Shown here: piece after piece, positions 1 through 64,000 of the stretch
Layout of the letters: every line of letters begins with the position of its first letter
Position numbering within the stretch: the first letter of the stretch is position 1
Virus record (IMG/VR): IMGVR_UViG_3300032214_000715
Coordinates: 124,001 to 188,000 of that record
DNA length: 64,000 nt
Strand: one strand, 5' to 3'
DNA from: a virus
Notes under the pieces: model-generated
Told to the model about the DNA's origin: nothing
The model's input: only the letters and a program-made list of their open reading frames with translations
Databases searched by the model: none
Program-made: the position numbers and the translations under genes

Positions 1-60
1 ACGATCTTGCCTTTTATAACACTCAAAAGAATTTGAGTCAAACCACGATTCATCAATCAT
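1..60 (-). CDS. Partial CDS (N-terminal 20 residues), unknown function
   Basis: An ATG at 60-58 opens a frame that stays open to the left edge of the window, starting MIDESWFDSNSFECYK. A good Shine-Dalgarno (AAGGAG) lies 11 to 16 bases upstream and overlaps the TAA stop of the MazG-like gene, so the two are probably co-transcribed and translationally coupled. Only 20 residues are visible, too few to assign a family. The call rests on start codon, ribosome site and operon position, not on homology. Confidence 0.65.
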   Translation of the reverse strand, partial: MIDESWFDSNSFECYKRQDR

Positions 61-66
61 TTTACT

Positions 67-432
67 TTACTCCTTAACAAATAATTTAAGATTGGGTGGA
101 GTCCAACCTTCGGGCTTTAATACTTTGCCGTCATCACGCTTACGAACTTTTCCGGTGACGCTATCAATCTTGGCAAAGTTTGTACGCATTACTTCATTCC
201 ACGCACCATCTCCGTCTGCTCCAAGACTGTGAATAGCACCAGCAGTTACCACCATGATATCAATCAGTGCGTCTAAACACTCAACGCGATCACCGGCAGA
301 ATTTGCTTCCCACAATTCATCTACTTCTTCAGCAATCAACTTTGTATAAAGATTGAATTGACTCTCATTAAACGTGCCCACTGATTGGTCACACGCCGAC
401 ATAAATTTTTCTTGGTCTTTAAATACACTCAT
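67..432 (-). CDS. MazG-like nucleoside triphosphate pyrophosphatase
   Basis: A 121-residue all-alpha protein of the MazG/HisE/dUTPase-2 type, which hydrolyses NTPs to NMP and pyrophosphate. The metal-binding signature is visible: EEVDE at residues 35-39 followed by E51, D54 and D58 (ExxE ... ExxD pattern) on the next helix. The C-terminal part, with KRDDGKVLKPEGWTPP, is a tail I associate with the short MazG-like enzymes of T4-type aquatic phages. Phage MazG proteins are proposed to remove non-canonical nucleotides or alter alarmone/nucleotide pools; the substrate here is unknown. A promoter with TACACT -10 lies just upstream, inside the end of the next gene. The partial gene to the left follows closely. 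Confidence 0.8.
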   Translation of the reverse strand: MSVFKDQEKFMSACDQSVGTFNESQFNLYTKLIAEEVDELWEANSAGDRVECLDALIDIMVVTAGAIHSLGADGDGAWNEVMRTNFAKIDSVTGKVRKRDDGKVLKPEGWTPPNLKLFVKE

Positions 433-452
433 TTGGGTTCTTTCTTTGACTT

Positions 453-481
453 AGTGTAGTACACTATTAATTCGCTCGCAA
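453..481 (-). promoter_or_regulatory. sigma70-type promoter for the MazG-like gene
   Basis: On the minus strand, -35 TTGCGA (481-476), 17-bp spacer, -10 TACACT (458-453). The -10 box is half of a 13-bp palindrome AGTGTAGTACACT (453-465). The -35 lies inside the end of the upstream hypothetical gene. Start codon is 20 bases further on. Confidence 0.55.
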
Positions 482-1648
482 GATGATTAGGTCATCATTG
501 GTCCGACCCTTAACTTGTGCCTGCACTGCGTTGATTTCCTTGAACAGCTTACGAGCAGCCGGCTTACCTACACCAAGCAACTTCTTAAGTTGGTCCCCAG
601 GCTTCCGAAGTGTCTTCATTCCACTTTGAGTAGAATCAAAGCCCACAATCGTAGTGCCCTTAACAGACAGAGTTCCAACATGCGAGTCGGCAATGTAGTA
701 GTGAAGCTTACGCTTGGCACTATCGTATGCCCACACTTCAGTGGCACCAACAATCTTGCTAGGATGAATGCTAACCAAATCAATCTTGGCAGCGTCATCC
801 TTAAATTGGCGCATGTACTTGATTTTGGAAACTTGCTTCTCAACGGGGACAGGCTTACGCTTGCGAACCGTTTTGGTTTGCTTCTTTACGCTTACATAGG
901 ATCCAACTGCGGCCAACACCGAATCGCAAAACTTAATCATATTGCGAATGGCAATTTTTCCGTACTGAGCATGGCCTTCCTTAAGATCGGCGTCACTGCC
1001 CTGTTGTACTTCTTCCAGTTCAGCGCGACGACGCTTCCACACTTCAACAATAATGCTGGTGTGTTGAGGAAGAATGTTGCGCTCGGAAAGAATACCAACC
1101 ACGTTTACATCGGCGGGTTGAGGTTCGCCATTCAACAGATATGAGTCAAAAAGACCCTCAATGTCGCCAGCAGCTTCACGTGCCTTGTCGCGCATAATCT
1201 CCTGAACGTTTGGGCGAGTAGAAATCTTTTCTACTTCAGGCTCAACTTCTTCTTGCTTAGCGGTTTTAGTCAACAGAGCCTTGAGATGATCGCCGATGCG
1301 AGCCAATTCTTGTTCGGTTAGAACAAGACCGCGCATTCCCATACGAGCAATCCATCCAAGAGAAATGTTATATTCACGCTCGTGTACACCGCGCAGACGC
1401 TTGATATCAGCAGCAGTGACTCCGCGATGAGCAGCAAATTCCAGAATCAATTCTTTGCTCATCTTACGATCAAAAAAGCGAGAGTACCAGTTCAGTGATT
1501 GAACCAGAATTCCCTTGCGAGACTCAGTGTCAGGCTGCTCAAAAAATACTGGTTCGGAACCAGCAAACTTTGTATCAGCGTCACGAGGATTCAATTCGGG
1601 TGCGATAACAACGTCACCGACCACTGTATTGCGAGATTTGCGAGCCAT
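467..1648 (-). CDS. Conserved phage hypothetical protein, 393 aa
   Basis: Function not recognised. A soluble protein with no signal peptide or membrane segment. The centre is rich in charged helical sequence (residues about 115-160 and 200-230). A strongly basic stretch KKQTKTVRKRKPVPVEKQ (about 253-270) precedes a compact C-terminal domain containing VWAYDSAKRKLHYYIAD and a lysine-rich helix. The basic linker suggests nucleic-acid or scaffold binding, but this is inference. It has a Shine-Dalgarno (AGGAA) and a near-consensus sigma70 promoter. Codon use is richer in CGC, CTG and AAG than the late genes, resembling the MoxR/VWA genes under the same promoter type. Divergent from the gp14-like gene on the plus strand. 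Confidence 0.85.
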   Translation of the reverse strand: MARKSRNTVVGDVVIAPELNPRDADTKFAGSEPVFFEQPDTESRKGILVQSLNWYSRFFDRKMSKELILEFAAHRGVTAADIKRLRGVHEREYNISLGWIARMGMRGLVLTEQELARIGDHLKALLTKTAKQEEVEPEVEKISTRPNVQEIMRDKAREAAGDIEGLFDSYLLNGEPQPADVNVVGILSERNILPQHTSIIVEVWKRRRAELEEVQQGSDADLKEGHAQYGKIAIRNMIKFCDSVLAAVGSYVSVKKQTKTVRKRKPVPVEKQVSKIKYMRQFKDDAAKIDLVSIHPSKIVGATEVWAYDSAKRKLHYYIADSHVGTLSVKGTTIVGFDSTQSGMKTLRKPGDQLKKLLGVGKPAARKLFKEINAVQAQVKGRTNDDLIILRAN

Positions 1649-1673
1649 GTGTATTTCCTACTGAACAGACTAT

Positions 1674-1702
1674 AGTATAGCACTGTATTGATTTATTGTC
1701 AA
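1674..1702 (-). promoter_or_regulatory. Near-consensus sigma70 promoter (TTGACAATAAAT class)
   Basis: Minus strand -35 TTGACA (1702-1697), 17-bp spacer, -10 TATACT (1679-1674). It carries the extended TTGACAATAAAT motif shared with the promoters at 13.8, 14.2, 14.45 and 14.75 kb. It drives the 393-residue gene starting at 1648. Confidence 0.8.
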
Positions 1703-1733
1703 ATTTTTGGTTAATCAAAAATATCGTTTATTG

Positions 1734-1762
1734 GTGCTAACACAGACTCTATTTATTGTCAA
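1734..1762 (-). promoter_or_regulatory. Second, weaker copy of the TTGACAATAAAT promoter
   Basis: A second TTGACAATAAAT lies exactly 60 bp upstream of the first (TTGACA at 1762-1757). At 17 bp spacing the -10 is only TAGCAC, so it may be a weak tandem promoter or a decayed duplicate. It sits immediately next to the plus-strand late box at 1770-1777. Confidence 0.35.
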
Positions 1763-1769
1763 GTTTTTT

Positions 1770-1777
1770 GATAAATA
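1770..1777 (+). promoter_or_regulatory. T4-type late promoter box GATAAATA
   Basis: GATAAATA precedes the gp14-like ATG by only four bases. No Shine-Dalgarno is present. If this box works like the T4 late -10, transcription starts at or inside the start codon. Confidence 0.55.
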
Positions 1778-1781
1778 CAAT

Positions 1782-3641
1782 ATGCCACGTTTATCGCTAT
1801 ATCGCTCGGAAAAATCCAAAGACTATAAATTCTTTGACAGAATAATCAGTCAAATGTTTACTGCTGGGGCAACTGATTTGTATATTCACAAGTATATTGG
1901 AGTTAACAATAGCTCGACAAGTAAGGACTTAACTCAACCTCATTATGATAAGACAGACGTAACTAATATACAAGATTTGGTGTTTATGGAAAATCGGGAT
2001 CGTAAGTATGATAAGAATATTTACAGATTACGTGGACACTACAACGTTCAAAATCTTGATTTTGATTTAAGTCAATTTGGTTTATTTTTGACAAACGACA
2101 TTATATTCATTACTGTTCATTACAATGACATGATAGATGTAATTGGTCGTAAATTAATGGTCGGTGATGTATTTGAATTGCCACATCTTACTGATTATCA
2201 TCCACTAGATGAAACTATTCCTATCGGTCTACGTAGATATTATCAAATAACCGATGCTAATTTTGCTAGTGAAGGATTTAGTCAGACTTGGTGGCCGCAT
2301 TTGTGGAGAATTAAATGTGAGCCACTTGTTGACAGTCAGGAATTTTCAGACATACTTAGTCAACCAATTAACAAAGACAATTATATGGGCGACTATGATC
2401 CAGCAAAATCCTATCAGCCTGGATACACAGTTACGTATGATGGTAAGATTTATACTCCAAAACAAAATGCTCCCGCCGGAACTGATCCTTCAAATGAAGC
2501 ATACTGGGAGCTTGTAAATAATTCCAGTTTAGCGGATGTAATTAGCTCTTACAAGAAAAATATTGAGATAAACGACGCATTGATAGAAGAGGCCAGTAGG
2601 TTAGTTCCAAAAACAGGATATGATCGTAGTCAATTATATGTTGTGCCTACATTCACTAACGGTGAGCCTGGGCCTCCAGTGAATGTGACTATAGACGTAA
2701 CACAAGCCATTTCGGTTGGAAACATAGAAGTGCTTAGTACTGCTAATTACCCAGTTCCTAGTCCAGTACTGCGAATAAACAGACGATACTTAAACACGAC
2801 TGGAATAACGCCTGGATATAGTATAGTGTTGGGTACTGCCATGACCGTTCCAGAATTAACTGATACTAATAGTGGACCTATGGAAGGAACCGCAGTAGTC
2901 ACTGGATGTAATATAGGATATAGAGTTGGTCCATATGGAACCACCGACTCTTCTGATAGTAGAGCAGATCAGTATGTATCTTCGCTGATAACAACCAATA
3001 CTACAAAGATGAATGTATTGACCATAAACTGTGTTGATATCCCACCGGATGTAATACCCGGATTAAAAATAAGCGCCAGTATAATTAATCAAACTCAGCA
3101 ACAGATACAGGTGTTTTCAAGTGACACAGTAATTACTTCTGTAAATTACAATACAAAACAAATAGTAGTTAGTAATAAAACACTAATCTCTATGCCGGCT
3201 GGAACTAAGATATTAACCGCTAGCGATTTTGACGCAGTAGTGACTGAGCAAATGAATTTTCGCGCTGACTGTGATCCTAGATTTAGATTTATTAGAAGAG
3301 TGACTCCGCAATCATTTGGTTATATTACCGGCTATAATAGCGGAGACGGTACCGCTCCCAACGGAGAACCGGTGCGCTCTGGAATAGCGTTTCCTTCTAA
3401 TTCGGCGGTCGGAGATTATTATCTACGAATAGACTATTTGCCGCAAAAACTATACAGATACAGCGGAAATAGTTGGGTGGAAATTTCTCGTAATGTTAGA
3501 ACTGCGGTTGGATTCACGGTTGATGATGAGAGTCAATTAAGTAGCTTTATTAATAACAGCGCCGTTATCACTACCGCCAGTGGATTGACTATACCAAGTC
3601 GTCAAAGTCTAAGTCAGGCACTAAAGATAAAACCCGATTGA
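1782..3641 (+). CDS. Virion structural protein, gp14-like neck fold (tentative), with carbohydrate-binding-like insert
   Basis: The frame can be opened from a TTG at 1707, but the family-like start MPRLSLYRSEKSKDYKFFD begins at the ATG at 1782, giving 619 residues. Residues about 1-215 resemble the cyanophage-type protein with KFFDRII, LFLTNDIIFI, GRKLMVGDVFELPHL and SQTWWPHLWR blocks, which I read as a head-closure/neck fold related to gp14; this assignment is tentative. Residues about 218-258 form a short module (Y..G..V.Y.GKIY.P ... W) resembling CBM5/12-type or fibre W/Y modules. The remaining 350 residues are beta-rich and unassigned. It is much longer than T4 gp14 (about 256 residues). 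Directly followed by the gp15 homologue, which supports a neck/tail-completion role. Confidence 0.75.
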   Translation: MPRLSLYRSEKSKDYKFFDRIISQMFTAGATDLYIHKYIGVNNSSTSKDLTQPHYDKTDVTNIQDLVFMENRDRKYDKNIYRLRGHYNVQNLDFDLSQFGLFLTNDIIFITVHYNDMIDVIGRKLMVGDVFELPHLTDYHPLDETIPIGLRRYYQITDANFASEGFSQTWWPHLWRIKCEPLVDSQEFSDILSQPINKDNYMGDYDPAKSYQPGYTVTYDGKIYTPKQNAPAGTDPSNEAYWELVNNSSLADVISSYKKNIEINDALIEEASRLVPKTGYDRSQLYVVPTFTNGEPGPPVNVTIDVTQAISVGNIEVLSTANYPVPSPVLRINRRYLNTTGITPGYSIVLGTAMTVPELTDTNSGPMEGTAVVTGCNIGYRVGPYGTTDSSDSRADQYVSSLITTNTTKMNVLTINCVDIPPDVIPGLKISASIINQTQQQIQVFSSDTVITSVNYNTKQIVVSNKTLISMPAGTKILTASDFDAVVTEQMNFRADCDPRFRFIRRVTPQSFGYITGYNSGDGTAPNGEPVRSGIAFPSNSAVGDYYLRIDYLPQKLYRYSGNSWVEISRNVRTAVGFTVDDESQLSSFINNSAVITTASGLTIPSRQSLSQALKIKPD

Positions 3642-3651
3642 TATCGTAATC

Positions 3652-3659
3652 AATAAATA
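3652..3659 (+). promoter_or_regulatory. T4-type late promoter box AATAAATA
   Basis: AATAAATA lies 26 bases upstream of the gp15 ATG, which has a clear ribosome site (TTGGAG). The gp15-Nudix pair can therefore be expressed independently of the upstream gene. Confidence 0.6.
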
Positions 3660-3685
3660 ATCTAAGATAATGATTTGGAGTAACA

Positions 3686-5074
3686 ATGGCTGAATATTTT
3701 TCGGACAATCAAATAAAACGCTTTCTAATTCAATTTGCCCGCATCTTCAGCAATTGGAATGTCTCTGCTGGAACTGATTCCAACGGGAATCCTATTTTAC
3801 ACCGAGTTCCAATTATGTACGGCGATAGTAGCAGACAAGCTGCCACCATTATTGCCAATAATAGCTCTAATAATTTGCCCAGCTCTCCGTTGTTGACTTA
3901 TTATATAAGTGGACTTGAGTACGATCAACGACGAACACAGGATCCATATTTTATAGATAAAGTACACGTTAGACAGCGAACCTTCAACGAAGATTCTAAT
4001 GAATGGGAGACTACTCAAGGTAATGCTTTTACAGTAGAAAGAGTTATGCCGGTTCCATACACACTTAGAATAACGCTTGACTTTTGGTCTACTAATTACA
4101 ATCAAAAGCTAGAAATAATTGAACAGTTGGGCGTGTTGTTTAATCCTAGTATGGAACTACAAAGCACCGATAATTTTATTGATTGGACTAGCTTAAGCGT
4201 AGTGTATCAGGACGGTATAAATTTCACTAGTAGGTCCATACCAATGGGAACTGGAAATCCAGTAGACGTACTTTCCTGGAAATTCTATATGCCAATTTGG
4301 ATTAGCGGTCCGATTAAGGTTAAGAAGTTAAATGTAATACACAAGATTATTGCTAGTATTTTTACTCGTAATTATAGAGACGATATCAAAGAAGATGATT
4401 TGCTGTTAGGCACTAGGCAAAAAATAACTCCGTATGGATATAAAGTATTGTTACTAGAAGACAAACTACAAATTGTAGGATCAAATCAACCGTTTAACCC
4501 TTCAAATTCTTCTATAGAGTCAGTTGTTAGTCCACATTCTTGTTTATCGTGGCGAGCAGTGTTAAATGCTTACGGAGTGATTCGTCCTGGTATAAGTATG
4601 ATAGCTCTTGAAAACCCATATTTAGAAACTGAAATTTTAGGAACTATATCATACTTGGATGATGACGATAATGTGTTAGTGTACAACATTGATTTAGACA
4701 CACTTCCACAAAATACTCTGGAACCAGTTAACAGTGTTATTGATCCCACTAAAAAGAGTCCTGATAATGGATTATCCTCTCCGGAAACAGGGCAAAGATA
4801 TTTAATAGTAGAAGACATACCATCACAAATACAATACACCACTCCCACAGTGGTTATTCCTGCTTGGCCTGGATTAACCAATGGAGCAGCAGCAAACGAC
4901 ATAATTGAATTTGACGGAGTAAATTGGTTTATTAGCTTTGATAGCACTGTTGCTCAAGACACACAGTTTGTAACCAATATCACTAGTGGAGTTCAGTATA
5001 GATTTTTTGAAAATTCTTGGGTAAAATCGTGGGAAGGATGGTACGGACAGGGAGACTGGAGAATCATTATATAA
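3686..5074 (+). CDS. 15: T4 gp15-like tail completion / sheath stabiliser protein
   Basis: A 462-residue homologue of T4 gp15, the hexameric ring that caps the tail tube and sheath and joins the tail to the neck. Family-like blocks visible in order: NQIKRFLIQFARIFSNW near the N-terminus, VPIMYGDSSRQAATI (about 41-55), RTQDPYFIDKVHVRQR (about 82-97), VERVMPVPYTLRITLDFWS (about 118-136) and FIDWTSLSVV (about 164-173), then FYMPIWISGPIKVKKL. The N-terminal half matches the family core. The C-terminal 200 residues are an extension including a short beta module with GQRYLIVEDI and a tryptophan-rich end. Ribosome site GGAG at the expected spacing; stop overlaps the Nudix start (TAATG). Confidence is high for the family, lower for details of the extension. 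Confidence 0.85.
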   Translation: MAEYFSDNQIKRFLIQFARIFSNWNVSAGTDSNGNPILHRVPIMYGDSSRQAATIIANNSSNNLPSSPLLTYYISGLEYDQRRTQDPYFIDKVHVRQRTFNEDSNEWETTQGNAFTVERVMPVPYTLRITLDFWSTNYNQKLEIIEQLGVLFNPSMELQSTDNFIDWTSLSVVYQDGINFTSRSIPMGTGNPVDVLSWKFYMPIWISGPIKVKKLNVIHKIIASIFTRNYRDDIKEDDLLLGTRQKITPYGYKVLLLEDKLQIVGSNQPFNPSNSSIESVVSPHSCLSWRAVLNAYGVIRPGISMIALENPYLETEILGTISYLDDDDNVLVYNIDLDTLPQNTLEPVNSVIDPTKKSPDNGLSSPETGQRYLIVEDIPSQIQYTTPTVVIPAWPGLTNGAAANDIIEFDGVNWFISFDSTVAQDTQFVTNITSGVQYRFFENSWVKSWEGWYGQGDWRIII

Positions 5075-5499
5075 TGTCCAGAATGTGTAATTCAGTGGGA
5101 GTAATTTTCTACTCTCAGTCAACAGCTAGACACTTGTTTTTATTAAGAAACTCTAAGAGATATCCAGTGTGGGGTCTGCCGGGAGGTAAAATAGAACGTG
5201 GAGAAACACTGCTACAAGCACTAAAAAGAGAATGTGTAGAAGAGTTGGGATTTTTTCCAGAAGATTCAAAGCTATTTCCAATAGAAAAATTTACATCGGA
5301 TGACGGTAAATTTATCTATCACACGTTTTATTGTTTTGTGAATCAAGAATTCACTCCAATATTAAATAACGAGCATATTGGATATACGTGGTGCGCTGAA
5401 TATTACTATCCTCAGCCACTACACAGTGGACTATTTAACACTCTTAATTACGACATAATCAAGCAAAAGATAAGCATAATACAGCAGTCACTAAAGTAA
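5074..5499 (+). CDS. Nudix hydrolase
   Basis: The Nudix box GX5EX7REUXEEXGU is complete: GKIERGETLLQALKRE followed by CVEELGF at about residues 38-60 when the start is the ATG at 5074. This start overlaps the gp15 stop (TAATG) and is preceded by GGAG, so it is preferred over an in-frame ATG at 5017 buried in gp15. The 141-residue size is typical of a single-domain Nudix enzyme, which cleaves nucleoside diphosphates linked to another group (dNTPs, capped RNA, ADP-ribose and others). The substrate is not predictable. Its place behind a tail gene in a late unit, far from the other nucleotide genes, is unusual. A terminator follows. Confidence 0.85.
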   Translation: MSRMCNSVGVIFYSQSTARHLFLLRNSKRYPVWGLPGGKIERGETLLQALKRECVEELGFFPEDSKLFPIEKFTSDDGKFIYHTFYCFVNQEFTPILNNEHIGYTWCAEYYYPQPLHSGLFNTLNYDIIKQKISIIQQSLK

Positions 5500-5520
5500 A
5501 AAGGCCCATAAGGGCCTTTT
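5499..5520. terminator. Bidirectional rho-independent terminator
   Basis: AAAAAGGCCC-ATAA-GGGCCTTTT hairpin between the convergent Nudix gene and the 141-residue structural gene. A-tract and T-tract on both sides allow function in both directions. Confidence 0.8.
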
Positions 5521-5539
5521 GTATTAGCGTAACTATTGC

Positions 5540-5965
5540 TTATAGCTTAGCAACTGATACTACTGTCATTGATGATCCAGCTGGCGCGGCGCCGGCGGAT
5601 CCGAATGTAAGTATGTATGAGTTTCCAGCAAAGTCTACACCAAACTTATTAGACAGATGAGCTAATCTAACAGTGGTGGTGTCTGCTTTTGTTACTGTGA
5701 TGGTCATTGTATCGTCAGCTAATGCGGTATCTGCGCTATCTGCCAATACACAAACTCCAGTGTTTGTACCGTCAGAAACTAGAAACTTTCTTGCTCCTTT
5801 TTGACGAACTATGTATCCAGCAGCTTCTGCGTTTGCTCCGATTTTAACTCTACAAAGAATTTGATCGCCAGAAATGCCAGTGTCTCCACCAACTACTCCG
5901 TATCCAGCTGGATTATCAAATCCTAAATCAACTCCAGTGTGTGATATTTTTAATGGACGTCCCAT
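5540..5965 (-). CDS. Small virion structural protein (putative)
   Basis: A 141-residue, beta-rich, low-cysteine protein starting MGRPLKI. Its core GYIVRQKGARKFLVSDGTN (about 51-69) matches, from memory, a small structural protein widely conserved in T4-like aquatic phages. Its function there is undetermined; a decoration or head-surface role would fit the size and composition but is inference. It has a late promoter 80 bases upstream, a leader of about 70 nt with a nested hairpin, and a strong ribosome site (AAAGGAG). Gly/Ala/Thr-rich composition and repeated DGT/ADT turns also suit a capsid-surface protein. Confidence 0.7.
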   Translation of the reverse strand: MGRPLKISHTGVDLGFDNPAGYGVVGGDTGISGDQILCRVKIGANAEAAGYIVRQKGARKFLVSDGTNTGVCVLADSADTALADDTMTITVTKADTTTVRLAHLSNKFGVDFAGNSYILTFGSAGAAPAGSSMTVVSVAKL

Positions 5966-5989
5966 TTTTTTCTCCTTTGATTACGTTGA

Positions 5990-6036
5990 CGTTCTAGGTC
6001 TACGCTGCGGGATTACAGCGTAAGTCGTTGAGAACG
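5990..6036 (-). promoter_or_regulatory. Structured 5' leader RNA (nested hairpin)
   Basis: The leader of the 141-residue gene contains an inner 7-bp stem (TACGCTG 6001-6007 with CAGCGTA 6016-6022) inside an outer 6-bp stem (CGTTCT 5990-5995 with AGAACG 6031-6036). It sits just after the expected late start site and before the ribosome site. It could stabilise the mRNA or regulate translation. Confidence 0.55.
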
Positions 6037-6043
6037 AACTAAG

Positions 6044-6051
6044 TATTTATC
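6044..6051 (-). promoter_or_regulatory. T4-type late promoter box GATAAATA
   Basis: GATAAATA then CTTAGTTC on the minus strand, immediately after the stop of the zincin gene. Expected start of transcription near 6038, giving a leader of about 70 nt for the small structural gene. Confidence 0.7.
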
Positions 6052-6052
6052 G

Positions 6053-6433
6053 TTAGGAGTAAATTTCTACGTGCTGCTTACCGTACTCTCGCAGTAATCT
6101 ACCAGCCATAGCATTAGCAACATCTTCAATATTTTGTCGAGTTTCCTCGTCCATATCATTACTGGCCAAGTCTGTTTCAAATTGACGATGATGAACTAGT
6201 TCATGACAAAGTGTTCGCATAATGTCGGCTAGATTTCTTTCTCCAACATATACCCATATGTATCCATCACTGTATGTGCTGCCGAACGTTCTTTTTTCTT
6301 CAACCTCGTCTAAGTCATATCCGTAGCGAATTTCTGGCACTTTATTAATGCCCATTTTTTTACAAGACCACTTAACAAATTGTTGTAGTTGATTCTTTTT
6401 TTCTACCGATTCAAATATTTCTTTTGAGAACAT
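6053..6433 (-). CDS. Zincin-like metallopeptidase domain protein
   Basis: A 126-residue protein with a textbook zinc-protease helix CHELVHHRQF: H77, E78 and H81 of HExxH, with acidic residues about 20 positions later (E96, E97, E103) as candidates for the third ligand. The overall length and the downstream helix resemble small SprT/IrrE-like or phage-specific zincins. The substrate is unknown; virion maturation or host-protein cleavage are both possible. A late box CATAAATA ends only four bases before the ATG and no ribosome site is visible, so translation may be leaderless or start at the internal Met27, which would still retain HExxH. Confidence 0.7.
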   Translation of the reverse strand: MFSKEIFESVEKKNQLQQFVKWSCKKMGINKVPEIRYGYDLDEVEEKRTFGSTYSDGYIWVYVGERNLADIMRTLCHELVHHRQFETDLASNDMDEETRQNIEDVANAMAGRLLREYGKQHVEIYS

Positions 6434-6437
6434 ACAG

Positions 6438-6445
6438 TATTTATG
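6438..6445 (-). promoter_or_regulatory. T4-type late promoter box CATAAATA
   Basis: CATAAATACTGT on the minus strand directly after the o-spanin stop; start codon of the zincin gene follows after four bases, implying an essentially leaderless transcript. Confidence 0.55.
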
Positions 6446-6718
6446 CTACTTACACGATTGTAAGGCAGTCAATAGCTGTTCTTCGTATCCAAGATGTAGA
6501 TTTCTGTCTGATAGCAGAGATTTGACTTTTTCAAATAAATCACTATCTTCTTGTAGCTTAGGAAAAGAAAAATCTGGCTTATCTGGAGTGGGAGTCTGGC
6601 ACTTTACTGGTATAGGAACTTTAACTTCCTGTGTGACATATCGTATAGTTTCTTGCGGTTGAGTAGTGGCACACCCACCTATAAACATAGTAAGAATTAA
6701 AAATTTACTTCCGCGCAT
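6446..6718 (-). CDS. Rz1-like outer-membrane lipoprotein (o-spanin)
   Basis: A 90-residue protein with a lipoprotein signal: basic start MRGSK, a hydrophobic stretch, and lipobox IGGC with the acylated Cys at residue 16. The mature part is proline-rich (VPIPVKCQTPTPDKPDFSFPK), typical of Rz1, and ends in a helical segment with a C-terminal CK. The start is embedded 14 bases inside the i-spanin frame, the usual Rz/Rz1 overlap. Together they span the periplasm and fuse inner and outer membranes in the last step of lysis. Two further cysteines (about 40 and 89) could form disulphides. No holin or endolysin is visible in the window. The ribosome site GGAG lies in the i-spanin gene. Confidence 0.85.
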   Translation of the reverse strand: MRGSKFLILTMFIGGCATTQPQETIRYVTQEVKVPIPVKCQTPTPDKPDFSFPKLQEDSDLFEKVKSLLSDRNLHLGYEEQLLTALQSCK

Positions 6719-7103
6719 TTTTTAACTCCTCATTAATTAAACGATTGGCATTATCACACGAGCTAACATTAGGCTGTGGTTTCCGATTTAACAAATCTTG
6801 CGCTTGAATTTTGTACTTATTAGCCACAGCAGCAGAACGTGATAATTCTGTTTTATGTTTTTCTAAGTTTTCTTGTGCCGTCAATTCTAGTTTAGTTATT
6901 GCTTCATTCTGTATATCAAAAGAAATTTTCATTTCCTTTAAGCTAATCTGTGATACTTCTAAATGCTTGTTGGCTAGTTCTAAATCGCCAGTTAATTTTA
7001 TAATCTTGGTATTTAACACAACTATTCTACCGTACAAACCAAGAATAACAAGCACTAGCAGCGCTGTCGCTATTGCTTTCCAGTAACGCAGAATCATAAA
7101 CAT
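6705..7103 (-). CDS. Rz-like inner-membrane spanin (i-spanin)
   Basis: A 132-residue protein with one N-terminal membrane anchor (about residues 9-26, AIATALLVLVILGLYG), then a long coiled coil (about 30-105, with regularly spaced Leu/Ile and many Lys/Glu) and a C-terminal part with SSCDNANRLINEELKN. This is the classic N-in/C-out i-spanin plan. It overlaps the o-spanin gene by 14 bases, and follows the 98-residue hypothetical with a one-base gap. Two Met codons (residues 1 and 3) could serve as start; no strong ribosome site is seen, so coupling to the gene in front is likely. Confidence 0.85.
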   Translation of the reverse strand: MFMILRYWKAIATALLVLVILGLYGRIVVLNTKIIKLTGDLELANKHLEVSQISLKEMKISFDIQNEAITKLELTAQENLEKHKTELSRSAAVANKYKIQAQDLLNRKPQPNVSSCDNANRLINEELKNARK

Positions 7104-7104
7104 A

Positions 7105-7401
7105 CTATGCCCATTTTAAGTTAAAGTAAATTAAATCACTTTCTTTTATTTTGGCAGTGATTATAAAGTGTCTAAGACACAACTCATAGTCTATATGTGA
7201 ATGACATTCTGGAACTTCGCAACAGTGACTAATTATCCACCTACCCTTTTCACTGTCTTTCCATTCTAAAAACGGTTTCCAATCAAATATATTTGCTGGA
7301 ATATTGTCGTACTCCATAGCGTCAATATTAAATGAATGTACGATTAGATTATGAATGACAATCGGAATGCCATCAATCATTTTTACAAAATGCTGACTCA
7401 T
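7105..7401 (-). CDS. Hypothetical protein, 98 aa
   Basis: Not recognised. An acidic protein rich in Ile, His and Cys; HCCEVPECHSH (about 59-69) and a later Cys could hold a metal, although the spacing does not match a standard zinc finger. Its start overlaps the stop of the homing endonuclease gene (ATGA), so it is translationally coupled. Because the endonuclease overlaps both neighbours by ATGA, this gene probably followed thymidylate synthase directly before the insertion. Confidence 0.7.
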   Translation of the reverse strand: MSQHFVKMIDGIPIVIHNLIVHSFNIDAMEYDNIPANIFDWKPFLEWKDSEKGRWIISHCCEVPECHSHIDYELCLRHFIITAKIKESDLIYFNLKWA

Positions 7402-8225
7402 ACTGCCATTTTCTTTATGTGATGTTGATAAAATATACTTCTCTTAGCGGGCATTGATTGTCTAGACATTCTTTCGATTGTCAATGACACATTCGCTATA
7501 GATGTCTTAAACTCATCCGCAATAGCTTTTAGACCATACACCGTTTTTGTGGAGGCATCTGGATAGATAATCTTATATTGTTTTGTATATGATTGGTCTT
7601 CTGGTTTTGCTCCTTTATTCCAAGGTGTTCTACCTCTGAGTTTGACGAGTGTTTCTTCAGAATGTGTTTTGCCGTAGAAGTAGTTTTTAGCCCCACTTCG
7701 ATCATAAGTTTGACAACTCATACATGTTTTTGCGCCTGCTGCAATTTTCACCGACTGACATAATGGACACATTTTTCTGGATATACCACCAAGCCATCTA
7801 CCATTTGATGATCCCTTAGAGTGCTCAAATCTTTTACATCTCTCTTCTTTCGTCAACATTGCCAATTTCTTCAACATGGTCTCAGTTCTTCTCTTTATAA
7901 TGAATTCTTTATATGGGTGATTAGATAAGTTATCTCCGCCACCCACAGAACCAATGTTGTATCCATCAATGTTGTTATCTATATACGTTTGTTCCAACGC
8001 ATACAATTCTTTTTTTGTTTGAAAGTTAGTTTCCTCGACAATGTAGAACTTGAATTTATCCAATCCATACTTGTTCACCGCTCGTTGTAGATAGATACAA
8101 TGATGACGATTATGTTTCAGTCCACGTTTATGAGTGGTGAATCTCTTCACGATGTTCATGGAACTACCGTAGTATTTTTTACCACTTTCTATGTGTTCAA
8201 TACAATAGATTCCTTGTTTTTTCAT
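7398..8225 (-). CDS. Free-standing GIY-YIG homing endonuclease (Seg-like)
   Basis: The 275-residue protein starts with a GIY-YIG nuclease domain: GIYCIEH (5-11), KKYYGS (16-21), candidate catalytic Arg28 and metal-binding Glu78. A NUMOD-type DNA-binding tail follows. It holds a zinc-ribbon-like CPLCQS ... CMSC cluster (about 153-170), NUMOD3-like NGRWLGG and YFYGKTHSEET motifs, and a C-terminal helix-turn-helix-like region GLKAIADEFKTSIANVS. Such enzymes cut a cognate site in related phages that lack the gene and so spread themselves. The gene overlaps thymidylate synthase (ATGA) at its start and the 98-residue gene at its end. In T4 the td gene carries the GIY-YIG enzyme I-TevI inside an intron. 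Here thymidylate synthase is uninterrupted and the enzyme sits next to it. Confidence 0.9.
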   Translation of the reverse strand: MKKQGIYCIEHIESGKKYYGSSMNIVKRFTTHKRGLKHNRHHCIYLQRAVNKYGLDKFKFYIVEETNFQTKKELYALEQTYIDNNIDGYNIGSVGGGDNLSNHPYKEFIIKRRTETMLKKLAMLTKEERCKRFEHSKGSSNGRWLGGISRKMCPLCQSVKIAAGAKTCMSCQTYDRSGAKNYFYGKTHSEETLVKLRGRTPWNKGAKPEDQSYTKQYKIIYPDASTKTVYGLKAIADEFKTSIANVSLTIERMSRQSMPAKRSIFYQHHIKKMAV

Positions 8226-9121
8226 ACAGACATCTTCATTTTTATTGGTGGATGAAATTGATAGTCGATCAACTTGATGTCATTCATCGTGAACTTGTCG
8301 ATGTCTTTGACCTTCGGGTTCAACCATAACTTTGGAAGTGGGTATGGTTCACGTGTAAGTTGCTCTTTCAACGAGTCTATGTGATCGTTATATATGTGAG
8401 TGTCACCCATAGAAATGATTAACTCACCAACATCAAGATCACATACTTGTGCTATCATGTGAGTCAGCAGAGAGTATGATGCTATATTGAAGGAAATTCC
8501 GAGTCCTACATCTACCGAACGTTGATACATATGACAACTTAATTCACGATTTTTACTAACGTAGAATTGACTCATCACATGACATGGTGGTAGTGCCATA
8601 TCATCTAATTCTGATACATTCCAAGCACTGATAATATGTCTGCGATCCCAGGGCTTATTTTTAATTCCTTCAATCAAATTTTTTACTTGATCTATCTCTG
8701 TGCGATTACTAGCGATGCGAACACCCTCTGGATGCCCTGGACCAAAGTCAATCAACTCAGAGTGCTTACGCCAGTTGCGCCACTGTACACCATACACGCG
8801 TCCAAGATCACCTTCAAACTTAGCCTTGGGTTTCCAATAGGGAGCAGTAGCGTTAGGAGACCAAATAGTAACTACACCATCACGTGTGCCGTGAGTAATT
8901 TCTGCTAATCGTCTTTCATCAGATGATCCTTCCAAAAACCAAAGTAGTTCACCAGTTACTGCCTTCCATGCTAATTTTTTGGTAGTAATCGCTGGAAATC
9001 CTTGTCTAAGATCAAACCTTAATTGTCGTCCAAATACGCTAATGGTTCCTATACCAGTACGATCATCTCGTACCTCGCCATTCTCTAAAATGTCTTTTAA
9101 TAAATTGTGATATTGTTCCAT
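8222..9121 (-). CDS. td: Thymidylate synthase (ThyA type)
   Basis: A 299-residue folate-dependent thymidylate synthase that methylates dUMP to dTMP using methylene-tetrahydrofolate. Signatures visible: DDRTGIGT near residue 19, FPAITTKKL (42-50), WFLEGSSDE (61-69), the nucleotide-binding RR pair (160-161), catalytic Cys180 in ALPPCHVMSQFYV, and QRSVDVGLGISFNIASY. The length is close to bacterial ThyA. It lies next to DHFR, which regenerates the folate cofactor, as in T4 (frd-td). It starts nine bases after the DHFR stop without an obvious ribosome site. The sequence is continuous, with no intron. Confidence 0.97.
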   Translation of the reverse strand: MEQYHNLLKDILENGEVRDDRTGIGTISVFGRQLRFDLRQGFPAITTKKLAWKAVTGELLWFLEGSSDERRLAEITHGTRDGVVTIWSPNATAPYWKPKAKFEGDLGRVYGVQWRNWRKHSELIDFGPGHPEGVRIASNRTEIDQVKNLIEGIKNKPWDRRHIISAWNVSELDDMALPPCHVMSQFYVSKNRELSCHMYQRSVDVGLGISFNIASYSLLTHMIAQVCDLDVGELIISMGDTHIYNDHIDSLKEQLTREPYPLPKLWLNPKVKDIDKFTMNDIKLIDYQFHPPIKMKMSV

Positions 9122-9130
9122 AGGAATATA

Positions 9131-9595
9131 TTACACTAATCTTTCCCAGATTTCAAATCTGTGTTTAGCCGAAAGTTCTCCGCTAATTAACTCAAAATCT
9201 TTCAAGTACTGTTTTACATCTAATGTAACATCGCATTGTTCTACGCTATTAAATTTGGTCAAATACACTCTATTGATGTAGGGTAGCATAGTACATAACA
9301 GTTTTGCTCCGCCAATAACAAAAACTGATTCCTTTTCCGAAACATTCATCATCATATCTTCAACACTAGCATATACATCGCATCTTGAATCAATCAATGA
9401 TTTACTTATGACTATGTTACGACGATTGGGCAATGGTTTTGGCATATCACTAAGCCACGTACCACTGCCCATAACAACAGTGTGTCCAGTAGTAATAGTT
9501 TTGAATCGTTTAAGATCAACCGGTGATTTTGGCCACGGCAAAGAATTATTATGACCAAACCCACCAATGCTGTTTACGGCAAAAATAGCATTCAT
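9131..9595 (-). CDS. frd: Dihydrofolate reductase
   Basis: A 154-residue DHFR that reduces dihydrofolate to tetrahydrofolate with NADPH, replenishing the cofactor oxidised by thymidylate synthase. Visible motifs: AVNSIGGFGHNNSLPW (6-21) with the W21 loop, catalytic Asp27, TVVMGSGTW (39-47), PNRRNIVISK, and the cofactor loop VFVIGGAKL. The N-terminal Met overlaps the preceding gene by ATGA. The length is typical of bacterial DHFR and slightly shorter than T4 Frd (193 residues). Confidence 0.95.
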   Translation of the reverse strand: MNAIFAVNSIGGFGHNNSLPWPKSPVDLKRFKTITTGHTVVMGSGTWLSDMPKPLPNRRNIVISKSLIDSRCDVYASVEDMMMNVSEKESVFVIGGAKLLCTMLPYINRVYLTKFNSVEQCDVTLDVKQYLKDFELISGELSAKHRFEIWERLV

Positions 9596-9888
9596 AGATT
9601 TTTTAATAAATTATCAGTTTCTGGCTGTACCGTTTCGGCTATGCCTTCAATGTCCAGAATAAATTCTATGCCGATCATTTCGGAATCATACTCTTCTAAT
9701 TTTCTAGAAATTGCTTCCTCTATTTCTTCGCTATCAAATCCTTGATTCAACATAGACCTGATATTGATTGTTCTTTGTTTTCGCTTTTCTAGTTTTAGAA
9801 TAAGTTTTTTTATAAACTCAACGGGAATCTTAGTCTTGTCTACATCTTCAATGATGTTTTCCCAGCGTTGAAAAATTTCTGGAGACAC
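9592..9888 (-). CDS. Conserved T4-like phage protein, 98 aa, unknown function
   Basis: The family is recalled from T4-like aquatic phages only as a hypothetical: start MSPEIFQRWENIIEDVDKT, a central basic RKQRTINI stretch and the C-terminal ETVQPETDNLLKNL. The protein is helical and strongly charged. The start codon is GTG (9888-9886) with an AGGA ribosome site just upstream. It follows the 240-residue gene by four bases and overlaps DHFR by four bases. The close packing with DHFR and thymidylate synthase does not by itself imply a role in folate metabolism. Confidence 0.8.
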   Translation of the reverse strand: MSPEIFQRWENIIEDVDKTKIPVEFIKKLILKLEKRKQRTINIRSMLNQGFDSEEIEEAISRKLEEYDSEMIGIEFILDIEGIAETVQPETDNLLKNL

Positions 9889-9892
9889 TGTA

Positions 9893-10615
9893 TTATCCTG
9901 CTACTGCTGCCTTTTTAGGGCGGCCGGCCCTCTTTGTTACCGTGCCTGCTTCAGCAACTACAGATTCAACTACTGCTACTTTTTTTGTTCTAGTTTTCTT
10001 TTCAAGAACTTCAACCACTGCTGGTTTCTCTAGAGATTGTGCTTCGTTTAATAGACGCTCAGATTCAGCCAACAATCCACGTGCTTCTGCTGCCATTTTT
10101 TCTGCTTGTGCTCTTAGATTGTTTGCTATTAAAGAGTCATCTAGTGCTCCAGCTGCTGCCGCGGGCTGCGACTTTTCTCTCATTCTACGAGCTACGTCCT
10201 TTGGATCTTGTAATCCACGGCTTGAGTCTATCTCTTGTAGCTTCTTTACTGCTTCTTCTCCGCGACTCATCTCGTCTAGAATTTTATTTAATTCGTCCAA
10301 TTTAATTTGTTGCGATGGAGCAGGAGTCATTGTGACTAATGACGTTTGTACTTTCTTTAACATTCCCTCGCGGTGTAATACCTGAAGAATGATTTGTCCA
10401 TCTTTTGTATAGTTACGATTAAGAGCATCAGCCAAATTATCACTGCTTTGCCCAACATCACTTTCTATACACTTAATAAGCGGGTCGTGTACGTTTTGAT
10501 TAAGAATTTCAGTGTATACCACCAAGCACATATGTTCTTCACTTGGAATTTGCCTGAATATCACTGCTACTTTACGATCACCATGTTTGCCCACGTGTTT
10601 AATAAATTTTGCCAT
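9893..10615 (-). CDS. Conserved phage protein with basic AT-hook-like tail, 240 aa
   Basis: An N-terminal domain (about 1-95) starts MAKFIKHVGKHGDRKVAVIF and contains EEHMCLVVYTE; it resembles a protein I recall from many T4-like aquatic phages, of unknown function. It is followed by a long helical, Ala/Glu-rich coiled region (about 100-200) and a basic tail ending KRAGRPKKAAVAG. GRPKK is close to an AT-hook core, so binding to DNA is possible but unproven. It is the first gene of the eight-gene late operon, with its own late promoter and a strong ribosome site (AAGGAG). Confidence 0.8.
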   Translation of the reverse strand: MAKFIKHVGKHGDRKVAVIFRQIPSEEHMCLVVYTEILNQNVHDPLIKCIESDVGQSSDNLADALNRNYTKDGQIILQVLHREGMLKKVQTSLVTMTPAPSQQIKLDELNKILDEMSRGEEAVKKLQEIDSSRGLQDPKDVARRMREKSQPAAAAGALDDSLIANNLRAQAEKMAAEARGLLAESERLLNEAQSLEKPAVVEVLEKKTRTKKVAVVESVVAEAGTVTKRAGRPKKAAVAG

Positions 10616-10639
10616 TATGTTCTCCTTTAATGCTTCAAG

Positions 10640-10647
10640 TATTTAGA
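10640..10647 (-). promoter_or_regulatory. T4-type late promoter box TCTAAATA
   Basis: TCTAAATACTT on the minus strand, 25 bases before the start of the 240-residue gene. It would serve the tightly packed operon 10615 to 6446 (240-aa, 98-aa, DHFR, thymidylate synthase, endonuclease, hypothetical, i-spanin, o-spanin). Confidence 0.5.
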
Positions 10648-10670
10648 TACTATTTGATAGATAGAAAAAT

Positions 10671-11012
10671 TTATGTGATCAGTGGAGTTTTAGTTTGCCT
10701 GTCGCTGTAAATTTTATTACCAATTTCACGAATAGTATTGGCTGCTACTTGTGGGCTACTACTGAATATTTCCACAATTTCTTTATAAGTCATGCTACTA
10801 GTGAACGAATAAATTTCATAACATCGTTGACTGTTAAACCTAGCACGAAGAATCATATACTGTAGAGGATTTCTCCAATTCACTGGTTCTCCTTTCAGCG
10901 TTTGAATAATAGCCTCTCGTTCTCCTTCTGATACGTTGATCAGTGATTCAAGTCCATGCATATCCCACATGACAATATAGGTATCAATTGTTGTGTTTTC
11001 TGATGAGTTCAT
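10671..11012 (-). CDS. Hypothetical protein, 113 aa
   Basis: Not recognised. Soluble, mixed alpha/beta; contains VMWDMHGLESLINVSEGERE near the N-terminus and an arginine-rich middle (ILRARFNSQRCYEIYSF). It overlaps the 76-residue gene in front by 29 bases and has a GGAAG ribosome site inside it, so the two form a coupled pair. The MHGLESL / PVNWRNPLQYMILRARFN pattern and small size resemble T4-type hypothetical proteins, but no function follows. Confidence 0.7.
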   Translation of the reverse strand: MNSSENTTIDTYIVMWDMHGLESLINVSEGEREAIIQTLKGEPVNWRNPLQYMILRARFNSQRCYEIYSFTSSMTYKEIVEIFSSSPQVAANTIREIGNKIYSDRQTKTPLIT

Positions 11013-11214
11013 ATATTACTTCCACTTGTTGTATAGCAGTTTCTAATGATTCATTGTTTTCTGCCGTGGATAAAATGTCTTTCCACTTCATCCATCGTTT
11101 CAAACTGGTTTGATTATTTGCTTCAATAAAGTCATTGTTATTTGCTCTCAAATATACAGACTTAGATCCGCTGTCAGTGGTATAGATTATTAATTCTTCA
11201 ATCTGTTGAATCAT
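10984..11214 (-). CDS. Hypothetical protein, 76 aa
   Basis: Not recognised. Starts MIQQIEELIIYTTDSGSK and has a helical C-terminal half. The ATG lies only a few bases after the T-tract of the terminator at 11221-11245 and has no ribosome site, so expression would depend on read-through, on an unseen promoter, or on a later start. It is coupled to the 113-residue gene by a 29-base overlap. Confidence 0.55.
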   Translation of the reverse strand: MIQQIEELIIYTTDSGSKSVYLRANNNDFIEANNQTSLKRWMKWKDILSTAENNESLETAIQQVEVIYELIRKHNN

Positions 11215-11220
11215 AATAGA

Positions 11221-11245
11221 AAAAGACCCGCCAATGCGGGTCTAT
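11221..11245 (-). terminator. rho-independent terminator after the VWA/metallopeptidase gene
   Basis: Minus-strand hairpin GACCCGC-ATTG-GCGGGTC followed by TTTTTC, 16 bases after the stop of the VWA gene. Confidence 0.8.
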
Positions 11246-11260
11246 ATTTCATCGAAACAC

Positions 11261-12547
11261 TTACTCTTTGAAGTAAGCCCAAGTGCCAAACGGGGGCTTA
11301 ATAGTATCGTTACCGTGAATGATCCAAGTAACATCGGTGAAATTCTCATCGCCCCATGAACCGAACGGATATCCGTCAGTAAACACGATCAGCCGCTTGG
11401 TGTCCTTGTCGCGAGTCTTTAGATGATCAAAGATAGCGTCAAAGTCAGTGCCGCCACCCCCAGTTGGCTCGTATGAATCAATGGAATCCAGATTGTCACT
11501 GTTGAAGTCTTGAGCGTTGTAAACCGCAGTATCAAAGCAAAATACATGTACACGATAGCTATCAAAAGACTCCATGATTCCACGAACCTCACCAAGAAAT
11601 TGTGCTGCCTGCTTATTGCTAATTGACCCACTCATGTCAATAGCGACGGCAATATCAATTTCTTCACCAGGAGTCATTCCAGGCATAATAGCGTCCATAT
11701 GCCAACCACGACGACTCGGGCGAATAAAAGAATAATCGCTGCGAATAGCACTGGTCAGATTAGTTTGAATCAGTTCTCGCCAAGGCATTTTTGGCTCAGT
11801 AATTTCCTGAATCATTCGCTGAACTCCAGCTGGAACGTTTCCTGCCCCGTCACAAGAACGAGCGGCAGCAATAATGTTTTGCTTGATTTCCTGACGCAAT
11901 TGCTCACGCTCAGACTCAGACATAGGAGTGGGACGCTTTCCGCGCTTGCCGTCCTTGTCACCATTGCCATCACCTTCACCGTCTTCGTCTCCGTCAATGT
12001 GATCGTCAAGCATTTGATCAATTAGATCGTCAATATTGATCTTCTTGGCGTTCTTCATCAAATCGTCATAAATTTCTTCGGCTGGCTTGCCGTCATACTT
12101 TGCTTCATACAAGCAAGGAACAGTCTTGATAAATTCGCCAACCTTATGACGCTTCAAGTCTGCGTTAACAGCATAGTCATCGGCAATGTTCCAAATTTGA
12201 GGATCACGAGATTCGCGACGGCCCATGTGATCGTAGCAAACGTGAAGTACTTCGTGACCGAACAAGAATTCTACTTCGCCGCGAGTCAGCATCATAATGA
12301 AGCGACTATTGTAGTAAAAATTACGACCGTCGGTGGCAGCAGTGGACAGCCACTCATCAGCGTTAACCAACTTCAATCGTGTAGCCAGATTGCCAAAGAA
12401 TGAATTCTTAAACAACAGTGACACTCGCGCGCCAATAAGACGCTCACGTGCCTGATTGTCAATACTAGACTCTGTTGGGCCAATGAGCTTATCCAGCTTA
12501 GTGTTGCGAGACTTCTTGCTCTTCGTGGGATTCAGTACTTCTGACAT
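11261..12547 (-). CDS. VWA-like protein with N-terminal putative metallopeptidase domain (DUF2201-type)
   Basis: A 428-residue two-domain protein. The N-terminal half has a zinc-peptidase helix GHEVLHVCYDH (H98, E99, H102) followed by WNIADDYAVN (119-128), the arrangement seen in bacterial metallopeptidase-VWA fusions. An acidic, low-complexity linker (about 180-200, many DGD/EGD) joins it to a von Willebrand A domain with the MIDAS motif DMSGS (304-308) and a later VFTDGYP. The C-terminus is short. Bacterial homologues are encoded next to MoxR-type ATPases and are thought to act as substrate adaptors for them. That pairing is preserved here with the gene upstream. Own promoter and terminator; codon use is GC-richer than the late genes. 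Confidence 0.88.
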   Translation of the reverse strand: MSEVLNPTKSKKSRNTKLDKLIGPTESSIDNQARERLIGARVSLLFKNSFFGNLATRLKLVNADEWLSTAATDGRNFYYNSRFIMMLTRGEVEFLFGHEVLHVCYDHMGRRESRDPQIWNIADDYAVNADLKRHKVGEFIKTVPCLYEAKYDGKPAEEIYDDLMKNAKKINIDDLIDQMLDDHIDGDEDGEGDGNGDKDGKRGKRPTPMSESEREQLRQEIKQNIIAAARSCDGAGNVPAGVQRMIQEITEPKMPWRELIQTNLTSAIRSDYSFIRPSRRGWHMDAIMPGMTPGEEIDIAVAIDMSGSISNKQAAQFLGEVRGIMESFDSYRVHVFCFDTAVYNAQDFNSDNLDSIDSYEPTGGGGTDFDAIFDHLKTRDKDTKRLIVFTDGYPFGSWGDENFTDVTWIIHGNDTIKPPFGTWAYFKE

Positions 12548-12569
12548 ATATATCTCCTATTGATGTTAT

Positions 12570-12598
12570 ATTCTAGCAGTATATGTATTTTCTGTCAA
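12570..12598 (-). promoter_or_regulatory. sigma70-type promoter for the VWA gene
   Basis: -35 TTGACA (12598-12593), 17-bp spacer, -10 TAGAAT (12575-12570). It overlaps the far side of the terminator of the MoxR gene, so each gene of the pair is its own unit. Confidence 0.8.
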
Positions 12599-12600
12599 AT

Positions 12601-12629
12601 AAAAAATGGCGTCCGTAGACGCCATTTTT
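12601..12629 (-). terminator. rho-independent terminator after the MoxR-type ATPase gene
   Basis: Perfect 12-bp stem AAAAATGGCGTC / GACGCCATTTTT with a 4-base loop, flanked by A/T tracts, directly after the MoxR gene stop and before the VWA promoter. Confidence 0.85.
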
Positions 12630-12640
12630 AATGGCTTTTA

Positions 12641-13744
12641 TCAGCTACGAGCAGCATCAAGAATGTACCTGCCGTACTTCTTGTGAAACTCATCAAAGCA
12701 GGCCAGCTTTGACGGCTCCAGAGGAACACCGTATTGCTTGATGGCGATACGAGAACCAAGAATAACCAACTCAGTCTCAAAATTGTTCATCATGAACATG
12801 ATAAAGTTGTTAGTCATCTCGGCCAACTTTTCACGCTTGAGTTCCTTCTTGTCCATCAATGCCTTGAGTTCGTAGCAAAGAGAAACAGTCAGAGAGTACA
12901 TAGCCGATACTTCCTTGACCTTGAGTTCCTTGACCTTACCAGTCAGAACGTCAATCGCCTCGGGCAGTTGAGAACTGAACTTGCGGTGAGCTTGAAACTT
13001 AGCAGCAAGACCCTCGCCGACAGCACCAGCCACCAGAGTGAACAGTGTTTCACCGTCCATGTCCTCGTCCTTCAGCAGTTCGCTAACGAATGTCCAAGAC
13101 CGCGGAGTAGCGAAAGCACGACTGGCAGACTTTGAATCAAAATCATACATATCTTGCTTGGCGAAACTCAGATAGCCAACCACATCACTGTGAATACCCT
13201 TGGCAGTGGCCCACTGCTGCCAGCTAGGGAAGTCAGGGCGCATTTCCACGTGAATGAAACGATTGGCAAGCGGCATAGGCATGCGGAAAGTCACACCCTT
13301 GTCAGTCTCGCGATTACCCGCAGCCACAATCACCACGTTCTTAGGCAACACATACTTGCCAACACGACGATTCAGAATCAGTTGATAACCAGCAGCCTGA
13401 ACAGCAGGAGCGGCAGAATTCATCTCGTCCAGAAACAGAACCACGATGGGATACTGGCTGGCAAATTCTTCGTCAGGAAGATCCACTGGAGGTGCCCAGT
13501 CCATCTTGCCGATTTCCTTGTTGAAGAATGGGATGCCACGAATATCAGTGGGCTCCATCTGCGCCATACGCAGGTCAATCATGAACCCACCCAGTTCCTG
13601 AGTAATTTCACTGACGACATCGGACTTGCCAATTCCAGGAGGGCCCCACAAAAACACGGGACGTTGAACTTGAAACGCCTTCAGCAGAGCCTTGCGGGCC
13701 TGAATAGAGGTTACGGTATAAGAATCAGAGACTTGAACTGCCAT
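12641..13744 (-). CDS. MoxR-type AAA+ ATPase
   Basis: The true start is the ATG at 13744 (MAVQVSDSY) with ribosome site AAGGAG. An in-frame extension upstream runs through the promoter and is rejected. The 367-residue protein has Walker A GPPGIGKS (34-41), Walker B VLFLDE (102-107), sensor-1 Asn in AAGNRETD (142-148) and an arginine finger candidate in LANRF (159-163). The order and spacing fit the MoxR/CobS branch of AAA+ proteins, which act as chaperone-like remodelling ATPases with VWA partners. Cyanophages often carry a CobS-like ATPase of this kind. The partner is encoded next to it. The role in infection is unknown. Confidence 0.9.
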   Translation of the reverse strand: MAVQVSDSYTVTSIQARKALLKAFQVQRPVFLWGPPGIGKSDVVSEITQELGGFMIDLRMAQMEPTDIRGIPFFNKEIGKMDWAPPVDLPDEEFASQYPIVVLFLDEMNSAAPAVQAAGYQLILNRRVGKYVLPKNVVIVAAGNRETDKGVTFRMPMPLANRFIHVEMRPDFPSWQQWATAKGIHSDVVGYLSFAKQDMYDFDSKSASRAFATPRSWTFVSELLKDEDMDGETLFTLVAGAVGEGLAAKFQAHRKFSSQLPEAIDVLTGKVKELKVKEVSAMYSLTVSLCYELKALMDKKELKREKLAEMTNNFIMFMMNNFETELVILGSRIAIKQYGVPLEPSKLACFDEFHKKYGRYILDAARS

Positions 13745-13772
13745 TTTTGGCTCCTTTTTTGATGATGAAAGA

Positions 13773-13801
13773 ATTATAAAAGAAAGACGATTTATTGTCA
13801 A
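13773..13801 (-). promoter_or_regulatory. Consensus sigma70 promoter (TTGACAATAAAT class)
   Basis: -35 TTGACA (13801-13796), 17-bp spacer, -10 TATAAT (13778-13773): a perfect match to the bacterial consensus, 30 bases upstream of the MoxR ATG. Confidence 0.9.
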
Positions 13802-13806
13802 ACAAA

Positions 13807-14151
13807 TTAAACTGCGCCGGTCCAAGTGACGCGAGAGAAATCCCCAGTCAGAACATTTCCACGAGAAAAATTCTTGGCGGGGGCGGCCCAAGATGCGGCC
13901 TTCAAAATGTCGCCCACTTTGAACTTGGCATCAGCCTTGGCAACAATGAACGAATGTACTCCGCCATTGCTGACAATCTTGAGATACTTGCTACCACGCT
14001 CGGTGCTCAGATTGGCGTTGAATCGCTCAACCATTTCCTTGCGAACTTGAGCCTTGATGGGATCGGACATATCAGTCTTGCCCCACGCGAGATAATCAGC
14101 ACGAATGTGATTCAGATATTCAGCGATCTTTGCGTCAAATTCAGCGGTCAT
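13807..14151 (-). CDS. Conserved phage protein, 114 aa, unknown function
   Basis: Not assigned a function. The C-terminal half contains GSKYLKIVSNGGVHSFIV and the block GDILKAASWAAPAKNFSRGN, which I recall as a conserved pattern in small proteins of many large phages and some bacteria. The N-terminal half is helical (IAEYLNHIRADYLAW). Ribosome site GGAG, own TTGACAATAAAT promoter. Monocistronic and GC-richer than late genes. Likely an early or middle gene. Confidence 0.8.
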   Translation of the reverse strand: MTAEFDAKIAEYLNHIRADYLAWGKTDMSDPIKAQVRKEMVERFNANLSTERGSKYLKIVSNGGVHSFIVAKADAKFKVGDILKAASWAAPAKNFSRGNVLTGDFSRVTWTGAV

Positions 14152-14182
14152 TTTTTGCTCCGTTGTCTAACTCAGTGAATAC

Positions 14183-14211
14183 AGTATATCAAGAAACCGA
14201 TTTATTGTCAA
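14183..14211 (-). promoter_or_regulatory. Near-consensus sigma70 promoter (TTGACAATAAAT class)
   Basis: -35 TTGACA (14211-14206), 17-bp spacer, -10 TATACT (14188-14183). The TGA stop of the 65-residue gene (14210-14208) lies inside this -35 box. Confidence 0.88.
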
Positions 14212-14405
14212 ATTTTGCGTTCAGTCATAGCGACATATTCATCGTAAGACAGATACATATCGGTGAGAGGATTCCAGTACTGACCAGCACGCGGGTCATA
14301 GTACAGTGCAATATTGCCATCGTAGAAAAACGGACCTTCCAAGCCATCACGCTCAGTGAATGAGGCACGAAATTCAGGGTCAATGTTCAGAACACGATAT
14401 CCCAT
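14208..14405 (-). CDS. Hypothetical protein, 65 aa
   Basis: Not recognised. An acidic, tyrosine-rich small protein; the segment GNIALYYDPRAGQYWNPLTD suggests a small beta-sheet domain. Clear ribosome site (AGGAG), own promoter, and a stop codon nested in the next promoter. These signs of tight selection support a real gene despite its size. Codon use groups it with the other genes driven by the same promoter type. Confidence 0.75.
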   Translation of the reverse strand: MGYRVLNIDPEFRASFTERDGLEGPFFYDGNIALYYDPRAGQYWNPLTDMYLSYDEYVAMTERKI

Positions 14406-14440
14406 TACCGACTCCTGTTGCTTTCTAACTCAGTGAATAC

Positions 14441-14469
14441 AGTATATCAGGGAATGGATTTATTGTCAA
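14441..14469 (-). promoter_or_regulatory. Near-consensus sigma70 promoter (TTGACAATAAAT class)
   Basis: -35 TTGACA (14469-14464), 17-bp spacer, -10 TATACT (14446-14441). The TGA stop of the 83-residue gene (14468-14466) lies inside the -35. The region around the -10 (CTGTATTCACTGAGTTAGA) is nearly identical to that of the promoter at 14183-14211. Confidence 0.88.
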
Positions 14470-14717
14470 GAAATGAGAGAGCCATAGATTATCCATTTTT
14501 CAAGATGATCAATAGCTTCGTTGACTGTTTTTAATTCATTTAAATTTTGAGAATCTTTCCCACGAGAGCGATTTTTGACTTCGGCACCACTTAAAATAGT
14601 CACCATTCCGTCGATATTTGACAACATTTTATGTAAGTCGCGGTTGTAGGGCAAACTACGAATTTTTGATTGTAGCTCGTCTCTTCGAGTTGACCATTCT
14701 AAGCTTGAATTAATCAT
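14466..14717 (-). CDS. Hypothetical protein, 83 aa
   Basis: Not recognised. Helical and highly charged (SSLEWSTRRDELQSKIRSL). The ATG starts six bases after the TACACT -10 box, so the transcript would begin at the start codon; no ribosome site is present. Either the gene uses leaderless translation or its true start is internal (next Met at residue 31). The stop is embedded in the promoter of the next gene, which argues that the reading frame is real. Confidence 0.65.
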   Translation of the reverse strand: MINSSLEWSTRRDELQSKIRSLPYNRDLHKMLSNIDGMVTILSGAEVKNRSRGKDSQNLNELKTVNEAIDHLEKWIIYGSLIS

Positions 14718-14723
14718 ATGCGT

Positions 14724-14752
14724 AGTGTAAATGCTACACTATTTATTGTCAA
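14724..14752 (-). promoter_or_regulatory. sigma70 promoter (TTGACAATAAAT class) with inverted repeat at the -10
   Basis: -35 TTGACA (14752-14747), 17-bp spacer, -10 TACACT (14729-14724). The -10 is one arm of AGTGTA-5-TACACT (14724-14740), a possible operator. The fibre gene at 14753 ends next to the -35. Confidence 0.8.
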
Positions 14753-16483
14753 TCAATAGTTCTGTCCTGCTACGAATCCTGACCAACTTGTCCCGCCATC
14801 ATATGTCATTATGGTAATGATATCGTATTTGTTAGCAGTTGCGGTTATTACTGGGGCCACTCCACTTGGCCATTTGATAGACGATGGCCACGCTAGTGAT
14901 CTTTCGCCAATAGCATCTTGTCTAATAATTAGTGCCAAGTAGAAAAGTCTACCACTGACTGGTACATTACTGAAAGTTAGACTGGTAATGTTTGAACTCA
15001 TTGTAATGACAAAATTATTTGACAGTGAACAATCAATATTGGTTGTTGCTGACGCTGTTACATTACTAGTAGACTCAGTATAAGCAGTTCCAAATGCTAA
15101 TGACGATGACAGGGTTACAGCGCTTGAAAATATTGTAGCGTTCGGTACTGTGCCGCCGGCAAAACCACCGCCTGCTACAACATCATCAACATATTTTTTT
15201 GTTGCTGCGTCTGTTTCTTGTGTAGGTGTAGCAAGACTTGTAATACGCTTACTAGAAACATCAACTGTTCCGGTTCCAATTGGCACTAAATTAACATTAG
15301 CATTAGATCCACCAGCAGTAAATGTTAGAGCTTCTGTTCCAGTAATACTACCGGTAGTAGTTCCAGTTCCACCATTTGCTACTACAAGAGTGCCCTCTAG
15401 TGTTATAGTTCCACTACTAGTTATTGGACTGTCTTTTACTGTTAATCCTGTAGTACCACCACTTAGTGCTACACTAGTAACGGTTCCAGTGGCAGCCGAT
15501 ATAGTTGTCCAAGTTGGTGCTCCACCGTTTCCGTTGCTGGTTAATACTTGACCCGTTGTGCCATAATTAGCGCCACTTAGACCCCACGCACCAGAGCTAA
15601 CTATACGCAGTCTCTCTGTTTGTGAACTGCCAGTCGTTACGATTACTGAACCAACTCCATCTGGTCCAACACCGCTCTGTAAATATACATTGCCACCAGT
15701 TCCGCTACCACCTGCTGCCCCCGGTCCCCCTCGTAGATATACATGACCTGGAAGACCTCCAATAATTGGAACTCCGCACGCTCCACCAATAATTAGTATA
15801 CTAGCTCCAGTAGCGGAGCCAGTCGCGGCGGCCGCAGCAGCAATAGTAAAAGTACTATCGGATGCTCCGACGCTAATAGTATTACTGCCATTATAGCTAA
15901 TTTGTGAGGTGGCAGAATACGCATTAGAACTCTTAAATATTAATTGTCCGTTACTTCCAGGAACTGCGGTTAATCCAGTACCACCATTAGCTATAGCTAA
16001 TGTCCCACCCAGAGTCAATGTTCCGGATGATGTTATTGGTCCTCCAGTAAGAGTTAATCCAGTAGTGCCTCCGCTACTGCTAATACTTGTTACTGTTCCA
16101 ACTGCTCCCGGAGCCCACGTTAATCCACTAGTGGAAGCTGAATCTGCCATCAACACTTGTCCATCAATGCCAACAGCTAATCTTATGTTGCTGGTACCAT
16201 TGTTGGCAATAATGTCTCCTTTAGTTGTGGCGGGAGATAACTCATTGAACGCAGCGGTTTTATTATTTTGACTGGTTCCCCCTTGAGCTACTGATAGTGG
16301 AGTTGTTAATCCGCTCAAGCTAGTAATGTCGCTATTAGCTCCGCTTTTCGCCGCTTCTAAATTACTACGAGAAATGCCAATGTCACTGTTCCCAGTGCCA
16401 CCTTGAGCAGTGGAAAGTATTCCTGTTATTTGTGCTGCTTGTATAGATTGTATTTGTGTTGACTGTATTTTATTTTGTGGCAT
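14753..16483 (-). CDS. Tail-fibre protein, GGTG-repeat shaft with GFVAGQNY tip
   Basis: A 576-residue fibre protein. N-terminal residues 1-100 carry AQGGTG motifs and the SGANSDITSLSGLTTPLS unit shared with other fibres. The centre (about 180-330) holds a module with PGHVYLRGGPG, GGNVYLQSGVGPDG and GAWGLSGANYGT that is almost the same in the 410-residue gene at 46061. The last about 130 residues, ending GFVAGQNY, match the tip of the 894-residue gene at 43363. There is no anchor domain; the gene follows the 2,239-residue fibre by eight bases, with its ribosome site (AAGGA) overlapping that gene's stop, so the two may form one fibre as proximal and distal parts. Confidence 0.85.
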   Translation of the reverse strand: MPQNKIQSTQIQSIQAAQITGILSTAQGGTGNSDIGISRSNLEAAKSGANSDITSLSGLTTPLSVAQGGTSQNNKTAAFNELSPATTKGDIIANNGTSNIRLAVGIDGQVLMADSASTSGLTWAPGAVGTVTSISSSGGTTGLTLTGGPITSSGTLTLGGTLAIANGGTGLTAVPGSNGQLIFKSSNAYSATSQISYNGSNTISVGASDSTFTIAAAAAATGSATGASILIIGGACGVPIIGGLPGHVYLRGGPGAAGGSGTGGNVYLQSGVGPDGVGSVIVTTGSSQTERLRIVSSGAWGLSGANYGTTGQVLTSNGNGGAPTWTTISAATGTVTSVALSGGTTGLTVKDSPITSSGTITLEGTLVVANGGTGTTTGSITGTEALTFTAGGSNANVNLVPIGTGTVDVSSKRITSLATPTQETDAATKKYVDDVVAGGGFAGGTVPNATIFSSAVTLSSSLAFGTAYTESTSNVTASATTNIDCSLSNNFVITMSSNITSLTFSNVPVSGRLFYLALIIRQDAIGERSLAWPSSIKWPSGVAPVITATANKYDIITIMTYDGGTSWSGFVAGQNY

Positions 16484-16491
16484 GTTCTTCC

Positions 16492-19400
16492 TTATACAAA
16501 GCTATATATTGTAATTTCGTCACTCGCTTGTAGTTCTTGATTAAAGGTTATTTCTTTTGTTCCAGTAACCATATAGGACTTAGTAGCTCCCTCTCGTTGT
16601 AATACACCATTTATGAAAACTTGAATATACACAGTGTCGTCGGTTTTTGCTACTGTTTTTACCGTAGTTGTTATCACTATTTGTCCAGCAGTAGCAGTTA
16701 TTTCTTGATATTTAGGCCCTGCTGATTTCCACTGTGGTGCTGCTCCTGTACCACTTGAAGTTAATACTTGACCAGCAGTACCTGATTGACCCTGAATATC
16801 CCACTGTCCACTGGAGTGTATTTTTAATTGACTATCAAAACCAGGAATATTGTCGTTAGTAAACGTTACTTCCTCGTCTTTTTGATAGTTTACTGTTTGC
16901 AAGTCTATTGATTTGCTTTTTATTACTAGATCAGTAGCATTATTACTTTCTATTGAATTTTCAATATCATCAAAAACTTTTTGATAACGAATACTTGAAA
17001 TGATAGTAGCTTCTTTAGTGGGCTGAATTTGTACGGAATACTCGTTATTCATTAGAATTTCGTTACCGTTATCATCGGGCTCTAGTCTGGTGTGTATTAC
17101 TTCTAAAGACGCTCTTGGATTTGAGTTATTACCAATCCAACCCTGATTTCCGGCTATTCTAAGTCCACCGTGAGGAAGAAAGTTATATTGATTTAAAAAT
17201 CGCAGTTCTTCTACATTTAATCTTTCAAGTTTACCAACCTGTTGAAGAGAACTGTGAGTTATCGTGCTTGGCAATGTAGATCCTACAAGCCCTCCAAGAT
17301 TTACACTTGGGAATTTCCAAAGAGCCGGCGTGTCAGCGCCACCGCTAGTAAGAACCATTCCTTCGGTCCCATATTCGCCGTTTATTCCTATTTTTCCGGA
17401 ATTATCTATTTCAACTATTTCTATTAGAGGGCTTGCTGGATCCTTTGCTGTTCTAAATATAATATTTCCGCCAGATCCAAGAGCTGAAGTGCCACCGTCA
17501 ATATAAACATTCCCACCAGTAGATTCTTCTCCCGACGCAGAACCTGCTTTTAAGAATATATCTGCTCCAAATCTATTTGAAAGATTACTCGCGCCTGATT
17601 GTAGTACTAAACTTACTGGCCCCGGTACATTGACTGATGTTTGCGTGATGGAAGTTCCATCAACGTTTGATGCTCCAAAAATAGTAAAGAAGTTGTTGTC
17701 GTCTTCATCACTCCAGGCACTACCTAATCTTAGAGCAGACTGAGCTACGTAGTTAATATCAGTGATTCCATCTATTACCCCATCTTTATTAAATAATAGA
17801 TTTTTATTTACACCCCGTGATATAACGGTAGTTGGATATATCCATTCTGCTGTTGAGCCGTCACTGACTAGGGATTTACCAGCAGTGCTACTGTCTTGAG
17901 TTGGTAGAAGTTTCTTAATTCCCGCTTCTGCCGTCGTCGCTCCTGTGCCACCGTGTTCTATTTTTAGAGTTCCCCCAAGCGTAAACGTTCCTCTATCAGT
18001 TATTGGTCCACCGAGCGTTGTAAGTCCTGTTGTCCCTCCACTCATCTCAACTGAGTTTACTGTTCCAACTACTCCGCCGGTAATTACACTAATAACCCCG
18101 TTATCGTCAGTTCTAGTAGTTATTCCGTCTGGCTTTACAAGTCCCAATCTACCTTCAGTAGCAGTTGGAACTAAACTATCACCTGATAGACTGGCCCAAA
18201 AAGCATTTGTTCCGTTACTTGCTAAAACATAGTTTTCTGCTAGCTCTTGATCTGGTAATAGATTAGTTAAAGCATCTACTTTGTTGGTTGCCGCTGTACC
18301 ACCGTACTCTATAGATAGAGTACCCCAATATGGAGTTGTATCCCCTCCGGCAGATAATAGAGGCTGTCCTGGCAATCCTATTTTTGGATCGCCTCCACCC
18401 TCTGAGTCCTGACCCATTTCTCCCAACTGCCACGCGCCAGTATTCCAGATGGTAAAGACTCTCTTAGCGTCTTCATATTTAGCGGTTTTAAATATTATCT
18501 GTCCGCCCTCTTGTTTATATGGGTTATTATTAGGGTCAAGTTCAGAACTTATATATCCCTCCCCGGCCTCAATATAAATATCTGCGCCTGGGCTCGATGG
18601 AGAAAAACCACCAGGAGATGGGGCGCCTGCGACCCCATCTCCCGCTTTTATAAATATGCTTCCAATCCCGATATCTTCAGGCTCCCACGTAGGTCTTTCA
18701 CGCCCACTGGCGTGACCTCCAACAATTGATATTGTTCCGGTGTGGTATCCATATCCCGGTCGTGAGCCTGAGTTAGATGTGTATATTCTAAGATTAGTCC
18801 ATGACTCGCTCGTAATTCCGAACTCATGCGTTACAGAATCGGTATTTCTAAAACGATCACCGAGTACTAAAGCACTATTGGGCACATATATGCGCGGGTC
18901 CAGTGATGGTTCATAACCGTTGTGTATATATTTAACTGTTCTAGCGTACTGTGTTTTTCGTGCGCCCCCGTCGGCATATATAAAAGAATTATAATCCTCT
19001 TGCTCTAGAGTATCAAGACTCAATGCTCTGGCACTAATTTGATCAGTGGCCGGGTCAATATACATAGAGTTAGAGTTCAAAGCAACTATACCCGGCTGAA
19101 TATAGTTAGCTATCGGTACAGGAGCACTTTCCCAAAAAAGATCGTATCCATTCCACAGCTCAGGTGTCGTCTCTTCATATGGTACATATCGATACTGTAG
19201 ATAATATGAATTACCGTCATTCGGGTGAGGTGGGAGCAAATTCCTTATATCAGTGCTTAATGTGCCATCATGTGCTACTTGTATTGTTGTTCCATCTGGT
19301 TTTACTACCCCAAGTCTATTAGTAGTGGCTATTTCTAACCCAGATGCCTGCACTGGCGCCCAACCAAGTTGTATTTTGCCGGAGTTATAATTGTATGTTA

Positions 19401-22400
19401 GATATTCACCGTGGCCTGACGTGGTGTTGCCCACCGGAAAAATTCCACCAATATCTACTTTTATTATTCCTTCTGTTTCAGTAATAATGGTTTCGCCGTC
19501 TAATCTAACTCCACCCAATTTACCTTCGGATCCAACTCCCGCTCTTGGAATGAATGCTTCCATCTCTGCCCAAAAAAGACTACCACCAGTGGTGCTTAAG
19601 ACTTTACCTTGATTTCCTTCTTGATTTGGAAAAAATTCATTGTAAAATAAATCACCGAAAAATTCATTGTTAAAGCCTAATTGCCCGTGAATATCCAGTA
19701 GTAGATGCTCTTGATTTATTTTAATGACACCAGGTCGTGAGGCCGCTCCGTATGTAGCTAGTGGAAGTTCTTCCCATCTAAGTGTTCCGGATTTTGTACC
19801 TTCTTCGGTAGAAACGCCGAATCCGTCAGTAGTTAAAAAGTGAAAATTTTTTCCTGATTGATCGGGAATTATTTGATTTCCAACATTTATAGTGTTTACC
19901 TTAATCATTCCACGACCCTCAGGGTCACGAAGAGTGTCATGATCAATCTCTGCTACTTTTGCCCTTAATGAAATACCCAATCCTGCCGGATGCCCGACCA
20001 GTTGTAGACCTCCGTATTGAACATCTCCTACCGGTGGGTGAATCAAAACCATTCCGCGTTTGCTATAACTAGCTATCATAGAATCCCACTTTGGAGATTG
20101 ACTTGTTCCTCTAGATATTAGTATATGATTTTGTTCACCAGTGTCAGTTTCTATCTTGTTAAAAGCCCAAGACCCCGACGAGTTTATTCTAAAAACTTCT
20201 TCCGACGGTTCCCCAGTACTAAAACTTATAAAGCCAGAATCTGCTAGTCCAAATCCACGACCTCCAGTTAAGTACAGATTCCCTGCCGGGGGAATAGTTA
20301 AACCCTCAATAGCGAATGAATCGCCGCCTTTTATTTCTACTGATGATCCTCCGTTAGTAATAGATTTTGCTTCTTGTCCTACTATTAAAAATAATTCGGA
20401 TAAGCCACTTCCGACTGTTAATTCTCCTCGACCGTCATATGATATGCGACTGGTACCACCTAAAAATCCTTCGTTATTGTACTGAAGCTGTCCGTTTAAT
20501 CCAACGGCGCCGGGCTTTGCTGTATCCCATCGTATGTTAGTGCCGTTTGTAGTAAGAACGAAATCTTTTTTGCCAGCTTGAGGAGGTAGAAATGAGTTTA
20601 TGGCAGCAGATGGGTCCGATGTTCCAGTTCCACCCTGTTCTATGCTTAATGGAGTTGTTAAACCACTAAGACTTGTGATATCACTATTTGCTCCGCTCTT
20701 TGCCGCCACCAAATTTATTCTGGCACTATCTGCTGTTGTCCCACCGGTGCCCCCAGCAAGAACAGGCAACACATCAGCCATTAATGTAAGCGCACTAGTA
20801 CTAAACAGTGCTCTATTTGGACCAATCAGAGTTGATAATCCAGTGCCGCCTTGATTTACACTAAGCGGTGTCGTCAGTCCACTCAAGCTAGTGATGTCGC
20901 TGTTATCACCACTTTTTGCTACTTCTAAATTAGCGCGAGCGCCCTCTGGTGTTTTACTACCAGTACCACCCTGATTTACACTAAGCGGAGTTGTTAGACC
21001 ACTTAAGCTAGTGATGTCACTGTTATCTCCGCTTTTTGCTGCGCCTAAGTTTGCCCTTGCGCCTGTCGGCGTTTTACTACCAGTGCCGCCTTGATCAACG
21101 CTAAGCGGTGTCGTCAGTCCACTCAAGCTAGTGATGTCACTGTTATCTCCGCTTTTTGCTGCTCCTAAGTTTGTTCTTGCGACAGAGGGCGTAGAAGCGT
21201 TGGTTCCTCCCTGCGCGATAGTAAGAGGAGTAGTCAGTGCTGATAATCTTGTAATATCATTGTTTACTCCACTCTTAGCCACTTCTAATTCTATTCTAGC
21301 TAGTGCTGGAGTTGACGCATTAGTTCCGCCCTGCGCCACACTAAGTGGAGTTGTTAATCCACTTAAGCTAGTAATGTCACTGTTATCACCACTTTTTGCT
21401 GCTTTCAAGGACTCTCTGGCTTCAGCCGCGTTTGTTGATCCAGTGCCGCCATTATTAACAGATAATACTCCGCCAAGAGTTATGATCCCGATTCCACCAT
21501 TTGCTCCCGTTACTGGTCCGCCAGTGGTAGTTAACCCAGTTGTGCCACCGTTAACATTTACGCTTTTTACAGAGGTCGCTAGTGGCTCTACCCAAGATAA
21601 TATTCCCCCGCCATCGGTAGTAAGAACTTTATTTTCGTTGCCAGTTTGATCGGGCAACATAGCAGTAATAGTTGAACTTAGATTATCGTAACCAGTGCCG
21701 CCAAATTGCGGTGATAGCACTTGAGTCAATCCAGAACTTTTTCCAGAAATGTCACCCGTTATACTTGCTCCACTTATAGCTGCTATAGTTGATAGTGCGT
21801 TCCCGTCGGATACAACAAATCCAGAGTCAAAACTGGTTCTTCCAGTTCCGCCCTTTGATATCGGCACAGTATTTAAACTAAGAGTAATAGTTCCTGATCT
21901 TGTTATTGGGTTAGTGCCTCCTACAGTTAAATCAGTAGAGGTTATGGTGACTGAATTTACTGAACCATACTGTGGAATATTAAGAACGTTATTATCAAAC
22001 GTAGCAGCACCACTGGTGCCAACAGTCTGTAGCGTGACTACACCCTGATACACGGGAATATTTAATACATTGTTCGTGAATGTAGCTGATCCTGTTACAT
22101 CATTCGTGGTTAAACTTACAGGCAGTTGATAATCAATATTGGGTTCCGCAGTTTGTAGACCGCCATTAACTCCCTTAGTTATTCCATTGATGTATGTGCC
22201 AATTGTTATGCTAGGGTAAGTACTTGCGGAAGACACTTCTCCAGTAAATCCATTGGATGAGTTAACCGAAACTGATTTAACTGTGCCTACTATACCGTCG
22301 GTAGTAACACTTATTCGTCCGGTTTGATTGACTACTATAGTACTATTGTCAACAGTGACTGAACCCAGTACCGACATAGTTGCTACTCTAGAGCTTACTG

Positions 22401-23211
22401 TTACTGCTCCAGTAGATGATGATAAACTAATGCCGGGACCAGCACTTAGCGACATTACCCAATTATTTTTAGTACTCAGTATTCCACTATCGTCTATATT
22501 TAACCCGTCTCCAATGATGACTCCACCCAAGCGACTGGTTGTTGAAGTTGGAAGTGTATAGGATATTACACCATCAACGCTTATTGCTATAGTAGTACCA
22601 TCAACTTTAACTCCACCCAGTGTATTTGATCCAGCTATTGGTAACACATAAGGTATAGCAGATAGTTTCCCTTCAGAATCAATAACAAGTCCTGCGCCTG
22701 TTTTGACTCCTCCCAACTCATTATTGTTTGCTATTGGCAATGTATATTGCTGAGCACTAATTATGCCGTCTTCAGTTATTGTTATTGTGCTGTTATCAAT
22801 CTTTACTCCACCAACGCTGCCACCACTAGCAATTGGTAGAGAATATGATCCAGCGCTTAGCACTCCATCACTGTCTATTGTTAGATTGTCTCCGATCTTG
22901 ACTCCACCTAGTGTATTGGCAGAGGCTGGACGAAGTATATAAGCGTCTCCAGTAGTGCTTGAAATTTCTCCAGTTATCGGATCTACTACTATAGTAGTGC
23001 CATCAACTTTAACTCCGCCCAACGTGCTAGCACTTGCTACAGGCAACTGATAGGGAGTGCCAGTGCCGACAAATATGCCGCCGACTGTTTTTCCATCGCC
23101 GACTCTAATAGAGTTAGTTATCGGGTCGTACCATAAGCGACCCTCTTGCCCTATTTTTTCTTCTGCCGACTGTGAATTTCTACTGGTAAAAAAATCCTGA
23201 GTGTAAGACAC
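16492..23211 (-). CDS. Giant tail-fibre protein, 2,239 aa
   Basis: The largest gene in the window. Residues 1-50 look like a small anchor domain (EGRLWYDPITNSIRVGDG) of the Mtd-N style. Residues about 55-235 are six tandem units of about 35 residues built on LGGVKxDGTTI. Residues about 595-800 hold five exact-length 40-residue units built on SGLTTPLSVxQGGTG. The rest alternates GGTG hinges, LLPDQxGNxxKVLTTDG blocks and modules with IKGGDSF or FIKAGDGVAGAPSPGG. The C-terminal 60 residues (TATAGQIVITTTVKTVAK ...) form a separate small tip. Such fibres are trimeric beta-rich rods. No protease or chaperone domain is visible. It is the first gene of a two-gene late unit. Confidence 0.88.
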   Translation of the reverse strand: MSYTQDFFTSRNSQSAEEKIGQEGRLWYDPITNSIRVGDGKTVGGIFVGTGTPYQLPVASASTLGGVKVDGTTIVVDPITGEISSTTGDAYILRPASANTLGGVKIGDNLTIDSDGVLSAGSYSLPIASGGSVGGVKIDNSTITITEDGIISAQQYTLPIANNNELGGVKTGAGLVIDSEGKLSAIPYVLPIAGSNTLGGVKVDGTTIAISVDGVISYTLPTSTTSRLGGVIIGDGLNIDDSGILSTKNNWVMSLSAGPGISLSSSTGAVTVSSRVATMSVLGSVTVDNSTIVVNQTGRISVTTDGIVGTVKSVSVNSSNGFTGEVSSASTYPSITIGTYINGITKGVNGGLQTAEPNIDYQLPVSLTTNDVTGSATFTNNVLNIPVYQGVVTLQTVGTSGAATFDNNVLNIPQYGSVNSVTITSTDLTVGGTNPITRSGTITLSLNTVPISKGGTGRTSFDSGFVVSDGNALSTIAAISGASITGDISGKSSGLTQVLSPQFGGTGYDNLSSTITAMLPDQTGNENKVLTTDGGGILSWVEPLATSVKSVNVNGGTTGLTTTGGPVTGANGGIGIITLGGVLSVNNGGTGSTNAAEARESLKAAKSGDNSDITSLSGLTTPLSVAQGGTNASTPALARIELEVAKSGVNNDITRLSALTTPLTIAQGGTNASTPSVARTNLGAAKSGDNSDITSLSGLTTPLSVDQGGTGSKTPTGARANLGAAKSGDNSDITSLSGLTTPLSVNQGGTGSKTPEGARANLEVAKSGDNSDITSLSGLTTPLSVNQGGTGLSTLIGPNRALFSTSALTLMADVLPVLAGGTGGTTADSARINLVAAKSGANSDITSLSGLTTPLSIEQGGTGTSDPSAAINSFLPPQAGKKDFVLTTNGTNIRWDTAKPGAVGLNGQLQYNNEGFLGGTSRISYDGRGELTVGSGLSELFLIVGQEAKSITNGGSSVEIKGGDSFAIEGLTIPPAGNLYLTGGRGFGLADSGFISFSTGEPSEEVFRINSSGSWAFNKIETDTGEQNHILISRGTSQSPKWDSMIASYSKRGMVLIHPPVGDVQYGGLQLVGHPAGLGISLRAKVAEIDHDTLRDPEGRGMIKVNTINVGNQIIPDQSGKNFHFLTTDGFGVSTEEGTKSGTLRWEELPLATYGAASRPGVIKINQEHLLLDIHGQLGFNNEFFGDLFYNEFFPNQEGNQGKVLSTTGGSLFWAEMEAFIPRAGVGSEGKLGGVRLDGETIITETEGIIKVDIGGIFPVGNTTSGHGEYLTYNYNSGKIQLGWAPVQASGLEIATTNRLGVVKPDGTTIQVAHDGTLSTDIRNLLPPHPNDGNSYYLQYRYVPYEETTPELWNGYDLFWESAPVPIANYIQPGIVALNSNSMYIDPATDQISARALSLDTLEQEDYNSFIYADGGARKTQYARTVKYIHNGYEPSLDPRIYVPNSALVLGDRFRNTDSVTHEFGITSESWTNLRIYTSNSGSRPGYGYHTGTISIVGGHASGRERPTWEPEDIGIGSIFIKAGDGVAGAPSPGGFSPSSPGADIYIEAGEGYISSELDPNNNPYKQEGGQIIFKTAKYEDAKRVFTIWNTGAWQLGEMGQDSEGGGDPKIGLPGQPLLSAGGDTTPYWGTLSIEYGGTAATNKVDALTNLLPDQELAENYVLASNGTNAFWASLSGDSLVPTATEGRLGLVKPDGITTRTDDNGVISVITGGVVGTVNSVEMSGGTTGLTTLGGPITDRGTFTLGGTLKIEHGGTGATTAEAGIKKLLPTQDSSTAGKSLVSDGSTAEWIYPTTVISRGVNKNLLFNKDGVIDGITDINYVAQSALRLGSAWSDEDDNNFFTIFGASNVDGTSITQTSVNVPGPVSLVLQSGASNLSNRFGADIFLKAGSASGEESTGGNVYIDGGTSALGSGGNIIFRTAKDPASPLIEIVEIDNSGKIGINGEYGTEGMVLTSGGADTPALWKFPSVNLGGLVGSTLPSTITHSSLQQVGKLERLNVEELRFLNQYNFLPHGGLRIAGNQGWIGNNSNPRASLEVIHTRLEPDDNGNEILMNNEYSVQIQPTKEATIISSIRYQKVFDDIENSIESNNATDLVIKSKSIDLQTVNYQKDEEVTFTNDNIPGFDSQLKIHSSGQWDIQGQSGTAGQVLTSSGTGAAPQWKSAGPKYQEITATAGQIVITTTVKTVAKTDDTVYIQVFINGVLQREGATKSYMVTGTKEITFNQELQASDEITIYSFV
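20821..21420 (-). repeat. Tandem direct repeat, 5 x 120 bp, in frame
   Basis: Five consecutive units of exactly 120 bp (anchors at 20879, 20999, 21119, 21239, 21359) encode 40-residue SGDNSDITSLSGLTTPLS-type repeats. Units 1-3 and 5 are nearly identical in DNA; unit 4 is diverged. In-frame gain or loss of units would change shaft length by a fixed step. Confidence 0.85.
22480..23060 (-). repeat. Tandem protein repeat of about 35 residues (LGGVKxDGTTI), six units
   Basis: Six degenerate units LPxASxxxLGGVKxDGTTIxIxxDGxIS follow the anchor domain of the giant fibre. The same unit recurs in the 1,975-residue, 1,066-residue and 1,058-residue fibres. Confidence 0.75.
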
Positions 23212-23234
23212 TTGATATCCTTAATGTTTAGTAG

Positions 23235-23242
23235 TATTTATT
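23235..23242 (-). promoter_or_regulatory. T4-type late promoter box AATAAATA
   Basis: GAATAAATACTACTAAAC on the minus strand in the 52-base gap before the giant fibre gene; ribosome site AAGGA follows. Confidence 0.65.
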
Positions 23243-23263
23243 CTTACTGTGTCAGTAAAGATA

Positions 23264-26200
23264 TCAATTGCTGCTTTGTATTGATGGGCCGCTCGCGTCA
23301 GGGAAAGAACGTCCAGATCCAGAAATAACTCTAACTGCTCCCCAAGCACCTCCGCCCCCAGCATTATAATTTTTAATTCCGTTTCCAACTACTATTGGTA
23401 TTATTTGCCCGGGTGTAACCACAATGTTATTTTTCCACCCCAGACCACCACCGCCACCGCCTGCTGCTGGAGTACTGGCAAAATACCCTCCTGCGCCACC
23501 GCCAAACAGTCCGCCAAAACTATTTGTCCAGTACTGAGTTCCAAAGCTTCCTCCCCAGCTTCCGTACCCATTTTGAGTAAATGGTGAGCTACCGCCACCA
23601 CCTCCACCGCCCCCATCAGCGACAGCATTTCCGCTAGTAGAACCTATTCCGTATATGCCAACTCCCAATCCACCTAAAGGCGTCGTGATAATCGGATTTA
23701 AGCCTACACCTCCGTTCCCGCGATATCCGGCCGCACCACCACCGCTGCCGCCTCTCAAAACCGTTAAAACAGTATAAGTATCTCCTCCGTTTCCTCCATT
23801 GGCGCCGCCAGTTCCAACATAAGAACCTCCAACTGTTCCGTTTGCTCCGTATCCAATCACCTCAGTAGTTCCAAAAGTGCTATCGCCTGCTTTAACAGCC
23901 AGCCCTCTGCCTGATCCTGCGCCAACGCAAACAACACTAACATTGTATACACCATCTGGTACTACATAGTAATACGTACCTGGTTTATCAAATACTGTAT
24001 CTGTAATCTTACTCTTGTATCTGATAATTACTGTGCCCGATCCACCTAGTCCCCCGCCTCCTCCACCACCGCCTCCAGTGTTAGCTTGCCCATTGGTGGC
24101 CGCAACTGCTGGAACAGTATTTCTGTGTCCATTACCACCGCCTCCTATTCCGCCGAGTCCATTAAGTCCCACGGTGGCACTATAGCCATTGTCTGACGAC
24201 ACTCCACCTCCTCCGCCACCTCCATAGTACTTATTGGTAAATGAAACTAACCGTCCTAATCCACCGTCTCCAGCAGAACAGCTTAGTGTGTTGCCACCCA
24301 CAGCTCCAGCTCCACCGCCGCCGGCTCCTCTATGAACATAGCACGCGCTCCAGGGAGTAGCTGTGCCTCCACTATTTCCCTGCGTGGAGAACCCCGCTCC
24401 AGGACTAGTAGCACCATATCCTATACCAGTTGGCATATAGTATCCAACTGCTCCTCCTCCAGACGCGCCGCTCAGACCCGAGGTAGCACTGTTATAAGCT
24501 AGCCAATTTCCACCACTTCCTCCGCCATAAGCTTCAAATGTTGGGCTAGTCAGCACTTTTGATACTGGTCCCACTGTAGTTATAGTAGCGTTTGTGATAC
24601 TTCCATCTAAGAATGGATCCGGAGTGGCTGAACCAAATGGTCCTACTGTGACCACTGTTGGGTTGCTTACTTTAGTGATAGTTAAGTTATTATTGCTACC
24701 GTCAACTATCTGTTCTGCGTTGGCAGTTAGTAGCGTTGTATTTGCTATAGCAGTCAATGAACTAGTAGGGGCTATACTATCAATGTATAGTGCTCTTCCC
24801 TTGACTACTCTAAAATTACTTATATAACCTTTTAGTAAGTATGAAGTGCTATAGTACCCACCGATGGCAACACCTGTACAGCTATAATTTGTAGTATCAA
24901 TTCTACTTGCGGCCGGAACGCCATTTATATAAACTGTGGTTCTACCACTTCTGCGAATCAGAGCAAAATGTGTCCAAACGTTAATCACTGCTGTTGCTCC
25001 AGTGTTGGCGGCCGTACCCGCCCAGTACACGCTATACGGAGCCCCAGCCACGTTGTCTACGTACAATCCAATAGTATTACTAGCAGAAGCATTTAATCCA
25101 ATTGAATTTCCACTTAGTTGAAATATTCCGCGATTCTCAGTAGTAGTTAAGTATACCCATCCTTCAACAGTAAAATCTCCGGTGCCAAAGTTGAACGCAG
25201 TTGAATTACTAGTGCTCAGATAATCTCCGGTGCCATCAAAGAACACACTACGAGATTGAGTAGTAACAGCAGTTGATGTAAATGGACTAGAAAGAATTGG
25301 TCTAACATCAGCACGAGCGGTAAAACTGAGATTATTTGTACTGTTATCAACAAACAAAGCGCCCTGACAAGTTAATAGCGTAGTATTAACTGTAGCAGAC
25401 AGTGGAGTGGTGCTTGGCGTAAAGTTAGCGGTATAAACAGCGGTACTCTTTACTACGCGAAGATTAGAAAGATATCCACGAAATAAGTACGAGGTACTAT
25501 AATACCCGCCAATAGCTATATTTGTAGCAGTAATATCTTCGGCGGCCACTCTACTATCAACTGATGTCCCGTTTATATAAAGAGTAGCAGTACCGGAAAC
25601 ACGAGCAATCGCTACGTGATTCCAAGTATTAGCGGTCATGACCGCGATGGTGGGGCCCACCCAAGTGCCAGCAACATTAACTATTAACGACCCAGTAAGA
25701 TTACTTAACGTTCTGCTCAAGCCCTGTATTACAGTAATTCCAGTTCCATAGGAGGTCATTAATCCGCCGTTCGTAGTAGAAGTTTGTAGTATGCCTCGTT
25801 GCGTGGCTGAGCTAACATCAGCGCTATTTACCCAAAATTCTACAGTAAAATCTCCTGTACCGAAATTAAAAGCAGTATTACTTCCAGTACTCATATAGTC
25901 GCCGGCACCGTCAAAGTAAGTGCTCCAACGTTGAGTTTCGGTTCCATATGGAGTATTAACATCAACCGTGGCACTTCCATTTACTGTTAATGCTAGATTA
26001 TTTGTGCTACTATCAATTATAGATGTACCAGAACACGTTAACAGCGTAGTGTTTTCTATTGTGGTCAGTGCGCTTATGGGTGGAATGAAATTGGCGGAGT
26101 TAGCGCTATATAGTGCGGTTCCTTTTACTATTCTTATATTAGACATATATCCGTTGAATAGCCACACAAGAGTATCGGGATTAAGTCCTATAACTAGATG

Positions 26201-29200
26201 GCCCTGTGAAGTTATCGTTGATAGTTGATTACAAGTAACTTCCCCTAATATTCCATTTAAGAACATTCTAATTGTTGATCCGTCGCCCACTACAGCAAAG
26301 TGATTCCACGTATTAGGTAATATAGTAGTGTTTGAGTATGCTTGTCCTCCTCCAGTTTGATAGTAAGATATATATCCTGAGCTTAGTACTACACGCCAAC
26401 CTCCTCCGGCAACAGATTGAAAATTTCCTAAAATTCCCTGAACCGTACTTACATTAGGAGCATTTATCCAGCCCTCTACTGTGAATGGAGTGCTTCCGAA
26501 TTCGTGCGCTGGACCCTTTGGTATACTTAAATAACTTGAACCGTTAAAAAGAATACTGTAGTTTACTGGCTGCGGTATCGCAGTTAATTCCTGTGCGGTT
26601 AACAACACCGTGTTGTTTATTGTTGATAATCTCCCACCCGACGGTACAAAGTTTGCTGTATATAGAGCAGTTCCTTTTATTATTCTTAGACTTGAAATTA
26701 GTCCACTAAATGAAGTAGTACTTCCATTTATACCCTGTCCTATTAATACCGGCTTAGTAGTTCCCAGATCGCTAGCACTAGTGTGTGTGCCAGTTGCTTC
26801 AATTCCATTTAGAAATATTCTCCATACTCCTGATTGGCGAGTTAATGCCACGTGATTCCATACATTTGTCGTAAAGGCAGTTGAGCCATACACTAAATTA
26901 GCTGGACCGTTATAGTACTGTAGTGCTCCTCCGGTTGATAAAAATATAGCAGTTGATTCTGCCCCTACTGCTGCTCTTAAGTCTATGAACGTTCCGCCAT
27001 TCACAGCAGAAGTCGGCAATTTACCGTCCCATTTCGCCCAAAATTCAATAGTAAAGTCACCAGTTCCGAATCCAAAAGCACTATTAGTCGGAACACTTAA
27101 GTAACTATTGGATCCAACAAAAGATGCCCCGTAATATGGAGATAAATGTATGATTGAAGCTTTACCGTTTTCTCCAACTAGACCTCCGGCGCCTACATTA
27201 ATTATTTTTGTACCCGGAGTAACAGTTGTGGATCCAGTTATCACGCCTCCACCTCCACCTCCACCGCCAGCAACTCCAGATCCACCTCCACCTCCTCCTC
27301 CAACTATTACATAGTCAACATCTACCGTGGATGTAGTCTCAACATTAAAAGGAGAGAATTGAACTGGCAGTGGATTAGAATTAATTGTTATAGAAAACTT
27401 ATTAGAGCTAACATCTACTGGATACCCATTTTGACAAGTCAATAATGCTGTATTTGTTATAGCAGTTAATGGTGAGCTTGATGGTGTGAAATTACTTGTA
27501 TATACAGCAGTACCTTTTACTATTCTGAGATTACTTATATATCCATTTAAGAAAAAAGAAACGCCTCCGTTGGCAATAAATCTTCCAACATGTAGCGATG
27601 TAGAATTTACAGCAGTATAATTTGTATTATTTGATTGTGTTGTGCCTATCTGTGTACCATTAACAAATGCTCTTAAACTTGTTCCGCCGCGTGTCAAGCA
27701 AACATGATACCACTGATTGAGAGATGGATTCCATGAAAATGTTAGTCCAGCATAAGTCGGCGTGTATCTAGCAAAAACCAGTTGATTAGCACCGCCGTCA
27801 AAATAAAGAGACCATGCACAAAGTCGTTGAGTTGGTGTAGCATCCACGCCATCACCTAACATTGCAAACACAGGATAGCCAGTTTTTGTATTTAAATATA
27901 CCCAACACTCAATAGTAAAATCACCTGTATCAAAACTAAACGCAGCATTAGTTGGTATGGTTAAATAATCTCCATTACCATTAAAGTAAGTACTCCAATT
28001 TCTATAAAACGCAGCACTTGAAGTGGGAGAAAATACATCTGAACGAACAGTGTTATATGCCTGAACTATTGCGTTAGTAACGCTATTATCTACGGGTCTC
28101 CAAGGAGTTTGAAGAGTAAGTAATATCGTATTATTAATGGGTTGTAATCTAGTAGTGGGCGGAGTAAAGTTACTCACATATAAAGCAGTTCCCTTTAGTA
28201 TACGAACATCACTTATATACCCTACAAAATTACCAACTCCACTACTAGCCCATAATTTTTGTCCTATTCTTAATATTGAACCGGGTACTGTAAAAGTAGT
28301 GGTACCTGTAATGCCAGTGGTGTTATTAGAGCTAACTCCATTTACGTAAATTCTAATTTCATTGCCCGATCTAACTGCCGCTATGTGATTCCAGCAACTT
28401 AGATTAATTCGTTCGCTACTGGTTAATATAGTAGCGCCCCAACGATTTAAAGTAATTGTTCTATTAGAATTAGTATTTAATACATATCCGTTTGAGTTAC
28501 CAGTACGAGTATCAATTAAAATCATGCCCGACGATGGACTAGCATCAGTGTACATCCACAATTCAATAGTAAAATCGTTGGCTTCTAAATTAAACGTATA
28601 ATTTGAAACTGAGCCGGAAACTACGTCAACATACCCACTACTAAAAAAATAACTACTGCCATTATTAGTAGTGGTATTAATAAATGGACTAAGAACTGTA
28701 GCAGTTACTCCGCTGCTAGATTTATTAATAGTTAAATTATTTCCACTATTATCAATAAATGTTTGCTCTCCAGCAGAACCCTGACAAGTTAATATAGAAG
28801 TAATCGGATTCTCGGAACGTTCTCCAGTATGTGGGTATATAATATAGGGAGCATAAGTCAGTGACTGTCCCATAGGCGTAAAAGACGATGCCGTCGGTAA
28901 CACATTACCGTTTTTTACTACTCTTAAATTTGATATATGTCCGTCAAAAAATCCAGTAGCAGTAGAGTTTCCTCCAATAACAAATTTTGTACTATTAGTA
29001 GTACTAATAGCAGTATTACTAGACGCTATTAATTGTCCGCCCATATATAATCTAGTCGTGGGAGCGGTATATGTTAATGCCACGTGAACCCAAATATCAG
29101 CCGATAATTTTACTGTTGAGGTAATAGTAGTGTAATTACCATTTCCGGTATGTAATTTAGCGGTTAATAATCCGTTTAATAAGTATAGTGAGTATTGAGT

Positions 29201-29488
29201 TCTTCCGTCGCTACCGCCTAGATATGAGCATATTATTTTTTCATTTACACTGGAAATTCCCGTGCTACTGGGTCTTATCCAGCATTCAATTGTATAACTT
29301 ACTCCGCTAAGATTTAAATTAGTATCAGCAGTGTTTACCCATAATTCGCCGCCGGCGTCAAATTTCACGCTATTAAAATTTTGCGGTATTACTAATTCTG
29401 TAGTGCCAACAGTGTTAATTACATCGCCGACGAAAAACTCAGTTTCGGATACGTAATTTCCACTGGATGCCATTAATATTCCACTCAT
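23264..29488 (-). CDS. LamG-repeat adhesin with glycine-rich C-terminal region, 2,074 aa
   Basis: Seven LamG/concanavalin-A-like jelly-roll domains of about 200 residues. Each starts near FNFGTGDFTVEFWV and ends GYISNLRVVKGTAVYTSNFTP; these end motifs fall near residues 189, 431, 656, 938, 1119, 1344 and 1563. A short polyglycine stretch lies between domains 3 and 4 (about 735-760). From about 1650 to the end the protein is glycine-rich (GGGGGG patches with AGGGGG and GGSGG), like polyglycine-helix adhesin tips. LamG domains usually bind glycans, and glycine-rich tips determine receptor choice in some T4-like phages. Domain 6 is almost the same as the last domain of the 1,758-residue gene. 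It follows the 826-residue LamG gene by nine bases. Confidence 0.88.
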   Translation of the reverse strand: MSGILMASSGNYVSETEFFVGDVINTVGTTELVIPQNFNSVKFDAGGELWVNTADTNLNLSGVSYTIECWIRPSSTGISSVNEKIICSYLGGSDGRTQYSLYLLNGLLTAKLHTGNGNYTTITSTVKLSADIWVHVALTYTAPTTRLYMGGQLIASSNTAISTTNSTKFVIGGNSTATGFFDGHISNLRVVKNGNVLPTASSFTPMGQSLTYAPYIIYPHTGERSENPITSILTCQGSAGEQTFIDNSGNNLTINKSSSGVTATVLSPFINTTTNNGSSYFFSSGYVDVVSGSVSNYTFNLEANDFTIELWMYTDASPSSGMILIDTRTGNSNGYVLNTNSNRTITLNRWGATILTSSERINLSCWNHIAAVRSGNEIRIYVNGVSSNNTTGITGTTTFTVPGSILRIGQKLWASSGVGNFVGYISDVRILKGTALYVSNFTPPTTRLQPINNTILLTLQTPWRPVDNSVTNAIVQAYNTVRSDVFSPTSSAAFYRNWSTYFNGNGDYLTIPTNAAFSFDTGDFTIECWVYLNTKTGYPVFAMLGDGVDATPTQRLCAWSLYFDGGANQLVFARYTPTYAGLTFSWNPSLNQWYHVCLTRGGTSLRAFVNGTQIGTTQSNNTNYTAVNSTSLHVGRFIANGGVSFFLNGYISNLRIVKGTAVYTSNFTPSSSPLTAITNTALLTCQNGYPVDVSSNKFSITINSNPLPVQFSPFNVETTSTVDVDYVIVGGGGGGGSGVAGGGGGGGGVITGSTTVTPGTKIINVGAGGLVGENGKASIIHLSPYYGASFVGSNSYLSVPTNSAFGFGTGDFTIEFWAKWDGKLPTSAVNGGTFIDLRAAVGAESTAIFLSTGGALQYYNGPANLVYGSTAFTTNVWNHVALTRQSGVWRIFLNGIEATGTHTSASDLGTTKPVLIGQGINGSTTSFSGLISSLRIIKGTALYTANFVPSGGRLSTINNTVLLTAQELTAIPQPVNYSILFNGSSYLSIPKGPAHEFGSTPFTVEGWINAPNVSTVQGILGNFQSVAGGGWRVVLSSGYISYYQTGGGQAYSNTTILPNTWNHFAVVGDGSTIRMFLNGILGEVTCNQLSTITSQGHLVIGLNPDTLVWLFNGYMSNIRIVKGTALYSANSANFIPPISALTTIENTTLLTCSGTSIIDSSTNNLALTVNGSATVDVNTPYGTETQRWSTYFDGAGDYMSTGSNTAFNFGTGDFTVEFWVNSADVSSATQRGILQTSTTNGGLMTSYGTGITVIQGLSRTLSNLTGSLIVNVAGTWVGPTIAVMTANTWNHVAIARVSGTATLYINGTSVDSRVAAEDITATNIAIGGYYSTSYLFRGYLSNLRVVKSTAVYTANFTPSTTPLSATVNTTLLTCQGALFVDNSTNNLSFTARADVRPILSSPFTSTAVTTQSRSVFFDGTGDYLSTSNSTAFNFGTGDFTVEGWVYLTTTENRGIFQLSGNSIGLNASASNTIGLYVDNVAGAPYSVYWAGTAANTGATAVINVWTHFALIRRSGRTTVYINGVPAASRIDTTNYSCTGVAIGGYYSTSYLLKGYISNFRVVKGRALYIDSIAPTSSLTAIANTTLLTANAEQIVDGSNNNLTITKVSNPTVVTVGPFGSATPDPFLDGSITNATITTVGPVSKVLTSPTFEAYGGGSGGNWLAYNSATSGLSGASGGGAVGYYMPTGIGYGATSPGAGFSTQGNSGGTATPWSACYVHRGAGGGGAGAVGGNTLSCSAGDGGLGRLVSFTNKYYGGGGGGGVSSDNGYSATVGLNGLGGIGGGGNGHRNTVPAVAATNGQANTGGGGGGGGGLGGSGTVIIRYKSKITDTVFDKPGTYYYVVPDGVYNVSVVCVGAGSGRGLAVKAGDSTFGTTEVIGYGANGTVGGSYVGTGGANGGNGGDTYTVLTVLRGGSGGGAAGYRGNGGVGLNPIITTPLGGLGVGIYGIGSTSGNAVADGGGGGGGGSSPFTQNGYGSWGGSFGTQYWTNSFGGLFGGGAGGYFASTPAAGGGGGGLGWKNNIVVTPGQIIPIVVGNGIKNYNAGGGGAWGAVRVISGSGRSFPDASGPSIQSSN

Positions 29489-29497
29489 AATTTATTC

Positions 29498-31978
29498 CTA
29501 TATTTCTTTATTTCCAGAAGTAATTCGTACAAATCCACTCTTATTATTTGACGCTCCGACTACTATATTTAATTGTTGTCCTGGTTTAACCGTCATATTA
29601 TGCTTAGTAATTATTTCATCAGTTCTTGCGTAAACATAATCCTCAACACTAGTTGCTCCATTGGATAATACAAATCTATCTGGAGCACCCCTACATTCAA
29701 TATCTATAAAAAATACTCCATCGGGTACAACATACTTAAAATTTCCAGATTGATTGTAAATAGACTCGGTGATATTACTAATATATTTAACTGCTATCAC
29801 GTGATTATCATCTGATGATGCTAAGCACTTTATTGAATTTTTTGTTGCGTCGGCAATAGCGTCAGAGCCTACTGCTATATTATATGTGCCAGCTAAAAGC
29901 TTTAAATTTTTAGCTAATAACGAATTTTGATAGGTAGTGCTGTTTTGTAAAGCTACACTGTAATTATAATTACTAGTATTTTCTAATCTTAATATGTCAA
30001 CAGCGGTAGTTATTGAAAATGGAGATTTGTCGCTGTTCTGAGCGTTAACAATTTGTAAATTAGCGTTTTTAGAACTATTATTTTCAGTCACTGAATATTG
30101 AGCTATTAATAAACTAGTATTTAAAATTGGAGTCAAATGAGTGATTGGGCATTTAAAAACTGTGATGTTCCTTGCTACTCCGCGAGTAATTCTAACATCC
30201 TGTAAATACCCATTCCAATTTTTACCTATAATCAGTGATTCGCAATTACTGTAATTGGTATTATCTACACAGTATCTTGCCCATTTATTATTTCCAAATT
30301 GTCTTATTGATTGTTGTACTCCATTAATATAGCAAGTGAGTATTTTATTGCGTCTTTGAATGCTTATAAAATTCCAAGATTTGAACCAAGATTCAGAACG
30401 AACTAAATCAGTTAAATACACACTGGTATTTGAACCGTCGTTAATTACTATTCCGAATTGATTCCCGAATTCAGAATTATTAAGTCTTATCTCCAACGTT
30501 TTATTGTTTTGATAATGTGCGGTAAAAACACTGCGAGTTTTCAAGTCATTAATCGCTAAATATGCCCAGCACTCAATAGTATAATCTTCTGTACCAAAAT
30601 CAAATATAGATGAATTGAATGGATAAGTTATTGACGCAGATGTAATATTTCTAGTTATCTTGTTTTTTAAATCACTATTATCAACAAACAAATTAGGATG
30701 CTGAGCGGTTAATAATACAGTGTTAATAGTTTTTGGTAAAGGTTTGTCTAATGGAGTAAAATTTGAAGTGTATATAGCACTGTCTTTTATAACTCTTACA
30801 TTTGATACTTTTCCATTGAGTGCGTATAATATATTGCCCGCGGAATCTGAACCCAATTTACCAATGTGTTTTATGTAATTAATATCGTTATTAACAATTG
30901 ACCCATTAATTACGCCGTCAACAAATATGCGAATTGTGCCCGATGATCTAGTAACCGCTAAATGATACCATCTATCACTAACTATAACAGTGTTGCTAGA
31001 TAAACTAAGTCCATTACTGTAGTAGTGTAGCTCTCCTCCGACTATTGATATTAGTTGTTGATTAATGTTGTTGTGTAAATACCCTATAACACAGCAATTT
31101 GAATTTACATTTGATATATTTACCCAACACTCTACAGTGTAATCATTACTTAATTCAATTAAATCAAAGTCAATAGACGTATTTCCAAAGAAATTAGCAC
31201 TAGTGTTCTTTTTATTGTCAATTATTTTTAATTCAGAATTGTCGTTAAAGCTGGCACTACTATCGAAGAATTTATATTCAGCGCTGTATGAGCCGGTATT
31301 AGTATTCAGTACAGTATTAGCATATGGACTGATATCTACAAAATTAGCATCGTGCTCAGTTAAACTTAAATGTAACACAGTGTTATCATAATATGAATCT
31401 GATTCATTTGAAAACAAATTCTGTGGTATATCGTAATTGGGCGTGTAATATACGGCTGAATCAGTGATCAATCTTAAGTTACTTATATACCCACTAAAAC
31501 TGACGGGTTTATTACCGCTCACACGAATATTACACTGTGCTAGCTTAATAGTTTCTAAATAAACTAAATTCCCGACATCTACACCATCTACATATAGAGT
31601 TAATATATTATCGCAACGCTCTACTACAATGTGATGCCAGCTATTATTAGTAAATGACTCGTTCTGCTGAATTATCTCTTTAGTATTACTATCTTGTAAT
31701 CTTACTGCTAGTTTATTAAAATCTTTTACTTTATAAATTGTGAATTCGTTATTCGCAGAACTGATTATTTCATAACTGTCGACAGTTGATACGGTTGAAT
31801 ATACCCAGAATTCAAAAGTAAAATCGTTAGTTAGATTTTTTTCTAGTTCAGAAACTTCAATATATGAGTACTCATTCAAATATACACTATTTGTTCGTGA
31901 GGGTACAGTAAACTTATATAAAGTTGGAGTAGAGTATACTATACCGTCAAATTGATTATCAGTGATATTTGATTCCAT
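29498..31978 (-). CDS. LamG-repeat adhesin, 826 aa
   Basis: Three LamG-like domains with end motifs near residues 169, 394 and 594 (GYISNLRLITDSAVYY, GKVSNVRVIKDSAIYTSN, GYLQDVRITRG), more diverged from the other LamG copies and richer in Asn, Ser and Ile. The C-terminal about 180 residues include a segment like the glycine-poor equivalent of the partner's tip (YKFVVPDG-like FKYVVPDGVFFIDIECRG, and a last VRITSGNKEI). The late box CATAAATA ends seven bases before the ATG and there is no ribosome site, so this gene appears to be leaderless or nearly so. First gene of a two-gene unit with the 2,074-residue adhesin. Confidence 0.82.
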   Translation of the reverse strand: MESNITDNQFDGIVYSTPTLYKFTVPSRTNSVYLNEYSYIEVSELEKNLTNDFTFEFWVYSTVSTVDSYEIISSANNEFTIYKVKDFNKLAVRLQDSNTKEIIQQNESFTNNSWHHIVVERCDNILTLYVDGVDVGNLVYLETIKLAQCNIRVSGNKPVSFSGYISNLRLITDSAVYYTPNYDIPQNLFSNESDSYYDNTVLHLSLTEHDANFVDISPYANTVLNTNTGSYSAEYKFFDSSASFNDNSELKIIDNKKNTSANFFGNTSIDFDLIELSNDYTVECWVNISNVNSNCCVIGYLHNNINQQLISIVGGELHYYSNGLSLSSNTVIVSDRWYHLAVTRSSGTIRIFVDGVINGSIVNNDINYIKHIGKLGSDSAGNILYALNGKVSNVRVIKDSAIYTSNFTPLDKPLPKTINTVLLTAQHPNLFVDNSDLKNKITRNITSASITYPFNSSIFDFGTEDYTIECWAYLAINDLKTRSVFTAHYQNNKTLEIRLNNSEFGNQFGIVINDGSNTSVYLTDLVRSESWFKSWNFISIQRRNKILTCYINGVQQSIRQFGNNKWARYCVDNTNYSNCESLIIGKNWNGYLQDVRITRGVARNITVFKCPITHLTPILNTSLLIAQYSVTENNSSKNANLQIVNAQNSDKSPFSITTAVDILRLENTSNYNYSVALQNSTTYQNSLLAKNLKLLAGTYNIAVGSDAIADATKNSIKCLASSDDNHVIAVKYISNITESIYNQSGNFKYVVPDGVFFIDIECRGAPDRFVLSNGATSVEDYVYARTDEIITKHNMTVKPGQQLNIVVGASNNKSGFVRITSGNKEI

Positions 31979-31985
31979 ATAATAG

Positions 31986-31993
31986 TATTTATG
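31986..31993 (-). promoter_or_regulatory. T4-type late promoter box CATAAATA
   Basis: CATAAATACTATTAT on the minus strand, immediately after the terminator of the 1,975-residue fibre gene. Start codon follows the box after seven bases. Confidence 0.65.
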
Positions 31994-31994
31994 A

Positions 31995-32020
31995 AAAATG
32001 GCGACTCAAGTCGCCATTTT
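31995..32020 (-). terminator. rho-independent terminator
   Basis: AAAATGGCGAC-4-GTCGCCATTTT hairpin after the 1,975-residue fibre gene, followed on the minus strand by T-tract and then directly the next late promoter. Confidence 0.85.
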
Positions 32021-32038
32021 AATAAGTGTATTAAACTA

Positions 32039-35000
32039 TCAAGTAATACTACCAGTTAATATAGCCTCTGTTGCGCTATTAAACCACAAGAATGCGGTGC
32101 CACGTGCGGCCAATGTAAAGTTTCCAGTGTTAGCGGTGCCGTCTTTTCTTAAAGTCATACCAGAACCCTGCGTAAATGTAATCGCGACCGCGCTGTCGTT
32201 GTAGAAACTGAATGCGTCACCGGCAGCATATGTGTTGGATGGTATAGTTACGCCCGCTGTAACTGCTATGCGTTTTCCTTTAGCGTTGGCGTCAAACGTG
32301 GTGACTCTAGGAAGACCTAGATAGCCAATTTCTAAAGCCGATGCTCCGGACCCAATTCTTGGAATTTTACCAAAAGAAACTACGCCCGCTGTTGATCCAG
32401 TACTTAAATCAATAGTTAAATCATTGCTTCCGGTAAAGGTACTCGCGTTGGATCTAACTTGTACTACGCCAACGTTGGTAACCAGAGTTGGGCCGCCAGG
32501 TGTTGTAGTTGACGCTGGTCCCCATGCGGGAGCTCCGGAGATCACTGTTAATACTTGATCAGTTGATCCTATTCCAAGTTTTGTTAGCGTGTTGCTTGCG
32601 CCACCTATTAACAAATCACCCGTGGCATAAGTTCCGTGCCCAGTTCCGCCTTTGGTAGCAGTAATTGTACCAGATATATTACTGGCAGCAACTGATAGAG
32701 CAGACCACACAGCATCTGTGCCATTAGACGTTAAATAATTATTTTCTTTTCCAGATTGAGATGGTAATATATTACGAGCGGCTGCTGCTTGAGTGGTGGC
32801 GTTTGTGCCGCCCTTCTCAATAGATACAGTGCCGACTAATCCGCTAGCGCTAAGCGCCGGTGTCCCCCAACTAGCATTTGTACCGTCAGAAGTTAAAAAT
32901 AGACCGTTCGCCGCAGACTGCGGAGGTAATATATTACGAGCTGCGGCTGCTTGAGTGGTAGCATCGGTTCCCCCTCTAGTTATCGGTAATGTGCCAGTAG
33001 TGTCAGTTAGTGGAATTGACGCAACCGCCGTCATGGCATTTGACCCATTACCTTTTATATACCCAGATAGTGAGTTAGCTCCTGTTCCTCCATGTGGTAC
33101 GTTTAATACACCCGCAATAGTTACATCGGAGTTATTTACTAAATCGACACTTGAAGCATTGCCTACTGTTAGACCAGTTGTTCCTGTTTTAAGAGTAATC
33201 TTAGAAACTGCTGTGCCCCAGCTAGCATTTGTACCGTCGGTTGTAAGAAATCTATTCTCCTTGTTTGCCTGTGGAGGTAATATAGCTCTAGCTGCGCCTG
33301 CCTGATCATTAGCACCGGTTCCGCCATTAGCAAGCGATAATATATTTGAAACATCAGTATTTAATTGTATCTTAGACAGAGTTACGTTGCTTCCATTTGA
33401 ACGAAGAACTGTATTTGCCAACGTTGAAGAGTTTTGAGTCAACGCGTTTATGGCTGCTTGCTCGGTAGCTTGTCCTGTACCGCCTTTGGATATCTCAATT
33501 GTACCATCTATAAAACTAGAGTTAATTGCGGGCGTTCCCCAACTTACAGTCGTGCCATTTGTAGTTAAAAACTTTCCATCATTATCAGTTTGAGTTGGAA
33601 GAACATCGCTGGACGTAATGGTCTTCCATAATGGAGCGCTGCTTCCTCCAGCGCTGGTTAGAACTTGCCCACTAGTACCATAATTAGTTCCGCTTAGTCC
33701 CCAAGCACCGCTTTTGTTAATTCTAAATCTTTCTGTATTGGCATTATGTCTTACTATAAAATTACTGCCTGTTGATGGAGCCGATGATGATACTTGAAGT
33801 ATGATATTTTGACCAGTTCCGTTGGTTCCAGAACCGTCAAGTCCTGATTGTAATGTAATACTTCCGCCCGCATAGCCACTATAACTAGCGGATCCGTCGC
33901 CTGCTTTAATAAGTATACTTTGTCCGTCATTAGTACTATTAGGCAAAGAAATTTGAGTTAAGGCAGTCATACTGGTTATATCACCGTTTGTCCCACTTTT
34001 TGCCGCACCTAAATTAGTTCTAGCATTTTGTGCGTCCGTGGCGCCAGTTCCGCCATGTTCTACTTTTAATACTCCCCCTAACGTTACAACGTCGTTAATA
34101 ACGCTAGTAGATAACCCAGTATTTCCTCCGGAAATAGAAGCAGTAGGCACATTCTGCCAAATCGGAGGCAAATTAGGGCCTTTAGAAGTAAGTACTTGTC
34201 CTGATGTCCCGCTTGATGGATTAACGTCGCCTAATTGCCACGCCCCGTTGTTACTGATAGTTAAGCGATTAGTTATTGTATTATCGCTTGCTGTTTTAAA
34301 TGATACAGATGACCCTACTAAAGTTATTGACGAGAAACTGCCATCATTTCCATTAATAGCAGCAATACTTGATGAGTCACTTTCCGGAATAAATTGAAGT
34401 TCATTACCACTAATTACATCGGCAACTACTAATGGAGCCTGAGGAGTAGTTGTTCCTATACCAACGTATCCATCTACATTTAAAGACGTTAAAGTTCCAA
34501 CGGTAGTTAATGATGAGGTTGTTAGCGTTTCTGGCAAAGTGGTGCCTATAATATTTTCAGCACTAGCCGGCATTGCGCTCCAAATTGGAGAAGAATTATT
34601 GCCTTGTGATACTAGTACCTGTCCACTTACTCCTGTTTGACCGTCCACACTCCACGCTCCGCGATCAAGTATGGCCAATCTGTTTACTAATGCCGTGCCA
34701 GCGCCCCCGGTGGTTCTTATTATTACTGACCCGCCAATAGATTCACTAGCACTGCCGCCATCTATATACACTGCTCCTCCAGGCACTCCGGCCCCGGTGG
34801 CGGCGCCGCCTCGCAATAATATGTTTCCTGGCTGTCCGTTATTAATAGGCTGAACTCCGGGTCTAAGCATAATACTCAATGGGGCTTTAGAACTGCCCCC
34901 GTTAGCTACTCCTTGCGGAGTAGATAATTCAAATATATCAGAGCTTAATCCGGCTGATATATCACCTATGTTTATTTTACTAATACCATTAAATGTTAAT

Positions 35001-37966
35001 CTAGGTGATCCAGCAATTACTCCGTTGTTATTAAACAGTATTTCTCCGGGCTGTCCTGGTATAGGAATATCATCTAAGTCACTCCAAGAGGCGACTGCTC
35101 CGTCTGTGTGTAGAAATTTCCCATTCTTTCCTACTTGAGAAGGAAGCAACGCGTTGAGGGCACTAGCGGGATCGGAAGCTCCAGTTCCACCCTTGTTTAT
35201 GGCTAATACCCCATCAAAATTAATAGTTACCGCTCCAGTGGCTGATGTTACATTGATATTATTACCACCAATTAAAGAAGTTACTCCACTGTTAGTAATT
35301 GTGTTAGAAGTAATCGTAATTCCAGTTCCGCCAATTAAGGAACCTGGTCCGCCAAATTGAGTGAATACTATTGAACTAGTGCCAACATTAAGCGTTCCTG
35401 GAGTATTCATAATCCACTGAGTACCAGTCAATGTTCCTTCTCCAACAAAGAAGGCATCTCCAGCCTGAATACTAGCGCTGGTATTAAAATCAAAGGTTCT
35501 TGTTAAGATATAGGGATTAGCAGTAGCGGTCACCTCATACATTCCATTATGAGCAGTATTTGACTGATTTTTAACTAATACACGATCCCCAATAGCTAAA
35601 GTCACTCCGCCTATAATAGGAAGAGAGGTGGTTCCTACTAGGGTGGCGCCCTCTCCCTGAGTTCCATTTTGATAATTTGCTACTAGCGCTGTAGTAGTGG
35701 CGGTTCTGGCGGCAGTTTTAATAGTTAGCCCAGATGCTAAATTATCAACGTACTGCTTTGTGGCAGCGTGTAAAGACAGTGTAGGATCGGCATTAAGAAA
35801 CAGCGCTCCAGTCATAGTGTCTCCGCTCTTAGACACTCCACCTAAAGCAGTTAGTGCTTCACTCGGCTCTGTACTACCAGTTCCCCCATTAGCTATCGCT
35901 AGTGTGCCACCCAGAACAAATTCGCCAGCTCCAGTTATAGTTTTTGATGTAGCTTGAGGCAAACCTACTGTTAATCCAGTTGAGCCAGTATTAAATCCAA
36001 CACTGGTAACTGTTCCTTGTAAACTGGCGGCAACCCTAATTACTCCATTACCGTCTATTGTTATTGTATTGCCGTCTACTATAACTCCACCCAATCCTAG
36101 AGTTGACGCTGTTGGCAGAGAATAGGCGGGTGCGTTTACTACTCCATAATCATCAATGATAAGACTCTCGCCGATTCGCACACCGCCAAGAGTATTAATA
36201 GTCGCAATTGGAAGTTCATAATTATACTGAGGAATATTTAGAGTTCCATCTACGATGCTAGCTGACCCATAAGACCCTTCTGTGGTTAGCGTTAACTTTC
36301 TCTGATACTGCGGAATATTTAGAGTGGTGCCGTTTAAGACGGCGGCACCAGAGTCTCCTGCTGTAGTAAGCGAAATAGGAGATAGATAACTTATTACTGA
36401 TTTTAATTGTCCATTTTCGTTAAGAGCTATGGTAGTACCGTCAAATTTAACTAATCCAAGTTCAGTGTCTGACGCAACTTTTACGCTGATTTCTCCGTTA
36501 GAAACATCTATATTTTCTCCTACACTTACTACGCCAAGAATAGTGTTGGTGGCTTTATTAACACTAATGACTCCAGTATTGCTATCTAATGTTACATTAT
36601 CCCCGACTCTGACGCCACCTAGCGTGCCACTGCTCGTGCCGGCAACCGGCAAATTATAAGGTGGCGGAATCTCGGCCCACACTAATGTTTGCCCATTTGT
36701 TTTTAGATATAGGTCTTCATTTCCGTCTTGATTCGGAAGCAACTCGTTTACATCAGCTCTAATAGTACCATCGTTAGATATTTTTATTGTGGAATCATCT
36801 ACTTTAATTAATCCTAGAACTTCGTCAGTTGCTGGAGGAATAGTAGATTCTACCCAACTAACGGAGACTCCGTTAGTCATTAGAAATTTATTTTCGTTGT
36901 TAGTCTGATCCGGAAACGGAGTATCCCATCTTGTATAGAACCCGTTAGTAGTTAAAAACTTGTTAGTATTCCCGGCTTGCGGTGGTAAAATCTGTTCTGG
37001 TGTAGGATATGTCCAACTAAAATTGCCGGCGGTATCAACGTATAAAAACTTAGTTTTGTCTTCGTATTCAATCGGTAATAAATCGTATATACTAGTACTT
37101 AGTGTTCTATTATTTAGTTTAATAGATGTGCCATCAACTCCAGTGATGATAGAAAATAATTCTCCACTTTGTGAATTAATCTCTAGACCTGAATTATTTT
37201 GTATTTTTACCGCACCCAGTACAGTGTCCGAAGCGATAGGAAGTGCGCTCCATTGTGGAGATAACTGTGCTCCACGAGACATTAAAAAGTTTCCGCTAGC
37301 ACCAGAACTCAACCCATCATTTCCAATACTCCAAGATCCGGTACCAGTAATTCTAAAAACTTCGTCCTGTATTTTACCTATCTTAAATATTATGTTTCCC
37401 GGAGCTCCTTCTCCAAATCCTCCACCGCCCATAATAACTACATTTCCAGCTTGAGGGACAAAACTTGAATCAGTATTAGGAAAAGAATCTCCTCCTTTAA
37501 TTACTACGGTGCTTCCAGAATACGTCATATCAAACGCTTGTTCTCCGGAAATTTTAAATGTATCGGACTTGCCGTCTCCAACTGTTAATACGTCCAGTGT
37601 GTTATAAGATATCTTATTAGTGGCAGCTAGAATATTTTCGTAATTAAATTGTAGTTGCCCGGTTATTCCTGCTGGCTGTATTTTACTATAATCTAGTAAG
37701 TCCCATAATAAATTGGTTCCGTCCGTAGATAAAAAATATCCTGCTCCAGTTAAAGGAAATTCAGGTAAACTTGTTCCGCCTCCGGTATTGGTAGTCCAAG
37801 ATACGTTCGTTCCATCAGTGACTAGTATTTTGTTTTCATTTCCAGATTGATCTGGCAGCAAAGCATTAATAGCAGTTTCTCTGGTTGTCTTTCCAGTACC
37901 ACCTTGTGCTATAGGTACAACACCATTGGTTTCTATTGATCCGTTACCAGAAAATATTATAGACAT
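32039..37966 (-). CDS. Giant tail-fibre protein, 1,975 aa
   Basis: A GGTG-hinge fibre starting MSIIFSGNGSIETNGVVPIA, with no Mtd-N anchor. In order: LLPDQSGNENKILVTDG repeats, LGGV repeats (about 360-660), a conserved module HAATKQYVDNLASGL ... FFVGEGTLTGTQWIM (about 720-890) shared with the 1,058- and 1,066-residue fibres, an SGxSPPxxxLRGG-type block, and many AQGGTGxxxxxAARxILPPQ units. The last about 110 residues (IGYLGLPRVTTFDANAKGKR ... AFLWFNSATEAIL) resemble a widespread fibre-tip domain of phages and prophages. Single-gene unit with its own late promoter, GGAG ribosome site and terminator. Confidence 0.88.
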   Translation of the reverse strand: MSIIFSGNGSIETNGVVPIAQGGTGKTTRETAINALLPDQSGNENKILVTDGTNVSWTTNTGGGTSLPEFPLTGAGYFLSTDGTNLLWDLLDYSKIQPAGITGQLQFNYENILAATNKISYNTLDVLTVGDGKSDTFKISGEQAFDMTYSGSTVVIKGGDSFPNTDSSFVPQAGNVVIMGGGGFGEGAPGNIIFKIGKIQDEVFRITGTGSWSIGNDGLSSGASGNFLMSRGAQLSPQWSALPIASDTVLGAVKIQNNSGLEINSQSGELFSIITGVDGTSIKLNNRTLSTSIYDLLPIEYEDKTKFLYVDTAGNFSWTYPTPEQILPPQAGNTNKFLTTNGFYTRWDTPFPDQTNNENKFLMTNGVSVSWVESTIPPATDEVLGLIKVDDSTIKISNDGTIRADVNELLPNQDGNEDLYLKTNGQTLVWAEIPPPYNLPVAGTSSGTLGGVRVGDNVTLDSNTGVISVNKATNTILGVVSVGENIDVSNGEISVKVASDTELGLVKFDGTTIALNENGQLKSVISYLSPISLTTAGDSGAAVLNGTTLNIPQYQRKLTLTTEGSYGSASIVDGTLNIPQYNYELPIATINTLGGVRIGESLIIDDYGVVNAPAYSLPTASTLGLGGVIVDGNTITIDGNGVIRVAASLQGTVTSVGFNTGSTGLTVGLPQATSKTITGAGEFVLGGTLAIANGGTGSTEPSEALTALGGVSKSGDTMTGALFLNADPTLSLHAATKQYVDNLASGLTIKTAARTATTTALVANYQNGTQGEGATLVGTTSLPIIGGVTLAIGDRVLVKNQSNTAHNGMYEVTATANPYILTRTFDFNTSASIQAGDAFFVGEGTLTGTQWIMNTPGTLNVGTSSIVFTQFGGPGSLIGGTGITITSNTITNSGVTSLIGGNNINVTSATGAVTINFDGVLAINKGGTGASDPASALNALLPSQVGKNGKFLHTDGAVASWSDLDDIPIPGQPGEILFNNNGVIAGSPRLTFNGISKINIGDISAGLSSDIFELSTPQGVANGGSSKAPLSIMLRPGVQPINNGQPGNILLRGGAATGAGVPGGAVYIDGGSASESIGGSVIIRTTGGAGTALVNRLAILDRGAWSVDGQTGVSGQVLVSQGNNSSPIWSAMPASAENIIGTTLPETLTTSSLTTVGTLTSLNVDGYVGIGTTTPQAPLVVADVISGNELQFIPESDSSSIAAINGNDGSFSSITLVGSSVSFKTASDNTITNRLTISNNGAWQLGDVNPSSGTSGQVLTSKGPNLPPIWQNVPTASISGGNTGLSTSVINDVVTLGGVLKVEHGGTGATDAQNARTNLGAAKSGTNGDITSMTALTQISLPNSTNDGQSILIKAGDGSASYSGYAGGSITLQSGLDGSGTNGTGQNIILQVSSSAPSTGSNFIVRHNANTERFRINKSGAWGLSGTNYGTSGQVLTSAGGSSAPLWKTITSSDVLPTQTDNDGKFLTTNGTTVSWGTPAINSSFIDGTIEISKGGTGQATEQAAINALTQNSSTLANTVLRSNGSNVTLSKIQLNTDVSNILSLANGGTGANDQAGAARAILPPQANKENRFLTTDGTNASWGTAVSKITLKTGTTGLTVGNASSVDLVNNSDVTIAGVLNVPHGGTGANSLSGYIKGNGSNAMTAVASIPLTDTTGTLPITRGGTDATTQAAAARNILPPQSAANGLFLTSDGTNASWGTPALSASGLVGTVSIEKGGTNATTQAAAARNILPSQSGKENNYLTSNGTDAVWSALSVAASNISGTITATKGGTGHGTYATGDLLIGGASNTLTKLGIGSTDQVLTVISGAPAWGPASTTTPGGPTLVTNVGVVQVRSNASTFTGSNDLTIDLSTGSTAGVVSFGKIPRIGSGASALEIGYLGLPRVTTFDANAKGKRIAVTAGVTIPSNTYAAGDAFSFYNDSAVAITFTQGSGMTLRKDGTANTGNFTLAARGTAFLWFNSATEAILTGSIT

Positions 37967-37990
37967 TCAAAAACTCCAAAGTAATACTAG

Positions 37991-37998
37991 TATTTATG
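37991..37998 (-). promoter_or_regulatory. T4-type late promoter box CATAAATA
   Basis: GCATAAATACTAGTATTAC on the minus strand. The last two bases of a 10-bp inverted-repeat arm (37997-38006) overlap the first bases of the box. Confidence 0.7.
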
Positions 37999-38028
37999 CT
38001 AGATACATAAACAATTAAGTATCTAGCA
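37997..38028 (-). repeat. 10-bp inverted repeat abutting a late promoter
   Basis: TGCTAGATAC (38028-38019) and GTATCTAGCA (38006-37997) separated by 12 bases, placed between the stop of the 1,758-residue gene and the late box. No T-tract. It may be a weak terminator, an mRNA 3' end stabiliser or a binding site. Confidence 0.7.
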
Positions 38029-38031
38029 ATA

Positions 38032-41000
38032 CTATGTTGGAGTAAAGTTAGCTGTGTACTTTGCGTAGCTATTAATTTGTAAATTGTCTAAATATCCACT
38101 GTACAAGTATGCCGAGCTATAGTAACCACCTATTGCTATGTTGGTAGCAGTTATACTTCCACTAGCGACTCTACTATCAACTGATGTTCCATTGATGTAC
38201 AGCGTGGCAGTACCGGAAACACGAGCAATCGCTACGTGAGTCCAAGTATTGGTTGTTACTACTGCTGAATTGGACCCAACGTTCACTCCCGCTACAATTA
38301 CAATTAATCCCCCGGTTAGTGCCCCGAAAGCACGATTAGAACCTTGAAGTATTGTTACTCCAGTTGTGTATCCAGTAGACAGTCCACCAGCGGTTGTAGA
38401 AGTTTGTAGCTGCCCGCGCTGCGACGCTCCGCTTACATCAGCGCTGTAAATCCAGAACTCAACAGTAAAGTCACCAGTACCCCAAGCAAGATTTGGATTC
38501 ACTGCTGTTAAGTAGTCTCCAGTGCCATCAAAGTACATAGAAGAGTTACCATTCTTTTTCTGTACGGTACTTAATGCTGAGTCACCGATAGTTTCAAAAA
38601 TATTATCACCGATACCATCATATATACCAGCATTTCTAAAGTTCAGCGTTAATGCTGAGCTTGCCAGTGTAGTAGTTGGCGTGGTTGGAGGAGCGAAGCT
38701 GTTACTGTACAATCCAGCGCCGCGAAGAATGCGAAGATTTGAGATATATCCATTAAGTGGATTAACTCCTCCGGGTCCTGCTCCGACAAGCATCGGATAC
38801 AGCACACTTCTGTACATTCCAGCAGTGCTACTTGCGATAGTGGTGGTAAGAACTCCGTTAGAGAACAATCTCAAACTACCAGCTCTTCTGGATATAGCAA
38901 TATGATACCAAACGTTTGGTTTTACGTTGGAAGCTATGATAGCGGCATTGGCAATATCCCACGCAGCATTGGCAGAAGATGCGTAAAGTACTAATCTGCT
39001 GTTAGTATTATCAAAATATACAACAAAAGCACCATATGTTATAGTTCCCCATCCAGAAGAAAGAACTGCCATGACAGAAGCAATAGAGGTTGGTCTCCAC
39101 CAGAAATCAATAGTAAAGTCTTCGTTTGCTACTGGTATAAAAGCATCGTTAGCCGGAACACTCAAGAAGTCACCAGTTCCATCAAAATAAGCAGTTCCAC
39201 CCAACAATGCTCCAGCAGTTGTTGTATTGGTAACACTTACTGTATTACTGAATGGAGTAAATGGATCAACTCTAGTGTCGCCGAATCTAGTAATATTCAG
39301 AGAATTACCACTAATATCATCCATAGTATTACTTTGGGCTACTAATAATCCAGTATTAGGTGTAGTTATTAATGGAGCGGTGCTGGGAGTAAAAGCGCTG
39401 TTATATAGTGACACACCCTTTAGTATTCTAGCATTTGATATCCATCCTTTGTACAACACAGTTGATGTAGCGGGAACTGCTCCCGCGCTTGTGAAATATG
39501 TGCCAAATGTAGTGTTTATTGACAAATAAGCCTTGGTAGTTGAAGAGGTTGCTGTAGCCACAGATACACCGTTTAACCACATTGTTAGCGCACTACCATT
39601 TCTAGTTACAGCAACATGATTCCAAGTGCCCATGTTCACGGCACTTGATGATGTTAATGTCGCAGTAAGACCGGGCGTTGCTCCTGCATGGAAAAATGTT
39701 ACTGTATTGTTAGATTCTAATCTTAGAATCCAACCTTCGCTGCCACTGGCCTGATTCCATTGAGCCATTAATGGTCTTATGCCAGAGGCAACTTCACTGT
39801 TAAACCAGCATTCTACAGTAAAGTTTCCACTCAATATATTAATAGCACTACTATGATTAACTGCTACATAGTCTCCGGTGCCATCAAAGTACCAAGAATA
39901 TAACCCATCAAATGGATCAAAGGAGTTGTTTATTGCTGGAGAACCAGATGTAGTTATAGCATATGCGTTACTACTATTGTCAATAAATCTGTTTGATTGA
40001 CATGTCAACAATGTTGTTCCTGAGATGGCAGTCAATGGTGATGTTGGCGGTGTAAAACTTGATCTATATACAGCGGTTCCTGTTACTATTCGTAAATTTG
40101 AAATATAACCATTAAAGTAACTTTGAAATCCGGTATACTGGGAAGAACCTATATTTGTTGTTCTTGCTGTTACGGTCTTAGTTATTGAAGTGACTGCTCC
40201 AGGAATACCATTGGTGTATATTATTACATTACCCGAATTACGAACCACCGCAACGTGAGTCCATGAATTTAGATTAACTGTACTTAACGTATTTGCGAAT
40301 GCCTGACTTGCGGTGTCACGTATTTGTACTTCTATTGTTCTATCAGTTTGTAAAGACACTGCCCAGTAATTATTGTCAGTATTGCCGGTGGCAGTAGATG
40401 CTATCATTTGAGTCGCCGCTACTGTTGTAGGATAAATCCAGCATTCAATAGTAAAATCACCAGTTCCAAATGTTGAGGCACCTGAAGGAGCAACCAAGTA
40501 AGCATTACTACTTAAAAACACACTATAATTACTAGCGTATGGACTTAATGGTAGTCCATTGTTGTTAGTGTGTATTGACGCATTGCTATTAGTCACAACT
40601 AAATTATTGCTACTGCTATCATTGAAATTATTTTCTCCTAAAATTAATAAACCAGTGTTAGAAATGTTAGTTAAATCAGTAGTTGGTGGTGTAAAATTGC
40701 TTGTGTATACAGCAGTACCTTTTACCACACGCACATTTAAAATATGCCCAATGAAAGGATAAAGTGAACCAGAATCTCTACCAACTCTGAAAATACTTGA
40801 TGGGTAATTTGCAGATGATGTTAATGTACTTCCAACTTGAGTTCCATTTACGAAAAATCTAATACTAGTTCCTGAACGAGTGACCGCCAAATGGTACCAT
40901 TGATTGATGGTAATAGTGTTTGAATTTATAAAATTGCCAGCAGTGCCCGTATACCAAAATTGAAAATTAGTTCCATATTGATACAATCTAAACGGTTGTT

Positions 41001-43308
41001 CAGCAGCATAATTATCTATACCAAATATCATTCTGTAAGATACAGTAGCACTTGTTGGATATGCCCAGCACTCGTATGTAAAATCACCTGTTAATGGGGC
41101 TAGAGAATCAGATGCTGGTACAGATAAAAACGAATTAGTGCCATTAAAACTCATGCTACCAGTCGTTAAGAACGGGCCAAACATGGTTGTCTTGGCATCT
41201 GCGGATACAGTTATTGAAGCATTATTAATACTATTGTCAATAAATCTAGAACTCTGACATGTCAATAAAGATGTTCCTGATATTGCGGTTAACGCGGATG
41301 TTGGAGGTGTGAAATTACTGGTGTACACTGCTGTACCTTTTACCACGCGAAGATTAGAAATATAACCATTAGTATAGGCACTAGTTGAGAAGTTTTGCCC
41401 GCCAATATACACGGTTGCTGATGGATTTAAAGCTACAGTAAGTACGGCACTGTAACCTTGAACACCATTTACAAATATTTTCAGCGTACCAGAGATTCTA
41501 ACAACTGCAATATGATTCCACTGATTATTCGTAATTGCAATTGACGATGCGTAAATTGTTCCATCGTAAAAATAAGGAAAGTTGCTCGCGTCAACATAAA
41601 ATGCATAAGGGGATGCTGAAGCAGCCCCTCTTGCATCTATTATAGGATTATTTCCGGCTGCTGGTTTATTTATCCAGCATTCAATAGTGAAATCTCCAGT
41701 ACCAAACTGAAATGCAGCATTTGTCGGCGTTGTTAAATAATCCCCATTACCGTCAAAGTATCCGCTCCAACTTTGTGTTACTGGTGTGATAGTTGTGGTT
41801 GTAGAAGTTAAACTGAAGGGACTATTTGCGGTGACTCTAGCATCACCAACTGTAGTTATTGTAAATGCGTTTGTACTGCTATCTGTCATCGCTGCGCCCT
41901 GACAGGTCAACAAACTAGTGTTTGAAATAGCAGTTAATTCAGATGTTGATGGCGTAAATGCTGAAGTATAAACGGCAGTTCCTTTTACTAAACGGAGATT
42001 ACTGATATATCCAGTATATGTCGCACCCCCATCATCAGCACCTATTCTAACCGCCGCTTGAGCAAAACTATAACTATTAGTTGCGGTGGCTACTTGTACT
42101 CCATTATAAAATAATCTCAGTGAATTTCCACTTCTTACTGCTGCTATATGAGTCCAAACATTTAACGTAGGCAACACATTGTATGCGATTTGATTATCAA
42201 CTCCATAAGCACGAATAACAAAGTCCGAATTTACTTTACCAACAAATAATCCTCCAGTGGCAGTGGTGGCATATACCGCGTGTACATTGTTACTCCAACT
42301 TGTTGGATATATCCAAGCCTCCCATGTGAAGTCGCCGGTTCCCATAGAAAATGCCGCATTACTTGACAAAGATAGATAATCTCCGTTGCCGTCAAAGAAC
42401 ACACTACGTGCTGGTAATTTAGTTATTTCAGTTGTTGTCGGAACGTCAAATGGTCCATAATGTCTAGATTGAGCGTCACCGTTAATTGTTAGCGCGAAAC
42501 TATTAGGACTGTTATCTACGAGATATGTATTCTGACAAGTCAATAATGACGTTCCTGATATTGCGGTTAGTACGGATGTAGATGGAGTGAAGTTACTGGT
42601 GTATAATGCGGTACCTTTTACCATTCTTAGATTAGAAAGATACGCATTTAATTTAGAATATGTGGCCGTTTGATTGGCTCCAGACGAAAAGTTACCAATA
42701 CATGTTTGAATATTAGCACCTGCCCAGGGAGCATTTGCTGAAGAGGCTACCGCATTTCCGTTTAAGTATAAAGTAACAGTAGTAGTTGCTGAATTATAAA
42801 CTACTGCCAAATGAGACCACGTGTTTAACTGTAAAAGCGCAGAGCTTGTAAGTACTATCGCATTTGCTCTGTTTGAAGTAGTAAAGTAAACAAAATTTGG
42901 AGCCCCAGTTGAAGAAATTCTAAGCGCAAAGTTCTGGGAATTACTTCCACCATCGTCTTGAACTAAAATATAGTTATAACTGTTGACATCAAATGATACT
43001 GGATTTATCCAAGTTTCTATGGTAAAACTTCCACCAAATACATTTAATACTGTATTGGCAGGGATTGTTAAATAATCACCAGTACCGTCAAAAAACCAAC
43101 TACAATTAGTTGAATAGGGATTCAATGTTCCTTGTGTGACGTTTCCATTAGCAGTTATAGGGCCAAAGTAGTTGTTAGACTCATCAAGAAATACGTTGTT
43201 TTTTTCTCGGTTATATCCTTCGCCGGATAATTTCATTATGAGATACTTTGACAATGTACTAATTGCCGCTGATACCTTTGACGCTGACATGCTAAAAAAT
43301 CCGAACAT
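38032..43308 (-). CDS. LamG-repeat adhesin, eight lectin-like domains, 1,758 aa
   Basis: Eight LamG-like domains in a row with end motifs near residues 228, 443, 653, 859, 1071, 1293, 1524 and 1741, each GYISNLRVVKGTAVYTSNFTP or close to it. Between domains, short linkers LTAISGTSLLTCQ ... FIDNSxNxxAIT. The N-terminal about 60 residues (MFGFFSMSASKVSAAIST ...) are unlike the other fibres and may form the attachment part. The protein ends right after the last domain (YTANFTPT), without a glycine-rich tip. Eight domains in one chain would allow multivalent glycan binding. Single-gene unit; late promoter, hairpin and ribosome site (AAAGGA) upstream. Confidence 0.88.
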   Translation of the reverse strand: MFGFFSMSASKVSAAISTLSKYLIMKLSGEGYNREKNNVFLDESNNYFGPITANGNVTQGTLNPYSTNCSWFFDGTGDYLTIPANTVLNVFGGSFTIETWINPVSFDVNSYNYILVQDDGGSNSQNFALRISSTGAPNFVYFTTSNRANAIVLTSSALLQLNTWSHLAVVYNSATTTVTLYLNGNAVASSANAPWAGANIQTCIGNFSSGANQTATYSKLNAYLSNLRMVKGTALYTSNFTPSTSVLTAISGTSLLTCQNTYLVDNSPNSFALTINGDAQSRHYGPFDVPTTTEITKLPARSVFFDGNGDYLSLSSNAAFSMGTGDFTWEAWIYPTSWSNNVHAVYATTATGGLFVGKVNSDFVIRAYGVDNQIAYNVLPTLNVWTHIAAVRSGNSLRLFYNGVQVATATNSYSFAQAAVRIGADDGGATYTGYISNLRLVKGTAVYTSAFTPSTSELTAISNTSLLTCQGAAMTDSSTNAFTITTVGDARVTANSPFSLTSTTTTITPVTQSWSGYFDGNGDYLTTPTNAAFQFGTGDFTIECWINKPAAGNNPIIDARGAASASPYAFYVDASNFPYFYDGTIYASSIAITNNQWNHIAVVRISGTLKIFVNGVQGYSAVLTVALNPSATVYIGGQNFSTSAYTNGYISNLRVVKGTAVYTSNFTPPTSALTAISGTSLLTCQSSRFIDNSINNASITVSADAKTTMFGPFLTTGSMSFNGTNSFLSVPASDSLAPLTGDFTYECWAYPTSATVSYRMIFGIDNYAAEQPFRLYQYGTNFQFWYTGTAGNFINSNTITINQWYHLAVTRSGTSIRFFVNGTQVGSTLTSSANYPSSIFRVGRDSGSLYPFIGHILNVRVVKGTAVYTSNFTPPTTDLTNISNTGLLILGENNFNDSSSNNLVVTNSNASIHTNNNGLPLSPYASNYSVFLSSNAYLVAPSGASTFGTGDFTIECWIYPTTVAATQMIASTATGNTDNNYWAVSLQTDRTIEVQIRDTASQAFANTLSTVNLNSWTHVAVVRNSGNVIIYTNGIPGAVTSITKTVTARTTNIGSSQYTGFQSYFNGYISNLRIVTGTAVYRSSFTPPTSPLTAISGTTLLTCQSNRFIDNSSNAYAITTSGSPAINNSFDPFDGLYSWYFDGTGDYVAVNHSSAINILSGNFTVECWFNSEVASGIRPLMAQWNQASGSEGWILRLESNNTVTFFHAGATPGLTATLTSSSAVNMGTWNHVAVTRNGSALTMWLNGVSVATATSSTTKAYLSINTTFGTYFTSAGAVPATSTVLYKGWISNARILKGVSLYNSAFTPSTAPLITTPNTGLLVAQSNTMDDISGNSLNITRFGDTRVDPFTPFSNTVSVTNTTTAGALLGGTAYFDGTGDFLSVPANDAFIPVANEDFTIDFWWRPTSIASVMAVLSSGWGTITYGAFVVYFDNTNSRLVLYASSANAAWDIANAAIIASNVKPNVWYHIAISRRAGSLRLFSNGVLTTTIASSTAGMYRSVLYPMLVGAGPGGVNPLNGYISNLRILRGAGLYSNSFAPPTTPTTTLASSALTLNFRNAGIYDGIGDNIFETIGDSALSTVQKKNGNSSMYFDGTGDYLTAVNPNLAWGTGDFTVEFWIYSADVSGASQRGQLQTSTTAGGLSTGYTTGVTILQGSNRAFGALTGGLIVIVAGVNVGSNSAVVTTNTWTHVAIARVSGTATLYINGTSVDSRVASGSITATNIAIGGYYSSAYLYSGYLDNLQINSYAKYTANFTPT

Positions 43309-43329
43309 AATAATTCCTATCCTTTGTAA

Positions 43330-43337
43330 TATTTATC
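43330..43337 (-). promoter_or_regulatory. T4-type late promoter box GATAAATA
   Basis: GATAAATATTAC on the minus strand, directly after a short GGGC/GCCC hairpin (43334-43358) that follows the 894-residue fibre gene. Confidence 0.65.
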
Positions 43338-43362
43338 AGGGCTTATTCAGCCCCGATATGTA

Positions 43363-46047
43363 TTAATAATTTTGCCCAGCGACAAATCCGTACCAGGTAG
43401 TTCCGCCATCGTGAGTTACTAAGTTAAGAATATCAGTTTTACTGCCTGTAGTTGTTAATGTAGGAGCAGTTCCACTAGGCCATTTAACTGCTGCTGGCCA
43501 AGTAATTGTTCTACTACCAGTAGCATCCTGATTTAAGAATAATGTCATGTTATACGCACGACCAGCTACTGGTACATTACTGAATGCTAGAGTAGTAATA
43601 CTAGCATTCATAGTAACGTTAAATATGTTGCCTGCTGAGCAATCTATTGTTGTACTTGACGCTGATGTTACATTGGTACGAGTTTCAGTGTAGTTAGTTC
43701 CGAATGTCGTTGAACCACTAACTGTTAGACTACTTAATGTACCTACGCTTGTTAGTGAACTACTGACAACATTACTTGCTAGAGTTGTTCCAGTTAGTGT
43801 TCCGGCGTCACTAGAACCACCGCCAGAGACTGCTGCCCAAGTAGGAACTCCACCAACAACTGTTAGCACTTGATTGGTAGTACCAATAGCTAATTTGCTT
43901 AGTGTATTTGAGTCACTAGCATATAGTAAGTCACCAGTAGTCCAAGTAGATTGTGCGGTACCACCGTTAGTAGCAGCAAGAGTTCCGGATAGAGTAATTG
44001 TACCGCTACTTGTTATTGGGCCATCACTAGTAGTTAAACCAGTTGTTCCGCCACTGACAGCGACGGATGTAACTCTGGACATTGTTTGCCAGGTAGGAGC
44101 AGCATTTCCGTTACTTGTCAATACTTGTCCGCTAGTACCAACGTCAGAACCAGTTGATCCTACGCTCCAAGCTCCACTGGAGGTAATTCTTAATCTTTCT
44201 ACTAGTGAGGTAGAGTTAGAATATGTCTGTATAGCAACATATCCAGGGAAACTGCCGGCGCTGCCGCCGTTTAGAATAACATTACCGCCTGTTGTAACAC
44301 CGCCGCCACTTGATGTGCCACCCTGTAACGTTACATCTCCGGCAGTTGAGTTTGTTAGACTTTGTGTTCCGCCCACAATAACAATATTTCCGGGGAAAGG
44401 AGTAGGAGTGGATACAGATGAATTTCCAGTAATTGTGGTGGTAGCTGCCGCATAGGTAGCTCCAACGGCTCCAATACTTATACTAGTTACTCCGCTTAGT
44501 AAGCTGTTTATTGCGACACTAGCGGTTGTACCTCCAGTACCACCAGCAGCGATGGGTAGAGTTCCAGCAGTAATAGCACTAGCACTGGTTGAATATAATG
44601 CTCTGTTAGCTGCTCCAAAAGTAGATAATCCTGTGCCACCAACTGATGTTGGAACGGCACTGATGATATCAGTTCCAGCGACTTCGCCCTGCATGTTAAA
44701 AGTCGTTACTGAAGCTCCGATTCCAGAGTTAGTTCCAGGAATATAGTAATTTCCGCCACGAACATATACCGCTCCAGCAGATCCATTTACTGCCTTTCCA
44801 GTTCCAGCGACTACATTATAGGTAACGGCAGTAGCTATTACTGTGGCGCCGGCGGCGATATTAATACCGTTTCCATTGGCTTTAGTGGTAGTGACGGCAC
44901 TGTAACCTAAGCTAACGGTTCCGGTGGCAACATTTATTACATTGGTGGCACTAGTGGTTGCTATTTGAACTAAACTTAGTGTAATAGTACCAGATAGATT
45001 CACTGCGTTAGTTGTGCTACCTGAGCTTAGTGTCATATAACTAATAATACAGTTAGTTGTATTAGTGACATTTAACGTCACTGCTGTTCCAACTGTTGTA
45101 ATATCTGTGTTATACAAACGAATTCTGTTTCCACCGCTAGCGGTGCTAGTAGTTGTAAATCCAGCGCCGGAATCGCTGTACAGATAGCAATTATTCACAT
45201 CTAAACTACATTGTACTGTTCCAGCTAGAGTTAGTGCAGATGAAGCTCCTCCTGTAATAAACAGATTATTTAAACTGATATTAGTCTGAAAAATGCCCTG
45301 ATATGACTGTGTAGGTTCAACCGTTACAGAGCCATTTAAGAATGTACTTTTTAATTTGCCCTCAGCGCCAAACAAATGCGTGGTTGCTCGGTTTATAGTA
45401 ATGTTTTCTGCGTAGTTTCCTGGACCTATGAATATAGCTATGTGCGTGGCACTGCTGACAGTTACTGGGTATTGAGTATTTGCGTAACTTAGTGCTGCCC
45501 CGATGGTCAAGAATGGTTTCGAAATAGAGCCATCAGCGTTGCTATCATTACCGCCCTTAGTTACATACAAGCGATTAGCGATGTCTACTGTACTCCAGCT
45601 AGCACTGGTTCCATTGGTAACTAACACTTTACCATTATTATTAGCTTGACTTGGTAAAGAATCTAGAGTAGCCCAACTAGTATCTGTGCCGTCAGTAGTT
45701 AAAAATTTTCCAGTATTTCCGGTTTGACTTGGAGCAAGTGCGTTGAACGCAGAGTTTGCGGTGGTCTGTCCGGTTCCGCCGTTTGTAACCGCTAGTGTGC
45801 CAGCAAGTGTAATTGTACCGCTATCAGTGACTGGCCCACCCGTCGCTGATAATCCCGTTGTACCTCCACTAATATCTACACTAGTTACAGTGCCAGAATT
45901 TTGTCCTCCTATTACTATTCCACCGGCAGTGCTGCCGTCTCCAACATATAGTCGTTGAGTGTCTGTAGTAAATATTAATTCTCCCGCTGCTGGAGTTATA
46001 TTTGTTCTATTTGCTGCTAAGCCTCTTCTTAATTGTAATGATGGCAT
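43363..46047 (-). CDS. Tail-fibre / adhesin with Mtd-N anchor and beta-helix, 894 aa
   Basis: Residues 1-45 (LQLRRGLAANRTNITPAAGE ... RLYVGDGSTAGG) match the Mtd N-terminal type of fibre-anchoring domain. Residues about 155-440 start RLYVTKGGNDSNADGSISKP and look like a pectin-lyase-type right-handed beta-helix (IFIGPGNYAENITI, NRIRLYNTDI), found in fibres that bind or cut polysaccharide; no catalytic residues can be named. Then GGTG and GGxxLNGGSAGSFP modules, and the C-terminal tip ending GFVAGQNY shared with the 576-residue fibre. It follows the 410-residue gene by 13 bases, with ribosome site AGGAG. Confidence 0.88.
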   Translation of the reverse strand: MPSLQLRRGLAANRTNITPAAGELIFTTDTQRLYVGDGSTAGGIVIGGQNSGTVTSVDISGGTTGLSATGGPVTDSGTITLAGTLAVTNGGTGQTTANSAFNALAPSQTGNTGKFLTTDGTDTSWATLDSLPSQANNNGKVLVTNGTSASWSTVDIANRLYVTKGGNDSNADGSISKPFLTIGAALSYANTQYPVTVSSATHIAIFIGPGNYAENITINRATTHLFGAEGKLKSTFLNGSVTVEPTQSYQGIFQTNISLNNLFITGGASSALTLAGTVQCSLDVNNCYLYSDSGAGFTTTSTASGGNRIRLYNTDITTVGTAVTLNVTNTTNCIISYMTLSSGSTTNAVNLSGTITLSLVQIATTSATNVINVATGTVSLGYSAVTTTKANGNGINIAAGATVIATAVTYNVVAGTGKAVNGSAGAVYVRGGNYYIPGTNSGIGASVTTFNMQGEVAGTDIISAVPTSVGGTGLSTFGAANRALYSTSASAITAGTLPIAAGGTGGTTASVAINSLLSGVTSISIGAVGATYAAATTTITGNSSVSTPTPFPGNIVIVGGTQSLTNSTAGDVTLQGGTSSGGGVTTGGNVILNGGSAGSFPGYVAIQTYSNSTSLVERLRITSSGAWSVGSTGSDVGTSGQVLTSNGNAAPTWQTMSRVTSVAVSGGTTGLTTSDGPITSSGTITLSGTLAATNGGTAQSTWTTGDLLYASDSNTLSKLAIGTTNQVLTVVGGVPTWAAVSGGGSSDAGTLTGTTLASNVVSSSLTSVGTLSSLTVSGSTTFGTNYTETRTNVTSASSTTIDCSAGNIFNVTMNASITTLAFSNVPVAGRAYNMTLFLNQDATGSRTITWPAAVKWPSGTAPTLTTTGSKTDILNLVTHDGGTTWYGFVAGQNY

Positions 46048-46060
46048 TGTGTTCTCCTAA

Positions 46061-47293
46061 TTAAAATGTTCCCATATCTAAATAAAAACCAGCGGGCTGT
46101 TCAAAAGTACCAAAATCAAGACCTCCGGCAGTAGCAATTGCGGCCCAAGTCAATACTCCTGCTCCGTCGGTCGTTAAATATTTTCCATTATTACCAGTTT
46201 GCGATGGTAATAAATTAGCGGCTGCTTCTGCTGCGCTTGTAGCTCCAGTACCACCATTTGCTACAGCTACTGTTCCTGTTACATTTGCTGCGCTACCTGA
46301 TATGTTTCCACTTATATCTTCACCACTAACTGTAGCGCTACTACTTAACTCTGTGCCGTCACTCTTAAGATACCCGGAGCTAAAGCTTGTCTTACCAGTA
46401 CCGCCGTTAGCTACTGCTAATGTTCCGTCAAGTGTTATTGTTCCGCTATCAGTAATTGGTCCACCAGTAGTAGTAAGTCCTGTAGTACCGCCGCTAATAT
46501 CAATACTAGTGACAGTTCCATTTGTAGTAGTGATTGTAGTCCAAGTAGGAGAACTACCATTTCCATTACTAGTCAATACTTGACCGCTTGTTCCATAATT
46601 TGCTCCACTTAATCCCCAAGCGCCAGATGAAGTGAATCTAACTCTCTCTGTTTGTGAACTGCCAGTTGTTATTATTACTGATCCAACTCCATCCGGGCCG
46701 ACACCACTCTGTAAATATACATTACCACCAGTACCATTGTTAATTCCACCTGGTCCGCCTCTTAGATATACATGCCCTGGGCTACCCCCTGAAATTGGAT
46801 TACCAGAGATACCTCCAACGATAACTATACTAGCCCCAGAATTAGCACTACTTGCGGCGCCGGCACCAGAGATAGTAAATGTAGTATCACTTGATCCTAT
46901 AGTTAAAGTAGATCCGCTATAACTAATACTACTGGTGGCAGAGTAAGCGCCGCTACTATTAAATAGTATTTGCCCATTGCTACCAGGAACACTGGTTAAT
47001 CCAGTTCCACCCTGCGCTACGCTCAATGCGGTTGTTAATCCGCTAAGACTTGTTATGTCACTGTTGGACCCGCTTTTTGCTGCTCCGATGTTGACTAGAA
47101 TATCTTCAATAGTGGTTGATCCAGTACCGCCATATTCTATAGCAAGAACGCCTTTTGTAATGTTGCTAGCATTTTCACTAAAGTTTTTAGTAGCAGCATC
47201 TTGAAGATTTACTGGCTCACCAACATTAATAATCGGAGCATCCGATAGGCTAATGCCAGTTGTTGTAACGAATGGAATTTGAACACTACTCAT
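46061..47293 (-). CDS. Tail-fibre protein, 410 aa
   Basis: A short fibre protein with no anchor domain: a 100-residue N-terminal part with IEYGGTGSTTIEDILVNIG, then SNSDITSLSGLTTALSVAQ and the module PGHVYLRGGPG ... GNVYLQSGVGPDG ... GAWGLSGANYGT, which is close to identical in the 576-residue fibre 30 kb away. The C-terminal end is FGTFEQPAGFYLDMGTF, different from the other tips. First gene of a two-gene unit with the 894-residue adhesin, so these two may form one fibre. Ribosome site AAGGA. Confidence 0.85.
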   Translation of the reverse strand: MSSVQIPFVTTTGISLSDAPIINVGEPVNLQDAATKNFSENASNITKGVLAIEYGGTGSTTIEDILVNIGAAKSGSNSDITSLSGLTTALSVAQGGTGLTSVPGSNGQILFNSSGAYSATSSISYSGSTLTIGSSDTTFTISGAGAASSANSGASIVIVGGISGNPISGGSPGHVYLRGGPGGINNGTGGNVYLQSGVGPDGVGSVIITTGSSQTERVRFTSSGAWGLSGANYGTSGQVLTSNGNGSSPTWTTITTTNGTVTSIDISGGTTGLTTTGGPITDSGTITLDGTLAVANGGTGKTSFSSGYLKSDGTELSSSATVSGEDISGNISGSAANVTGTVAVANGGTGATSAAEAAANLLPSQTGNNGKYLTTDGAGVLTWAAIATAGGLDFGTFEQPAGFYLDMGTF

Positions 47294-47315
47294 ATATTTT
47301 CCTTGTCCATACTAG

Positions 47316-47323
47316 TATTTATG
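47316..47323 (-). promoter_or_regulatory. T4-type late promoter box CATAAATA
   Basis: ACATAAATACTAGTATGG on the minus strand in the 33-base gap upstream of the 410-residue fibre gene. Confidence 0.7.
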
Positions 47324-47326
47324 TTA

Positions 47327-48316
47327 TTACACAACAATACAAGTGCGGATAGCACGAATAGTAGTTACTGAGTTAGTGGGTGTTACTCTTAGTTGAAGAT
47401 TTCCAGACACATAATTGGCATCAAACGATGCTATTGTTGAGCCTGTTGCTATCATAGCAAACTCTGTATAGTAAGCGGTGGATCCATCGTGCGTGACTAA
47501 CAACTCACTGGTTTGATATGAGCTTCCGCTAGTTACTTGAATTACATATTTCACTGTTCTATAAACAGAGCCGTCAACGCTATCAACTATTTGATCGCTG
47601 TTCGTGTTGGTCGTAATTAAGGTAACAGTTGAAATAGTACCTTGATTGATGTTTAATGTTCCGACAGATAAATTATCTGTGCCAGGATTATATTTTAGTC
47701 CACTAGCAGTGTTTATTGCCTGTGCGGTACTAGTATTGCTAGAAACAAACGGAATATAGTAATTGCTGTTAGTAGTGACAGAGCCGGTATTGGCCAATGT
47801 AGATGCTGCCCCTACAGATCCAGTAATATCTGCTGCATCTATAGTTCCGGTACTGCTTAGTGCTGTACCATTGCTCTTTAAATATCCACTAGTGAATGAT
47901 GTTACTCCAGTACCGCCCTGCGCGACACTCAGTGCTGTAGTTAATCCGCTTAAGCTAGTAATGTCGCTATTAGCACCGCTCTTAGCGGCGCTTAAATTAG
48001 TTCTTGCTTCGGTAGCATCAGTCGCTCCAGTGCCGCCCTTAGCTACAGAAACTGTATTAAGACTCAGTGATATTGTTCCGCTTTGAGTAATCGGACTGTC
48101 TGTTACAGACAACGCTCCGTCAGTAGAAGAAATGGCTACACTGGTTACGGTACCGCTAGTGTTATTTCCTGTTAATTCGCCTACAGTGTTATCACTTTTT
48201 TTGTAGAATAATTTTCCGTCTGTATAGTTTATGGCTAGTTCGCCATAGTCTAAATCTTGCGCCTGTGGCATTTTTCCAGACACAGACGATCTTTTTAATT
48301 TAATGTTGCTGCTCAT
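47327..48316 (-). CDS. Tail-fibre protein with Mtd-N-like anchor, 329 aa
   Basis: Anchor domain at residues 1-45: IKLKRSSVSGKMPQAQDLDY then GELAINYTDGKLFYKKSDN. A short shaft follows with SSTDGALSVTDSPIT, VAKGGTGATDATEAR and SGLTTALSVAQGGTG. The C-terminal about 100 residues (VDGSVYRTVKYVIQVTSG ... LVTHDGSTAYYTE ... NLQLRVTP) form a tip that I recognise as common in fibres of T4-like cyanophages. A compact, complete fibre: anchor, short shaft, tip. Own late promoter, AGGA ribosome site. Confidence 0.88.
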   Translation of the reverse strand: MSSNIKLKRSSVSGKMPQAQDLDYGELAINYTDGKLFYKKSDNTVGELTGNNTSGTVTSVAISSTDGALSVTDSPITQSGTISLSLNTVSVAKGGTGATDATEARTNLSAAKSGANSDITSLSGLTTALSVAQGGTGVTSFTSGYLKSNGTALSSTGTIDAADITGSVGAASTLANTGSVTTNSNYYIPFVSSNTSTAQAINTASGLKYNPGTDNLSVGTLNINQGTISTVTLITTNTNSDQIVDSVDGSVYRTVKYVIQVTSGSSYQTSELLVTHDGSTAYYTEFAMIATGSTIASFDANYVSGNLQLRVTPTNSVTTIRAIRTCIVV

Positions 48317-48368
48317 TTTTGTCCTAATAAGGTAAGAGGTGTTGAAGAATAAAAATTCTTCATAACAT

Positions 48369-48376
48369 TATTTATC
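48369..48376 (-). promoter_or_regulatory. T4-type late promoter box GATAAATA
   Basis: GATAAATAATG on the minus strand upstream of the 329-residue fibre gene, 35 bases after the strong terminator at 48412-48439. Confidence 0.65.
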
Positions 48377-48411
48377 TATGAAAAACAAAACACAATAATA
48401 ATTTATATACA

Positions 48412-48439
48412 AAAAAAGCGCGACTAGTCGCGCTTTTTT
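48412..48439. terminator. Strong palindromic rho-independent terminator
   Basis: Perfect 28-bp palindrome AAAAAAGCGCGACT / AGTCGCGCTTTTTT, 20 bases after the stop of the PKD-LamG gene. Works in either direction. Confidence 0.9.
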
Positions 48440-48458
48440 GATCAATATCTCACTACAA

Positions 48459-49958
48459 TCAAGTAGTAATAGGAGAGAATGATGATATTGATGCGTTTCC
48501 GTAAGTGGTAATAGCAAAATTATTATCACTGCGATCAATAAATGTCCCATCACGGAAAGTCAACAATGATGTGTTTGATACCACAGCCAGTGCTGATGTG
48601 GACGGGGTAAAGTTACTCGTATAGAGAGCTGTTCCCTTTACTATACGAAGATTGGAAATGTATCCGTTCATCCAGTAACTGGCTCCGCCGCCAGCTATAA
48701 ATCTACCAACTGTTAGTGGTGTAGAGTTTACAGCGGTGTAGTTAACCCCATTAGAAAGTGTAGTTCCTAGTTGAGTGCCGTTAACGAATGCTCTGAGACT
48801 TGTTCCACTTCTAGATATGACAATGTGATACCATTGATTGGCCGTTGGAGTCCAAGCCCACGTTGCTCCTGAAAACCCAGGAGTATATCTATTAAGATTG
48901 AGACCTCCGTCACCCAAGTACATAGCCCAAGAACACAAGCGTTGAACAGGAACGGCGTCTATACCATCTCCTAACATAGCTAGCATTTGATAGCCGCCAG
49001 TACTTCTGAAGTACGCCCAGCACTCAATAGTAAAGTCTCCTGTACCAAAGGCAAACGCAGAATTAGAGGGTACAGTTAAATAGTCTCCATTTCCATCAAA
49101 GAAAGCACTGTGTGAGCCACTTGGGCTGACAGTTATCATATTTGTTTTTACTTCAGTGTCAGATCCTCCAGAATTGGTTGCTATTAGCTTAACGCTATAT
49201 GTTCCTGAAGTATTATATGTCGTGGTTGGATTCTGTGCTGTACTGTCAGTAGTTCCGTCATCGTTGAAATCCCACGCCCAGCTAGAAGGACTATTTGTTG
49301 ATGTATCAGTAAAAGTAACAGTTAGCGGAGCAGTGCCGGACGTTAAATTCGCAGAAAAGTCGGCTACTGGAGCTGACTGTGCGACTGTTATCAAATTTAG
49401 CTTAATTACTTGACCTGATCCACCTGAATTTGTTGCTGTCAATTTGGCACTGTATGTTCCAGGAGTGCTATAAGAGTATGATGGACTTTGAACAGTGCTG
49501 TCAGTAGTTCCGTCATTATTGAAGTCCCATGCCCAGGATGTCGGTGAATTGGTTGAAGTGTCAGTAAAGTTTACTGTTAGTGGGGCCGGCCCGGATACAG
49601 TATCGGTGGAGAAGTCAGCGACCGGAACTGGTTGAGTGACAGTTATGACGCTGGTTTTTACTACTTCGCCAGAGCCACTTGAGTTTGTTGCTACTAGCTT
49701 AACAGTATATGTACCAGGTGTATTGTATGTGGTACTTGGATTTTGAACGGTGCTGTCAACAAACCCATTATTGTTGAAGTCCCACGCCCACTCAGTGGGT
49801 GAGTTGGTGGATGTATCAGTAAAGTTTACTGTTAGTGGAGCAGTTCCAGATACTACGTTAGTAGAGAAATCAGCCACTGGCGGCACAATGGTGGCCGCCG
49901 CTCTACTTCCACTAGTTCTGCCGCTGATGAAAACGTTTCTAAAAGATAGTTGTCCCAT
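48459..49958 (-). CDS. PKD-repeat / LamG adhesin, 499 aa
   Basis: After a short start MGQLSFRNVFISGRTSG, three PKD (Ig-like) domains follow at about residues 27-105, 110-195 and 197-276. Each contains APLTVNFTDTSTNSPT, WAWDFNNDG and TYSTPGTYSVKL-type blocks. One LamG domain (about 285-470) ends MNGYISNLRIVKGTALYTSN; it is very similar to the third LamG domain of the 2,074-residue adhesin. PKD domains usually act as spacers or carbohydrate contacts in surface proteins. The combination of a stiff PKD stalk and a lectin head is a complete small adhesin. Own late promoter and terminator. Confidence 0.9.
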   Translation of the reverse strand: MGQLSFRNVFISGRTSGSRAAATIVPPVADFSTNVVSGTAPLTVNFTDTSTNSPTEWAWDFNNNGFVDSTVQNPSTTYNTPGTYTVKLVATNSSGSGEVVKTSVITVTQPVPVADFSTDTVSGPAPLTVNFTDTSTNSPTSWAWDFNNDGTTDSTVQSPSYSYSTPGTYSAKLTATNSGGSGQVIKLNLITVAQSAPVADFSANLTSGTAPLTVTFTDTSTNSPSSWAWDFNDDGTTDSTAQNPTTTYNTSGTYSVKLIATNSGGSDTEVKTNMITVSPSGSHSAFFDGNGDYLTVPSNSAFAFGTGDFTIECWAYFRSTGGYQMLAMLGDGIDAVPVQRLCSWAMYLGDGGLNLNRYTPGFSGATWAWTPTANQWYHIVISRSGTSLRAFVNGTQLGTTLSNGVNYTAVNSTPLTVGRFIAGGGASYWMNGYISNLRIVKGTALYTSNFTPSTSALAVVSNTSLLTFRDGTFIDRSDNNFAITTYGNASISSFSPITT

Positions 49959-49998
49959 AATATTATTTTCCTAACTTGTGTTTAAAAGATGTTGATGA

Positions 49999-50006
49999 TA
50001 TTTATG
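49999..50006 (-). promoter_or_regulatory. T4-type late promoter box CATAAATA
   Basis: TTTTTCATAAATATCATC on the minus strand, starting right after the T-tract of the preceding terminator. Confidence 0.7.
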
Positions 50007-50010
50007 AAAA

Positions 50011-50042
50011 AAATAGAGAAATTTATTAAATTTCTCTATTTT
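50011..50042 (-). terminator. rho-independent terminator
   Basis: 14-bp stem AAATAGAGAAATTT / AAATTTCTCTATTT with 3-base loop, then a T-tract on the minus strand, after the 588-residue fibre gene. Confidence 0.8.
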
Positions 50043-50074
50043 GTACAGTACATTACTACATTGTAAGCACTGAA

Positions 50075-51841
50075 TTAATAAACACCTCCATCCAAGTCGG
50101 CATTTTGTACCCAGTTTGCTGTTACTAAATCATTATCAGCAAGATTGGTAGAGTACTGAGCCGGTGTTGGACCGCTTATTGAAACCTTAGATGTTGTTCC
50201 AGCAGGTAGAACCATACTAATACCGTTAGTAGTAGATTCTAGAATCAACCCGGCATCACCGCGAATAGTCATAGTATCGCCGGCTGCTGACTCAACTATG
50301 CCGTCACCGTCAGAATCAAAAATGATGCTGTTGGTAGAAAGAGTTACTGAACCAGTACCATTTGGAGCGATGACAATATCAGCGTTCGCTGTTGAAGTAC
50401 TGAGTGTAACTGTTCCATCATTACCAGTGGCTAGTGTTGCTCCGCCTACGGTTAGAGTCTCAGTTCCAGAATTCCAACTTAGACCAGAATCAGTAGTAAC
50501 TGGATCTGTTCCAGAACCAATTAGTAGATTTCCAGCAGTAAATGTAGTTGCTCCAGTACCACCATTGCTGACTGGTAGTGTACCTGTAACTGTATCAGTG
50601 TCTAGCTCAACTGATCCAGCTGCCATCTTGACAGCGGTTACAGCACCATCAGCAATCTTACTGGTTGTAACGGCACTGTTTGTTAGTGTTACTGCTAAGT
50701 CAACATTTCCAGAACCATTGAATGAAACAGCGCTAGCAGTAGTAACATCACCAGATACACTGAAGTCACGAGCAGTTTCAAGTGTAGTAGCAGTGTCAGC
50801 ATTACCAGTTAGATCACCAGTTATGTTAGCTTCAACTTGCTTGTTGAATGCCCACTTGTCTCCCGAAGAAACATAAGTTAGTGTAGCACCAGCACCAGCA
50901 ACTGTTAGACCGGCTCCATTTGCCTGAGCAGCAGTAGTTGCGTCCTTAGCTAGAGTTAGATTGATGTCACTGATAGCAACAGCGGTTGAATTTACAGTTG
51001 TTGTGGTGCCTTGTACTGTTAAATCACCAGTAATTACGGCGTTACCAGTTACAGTAACACTAGCAGCAGTAATATCGTCTGAACTTAGTGTTCCATTTAC
51101 GGTTACATTGTTGAATGTTACGTTGTCGGTTGTGCCGACTGACTGACCGATAGCTACTACGCCGTCAGTGATTGATACGCCTGTACCACCACTGAAGTGA
51201 GCACGAACTTCACTAGCGCTTGGGCCAGTGTAGGTGAATACGCCAGTAGCAGAGTCGTATGAGAATGAACCATCACCGCCAGCATCTGTAGCGCTGAATA
51301 GACTTCTTACAGAAGATGTATCAGTTGTAGCAGCGATTGTTAATGTACCAGCTACATCATCGTATGTCTTGGTGATGTTTGAACCAGCTACGATTAAATC
51401 AGCAACACGGTCGTCTACACGCTCGTTTGTGAAATATAGATTTGTTGTGCCTTCAGAAACACTGTCTGTACCGAAACTAATATTTGAAGTTCCGTCAAAG
51501 CTTTCGCCGTTGATTGTACGAGCGGTTTCTAGAGCGGTTGCTGTACTAGCATTGCCGGTCAAAGCACCGACAAAACTTGAAGCTGATACTGTGCCTAAAC
51601 CAGATATTCCATTGCTGGAATCCAGAATAACTGCCTTACTAGCAGTAGCTGTGCCTGCTGTAACTTTTAGTAGGTCAGCGTAATATGCTCCGCCGACTTC
51701 AGAAATGGTAACAGCAGTTCCGTCCGTGCTACTACCGAAATATAATTTACCAGAGCCAGATGAATATGCTAACTCACCGAACGCTAGATTGGTTGGGACG
51801 GCACTCCCAGTAGAACGTTTGATTTTAATTGTTGATGCCAC
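50075..51841 (-). CDS. Tail-fibre protein with Mtd-N-like anchor and LDGGVY terminus, 588 aa
   Basis: Start is GTG (51841-51839) with ribosome site GGAG. Anchor MASTIKIKRSTGSAVPTNLA then FGELAYSSGSGKLYFGSS (1-45). The shaft contains DSVSEGTTNLYFTNERVDDR, SDDITAASVTVTGNAVITGD and AISDINLTLAKDATTAAQAN, a set typical of fibres in T4-like aquatic phages. The C-terminal 60 residues (SISGPTPAQYSTNLADNDLV ... NADLDGGVY) are related to the end of the 322-residue fibre. It is a tandem paralogue of the 608-residue fibre just upstream: about 90% alike over the middle 100 residues but with many silent DNA differences. Late promoter and a 5' leader hairpin precede it. Confidence 0.9.
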   Translation of the reverse strand: MASTIKIKRSTGSAVPTNLAFGELAYSSGSGKLYFGSSTDGTAVTISEVGGAYYADLLKVTAGTATASKAVILDSSNGISGLGTVSASSFVGALTGNASTATALETARTINGESFDGTSNISFGTDSVSEGTTNLYFTNERVDDRVADLIVAGSNITKTYDDVAGTLTIAATTDTSSVRSLFSATDAGGDGSFSYDSATGVFTYTGPSASEVRAHFSGGTGVSITDGVVAIGQSVGTTDNVTFNNVTVNGTLSSDDITAASVTVTGNAVITGDLTVQGTTTTVNSTAVAISDINLTLAKDATTAAQANGAGLTVAGAGATLTYVSSGDKWAFNKQVEANITGDLTGNADTATTLETARDFSVSGDVTTASAVSFNGSGNVDLAVTLTNSAVTTSKIADGAVTAVKMAAGSVELDTDTVTGTLPVSNGGTGATTFTAGNLLIGSGTDPVTTDSGLSWNSGTETLTVGGATLATGNDGTVTLSTSTANADIVIAPNGTGSVTLSTNSIIFDSDGDGIVESAAGDTMTIRGDAGLILESTTNGISMVLPAGTTSKVSISGPTPAQYSTNLADNDLVTANWVQNADLDGGVY

Positions 51842-51861
51842 GAATAATCTCCTTAATTTAG

Positions 51862-51879
51862 TCTAGCAAAGTTGCTAGA
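51862..51879 (-). promoter_or_regulatory. 5' leader hairpin of the 588-residue fibre gene
   Basis: TCTAGCAA-AG-TTGCTAGA lies between the expected late start site (about 51893) and the ribosome site. A stem at this place can protect phage late mRNA 5' ends; function is inferred. Confidence 0.5.
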
Positions 51880-51898
51880 TAGTCTATAGTCCTAGATA

Positions 51899-51906
51899 TA
51901 TTTATC
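51899..51906 (-). promoter_or_regulatory. T4-type late promoter box GATAAATA
   Basis: GGATAAATATATC on the minus strand, 14 bases after the terminator of the 608-residue fibre gene. Confidence 0.65.
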
Positions 51907-51919
51907 CAATCAAGAAAAA

Positions 51920-51947
51920 AGAGAGAATTAATTTCTTAATTCTCTCT
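51920..51947 (-). terminator. rho-independent terminator
   Basis: AGAGAGAATTAA / TTAATTCTCTCT stem with 4-base loop, followed by TTTTTTC on the minus strand, after the 608-residue fibre gene. Confidence 0.85.
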
Positions 51948-51969
51948 CGTTCTATTCACTCACGAGTGA

Positions 51970-53796
51970 TTAGTATGTACCGCCATCTAGTAGATCAGGA
52001 TCGATAGATACTACGCCGTCAACTACGTCAAAGTGATTTGCGTTGTAGCTGGCAACACCCTTTGTACCTGTGTCGGTTGCTACGGCAACACTTACGGTTA
52101 CTTCGTTAGCAGTAACGGCAGTGCTGATAGCGCCTGTTCCGGAAATCGCTAGAGACTCGCCTAGAGCAACAGCGTCAGAACCAGAACCACCAGTTAGAGT
52201 GATTGAACTGTTAGCTAGCTTAGCGTTGGTAACAGCACCGTCAGCGATCTTGGCAGTTGTAACTGCGTCAGCAGCGATCTTGGCTTCTGTTACAGCGGCA
52301 GCAGCTAGTTCAGCAGTGTCAACTCCAGCAGCCTTGATGGCTACGGCGCCAGCGGTTACAGCGAAATTGCCAGAAGCGAAGCTAGCAACACCCTGAACGG
52401 TGTCAGAAGCTACATCAACACTTACGGTTACTGTGTTAGCAGTAACGGCAGCACTGATAGCGCCAGAACCAGCGAATGTTAGAGTTTCAGTAGCTAAGTC
52501 TACTGTGTCTGTGCCACTGTCACCAGCGATATCTAGTGAGGTGGTGATAGAAGCGGTTGTAACTGATGTTACACGACCCTTAGCGTCAACTGTTACTACT
52601 GGAATTTCTGAAGAAGAACCGTAGGCACCAGCTGTTACGCCAGAGTTTGCTAGTGTTAGAACTAGGTCAACGTTACCTGTGCCATCAAATGATACGGCAG
52701 AAGCAGTAGCATCGCCGCTAGCACTGAAGTCACGAGCTGTTTCTAGAGCAGTTGCTGTGTCAGCGTTACCAGTTAGATCACCAGTTACGTTAGCTTCTAC
52801 TTGCTTGTTGAATACCCACTTGTCGCCAGCTGAAGCGTATGTCAATGTGGCTGAAGCACCAGCTACTGTTAGACCAGCGCCGTTAGCTTGAGCAGCAGTG
52901 GTAGCGTCTTTAGCTAGAGTGAGGTTGATGTCACTGATAGCAACAGCAGTTGAGTTAACTGTTGTGGTTGTACCCTGTACAGTTAGGTCGCCTGTGATTA
53001 CAGCGTTACCAGTTACGGTTACGTTGGTAGCGGTGATGTCGTCAGAACTTAGTGTTCCGTCAACTGTTACGTTGTTGAATGTAACGTTGTCGGTTGTACC
53101 AACAGCCTGACCGATGGAAACTTGACCGTCGGTGATTGATACGCCTGTACCAGCACTGAAGTGAGCGCGAACTTCACTAGCGCTTGGGCCGGTGTAAGTT
53201 AGAACGCCAGTTACGTTGTCGTAAGATAGTGAGCCGTCACCGCCAGCGTCTGTTACGCTGATTGAATCACGAGCGCGAGTTTCTGTGAAGTATAGATTGG
53301 TAGAGCCTTCAGCGATGTCGTCTGTGGTTAGATCAGCAGCGATGTCGCCTGTGTCTAAAGAGAAAACGCCAGTAGCGCTGTCGTATGTTAGAGCACCTGA
53401 TGGATCGCTAGCACTTACTGAACCACGAGCACGAGCTTGTGTGAAGTATTGATTGGTTGCGCCTTCTGCTAGAGCATCGGTGTCATGATTGCTGATGTCA
53501 CTAACTTGACCAGTTAGATCGCCAACGAACTCGGTAGCAGTAACAGTGGCTAGATTGCCAATATTACGACTAGCGTCAACGACAAGAGACTTGCTGGCAG
53601 CAGCAGTACCTGGGGTAGCTGTTAGTAGATCAGCATAGTAAGCGCCACCGACTTCGGTGATGTTTACGGTAGTACCGTTTGTGCTACTACCAAAATATAG
53701 CTTGCCTGAGCCAGATGAATATGCTAACTCACCAAAAGCTAGATTGGTTGGGGCTGCTGAGCCCGTTGAACGTTTGATTTTGATTGTATTTGCCAC
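51970..53796 (-). CDS. Tail-fibre protein with Mtd-N-like anchor and LDGGTY terminus, 608 aa
   Basis: GTG start (53796-53794), strong AGGAG ribosome site. Anchor MANTIKIKRSTGSAAPTNLA nearly identical to the 588-residue paralogue downstream. The shaft has two copies of the EGxTNxYFTxxRARxS unit, the conserved SDDITATNVTVTGNAVITGD ... AISDINLTLAKDATTAAQAN block, and then a region unlike the paralogue (TAELAAAAVTEAKIAADAVT, helical). It ends IDPDLLDGGTY. Its codons are clearly richer in G and C at third positions than those of the paralogue and the other fibres, so it may be highly expressed or acquired later. Confidence 0.9.
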   Translation of the reverse strand: MANTIKIKRSTGSAAPTNLAFGELAYSSGSGKLYFGSSTNGTTVNITEVGGAYYADLLTATPGTAAASKSLVVDASRNIGNLATVTATEFVGDLTGQVSDISNHDTDALAEGATNQYFTQARARGSVSASDPSGALTYDSATGVFSLDTGDIAADLTTDDIAEGSTNLYFTETRARDSISVTDAGGDGSLSYDNVTGVLTYTGPSASEVRAHFSAGTGVSITDGQVSIGQAVGTTDNVTFNNVTVDGTLSSDDITATNVTVTGNAVITGDLTVQGTTTTVNSTAVAISDINLTLAKDATTAAQANGAGLTVAGASATLTYASAGDKWVFNKQVEANVTGDLTGNADTATALETARDFSASGDATASAVSFDGTGNVDLVLTLANSGVTAGAYGSSSEIPVVTVDAKGRVTSVTTASITTSLDIAGDSGTDTVDLATETLTFAGSGAISAAVTANTVTVSVDVASDTVQGVASFASGNFAVTAGAVAIKAAGVDTAELAAAAVTEAKIAADAVTTAKIADGAVTNAKLANSSITLTGGSGSDAVALGESLAISGTGAISTAVTANEVTVSVAVATDTGTKGVASYNANHFDVVDGVVSIDPDLLDGGTY

Positions 53797-53836
53797 TTTG
53801 TTTTTCTCCTAGGTTAAAGTGTATTATGTATCTTAG

Positions 53837-53861
53837 TATGGGTACTACGAAAGTACTCATA
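53837..53861 (-). promoter_or_regulatory. 5' leader hairpin of the 608-residue fibre gene
   Basis: TATGGGTACT and AGTACTCATA (one mismatch) around a 5-base loop, at the very start of the expected late transcript. Comparable in place to the hairpin before the 588-residue paralogue. Confidence 0.45.
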
Positions 53862-53865
53862 CATA

Positions 53866-53873
53866 TATTTATA
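53866..53873 (-). promoter_or_regulatory. T4 late promoter box TATAAATA (exact consensus)
   Basis: TATAAATATATG on the minus strand upstream of the 608-residue fibre gene; an exact match to the T4 late -10. Confidence 0.75.
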
Positions 53874-53910
53874 CAAGACGTTTATTTTTTGAATAAAAAC
53901 TTGTATTTCC

Positions 53911-54372
53911 TTAAAATGCGCCGCCGTCTAACTCAGAAGACGCATCCCATTTTCCAGTAACACTATTGTACTTCAATAGTGCGTCCTGAGCAATTGGGTC
54001 GGCGGCATTTACATCTCCTATGTCTGATAATTTATCAATCTTTGCGCTGACGGTAAATTTAGTCCAATTTTCTTCCGCATTTGGCATTTCACCCGTGATG
54101 GAATCACGACTTTGCCCTGAAAGAAGAGAGTATTTATAGTATGAATCACCAGTTCTGGTGAACCCGCCCGCAGTGTATTCAGTTTTTACATAGACCAACA
54201 TACCCTCAGTTAATCGTTGACCTGTGATATTGGTTAATCTATTTCCAAATGATCCAGTGACGCTTTGTAACGAGCCACGAATTTCCGTATCCAGTACGAT
54301 TGGATGATTGCCAGTAGGGCTCCAAGTACCAGTCCAAGTGTTTCTTGTTAAACCATCGTAATTTGTGCTCAT
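53911..54372 (-). CDS. Small fibre-associated protein with LDGGAF terminus, 153 aa
   Basis: N-terminal part (about 1-55) starts MSTNYDGLTRNTWTGTWSPT and is of unknown type. A middle part with RLTEGMLVYVKTEYTAGG and YYKYSLLSGQSRD could be a small beta domain. The last about 45 residues are a fibre repeat (KIDKLSDIGDVNAADPIAQ ... LKYNSVTGKWDASSELDGGAF). Overlaps the stop of the 1,066-residue fibre by four bases (ATGA), so it is coupled to it and possibly part of the same fibre, or a tip or assembly helper. No gp38- or gp57-like family could be recognised. Confidence 0.8.
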   Translation of the reverse strand: MSTNYDGLTRNTWTGTWSPTGNHPIVLDTEIRGSLQSVTGSFGNRLTNITGQRLTEGMLVYVKTEYTAGGFTRTGDSYYKYSLLSGQSRDSITGEMPNAEENWTKFTVSAKIDKLSDIGDVNAADPIAQDALLKYNSVTGKWDASSELDGGAF

Positions 54373-57300
54373 GATATACTCACATATGTTGTTCCAGGCT
54401 GTAAGGTTATTCCATACAGCGTGTATCCTTCAGCAACATATCCTGCTGGCGGCGTAGTTGGTTGTAAACTAACAGTGTTTCCAGTTGTCACGCTTACATC
54501 AGATAACAACGACGATGTTGGACCAGTTTTGAATGATGTTGGCTGACTAGCACTAGTGCGAACGGCGAACCAAAATGCTCTTGGAGTGCTTTCAGTATTG
54601 TTTACATTCCCGGCAAATACTTTAACTTGACTTCCAAGCGCGGTGACTCCCGCGGCAAAAGCAGTTTCGTTTACTATGTTAGAAGCTGTTGGTGGAACAC
54701 TTGTAGCTGTAGTAAATAGCCAGAAACTAGGGTATGTAAATGTAGCACTGGCGCTAGCGGTAGTAGCACTTAGATTTGCCGTGTACGAAGTTCCAGTGAC
54801 GCTTGCTGGTCGTGTAAATGTGGTAGAAACACTTACAGTTCTTGTTGTCGCCGTGTTATTTTTGTGTATAGGATCAGTAAATGTAAATGTTCCACTTGCT
54901 GTAGCACTACTTGTAGTACCACCCACTGCTGTAACACTATTAGCATAATTTGAAGTACTTGACATTCCAGTTACAGTAACTGTATATGCCACTGAATTGT
55001 AACTCTGTAAGAATGTGTTGCCAGTTAAACTGGAAAGTGCTACTCCAAGAGTAGGTGTCGCCCAGTTTACTGATATACTAGCCGTAGAGGTCATGTACTC
55101 AGCGGTACTAGTTCCATTATAGAAATTGAATGCTATTGTCCCAGCGGCATTTCCACCTGCTATTGTAGTACTTGTTGGTCTGATAAATGAATCGGCGTCT
55201 GTAGTAAACGTCTGAGTCCAATCTACAGTTCCTGCTGGAGTGGCAGATTGTACTCCAGCACTAAATGTATTCAATGCGCTTATTGAACCGCTTGTAGCAG
55301 TTATACTTCTAACGGCGGAAATATATTGATCAGTAATGTCATCTGGATTTACAACACTTACAGCAAATGATGTAATTGGTTGATCCCAGCTTGGAGATGC
55401 GGGAGATATAGTAGCACTGATTGTTGGTGTAAATGTGGCCAGTGTTAAACGAAGCTTGTTTCCAAAGAATTCAGCCACGCGAACTGGTGATGTGGACCCA
55501 TTCTCTTGGTATCCAGTAAGAGTTCTATAAGAGCCACTAGTAGTAAATACCAGCGGGCCAGATTGCTCAGATATACTAGTCCAACTAACATTTCCAGCAC
55601 CGTCTGTACTCAATACTTGTCCACTGGTTCCTCCACCAATGCTTATATTGTCTGTGCTTTCAAATGCTACTTTATCGGCAGTGGCAGTTACACCAGAAAC
55701 GCCGGCAAAAGACCCATTGTTGTTATATTGTAGCTGCCCGTCAGTTCCACCAGGAATTCCAGCCGCGTCATCAACTGGAATCCACTTATCCATTACTGAG
55801 TTATAACCCAGTAACTGTCCATCGGTTGGTGGAACTGTAGTCAAGTCAACATTAACTAAATCATCAAGACTTCCAGTTGTAGCTACTGTGGCAAAATCTG
55901 GCTTGTCGGTGATGTTATTCCACGTTAGTGAAGTTGTTGTAATGTATCCAGCGGCGTTCCCAAAGATACCAACATCTGGAACGGTGCCGTTAAGATTTTC
56001 CCAAGTGAAGTTTGATTGAGTTACATACTGCGCGTCGTTCGTGAATTCACTTACGTTTGTTGGGCGATTAATTACGTTTTCCCACGTTATATCAGTTTTT
56101 AACGCATAATTTATATCGTTTTGAAAGTAACTAAGACCAGTTGGAGTACCGCTAATAGAACTCCATGCTAATTCTGAAAATTTTACAAATCCAACATCAT
56201 TTGTAAAGTCACTTACTTTAGTTGGAGCATTAGTCAAGTCTGTGTAGTTTCCACCGAATGGAGCTGCTACACTTATAGTTCCATCCTCGGCGACTGTAAC
56301 GTTATCACCTATCTTAACTCCACCCAAAATAGTGCTAGTTGCTACCGCTATTGGGGTAGTATTTGACCAAGATACGTCACTACCGTCAGTAATTAAAACT
56401 TTGTTTGCGTTTCCGTTCTGACTTGGTAATAGCGCTGCTCGTGCTGCCGCTGGGGTTTCTGCTCCTGTGCCGCCGCTCTCTACTGGTAGTACGCCGCTAA
56501 ATCCAACTGTTATGTTTCCAGTTGATCCAGTAATTGATATGTTTTGTCCAGCAGTAGCAGATAAAACTCCGGTATTGCTGATAGTATTTTCTACTATACT
56601 GATTCCGTTGCCAGCAATGTAGTTACCTACGGATCCAAACTGAGACCACTCTATAGCACTTGTTCCCAGAGATATAGTTCCGGGAGTAATCATAATCCAT
56701 TGAGTGCCAGCTAATGTAGTTCCATTCTGTATAAATGTGAAATCACCAGCAGACACTTCACCAGCAAAGCTGTTATCAAAATCAGTGGCTCGCATCAGTA
56801 CCCAATTTGGGTTATTAGCTGATAGCACATATATGCCGTTTTGTTTCTTGTCGGTTTGATTCTTAAGTAAGATTCTATCGCCAACTATTAATGTGTGACC
56901 ATCTAGTTGTGTAAGTTGTCCTACGCCAGTTAGGGTTGCTCCTATACCGTTTGATCCATTGTTATAAGTTCCGTTTAGATTAGCGGTAGAAGCAACCGCA
57001 CAAGCAAGGTGTACGTTAAGACCACTAGCTAAATTATCTACGTATTGTTTTGTGGCAGCATCTAACGCACTTACTGGGTCCGCGTGTAGCGTTAGTGTGC
57101 CCTGCATAGTGTCGCCGGCTCGATTTACAGGAGTATATCCAAGACCACTGATTACATCAGACCCGCTGAACGCTTTCCAAACTATATTAGTTCCATCAGT
57201 TGATAGTACTCGACCAGAAAATGATGCCTGCGACGGCAATAAATTATTAATAGCATCAGTTGGATTACTTGCCCCAGTACCGCCGTTAAATACTCCTAAA

Positions 57301-57569
57301 GTTCCGCCTACTGTAAATGTGCCAGAAGTCGTTATTGGGTTTCCGTCTCCAGTAGTAAAGGTTAGTCCGGTACCACCCGGATCAATATTTACAGACTTTA
57401 CCGAACCAAAATCAGGGTTAGCGTTAAAATATTTAATAGTAGAGGTGCCGTCTTTATAAAACAGACGACCGTCAGCATAGTTAATCGCAATTTCACCAAA
57501 CGATAAGTCAGATATTAATGGACTTGTTCCAGTCGTACCCGAATTTTTAATAATAATCGTTGTTGCCAT
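54369..57569 (-). CDS. Large tail-fibre protein with Mtd-N-like anchor, 1,066 aa
   Basis: Anchor (1-50) with SDLSFGEIAINYADGRLFYK. GGTG hinge, then the conserved module HADPVSALDAATKQYVDNLA ... GDRILLKNQTDKKQNGIYVL (about 165-330) shared with two other giant fibres. Then LGGVKIGDN, tandem TNDVGF / TWENV units and DGQLQYNNNGSF blocks. From about 680 onward comes an Ser/Thr-rich part with at least three Ig-like repeats, and the tip (TPRAFWFAVRTSASQPTSFK ... GYTLYGITLQPG), which I recall from cyanophage fibres. The second gene of a three-gene late unit. Confidence 0.9.
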   Translation of the reverse strand: MATTIIIKNSGTTGTSPLISDLSFGEIAINYADGRLFYKDGTSTIKYFNANPDFGSVKSVNIDPGGTGLTFTTGDGNPITTSGTFTVGGTLGVFNGGTGASNPTDAINNLLPSQASFSGRVLSTDGTNIVWKAFSGSDVISGLGYTPVNRAGDTMQGTLTLHADPVSALDAATKQYVDNLASGLNVHLACAVASTANLNGTYNNGSNGIGATLTGVGQLTQLDGHTLIVGDRILLKNQTDKKQNGIYVLSANNPNWVLMRATDFDNSFAGEVSAGDFTFIQNGTTLAGTQWIMITPGTISLGTSAIEWSQFGSVGNYIAGNGISIVENTISNTGVLSATAGQNISITGSTGNITVGFSGVLPVESGGTGAETPAAARAALLPSQNGNANKVLITDGSDVSWSNTTPIAVATSTILGGVKIGDNVTVAEDGTISVAAPFGGNYTDLTNAPTKVSDFTNDVGFVKFSELAWSSISGTPTGLSYFQNDINYALKTDITWENVINRPTNVSEFTNDAQYVTQSNFTWENLNGTVPDVGIFGNAAGYITTTSLTWNNITDKPDFATVATTGSLDDLVNVDLTTVPPTDGQLLGYNSVMDKWIPVDDAAGIPGGTDGQLQYNNNGSFAGVSGVTATADKVAFESTDNISIGGGTSGQVLSTDGAGNVSWTSISEQSGPLVFTTSGSYRTLTGYQENGSTSPVRVAEFFGNKLRLTLATFTPTISATISPASPSWDQPITSFAVSVVNPDDITDQYISAVRSITATSGSISALNTFSAGVQSATPAGTVDWTQTFTTDADSFIRPTSTTIAGGNAAGTIAFNFYNGTSTAEYMTSTASISVNWATPTLGVALSSLTGNTFLQSYNSVAYTVTVTGMSSTSNYANSVTAVGGTTSSATASGTFTFTDPIHKNNTATTRTVSVSTTFTRPASVTGTSYTANLSATTASASATFTYPSFWLFTTATSVPPTASNIVNETAFAAGVTALGSQVKVFAGNVNNTESTPRAFWFAVRTSASQPTSFKTGPTSSLLSDVSVTTGNTVSLQPTTPPAGYVAEGYTLYGITLQPGTTYVSIS

Positions 57570-57583
57570 TTATTTTTCCTTGT

Positions 57584-58552
57584 TTAACCGAAACTTCCGC
57601 CGTTTATTATGCCTACTAAATTGTCAACGTAATACTTGTTAACTAGATCGTTATCAGCTAGACCTTGTGAGTACAGTTGAGCAGTGGGGCCTTGTACTGT
57701 AACTTTATTAGCATTATTGTTGGGTAGTATCATTGTAGTGTCTCCTGACTGAGACTCCAAAAATAAATTAGATGTTCTGGCGCGCAGTGTTAGAGTTTCA
57801 CCTGAATTAGTCTGTATTACTGAATTTCCAGTTCCAGTTACAACTACACTTCCACTTCCATTTGGTAACAACACTAGATCAGAATTAGTTGCCGTGGCAG
57901 AAATACTTGAGTTGGCACCGTTTATTACAACTGGATAAGCTGATCCAACGCTCAGTGTGCTTTGTGTGTTATCAAAACTAAGTTTATCCGATTGAGCTAC
58001 TGCGTCTGTGCCGTTTCCGTACAGTATTTGATTTGGCATTAACTCAGTGAGTCCAGTACCGCCGCTACTTACTGGTACTGTATCAAGTGATATAGTAAGC
58101 GTGTCGCCGTTTAACTCAACCGTAATCGGGCTATCGCCAGTAGTAGTTACTGTTTTTCCAACAACCTTCCAGGCAGCTCCGTCATAGTATTCCGCTACAG
58201 GGCTGGATCCGCTAGTGTTAATTCTCAACATTCCAACTGTCGGGGACTCTGGTCGTTCTTCAGTAGTACCAACTGGTATACTTACGGCTGAGGTTCCATC
58301 AAATTTAACGACACCCTGTTGTTGTAAACTAACTGTAGTTCCAGCAAAGCTTAATTTCCCAGTGTCGGAAGATATATTTACGTCGGTGTCTAATGCGGTA
58401 ATAGACGAAGCCACCATTGGAATATGGGTGGATTCGTTTGTTGCTCTTACGCTAAAGGAATTAGTAATTACATCGTAATAAACTACGCCGCCATTTTTCC
58501 CGTACTGTACCGAGTTTGATGTTCCTGCTAATCCGTAATTTTTTGTAACCAT
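57584..58552 (-). CDS. Tail-fibre protein, 322 aa
   Basis: Starts MVTKNYGLAGTSNSVQYGK with YYDVITNSFSVRATNES, probably an anchor of the same general type as in the giant 2,239-residue fibre. A short shaft with LSFAGTTVSLQQQG, GMLRINTSGSSPVAEYYDGA (common fibre-shaft block) and TVPVSSGGTGLTELMPNQIL. The C-terminal part (MILPNNNANKVTVQGPTA ... LADNDLVNKYYVDNLVG) is related to the end of the 588-residue fibre, and it closes with IINGGSFG. First gene of the unit that continues with the 1,066- and 153-residue genes; late promoter with exact TATAAATA upstream. Confidence 0.88.
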   Translation of the reverse strand: MVTKNYGLAGTSNSVQYGKNGGVVYYDVITNSFSVRATNESTHIPMVASSITALDTDVNISSDTGKLSFAGTTVSLQQQGVVKFDGTSAVSIPVGTTEERPESPTVGMLRINTSGSSPVAEYYDGAAWKVVGKTVTTTGDSPITVELNGDTLTISLDTVPVSSGGTGLTELMPNQILYGNGTDAVAQSDKLSFDNTQSTLSVGSAYPVVINGANSSISATATNSDLVLLPNGSGSVVVTGTGNSVIQTNSGETLTLRARTSNLFLESQSGDTTMILPNNNANKVTVQGPTAQLYSQGLADNDLVNKYYVDNLVGIINGGSFG

Positions 58553-58571
58553 ATTTAATTCCTAACTTAAA

Positions 58572-58579
58572 TATTTATA
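58572..58579 (-). promoter_or_regulatory. T4 late promoter box TATAAATA (exact consensus)
   Basis: GATATAAATATTTAAG on the minus strand, after a short ATCATCA/TGATGAT hairpin (58585-58611 region) at the end of the 680-residue gene. Confidence 0.75.
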
Positions 58580-58591
58580 TCACGATCATCA

Positions 58592-60634
58592 TCAAACATA
58601 TGTGATGATTATAGTGGCCGCACCTTGAGTTGATCCACCATCATTAAAAGTACCAGTTACTGTTACATCTCCATCAACATTAACTCCTGGTGTGCCACCA
58701 ACTCCAAATTTAAGCCCAGTATCAGCGGTGTATATACCAACGGCATTTAAGTTGTTTAGATTTATCGCCATTAGTCCATTGATGGAAGTCACTGGAGTTT
58801 CTGAATTATTGATTAAGTAACCAAGCGCAAGTGTGGCCAATCCGTTAAATGGAACAGACACATTTACTGCTACCGATGCTATTCTGCGACCAGTTGTTAG
58901 TGTTCCAATATTAAATTCAAGCGGAGAATTATTGGTTAATGTGTAGGATAGTGTCTTGCTGTCTACACTTGCTGAACTTTGTCTAGCAATTAAGACCCAA
59001 TCAGATCCGTCCCACAACCAATTACTCCATTGATTTACATAATTATTATTTCCATCATTGCTGTCAATTACATAGGCTTGATCTCCTATTAATGGAGTAA
59101 GTGAGTCTCTGAAGGCCAAGTCAGTTACTACCATTGCGCCTGCTTGACGCACTCCGCCCTGTATATAAAGACCAGCGGCCTTTGTTCCATTTTCAACACT
59201 TACTAAACCAAAGTCTAGAGTGACACTTCCCTGTACATCTAAGAAATTAATTGCTCTGGCATCAATGGCAGTAAATTTGACAATATTCTGTGTAGATGCT
59301 GAAGTACTTAACGAGATACCAGATCCTGAGTTTGGTCCAGCAAAGGGAACACCATTGGTATCACTGTTAACATTACTAATAGTAATTATTCCGCCGCTGT
59401 CATTAATAATTTTCAATCCTGTTCCAGAGTTTATTACCTCGGCAGATATATTGGGTATGTTCGCATTGTTAATATCCTTTGCCATTTGCGTTGGTAGTGA
59501 GTAATCTTCGTATCCAGGAACAGATGATCTGCTAGAAAACGTCACCAATACTCCATTTATGCTGGCGCTGACCGGATTAGAGGCGGCGAATAGCGCAGGC
59601 TCACCATAGATTGTTGATATATTAGATGATATCGTTTGCGCCGATGATGGACTTAAACTTAGCTCCGCATTTACTCCAGTGTCTTCAGTCGCCGAGTTAA
59701 TAGCAGATACTAAATCCTCTGCGGACCCAGTTCCACCAACAGTGATATTTACTGAATTCAGAGAAATTATACTTCCAGAAGTTGTCGGGCCAGTAGAAGT
59801 CCCAGACACCTTAGATACGGTCTGATTTCTTAATTTAATGTAGATAGGAGACCCGGCTGAATCCAACGATAGTTCCCCTGGAACATCAGTTGAACTGTAT
59901 ATTTGATCGCCTACGTCACCTGGAAGAGAGTCTAGAAAATCAACTATCTTGTTGATGGGATTTATAGTAAACCATCCAGGGATAGCATCAGACACAGACG
60001 TTACTCGTCCAATTACAATTTTATAAAATTCATCGGCTAATACATATCTATGTGTTTCGTTATCTACGGCTATGACATCATTGATAGCAAACGTATTGTC
60101 TGCTTGATATAGTGCGTAATCGTACTGTAGATTATTGTACGTAAATCTACTAATTAAATTTTGAGTGAAGTTAGAAGAAATTCCTGATGGGGGAACTGGG
60201 TCTATTTGCGGTATTCCGTCTCCACTTAGATTAAAAATGACATATACACCGAGACTTAGACCACCATTTCCAACTTGAGAGGTATCTCTAAAGGTATTGT
60301 ATCTATAAATATCCTGAACAGTGGCAACTACGCTATTTGCTGATTTGGACTCTATGGATATTATTTGCCACGCTTGCCCAGTAGTGGCGTTGGCAATCCA
60401 CTGCCCTATAGTTACATCATATCCATTATACAATCCGGGATTTCTAGTCAGATAAGAGCTTTGATTTTGAGATGCCACTGACATCTCAATTTTCCAGCGA
60501 TATGCTTTTGCCGACGGCGCTGGAGAGCCCGTAGATGGGAAATTTAAAGGATTGTACCAGGGTAAAAACTCTGTGCCCAATACGCTAGTAACGTTAGCCT
60601 CTAATGTTTTTACGGGTTTATTTAAAAATGACAT
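58592..60634 (-). CDS. Tail-fibre / baseplate-associated structural protein with flagellar-hook-like motifs, 680 aa
   Basis: Unlike the other fibres it lacks GGTG hinges. Residues 1-250 include NPLNFPSTGSPAPSAKAYRW, a Tyr/Trp-rich domain with YNGYDVTIGQWIANATTG and repeated SNSVVATVQD type beta strands. Residues about 275-400 contain two units that resemble the flagellin/FliD hook-IN motif (ISLNSVNITVGGTGSAEDLV then SAINSATEDTGVNAEL, and GVLVTFSSRSS ... MAKDINNANIPNISAEVI). A short block DVQGSVTLDFG then RQAGAMVVTDLAFRDSLTP and the end with TSINGLMAINLNNLNAVGI. Baseplate connection is a guess from its different architecture. It follows the 1,058-residue gene with a 19-base gap. Confidence 0.78.
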   Translation of the reverse strand: MSFLNKPVKTLEANVTSVLGTEFLPWYNPLNFPSTGSPAPSAKAYRWKIEMSVASQNQSSYLTRNPGLYNGYDVTIGQWIANATTGQAWQIISIESKSANSVVATVQDIYRYNTFRDTSQVGNGGLSLGVYVIFNLSGDGIPQIDPVPPSGISSNFTQNLISRFTYNNLQYDYALYQADNTFAINDVIAVDNETHRYVLADEFYKIVIGRVTSVSDAIPGWFTINPINKIVDFLDSLPGDVGDQIYSSTDVPGELSLDSAGSPIYIKLRNQTVSKVSGTSTGPTTSGSIISLNSVNITVGGTGSAEDLVSAINSATEDTGVNAELSLSPSSAQTISSNISTIYGEPALFAASNPVSASINGVLVTFSSRSSVPGYEDYSLPTQMAKDINNANIPNISAEVINSGTGLKIINDSGGIITISNVNSDTNGVPFAGPNSGSGISLSTSASTQNIVKFTAIDARAINFLDVQGSVTLDFGLVSVENGTKAAGLYIQGGVRQAGAMVVTDLAFRDSLTPLIGDQAYVIDSNDGNNNYVNQWSNWLWDGSDWVLIARQSSASVDSKTLSYTLTNNSPLEFNIGTLTTGRRIASVAVNVSVPFNGLATLALGYLINNSETPVTSINGLMAINLNNLNAVGIYTADTGLKFGVGGTPGVNVDGDVTVTGTFNDGGSTQGAATIIITYV

Positions 60635-60653
60635 TTATCTGCCCTCGGATGCG

Positions 60654-63600
60654 TTAGAATCCAAATACAACGACCAAATGCGCTCGTTGTCCTAAACCTG
60701 CGGATGCTCCAGCATCACTCATTCTAGTTTGTAGAGTTATTGTGCTATTAAATACACTAGAGGCAATATTAGAGACGAACGCCGGATTTGCTAAGTCAGT
60801 TCCTCCGTCCAAGCTGGCTTGACCTAAACTAGTAATATCTCTTACGGCAAATCTCTGTGCGCTACCGTTAGCGGCACAAATTTGTCCGTACACAGTTATT
60901 GACTTTGGAGGATTAGTTTTTCCTGTAAATGCGTAATTTACGATTGCGTTTGCTCCATCCGAAATAGTAGCTGATACTCCAGATGTTTGAGATACCTTTG
61001 AATCGGAGCCAGATAAATTTCCACCGCTTCCAGTGGTGTATTTAAATACTACTATTTCTGGAGAACTAGTTCCGCCACCTCCGCCACCTGAACTAGCAAT
61101 AGTAATAGTATTAGCGTCAGTTCTAGTAATCGTAACATTAGATCCAGCAGCTAAAGTAACATTATCGGTAGAAGAATCGCTACCTGTAAGTCTTAAATTA
61201 GCACCGCCTGTTACTGTTTCTGCACTAATACTATAGGTTGTTCCTGCGCCACCGCCACCTGAATATTGTGGAATGTTCAATGTGCCATTTGTAAACGTAG
61301 CAGCCCCGCTAGTTCCAGTTGTTGTTAGAGTAATTGGTGCTTGATAATCTGTTCCAGCGGAAGCAGCTACAAACCCACTTCCGTTTCCTTTTAATAGACC
61401 GTTTAGTGTAGTAGTTACCGCTAGTGTTCCAGATGCTGTTACTGGACTTCCGGTTACCGTAAATCCAGTTGGCATTGTCAGTCCTACACTTGTTACTGTT
61501 CCAGAACCACCTCCACTTCCACCAGAAGCAGCAATAGTAATTTCGTTAGCTGCGGATCCCGTACCTTTAGTTAAAGTAACATTAGTTCCAGCTACTAGCG
61601 TAACAGATGTAGTTCCAGTTCCACTTCCTCCGGCAGTTAATGTAATATTTTTCTTTGTAGCTTGTCCAGATACATCTGCTGCGCTTATGCTGTATGTAGT
61701 ATCTGTGTTTGCTACTACATCAGTAAGCTTTGCTATGGCATTCCAAGCTCCGCCCTGAGCAAAGTAGGGTCTTGTATCAGCATTACTAACTGCTAGAGCG
61801 CCTTGATAAGTAGTGGCATTAGGAAAAGCAGCTTGATTTGTAAAATAGAAAGGAATAACACTGCCCACCGCCGGAGCTGTAATTAGTCCAGTGTCGGAAA
61901 TTGTTACTAAGCTGTTTTGAATTAGCTTGCCTGTGTTGGAGTCAAATCTAGCAATAGCGTTGTCAGTAGCGGACGCTGGTCCAACTACATCTCCGCTTCC
62001 TCCTCCGCTAGAAACAGTTGCCCATTCTAGACCGCTAGCTGCGGAATTCACACGCAATACTTGAAGAGCAGTTCCTATACTTGTTAAACCTGTGCCGCCG
62101 GCGGTTGTTGGAACAGTAGACTGTGTAAATCCAAGTGTTACAGCACCATTAGTTGTGGAAGCAGTAACTCCACCGCCACCAGTTACACTTAGTACTCCAG
62201 TATTAGCAATAGCATTGTTAGTTATTGATATACCAGTGCCGGCGGTCAATGAATTGGGTCCACCAAACTGCGTGAATACAATGTTTGTAGTCCCGAGAGT
62301 TATTGTGCCCGAGGTAGTCATTACCCACTGAGTGGTGGCAAGTGTTCCTTCACCAACGAAAAATGCGTCTCCGGAATTAATATTTGATGAACTATTAAAA
62401 TCACTTACTCTAGTCAACACAAACGGATTTAACGTAGTAAGCTCATACATACCATTTTGCGTTTGTGTTGTCTGATTTTTAACTAATATACGATCACCTA
62501 GCGATAAAGTTACTCCATTTATTGACCCTAATGATCCAGATCCAGTTAACGTAGCTCCAGTTCCTGCTGTACCATTGTTGTATGTAGCAGTGATATTAGA
62601 TGCAGTAGCGGTACGAGCTGACTCTTTTACTACTAATCCAGACGCTAAATTGTCCACGTATTGTTTAGTTGCGGCGTGAAGAGCAGTTGTGGGATTGCCA
62701 CTAAGAGACAGCGCTCCAGTCATAGTACCGCCAGCAAGAGGAACAAATCCGACAGCACTGATAACGTCATTGTCAATAGTAATAGTTGTGCCGTCTACTT
62801 TTACTCCACCGCGGACCGTAGTAGACGCTGCTGGTAAAGTGTAACTACTACCCCCAGTAGAATCGGTGCCGTTTACCCAATTAGTACCATTATACTTTAG
62901 CACTTCTCCAGTGGTTGGAGTGGTAATAACTACGTCCGTTAGATCATCTAAATTAGTGGCGCCACCACCGCCACCACCACTCACAGCGCTTATTATTCCG
63001 TCTTCTATGGTAATTGTTGTTCCGTCTATCTTTACTAAACCCAAGACATTTACTGAAGCAGTGGGTATAGCTGCGTATTCTAGTGCGGTTCCAAGAGAGT
63101 TTACTTTTAGATAGCTGTTTGCTTCACCCTTAGAACTTAAACCAGTTCCGCCGTTATCGATGTCTAATGTTCCCGCTAGAGTAAATGTACCAGAGCTGGT
63201 TATAGGATTTTCAGAGGAAGAACTAACGGTTAGTCCAGTATTGCCAGTAGAAAAACCAATACTAGTTACAGTTCCAGTACCAGATGTGTTACCCCAGCTT
63301 AACTTGCCAGACCCGTCTGTAATCAACACTTGTCCAGTAGATCCGCCGCCTATGCTAAGTTTGTTTACATCGGTAAATGTGGCGCCCTGAGCTACTTCTA
63401 TGGAATCAACTGATAGTATCTTGGTATTGGGATTGAAGGAAAATGAGCTTACTCCGTCCAAATCACCGCCGTTGTTAAACTGAACTTGATAGTTAGAACC
63501 ACCGGGCTCATCGACATACACAAATTGCTGTACAGTGCTTTGATCTATTCCGGTAACGTATATATCTTTGTCCGTGTTTATAACACTAACGGCATCTGCG

Positions 63601-63830
63601 CCGGCAAACAATAGCGTATTGTTGGTGGCGTTGTTAAATGTTATTCTGCCATCAGTTAAAGAAGGTTGACGAGAAACTGATGTAATAGAACTTGAAGTAG
63701 TATTTCCAATAGCATCTACTTGTGTTATATTTGTTGCTATCGGTGGACCACTTAGGGCTGTTGATACAGTCTGCGCTACTACAGGATCGTCTCCTGAAAT
63801 TATCGTTGCTGAGGGTGTTTTGATTGCCAT
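60654..63830 (-). CDS. Large tail-fibre protein, 1,058 aa
   Basis: N-terminal about 130 residues (MAIKTPSATIISGDDPVVA ...) are unique and may attach the fibre. Then the GSNYQVQFNNGGDLDG and SGNTGLTVSSSSENPI blocks, GGTG and LGLVKIDGTTI units, the conserved HAATKQYVDNLASGL ... FFVGEGTLATTQWVM module (about 390-550), and several SAAxVSGQATKKNITLTAGG units. The C-terminal about 110 residues (SSPEIVVFKYTTGSGG ... GQRAHLVVVFGF) form a separate tip domain. First gene of the whole fibre block and of a two-gene unit with the 680-residue protein; ribosome site GGAAA. Confidence 0.88.
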   Translation of the reverse strand: MAIKTPSATIISGDDPVVAQTVSTALSGPPIATNITQVDAIGNTTSSSITSVSRQPSLTDGRITFNNATNNTLLFAGADAVSVINTDKDIYVTGIDQSTVQQFVYVDEPGGSNYQVQFNNGGDLDGVSSFSFNPNTKILSVDSIEVAQGATFTDVNKLSIGGGSTGQVLITDGSGKLSWGNTSGTGTVTSIGFSTGNTGLTVSSSSENPITSSGTFTLAGTLDIDNGGTGLSSKGEANSYLKVNSLGTALEYAAIPTASVNVLGLVKIDGTTITIEDGIISAVSGGGGGGATNLDDLTDVVITTPTTGEVLKYNGTNWVNGTDSTGGSSYTLPAASTTVRGGVKVDGTTITIDNDVISAVGFVPLAGGTMTGALSLSGNPTTALHAATKQYVDNLASGLVVKESARTATASNITATYNNGTAGTGATLTGSGSLGSINGVTLSLGDRILVKNQTTQTQNGMYELTTLNPFVLTRVSDFNSSSNINSGDAFFVGEGTLATTQWVMTTSGTITLGTTNIVFTQFGGPNSLTAGTGISITNNAIANTGVLSVTGGGGVTASTTNGAVTLGFTQSTVPTTAGGTGLTSIGTALQVLRVNSAASGLEWATVSSGGGSGDVVGPASATDNAIARFDSNTGKLIQNSLVTISDTGLITAPAVGSVIPFYFTNQAAFPNATTYQGALAVSNADTRPYFAQGGAWNAIAKLTDVVANTDTTYSISAADVSGQATKKNITLTAGGSGTGTTSVTLVAGTNVTLTKGTGSAANEITIAASGGSGGGSGTVTSVGLTMPTGFTVTGSPVTASGTLAVTTTLNGLLKGNGSGFVAASAGTDYQAPITLTTTGTSGAATFTNGTLNIPQYSGGGGAGTTYSISAETVTGGANLRLTGSDSSTDNVTLAAGSNVTITRTDANTITIASSGGGGGGTSSPEIVVFKYTTGSGGNLSGSDSKVSQTSGVSATISDGANAIVNYAFTGKTNPPKSITVYGQICAANGSAQRFAVRDITSLGQASLDGGTDLANPAFVSNIASSVFNSTITLQTRMSDAGASAGLGQRAHLVVVFGF

Positions 63831-63876
63831 TATAATTTCCTTTTAACCGCCTTTGTGCGAATTAATCTTTATAATG

Positions 63877-63884
63877 TATTTAGC
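63877..63884 (-). promoter_or_regulatory. T4-type late promoter box GCTAAATA
   Basis: GCTAAATACATTATAAAG on the minus strand, 47 bases before the 1,058-residue fibre gene; first late promoter of the fibre block. Confidence 0.5.
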
Positions 63885-63925
63885 ACACCGTGTGTTTTTA
63901 ATTCTATGAATATTGTAAAAGAAAT

Positions 63926-63952
63926 AAAAAAGACCGCACGTGCGGTCTTTTT
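63926..63952. terminator. Bidirectional rho-independent terminator
   Basis: AAAAAAGACCGCA-CG-TGCGGTCTTTTT hairpin with A- and T-tracts, separating the fibre block from whatever lies to the right. Confidence 0.85.
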
Positions 63953-63972
63953 AGAGCGAGTCTATAGCTCAA

Positions 63973-64000
63973 TCAAGCACTGGCGGTCTCAATCAATTGA
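63973..64000 (-). CDS. Possible C-terminal end of a gene entering from the right
   Basis: One minus-strand frame is open from the right edge to a TGA at 63975-63973, reading QLIETASA, 20 bases before the terminator. A gene end is expected there because a terminator follows, but eight residues cannot prove it. Confidence 0.35.

Follow-up and report, generated by a model that had tools for sequence, protein, structure and literature searches.

The 64,000-nucleotide stretch of viral DNA analysed here (the window, corresponding to bases 124001–188000 of a 239,163-base virus record) carries adjacent genes for a MoxR-type AAA+ ATPase and for a protein that joins a putative metallopeptidase domain to a VWA-like domain. 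This pair is real, complete and conserved, and represents a new instance of a phage pair that has already been described. With a probability of roughly 0.6, the two genes constitute an early-transcribed MoxR/VWA remodelling machine, whose client is likelier to belong to replication, transcription or host takeover than solely to virion assembly. The genes themselves, their intact motifs, their conserved linkage, their promoters and a MoxR-like predicted fold were observed directly, and upon them a ring, its docking, a chaperone action and a time of function are proposed. The identification of a MoxR ATPase with a metallopeptidase/VWA partner, put forward in an earlier note on this DNA, was thus supported by sequence, co-occurrence, residue conservation and fold comparison.

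Gene pair and genomic context

The VWA gene is placed downstream of the ATPase gene on the same strand, with a gap of 93 nt (Table 1), and the interval 11261–13744 previously assigned to the pair was right. The ATPase ORF starts at the ATG at position 13744; a longer TTG-started ORF (to 13891) was considered an unlikely start, since it begins upstream of the –10 box and the ribosome-binding site. The same record codes for tail-sheath, baseplate, head-decoration and giant tail-fibre proteins, with T4-type tail genes, and the ATPase/VWA block adjoins giant tail genes, while nucleotide-metabolism genes are abundant around the pair. An ORF at 7398–8225 resembles, by eye, a GIY-YIG homing endonuclease and has a few bases in common with the end of the thymidylate synthase gene.

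Table 1. Features of the ATPase/VWA region, in window coordinates
Feature	Position	Strand	Remarks
MoxR-type AAA+ ATPase, 367 aa	12641–13744	–	phrog_1297; N4 gp24 family
DUF2201_N putative metallopeptidase + DUF2201 VWA-like protein, 428 aa	11261–12547	–	phrog_1314; N4 gp25 family
Conserved third gene, phrog_15894, 240 aa	9893–10615	–	Candidate partner or merely syntenic
σ70-type promoter of the ATPase gene	13773–13801	–	TTGACA-17-TATAAT, 12/12
Separate σ70-type promoter of the VWA gene	12570–12598	–	TTGACA-17-TAGAAT, 11/12
Terminator-like hairpin between the genes	12602–12629	–	12-pair stem; listed on the + strand by the scan, minus reading also ends in a T-run (by eye)
Terminator-like hairpin past the VWA gene	11224–11243	–	
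Walker A GPPGIGKS, ATPase residues 34–41	13622–13645	–	G39-K40-S41 invariant in 13 divergent homologues
Walker B LFLDEMN, ATPase residues 103–109	13418–13438	–	D106 invariant, E107 at least 90% in 13 divergent homologues
HExxH motif HEVLH, partner residues 98–102	12242–12256	–	H98 and H102 in 138/138, E99 in 136/138
H107	12227–12229	–	138/138 distinct proteins
D124	12176–12178	–	138/138 distinct proteins
MIDAS DMSGS, partner residues 304–308 (D304-S306-S308)	11624–11638	–	D304, S306 and S308 kept in 13 members
T367, MIDAS completion	11447–11449	–	
D391, MIDAS completion	11375–11377	–	

The MoxR-type ATPase

The ATPase presents the whole AAA+ core, composed of Walker A, Walker B, sensor 1 and arginine residues, and N144 (sensor 1), R162 and R215 were invariant in the 13 divergent homologues. 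Pfam recognized the AAA family (2.5e-6), with AAA_5 above its cut-off and AAA_3 just under its own, and the protein matched phrog_1297 at 4e-93. When an AlphaFold model of moderate confidence (pLDDT 74) was compared with the PDB by Foldseek, the best 13 matches were NorQ chains, from NorQ and NorQ/NorD structures, followed by CbbQ; as modelled, the fold is that of the MoxR type and not of another AAA+ clade. By sequence profile, the nearest solved relative was midasin (4e-23), whose ring operates with its own MIDAS domain. A link to the CobS-like ATPase that the earlier note mentions for cyanophages was not supported: phrog_249, annotated as porphyrin biosynthesis and taken here as the CobS-like group, was matched only weakly (5e-5, 24 bits over 116 residues, versus 313 bits for phrog_1297), and no cyanophage sign was found for the window virus.

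The VWA/metallopeptidase partner

The partner was matched by the Pfam families DUF2201_N, a putative metallopeptidase (5e-41), and DUF2201 VWA (1e-16), and by phrog_1314 (1e-108). It combines a DxSxS...T...D metal site, a VWA fold and an adjoining MoxR gene, as found in VWA/MIDAS partners, with a zincin-like arrangement in which HEVLH is accompanied by the further ligands H107 and D124, proteolysis being putative. In its AlphaFold model (pLDDT 73, moderate), the VWA part matched integrin I and Rea1-MIDAS domains; the N-terminal half gave no confident fold match in the structure comparison, and its sequence profile matched the minigluzincin MJ1213 weakly (E 0.001). All key motif residues of both proteins could be located, and the domain matches, well beyond chance, agreed with those to families, confirming that the two members are present with intact motifs, as first noticed.

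The label 'HNH endonuclease', carried by phrog_1314, N4 gp25 and many RefSeq phage records, is without domain support. A reading of the partner as an HNH endonuclease has this label in its favor, but it is contradicted by the domain search, in which Pfam shows no HNH domain and the DUF2201_N and VWA-like domains span nearly the whole protein; such an identity is therefore very improbable.

An alignment of 13 members from phages and plasmids, with 21–47% identity to the window proteins, revealed that H98, H102, H107, D124, N128, D304, S306 and S308 of the partner were kept throughout, and N128 was also found in all 138 distinct proteins. The catalytic Glu, E99, was missing from two of the 138, Atu_ph07 (HQILH) and the rV5 reference record (HGVGH). 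The rV5 VWA gene (NC_011041, L118 3024–4379) contains a frameshift besides HGVGH, which may reflect a sequencing fault or real decay; this apparent loss was set aside, as the record is frameshifted and the relatives ECML-10 and VB-EcoM-WM (L208, L209) carry HEVGH in an intact frame. Only one genuine family member, Atu_ph07, was thus found without the catalytic Glu. The earlier note had regarded the loss of key residues in homologues as the observation that would speak against its reading; the ligands were preserved in every protein and HExxH in all but two, so that this objection mostly fails, with Atu_ph07 as its remaining instance. Since the ligand residues are kept more strictly than E99, the essential activity of the partner may be something other than proteolysis.

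The same pattern bears on a role as an insertase of metal cofactors, or as an activator, acting on a metalloenzyme of the phage or the host, similar to NorQD or CoxDE, in which the HExxH domain would carry metal instead of serving as a protease. The conservation of H98, H102, H107 and D124 above the catalytic Glu, exemplified by HQILH in Atu_ph07, is in line with this role, as are NorQ being the closest predicted fold and the plentiful nucleotide-metabolism genes nearby. However, the Glu is retained in 136 of 138 proteins and no metalloenzyme gene is conserved beside the pair across lineages, making an insertase an improbable explanation.

Co-occurrence and distribution

In a tblastn screen of 50,697 phage records, 854 matched the ATPase and 795 matched the partner, with near-equal numbers per host genus (ATPase/partner: Escherichia 213/214, Pseudomonas 112/112, Klebsiella 70/70, Erwinia 34/34), the exception being Vibrio (114 versus 98). 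Among metagenomic viral loci, 104/106 presented both genes, nearly always as ATPase then VWA on one strand, with a spacing of 31–1839 nt. Both genes were found in 186 of the 199 fetched loci, so that the co-occurrence check proposed by the earlier note came out positive; in the remaining loci, the contig or the locus ended close to the gene, or only short flanks had been fetched, with a single exception. In that locus (L079, 11089–16188), the ATPase is present and the VWA partner is absent within 5 kb, and two genes with radical-SAM-like cysteine motifs (by eye) occupy the place of the partner.

The two genes were directly adjacent in N4, Munch, CBB, phAPEC6, Atu_ph07, S-TIM54 and the Synechocystis plasmid pSYSA, separated by one small gene in roseophage DSS3phi2 and LIT1, and by four genes in the PA5oct-like phage 30-2. 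In rV5 and KNP2, the pair was split into divergent operons about 4 kb apart and both genes were kept despite this separation, which argues for the functional coupling of the ATPase and VWA genes. Both phrog_1297 and phrog_1314 also include the corresponding proteins of N4 (gp24/gp25), phAPEC6 and cyanophage S-TIM54; the ATPase of rV5 falls in phrog_1297, and the VWA protein of the rV5 relative VB-EcoM-WM in phrog_1314.

The pair was found in podoviruses, myoviruses and plasmids, and a scan of bacterial genomes with the phage alignment yielded just two loci, including one fragment. The 75-kb Acinetobacter 'plasmid' pRBH2-3 (NZ_CP110465) is probably an N4-like phage genome, since it carries a phage-type RNA polymerase gene together with the pair. 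In the Burkholderiales plasmid pRK1-1 of Cupriavidus (L202, 3934–7158), the AAA and VWA genes are separated by a DUF3150-type gene, which perhaps encodes an adaptor.

Promoters and timing of expression

The strong σ70 promoters reported by the earlier note were confirmed for both genes at the scores given in Table 1, and its suggestion of use before late genes was backed by these promoters together with the status of N4 gp24 and gp25 as middle genes (PMC4193335). In homologous loci, which share ancestry and whose counts are thus not independent, a promoter matching at least 11/12 positions within about 160 nt was found upstream of the ATPase in 57% of 72 loci, versus 0.07% of shuffles, and upstream of the VWA gene in 66% of 70 loci, versus 0.5% of shuffles; the frequency for other genes of more than 200 aa was 9–13%. 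Moreover, the ATPase promoter is a member of an array of TTGACAATAAAT elements scattered across the phage genome, apparently the early promoter of this phage. Elements beginning with TTGACAATAAAT were observed at window positions 1702, 13801, 14211, 14469 and 14752 (minus), with more along the record, and precede many small genes. The T4 late box TATAAATA was found upstream of neither gene in about 70 loci, and two structural ORFs, 58579 and 53873, are immediately preceded by T4-type late boxes.

These observations weigh on the role published for the pair. By analogy to p618/p892 of Acidianus two-tailed virus, Iyer et al. (2021; PMC7824862) suggested that the pair serves virion assembly and processes structural proteins, as a morphogenesis machine for the assembly or proteolytic maturation of tail or head structures. 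Several arrangements agree with this proposal: the block lies next to giant tail genes in the window, the pair sits among structural genes in Rak2-like phages, including the structural region of CBB, and the S-TIM54 pair adjoins a virion protein gene and an Hsp20 gene. The virions of phAPEC6 were also listed with the ATPase gp265c (MoxR ATPase; 6 peptides, 19% coverage; PMC7247149), but the VWA partner is absent from that list and carry-over is suggested, because thymidylate synthase is listed too. In the CBB virion table, neither CBB_216 nor CBB_217 is listed within the portion covering those gene numbers. Furthermore, the promoters are of the early type and the late box is absent, and the podoviruses, myoviruses and plasmids that share the pair have no virion in common, plasmids making none. 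A morphogenesis machine is consequently a possible but rather unlikely reading. Owing to the early promoters without a late box and to the presence in podoviruses, myoviruses and plasmids, the probable action of the pair is an early one, on a complex of the phage or the host, and not mainly in virion assembly.

A device for host takeover or counter-defence that dismantles a host complex would be compatible with promoters of the early type, with rIIA lying in the region of the pair in both rV5 and N4, and with the occurrence of the pair on plasmids. Nevertheless, the defence-system models of PADLOC and NCBIfam were matched only as generic AAA, and the pair belongs to the core genes of N4-like phages infecting many different hosts, an uncommon situation for counter-defence genes; a device of this kind is regarded as doubtful.

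A third conserved gene

A gene of phrog_15894 followed the VWA gene on the same strand, at a median of 982 nt, in 155 of the 156 metagenomic loci with room for it. It was present in 82 phage records, among whose listed matches all were large phages save one 86-kb record, and it was near the pair in those phages checked, including Atu_ph07 at about 7 kb; other copies are found in L214 (5055–5708), L211 (4637–5326) and L204 (7753–8394). The window copy ends in a basic, AT-hook-like C-terminal stretch, KRAGRPKK. The phAPEC6 member, gp262c, was represented by one virion peptide, and neither phrog_15894 nor its neighbour gave an informative structure or Pfam match. A universal third gene was rejected, since no phrog_15894 gene lies close to the pair in N4-like, rV5-like, cyanophage or plasmid loci. 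Its linkage alone proves nothing, because the thymidylate synthase gene and a 98-aa gene are likewise syntenic with the pair, and it is considered a candidate partner in this lineage. It is tentatively conceivable, though improbable, that in large T4-related phages the pair and phrog_15894, as client or adaptor, form an early three-part machine with a novel job in replication or transcription.

Comparison with known systems

The novelty implied by the earlier note was not sustained, since the same pair, peptidase domain included, was already described for jumbo phages in 2021 (PMC7824862) and the gp24/gp25 family has long been known as core genes of N4-like phages. The group 2.2 jumbo phage pair (ASV44729.1/ASV44728.2, PMC7824862), compared by means of Atu_ph07, shares gene order and domain architecture with the window pair, at about 37–39% identity; Atu_ph07 differs in its HQILH and in being a 490 kb phage. 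Similarly, N4 gp24/gp25 belong to the same two families, adjacent and in like order with all motifs present, but with 25% identity, in a podovirus with its own RNA polymerases and without phrog_15894 nearby. Adjacent or nearly adjacent MoxR and DUF2201 genes also occur in Synechocystis pSYSA, Thermus oshimai and Cupriavidus, with about 28–37% identity and, in Cupriavidus, the intervening DUF3150-type gene.

NorQ/NorD of denitrifying bacteria likewise combine a MoxR ATPase with a VWA partner, NorQ being the protein whose fold best matches the ATPase model, and their target is nitric oxide reductase; NorD is not known to carry a DUF2201_N domain. In NorQ/NorD, the MoxR ring works on the VWA partner and, via this partner, on the client (PMC13036017). 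The p618/p892 proteins of Acidianus two-tailed virus (cited in PMC7824862 and PMC9964418) are also a viral MoxR-VWA pair and, as described, are set apart by the lack of a peptidase domain, the archaeal virus and the involvement in tail development. No experiments on any phage member of the pair were found in the literature. Small Vibrio N4-like phages were stated to lack gp24/gp25 (PMC9525291), yet these are termed rIIA/rIIB-like there, which makes the statement unusable, and the relevant passage of a CRISPRi-ART study (PMC11879866) mentions N4 knockdowns for rIIAB only.

Proposed role

In the remodelling machine proposed here, both genes would be transcribed early in infection, each from a strong promoter of its own, by an RNA polymerase of the host type. 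The ATPase is predicted to form a hexameric ring, on which the VWA domain of the partner would dock through its MIDAS site, and ATP hydrolysis would then pull or twist the partner, or a client bound to it, similar to what happens in NorQ/NorD and midasin. Binding of the client would fall to the zincin-like, metal-binding domain at the N-terminus, which would perhaps also cleave it or load metal into it. Because both genes appear to be transcribed early from promoters of their own, the likeliest client would be a complex of the replication, transcription or host-takeover phase.

The family extends to more than 850 phage records with the ATPase and nearly 800 with the partner, which is widely mislabelled, including the laboratory phage N4 of E. 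coli K-12. The promoter and distribution evidence moves the likely role of the pair from the published virion-assembly proposal toward an early-phase client.

Follow-up and report, generated by a model that had tools for sequence, protein, structure and literature searches.

A 49-kb tail-fibre/adhesin locus of a PA5oct-like jumbo phage whose products probably include jointed fibre segments

Introduction

Host range in phages is set mainly by the fibre genes, yet how fibre proteins connect to one another is rarely known for environmental genomes. In one IMG/VR virus record of 239,163 bp, a block of 17 adjacent fibre and adhesin genes takes up 49 of 239 kb, about one fifth of the genome, and it raises the question of whether so many genes stand for as many separate fibres or for the parts of fewer ones. 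An earlier note had regarded the N-termini of at least six of the products as anchor-like and had concluded that several different fibres are likely to be carried on one virion or chosen between. Here, we analyzed the 64,000-nt stretch of DNA surrounding this block (positions 124001-188000 of the record, hereafter the window) for gene content, conservation and the sequence features that may link one product to the next.

Results and discussion

Extent and gene content of the block

The block consists of 17 minus-strand ORFs encoding proteins of 153 to 2,239 aa that occupy window positions 14753-63830, with 16 gaps of -4 to 142 nt each and an intergenic total of 862 nt, as the earlier note had described. 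The genes were numbered g1 (14753-16483) to g17 (60654-63830), transcription running from g17 to g1, and all positions given below are on the minus strand of the window unless assigned to the contig. The block is complete and not clipped by the window edge, with a glycosyltransferase-like gene upstream (contig 187973-188866) and MoxR and VWA-like genes as its downstream neighbours. Further fibre-like genes were found beyond the block at contig positions 195421, 201288, 202485, 236277, 237694 and 100498, so 17 is a minimum for this genome. A second contig (G001) was 100% identical over the whole block, which confirmed the assembly yet left no strain variation to be read. Matches to the T4 late-promoter motif TATAAATA were uninformative (6 found vs 7 expected).

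Pfam and PHROGs searches across the block returned fibre, lectin, PKD, Mtd_N, tail-fibre, baseplate and head-decoration families and no other kind, which bears out the earlier observation that no other function lies between these genes. Pfam identified 19 LamG lectin domains, distributed over g3 (seven, followed by a glycine-rich C-terminal region; 2,074 aa, 23264-29488), g4 (three; 826 aa, 29498-31978), the adhesin g6 (eight; 1,758 aa, 38032-43308) and g10 (one, together with three PKD domains; 499 aa, 48459-49958). Most genes without LamG or PKD domains matched tail-fibre, baseplate or head-decoration families in PHROGs. Among these genes g2 (2,239 aa, 16492-23211) and g5 (1,975 aa, 32039-37966) are repeat-shaft fibres, while g1 (576 aa) and g7 (894 aa, 43363-46047) each combine a shaft with a C-terminal tail-fibre domain common to both. 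No Pfam or PHROG match was obtained for g13, and g16 had only a marginal Pfam match and none in PHROGs; phage homologues exist for both. Pectate-lyase-type or other recognised depolymerase domains were absent from the Pfam results for all 17 proteins. Scored by composition, with the block as training set, the proteins encoded in it stood well apart from the other genes of the contig.

Several genes share sequence within the block. The paralogues g11 (588 aa, 50075-51841) and g12 (608 aa, 51970-53796) have 633 nt in common at 80% identity (65% over 446 aa at the protein level), and parts of g1, g7 and g8 (a repeat shaft of 410 aa, 46061-47293) are duplicates of one another.

Counterparts in PA5oct and in a related contig

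According to its sheath and terminase sequences, the phage has its closest isolated relatives in the Pseudomonas PA5oct group (Arenbergviridae), Sinorhizobium phage Phosso and Agrobacterium phage Atu_ph07. PA5oct carries a structural block (gp185-gp174) at the same place, beside its DnaJ-ClpA genes. PA5oct gp186 and the ClpA of the contig are 39% identical over 722 aa, and PA5oct gp189, gp188, gp178, gp186 (ClpA) and gp185 correspond to the genes at contig positions 194411, 193875, 193406, 190346 and 189116, on the same side. Within the block itself, g16 (58592-60634), a predicted virion protein of 680 aa that belongs to the block core, is the orthologue of PA5oct gp181 (33% over 687 aa, E 1e-98), g15 (322 aa, 57584-58552) resembles gp179, and g17, a fibre protein of 1,058 aa and the first gene of the block, is weakly similar to gp182. 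The LamG adhesin gp175 resembles the LamG adhesins found here. In IMG/VR the only relative of g16 was on the duplicate contig. The PA5oct record carries an ESI-MS/MS note on most products of this region, including gp181, gp179 and gp175, which comes nearest to the virion mass spectrometry suggested in the earlier note, and we infer that the products of the block studied here are present in virions of this phage. Judged by its sequence, the locus is not unique: it belongs to the known PA5oct type of block, of which it is a large version.

The counterparts in PA5oct are labelled both 'tail' and 'structural', labels that do not decide their place on the particle. A substantial part of the block could encode head fibres, decorations or whiskers in place of tail fibres, as PHROG head-decoration matches in g11, g12, g14 and g17 and Pfam head-fibre matches in g2 (weak) and in the gene at contig 202485 might suggest. 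However, the head-type matches cover repeat modules, and g1, g2, g7 and g9 match tail-fibre families, and we consider a head location for much of the block rather unlikely.

Conservation of the block was apparent from one related contig, G025 (IMGVR_UViG_3300042914_002334), which was colinear over ClpA, the glycosyltransferase-like gene and the genes g17 through g5, the last one before the contig stops. The homologous fibre genes of the two phages were 45-73% identical (50% for g17, 73% for g12), compared with 83% for both ClpA and the clamp loader. The comparison with related genomes suggested in the earlier note was informative in the case of G025, where g5 is longer (3,518 aa) and the PKD-LamG adhesin in the g10 slot is swapped for an unrelated protein of 376 aa that matched no family, but not in that of the identical contig G001. 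By eye only, the 376-aa protein appeared beta-helix-like. The C-terminal end of g7 in G025 matched g1, which together with the stretch shared by g11 and g12 indicates that modules move between genes. Contigs fetched by means of the glycosyltransferase-like gene were set aside as conservation evidence, the gene being followed mostly by non-fibre genes except in G023 and part of G013. Given the colinearity with G025, the lower identity of the fibre genes and the movement of modules, the block reads as an adhesion locus that is conserved and evolves fast, and not as a one-off pile-up. The earlier proposal of a dedicated, expanded host-recognition locus is supported by the colinear block, its faster divergence and the single adhesin swap in G025, as well as by the virion proteins encoded by the PA5oct counterpart.

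A short C-terminal tag

Closer examination of the protein ends revealed a short motif, defined as [hydrophobic]-D/N-x-G-x-Y/F at the C-terminus, in five products of the block: g15 (INGGSFG, 57587-57607), g13 (LDGGAF, 53914-53931), g12 (LDGGTY, 51973-51990), g11 (LDGGVY, 50078-50095) and, as a variant, g8 (LDMGTF, 46064-46081). In G025 these ends were kept, also where the sequence before them had diverged (IDGGEY, LDGGTY, LDAGNYT, INGGTFG in g15 and LDMGSF in g8). Among 1,104 ORF ends from the loci fetched with g11 and g13, the core [DN]GGx[YF] was C-terminal in 51, compared with 0.19 expected from its internal frequency and none for the reversed motif. Similarly, IDGGTY followed by a stop codon was encoded in at least 120 stretches of viral contigs, while the permuted IGDGTY-stop was encoded in one. 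Among the proteins ending in IDGGTY, the 121 with 60 aa or more were without exception fibre-like in composition, and the sequences preceding this end fell into 15 unrelated C-terminal families. A literature search for the tag strings returned nothing on phage fibres. The tag is real.

The tag precedes an N-terminal domain shared with T4-type gp37

A single HMM identified related N-termini in five proteins of the block, namely g14 (57396-57569; 3.2e-17), g12 (53626-53796; 4.7e-16), g11 (51674-51841; 2.2e-15), g9 (329 aa, 47327-48316; domain at 48140-48316) and g7 (45880-46047). T4-type gp37 begins with this Mtd_N-like domain as well. With the Pfam family Mtd_N (PF18454), g7 passed the curated cut-off (9e-14), g12 taken by itself gave no match, and 11 of 22 sampled N-termini matched. 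Direct profile comparison of four of the N-termini with Mtd of Bordetella phage BPP-1 was without success, while an HMM of 238 sequences matched Mtd. The N-terminal consensus retrieved 1,095 phage records, many of which were the N-terminus of T4-type gp37, the distal subunit of the long tail fibre.

The tag and this domain were found to occur in adjacent genes. Of 111 genes that follow a tagged gene, 67 started with an Mtd_N-like domain, compared with 3 of 93 genes that precede one. When 3,640 unique adjacent gene pairs were limited to those with a fibre-like first gene, the next gene had the domain in 133/183 tagged and 76/1,046 untagged cases. In loci that had not been fetched by means of the tag, the corresponding counts were 44/50 and 39/752, and with one case counted per junction cluster they were 7/16 and 10/506 (p 9e-8). 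The first HMM was built from 11 seed sequences, five of which were taken from loci with the tag; this bias is small and cannot explain the contrast between tagged and untagged genes.

Within the window, four of the five tagged genes preceded an Mtd_N gene, compared with one of 11 untagged genes (p 0.013). The pairs are g15 with g14 (1,066 aa, 54369-57569; a shaft lies between its N-terminal domain and a conserved C-terminal beta-sandwich domain), g13 (153 aa, 53911-54372) with g12, g12 with g11, and g8 with g7, so that the 608-aa segment g12 carries both features, as does g11. The exceptions are g11, which is tagged while g10 has no Mtd_N domain, and g9, which has the domain while g10 upstream is untagged. 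The pattern in G025 is identical, exceptions included. Elsewhere, a family of short tagged proteins (66-84 aa) was followed by genes other than Mtd_N genes, and in three cyanophage cases an Mtd_N gene had no tagged upstream neighbour. Tag and Mtd_N domain were never found fused within a single ORF.

The same arrangement was observed in T4-like phages. In nine of nine of these, the gp37 N-terminus was recognised by the HMM described above with values no worse than 2e-10, and gp36, encoded directly upstream, ended in D-[FY]-G-x-[YF], sometimes followed by one further residue. It is by these two ends that gp36 and gp37 bind each other in T4 (PMC9603124; PMC3004832).

The N-termini that had been described as anchor-like are thus of the Mtd_N/gp37 type, a domain that in T4 binds another fibre protein and is no anchor to the virion. 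Were each of them a virion anchor nonetheless, the block would give rise to at least six independent fibres displayed together. Several distinct N-termini do exist, some cyanophage Mtd_N genes lack a tagged neighbour as noted above, and fourteen putative tail fibres are present on a single virion of the Klebsiella jumbo phage phiKp24 (PMC9700779). On the other hand, the domain attaches to another fibre protein in T4 gp37 and probably also in BPP-1 Mtd (PMC9603124, PMC10743442). Moreover, four of the five Mtd_N genes in the block come after a matching tagged gene, which makes it more likely that their products form the distal segments of jointed fibres. Independent anchoring therefore appears improbable. 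The step from anchors to many fibres was probably wrong; the N-termini are probably joint domains of the T4 gp37 type, with the joint repeated several times.

The tag might also serve in assembly, as a recognition element for a chaperone or as an element that closes the trimer, in which case its adjacency to Mtd_N would reflect shared gene order only. T4 fibre proteins do need the chaperones gp57 and gp38 (PMC5537660), and the next gene after some tagged proteins lacks Mtd_N. Nevertheless, the pairing is directional, survives the count of one case per cluster and is found again precisely where gp36 and gp37 are known to join, and an assembly role in place of a joint is in our estimation unlikely.

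A second pairing between g14 and g13

Throughout the relatives of g13 that were fetched, a domain like the C-terminal domain of g14 (residues 641-1066, 54372-55649) was encoded directly before a g13-type N-terminus. AlphaFold2 predicted tandem beta-sandwiches for the g14 domain at high confidence (pLDDT 90.5), with weak matches, in the PDB to adhesins and immunoglobulin-type folds and otherwise to unnamed phage proteins; the model of g13 was of low confidence and its fold search gave no matches. In relatives, the g13 N-terminal domain heads long fibre proteins, mostly of 200-1,400 aa, while g13 of this phage is cut short and consists of the conserved N-terminal domain alone plus the tag. In a single case (L288/G029), a g13 N-terminus and a g12-like body are joined in one ORF of 974 aa in which no internal Mtd_N match was found, which would be expected if the tag/Mtd_N pair stands in for a covalent link.

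A jointed-fibre model for the locus

The explanation that we favour, and hold to be quite probable, is that the locus encodes the tail-fibre/adhesin apparatus of a PA5oct-like jumbo myophage and that several of its products are segments of jointed fibres and not separate fibres. Gene content, conservation of the block, the tag and the domain, their statistical pairing and their occurrence in T4 gp36/gp37 can be read from the sequences, while physical docking, stoichiometry, the position on the virion and the number of fibres are what we infer from them. The parts encoded on the one strand comprise repetitive shafts, adhesin modules with lectin and PKD domains, and conserved core parts. The C-terminal tag of one product would dock with the Mtd_N-like N-terminus of the next, as the gp36 C-terminus does with the gp37 N-terminus in T4, giving the units g15-g14, g13-g12-g11 and g8-g7. 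The pairing of the g14 C-terminal with the g13 N-terminal domain may join the first two units into g15-g14-g13-g12-g11, the clearest chain, with g8-g7 remaining separate. Distal parts such as g10 would be swappable while the joints are kept, and the large, unjoined lectin proteins g3, g4 and g6 as well as the shafts g2 and g5 may be fibres of their own or tips. The operon would most likely make several jointed fibres, and docked chains of segments would mean fewer fibres than genes.

As to whether the fibres are chosen between, as had also been proposed, alternative adhesins could be switched by a diversity-generating retroelement or by DNA inversion. The name Mtd_N derives from a protein that is diversified by a retroelement, and g11/g12 and parts of g1, g7 and g8 are duplicated. 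Yet a reverse transcriptase is absent from the contig, no long inverted repeats flank the genes, which are tightly packed on one strand, and G001 is identical over the block, all of which renders switching extremely improbable. Since no switching element was found, the products of the jointed-fibre locus are probably made together.

We further consider it rather more plausible than otherwise that the tag and the Mtd_N/gp37-type domain constitute a general, reusable joint in tailed phages that are unrelated, namely T4-like, PA5oct-like, cyanophage-like and Zobellviridae phages, that end sequences and adjacency reveal the connections between fibre genes, and that the joint is used several times here for unusually long chains. 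If this rule holds as a joint code, connections in hundreds of fibre arrays of uncultured phages could be predicted from sequence, and the gp36-gp37 joint of T4, known for decades, would gain a short sequence determinant. Many such N-termini would not be virion anchors, and the common inference that takes them as such would arrive at too many fibres.

Comparison with known systems

With 49 of 239 kb, the locus is a strong example of the expansion of adhesion machinery in jumbo phages. The PA5oct block is smaller (about 20.6 kb) and has DNA polymerase genes after it, whereas the 49 kb here hold 17 genes with proposed jointed segments; the fibre proteins of PA5oct are without the Mtd_N/tag pairs that are present in this phage. 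The hyperbranched fibres of phiKp24, for which a branched-docking model was proposed (PMC9700779), are similar in that they too come from a jumbo myophage whose fibre genes are very numerous. They differ in carrying depolymerase beta-helices, while LamG, PKD and repeat shafts are found here with no recognised depolymerase domain.

BPP-1 Mtd shares the Mtd_N N-terminal domain and lies distally on the tail fibre (PMC10743442), to which its N-terminal beta-prism is thought to attach (PMC10743442). Mtd is directly preceded by a putative tail-fibre gene, whose product ends in DLGGIA, a loose match to the tag. A retroelement is absent here.

The likeness to the T4 long tail fibre (gp34-gp37) lies above all in the gp36-gp37 joint, with adjacent genes, a D-x-G-x-Y/F end upstream and the same N-terminal domain downstream; gp36 and gp37 are known to assemble end to end (PMC9603124). 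No counterparts of gp34 or gp35 were detected in the block by PHROG and Pfam scans, so the block is not classed as a T4 long tail fibre. A tandem arrangement is also seen in Vibrio phage 1.208.B, where three genes form a chain, the first product ending in IDGGAF, the second starting with Mtd_N and ending in IDGGSF and the third starting with Mtd_N. Phage Melnitz likewise has tags in tandem. While the joint occurs once per fibre in T4-like phages, its sequence signature is found here at four gene borders, in tandem.

Adhesin exchange and tagged genes

At the position of g10 (window 48459-49958), the adhesin of the viral contig under study (G000) is exchanged for another protein in the colinear relative G025. 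While g10 carries three PKD domains and LamG, the G025 counterpart (L342:5860-6990) encodes an unrelated protein of 376 aa. In both, this position is preceded by g11, which bears the short C-terminal tag proposed to dock onto the Mtd_N-like N-terminus of the next gene's product.

Not all tagged genes had Mtd_N downstream. Those terminating an array were followed by non-fibre genes (loci L365, L382 and L402). Since the tagged proteins of 66-84 aa, which formed one family, had a downstream gene of a different family (L355, L368, L372, L376 and others), a second kind of tag partner may exist.

Genes outside the fibre block

Fibre-like genes beyond the block were located on contig G000 at 100498-107034, 195421-197268, 201288-202460, 202485-207119 (Mtd_N domain at the N-terminus), 236277-237617 and 237694-238890 (by appearance a LamG protein). 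Elsewhere on this contig, reading of the sequence yielded candidate GIY-YIG homing endonuclease-like genes at 29650, 56475, 61713, 86722 and 131398. Many short ORFs at ~73-88 kb resembled the artefactual peptides that tRNA genes commonly yield when translated (e.g. GGIRTH and DSNRH), which suggests a putative tRNA cluster.

Directly upstream of the block lies a PHROG 1574 gene (contig G000 187973-188866, equivalent to L009:2973-3866; 297 aa). Across the relatives fetched, its product showed 51-56% identity and ClpA was usually close by. Its profile weakly matched PDB 2c0n (E 0.0027), a viral GT-A glycosyltransferase. A role of this protein in fibre glycosylation is possible, but non-fibre genes also adjoin the PHROG 1574 gene elsewhere.
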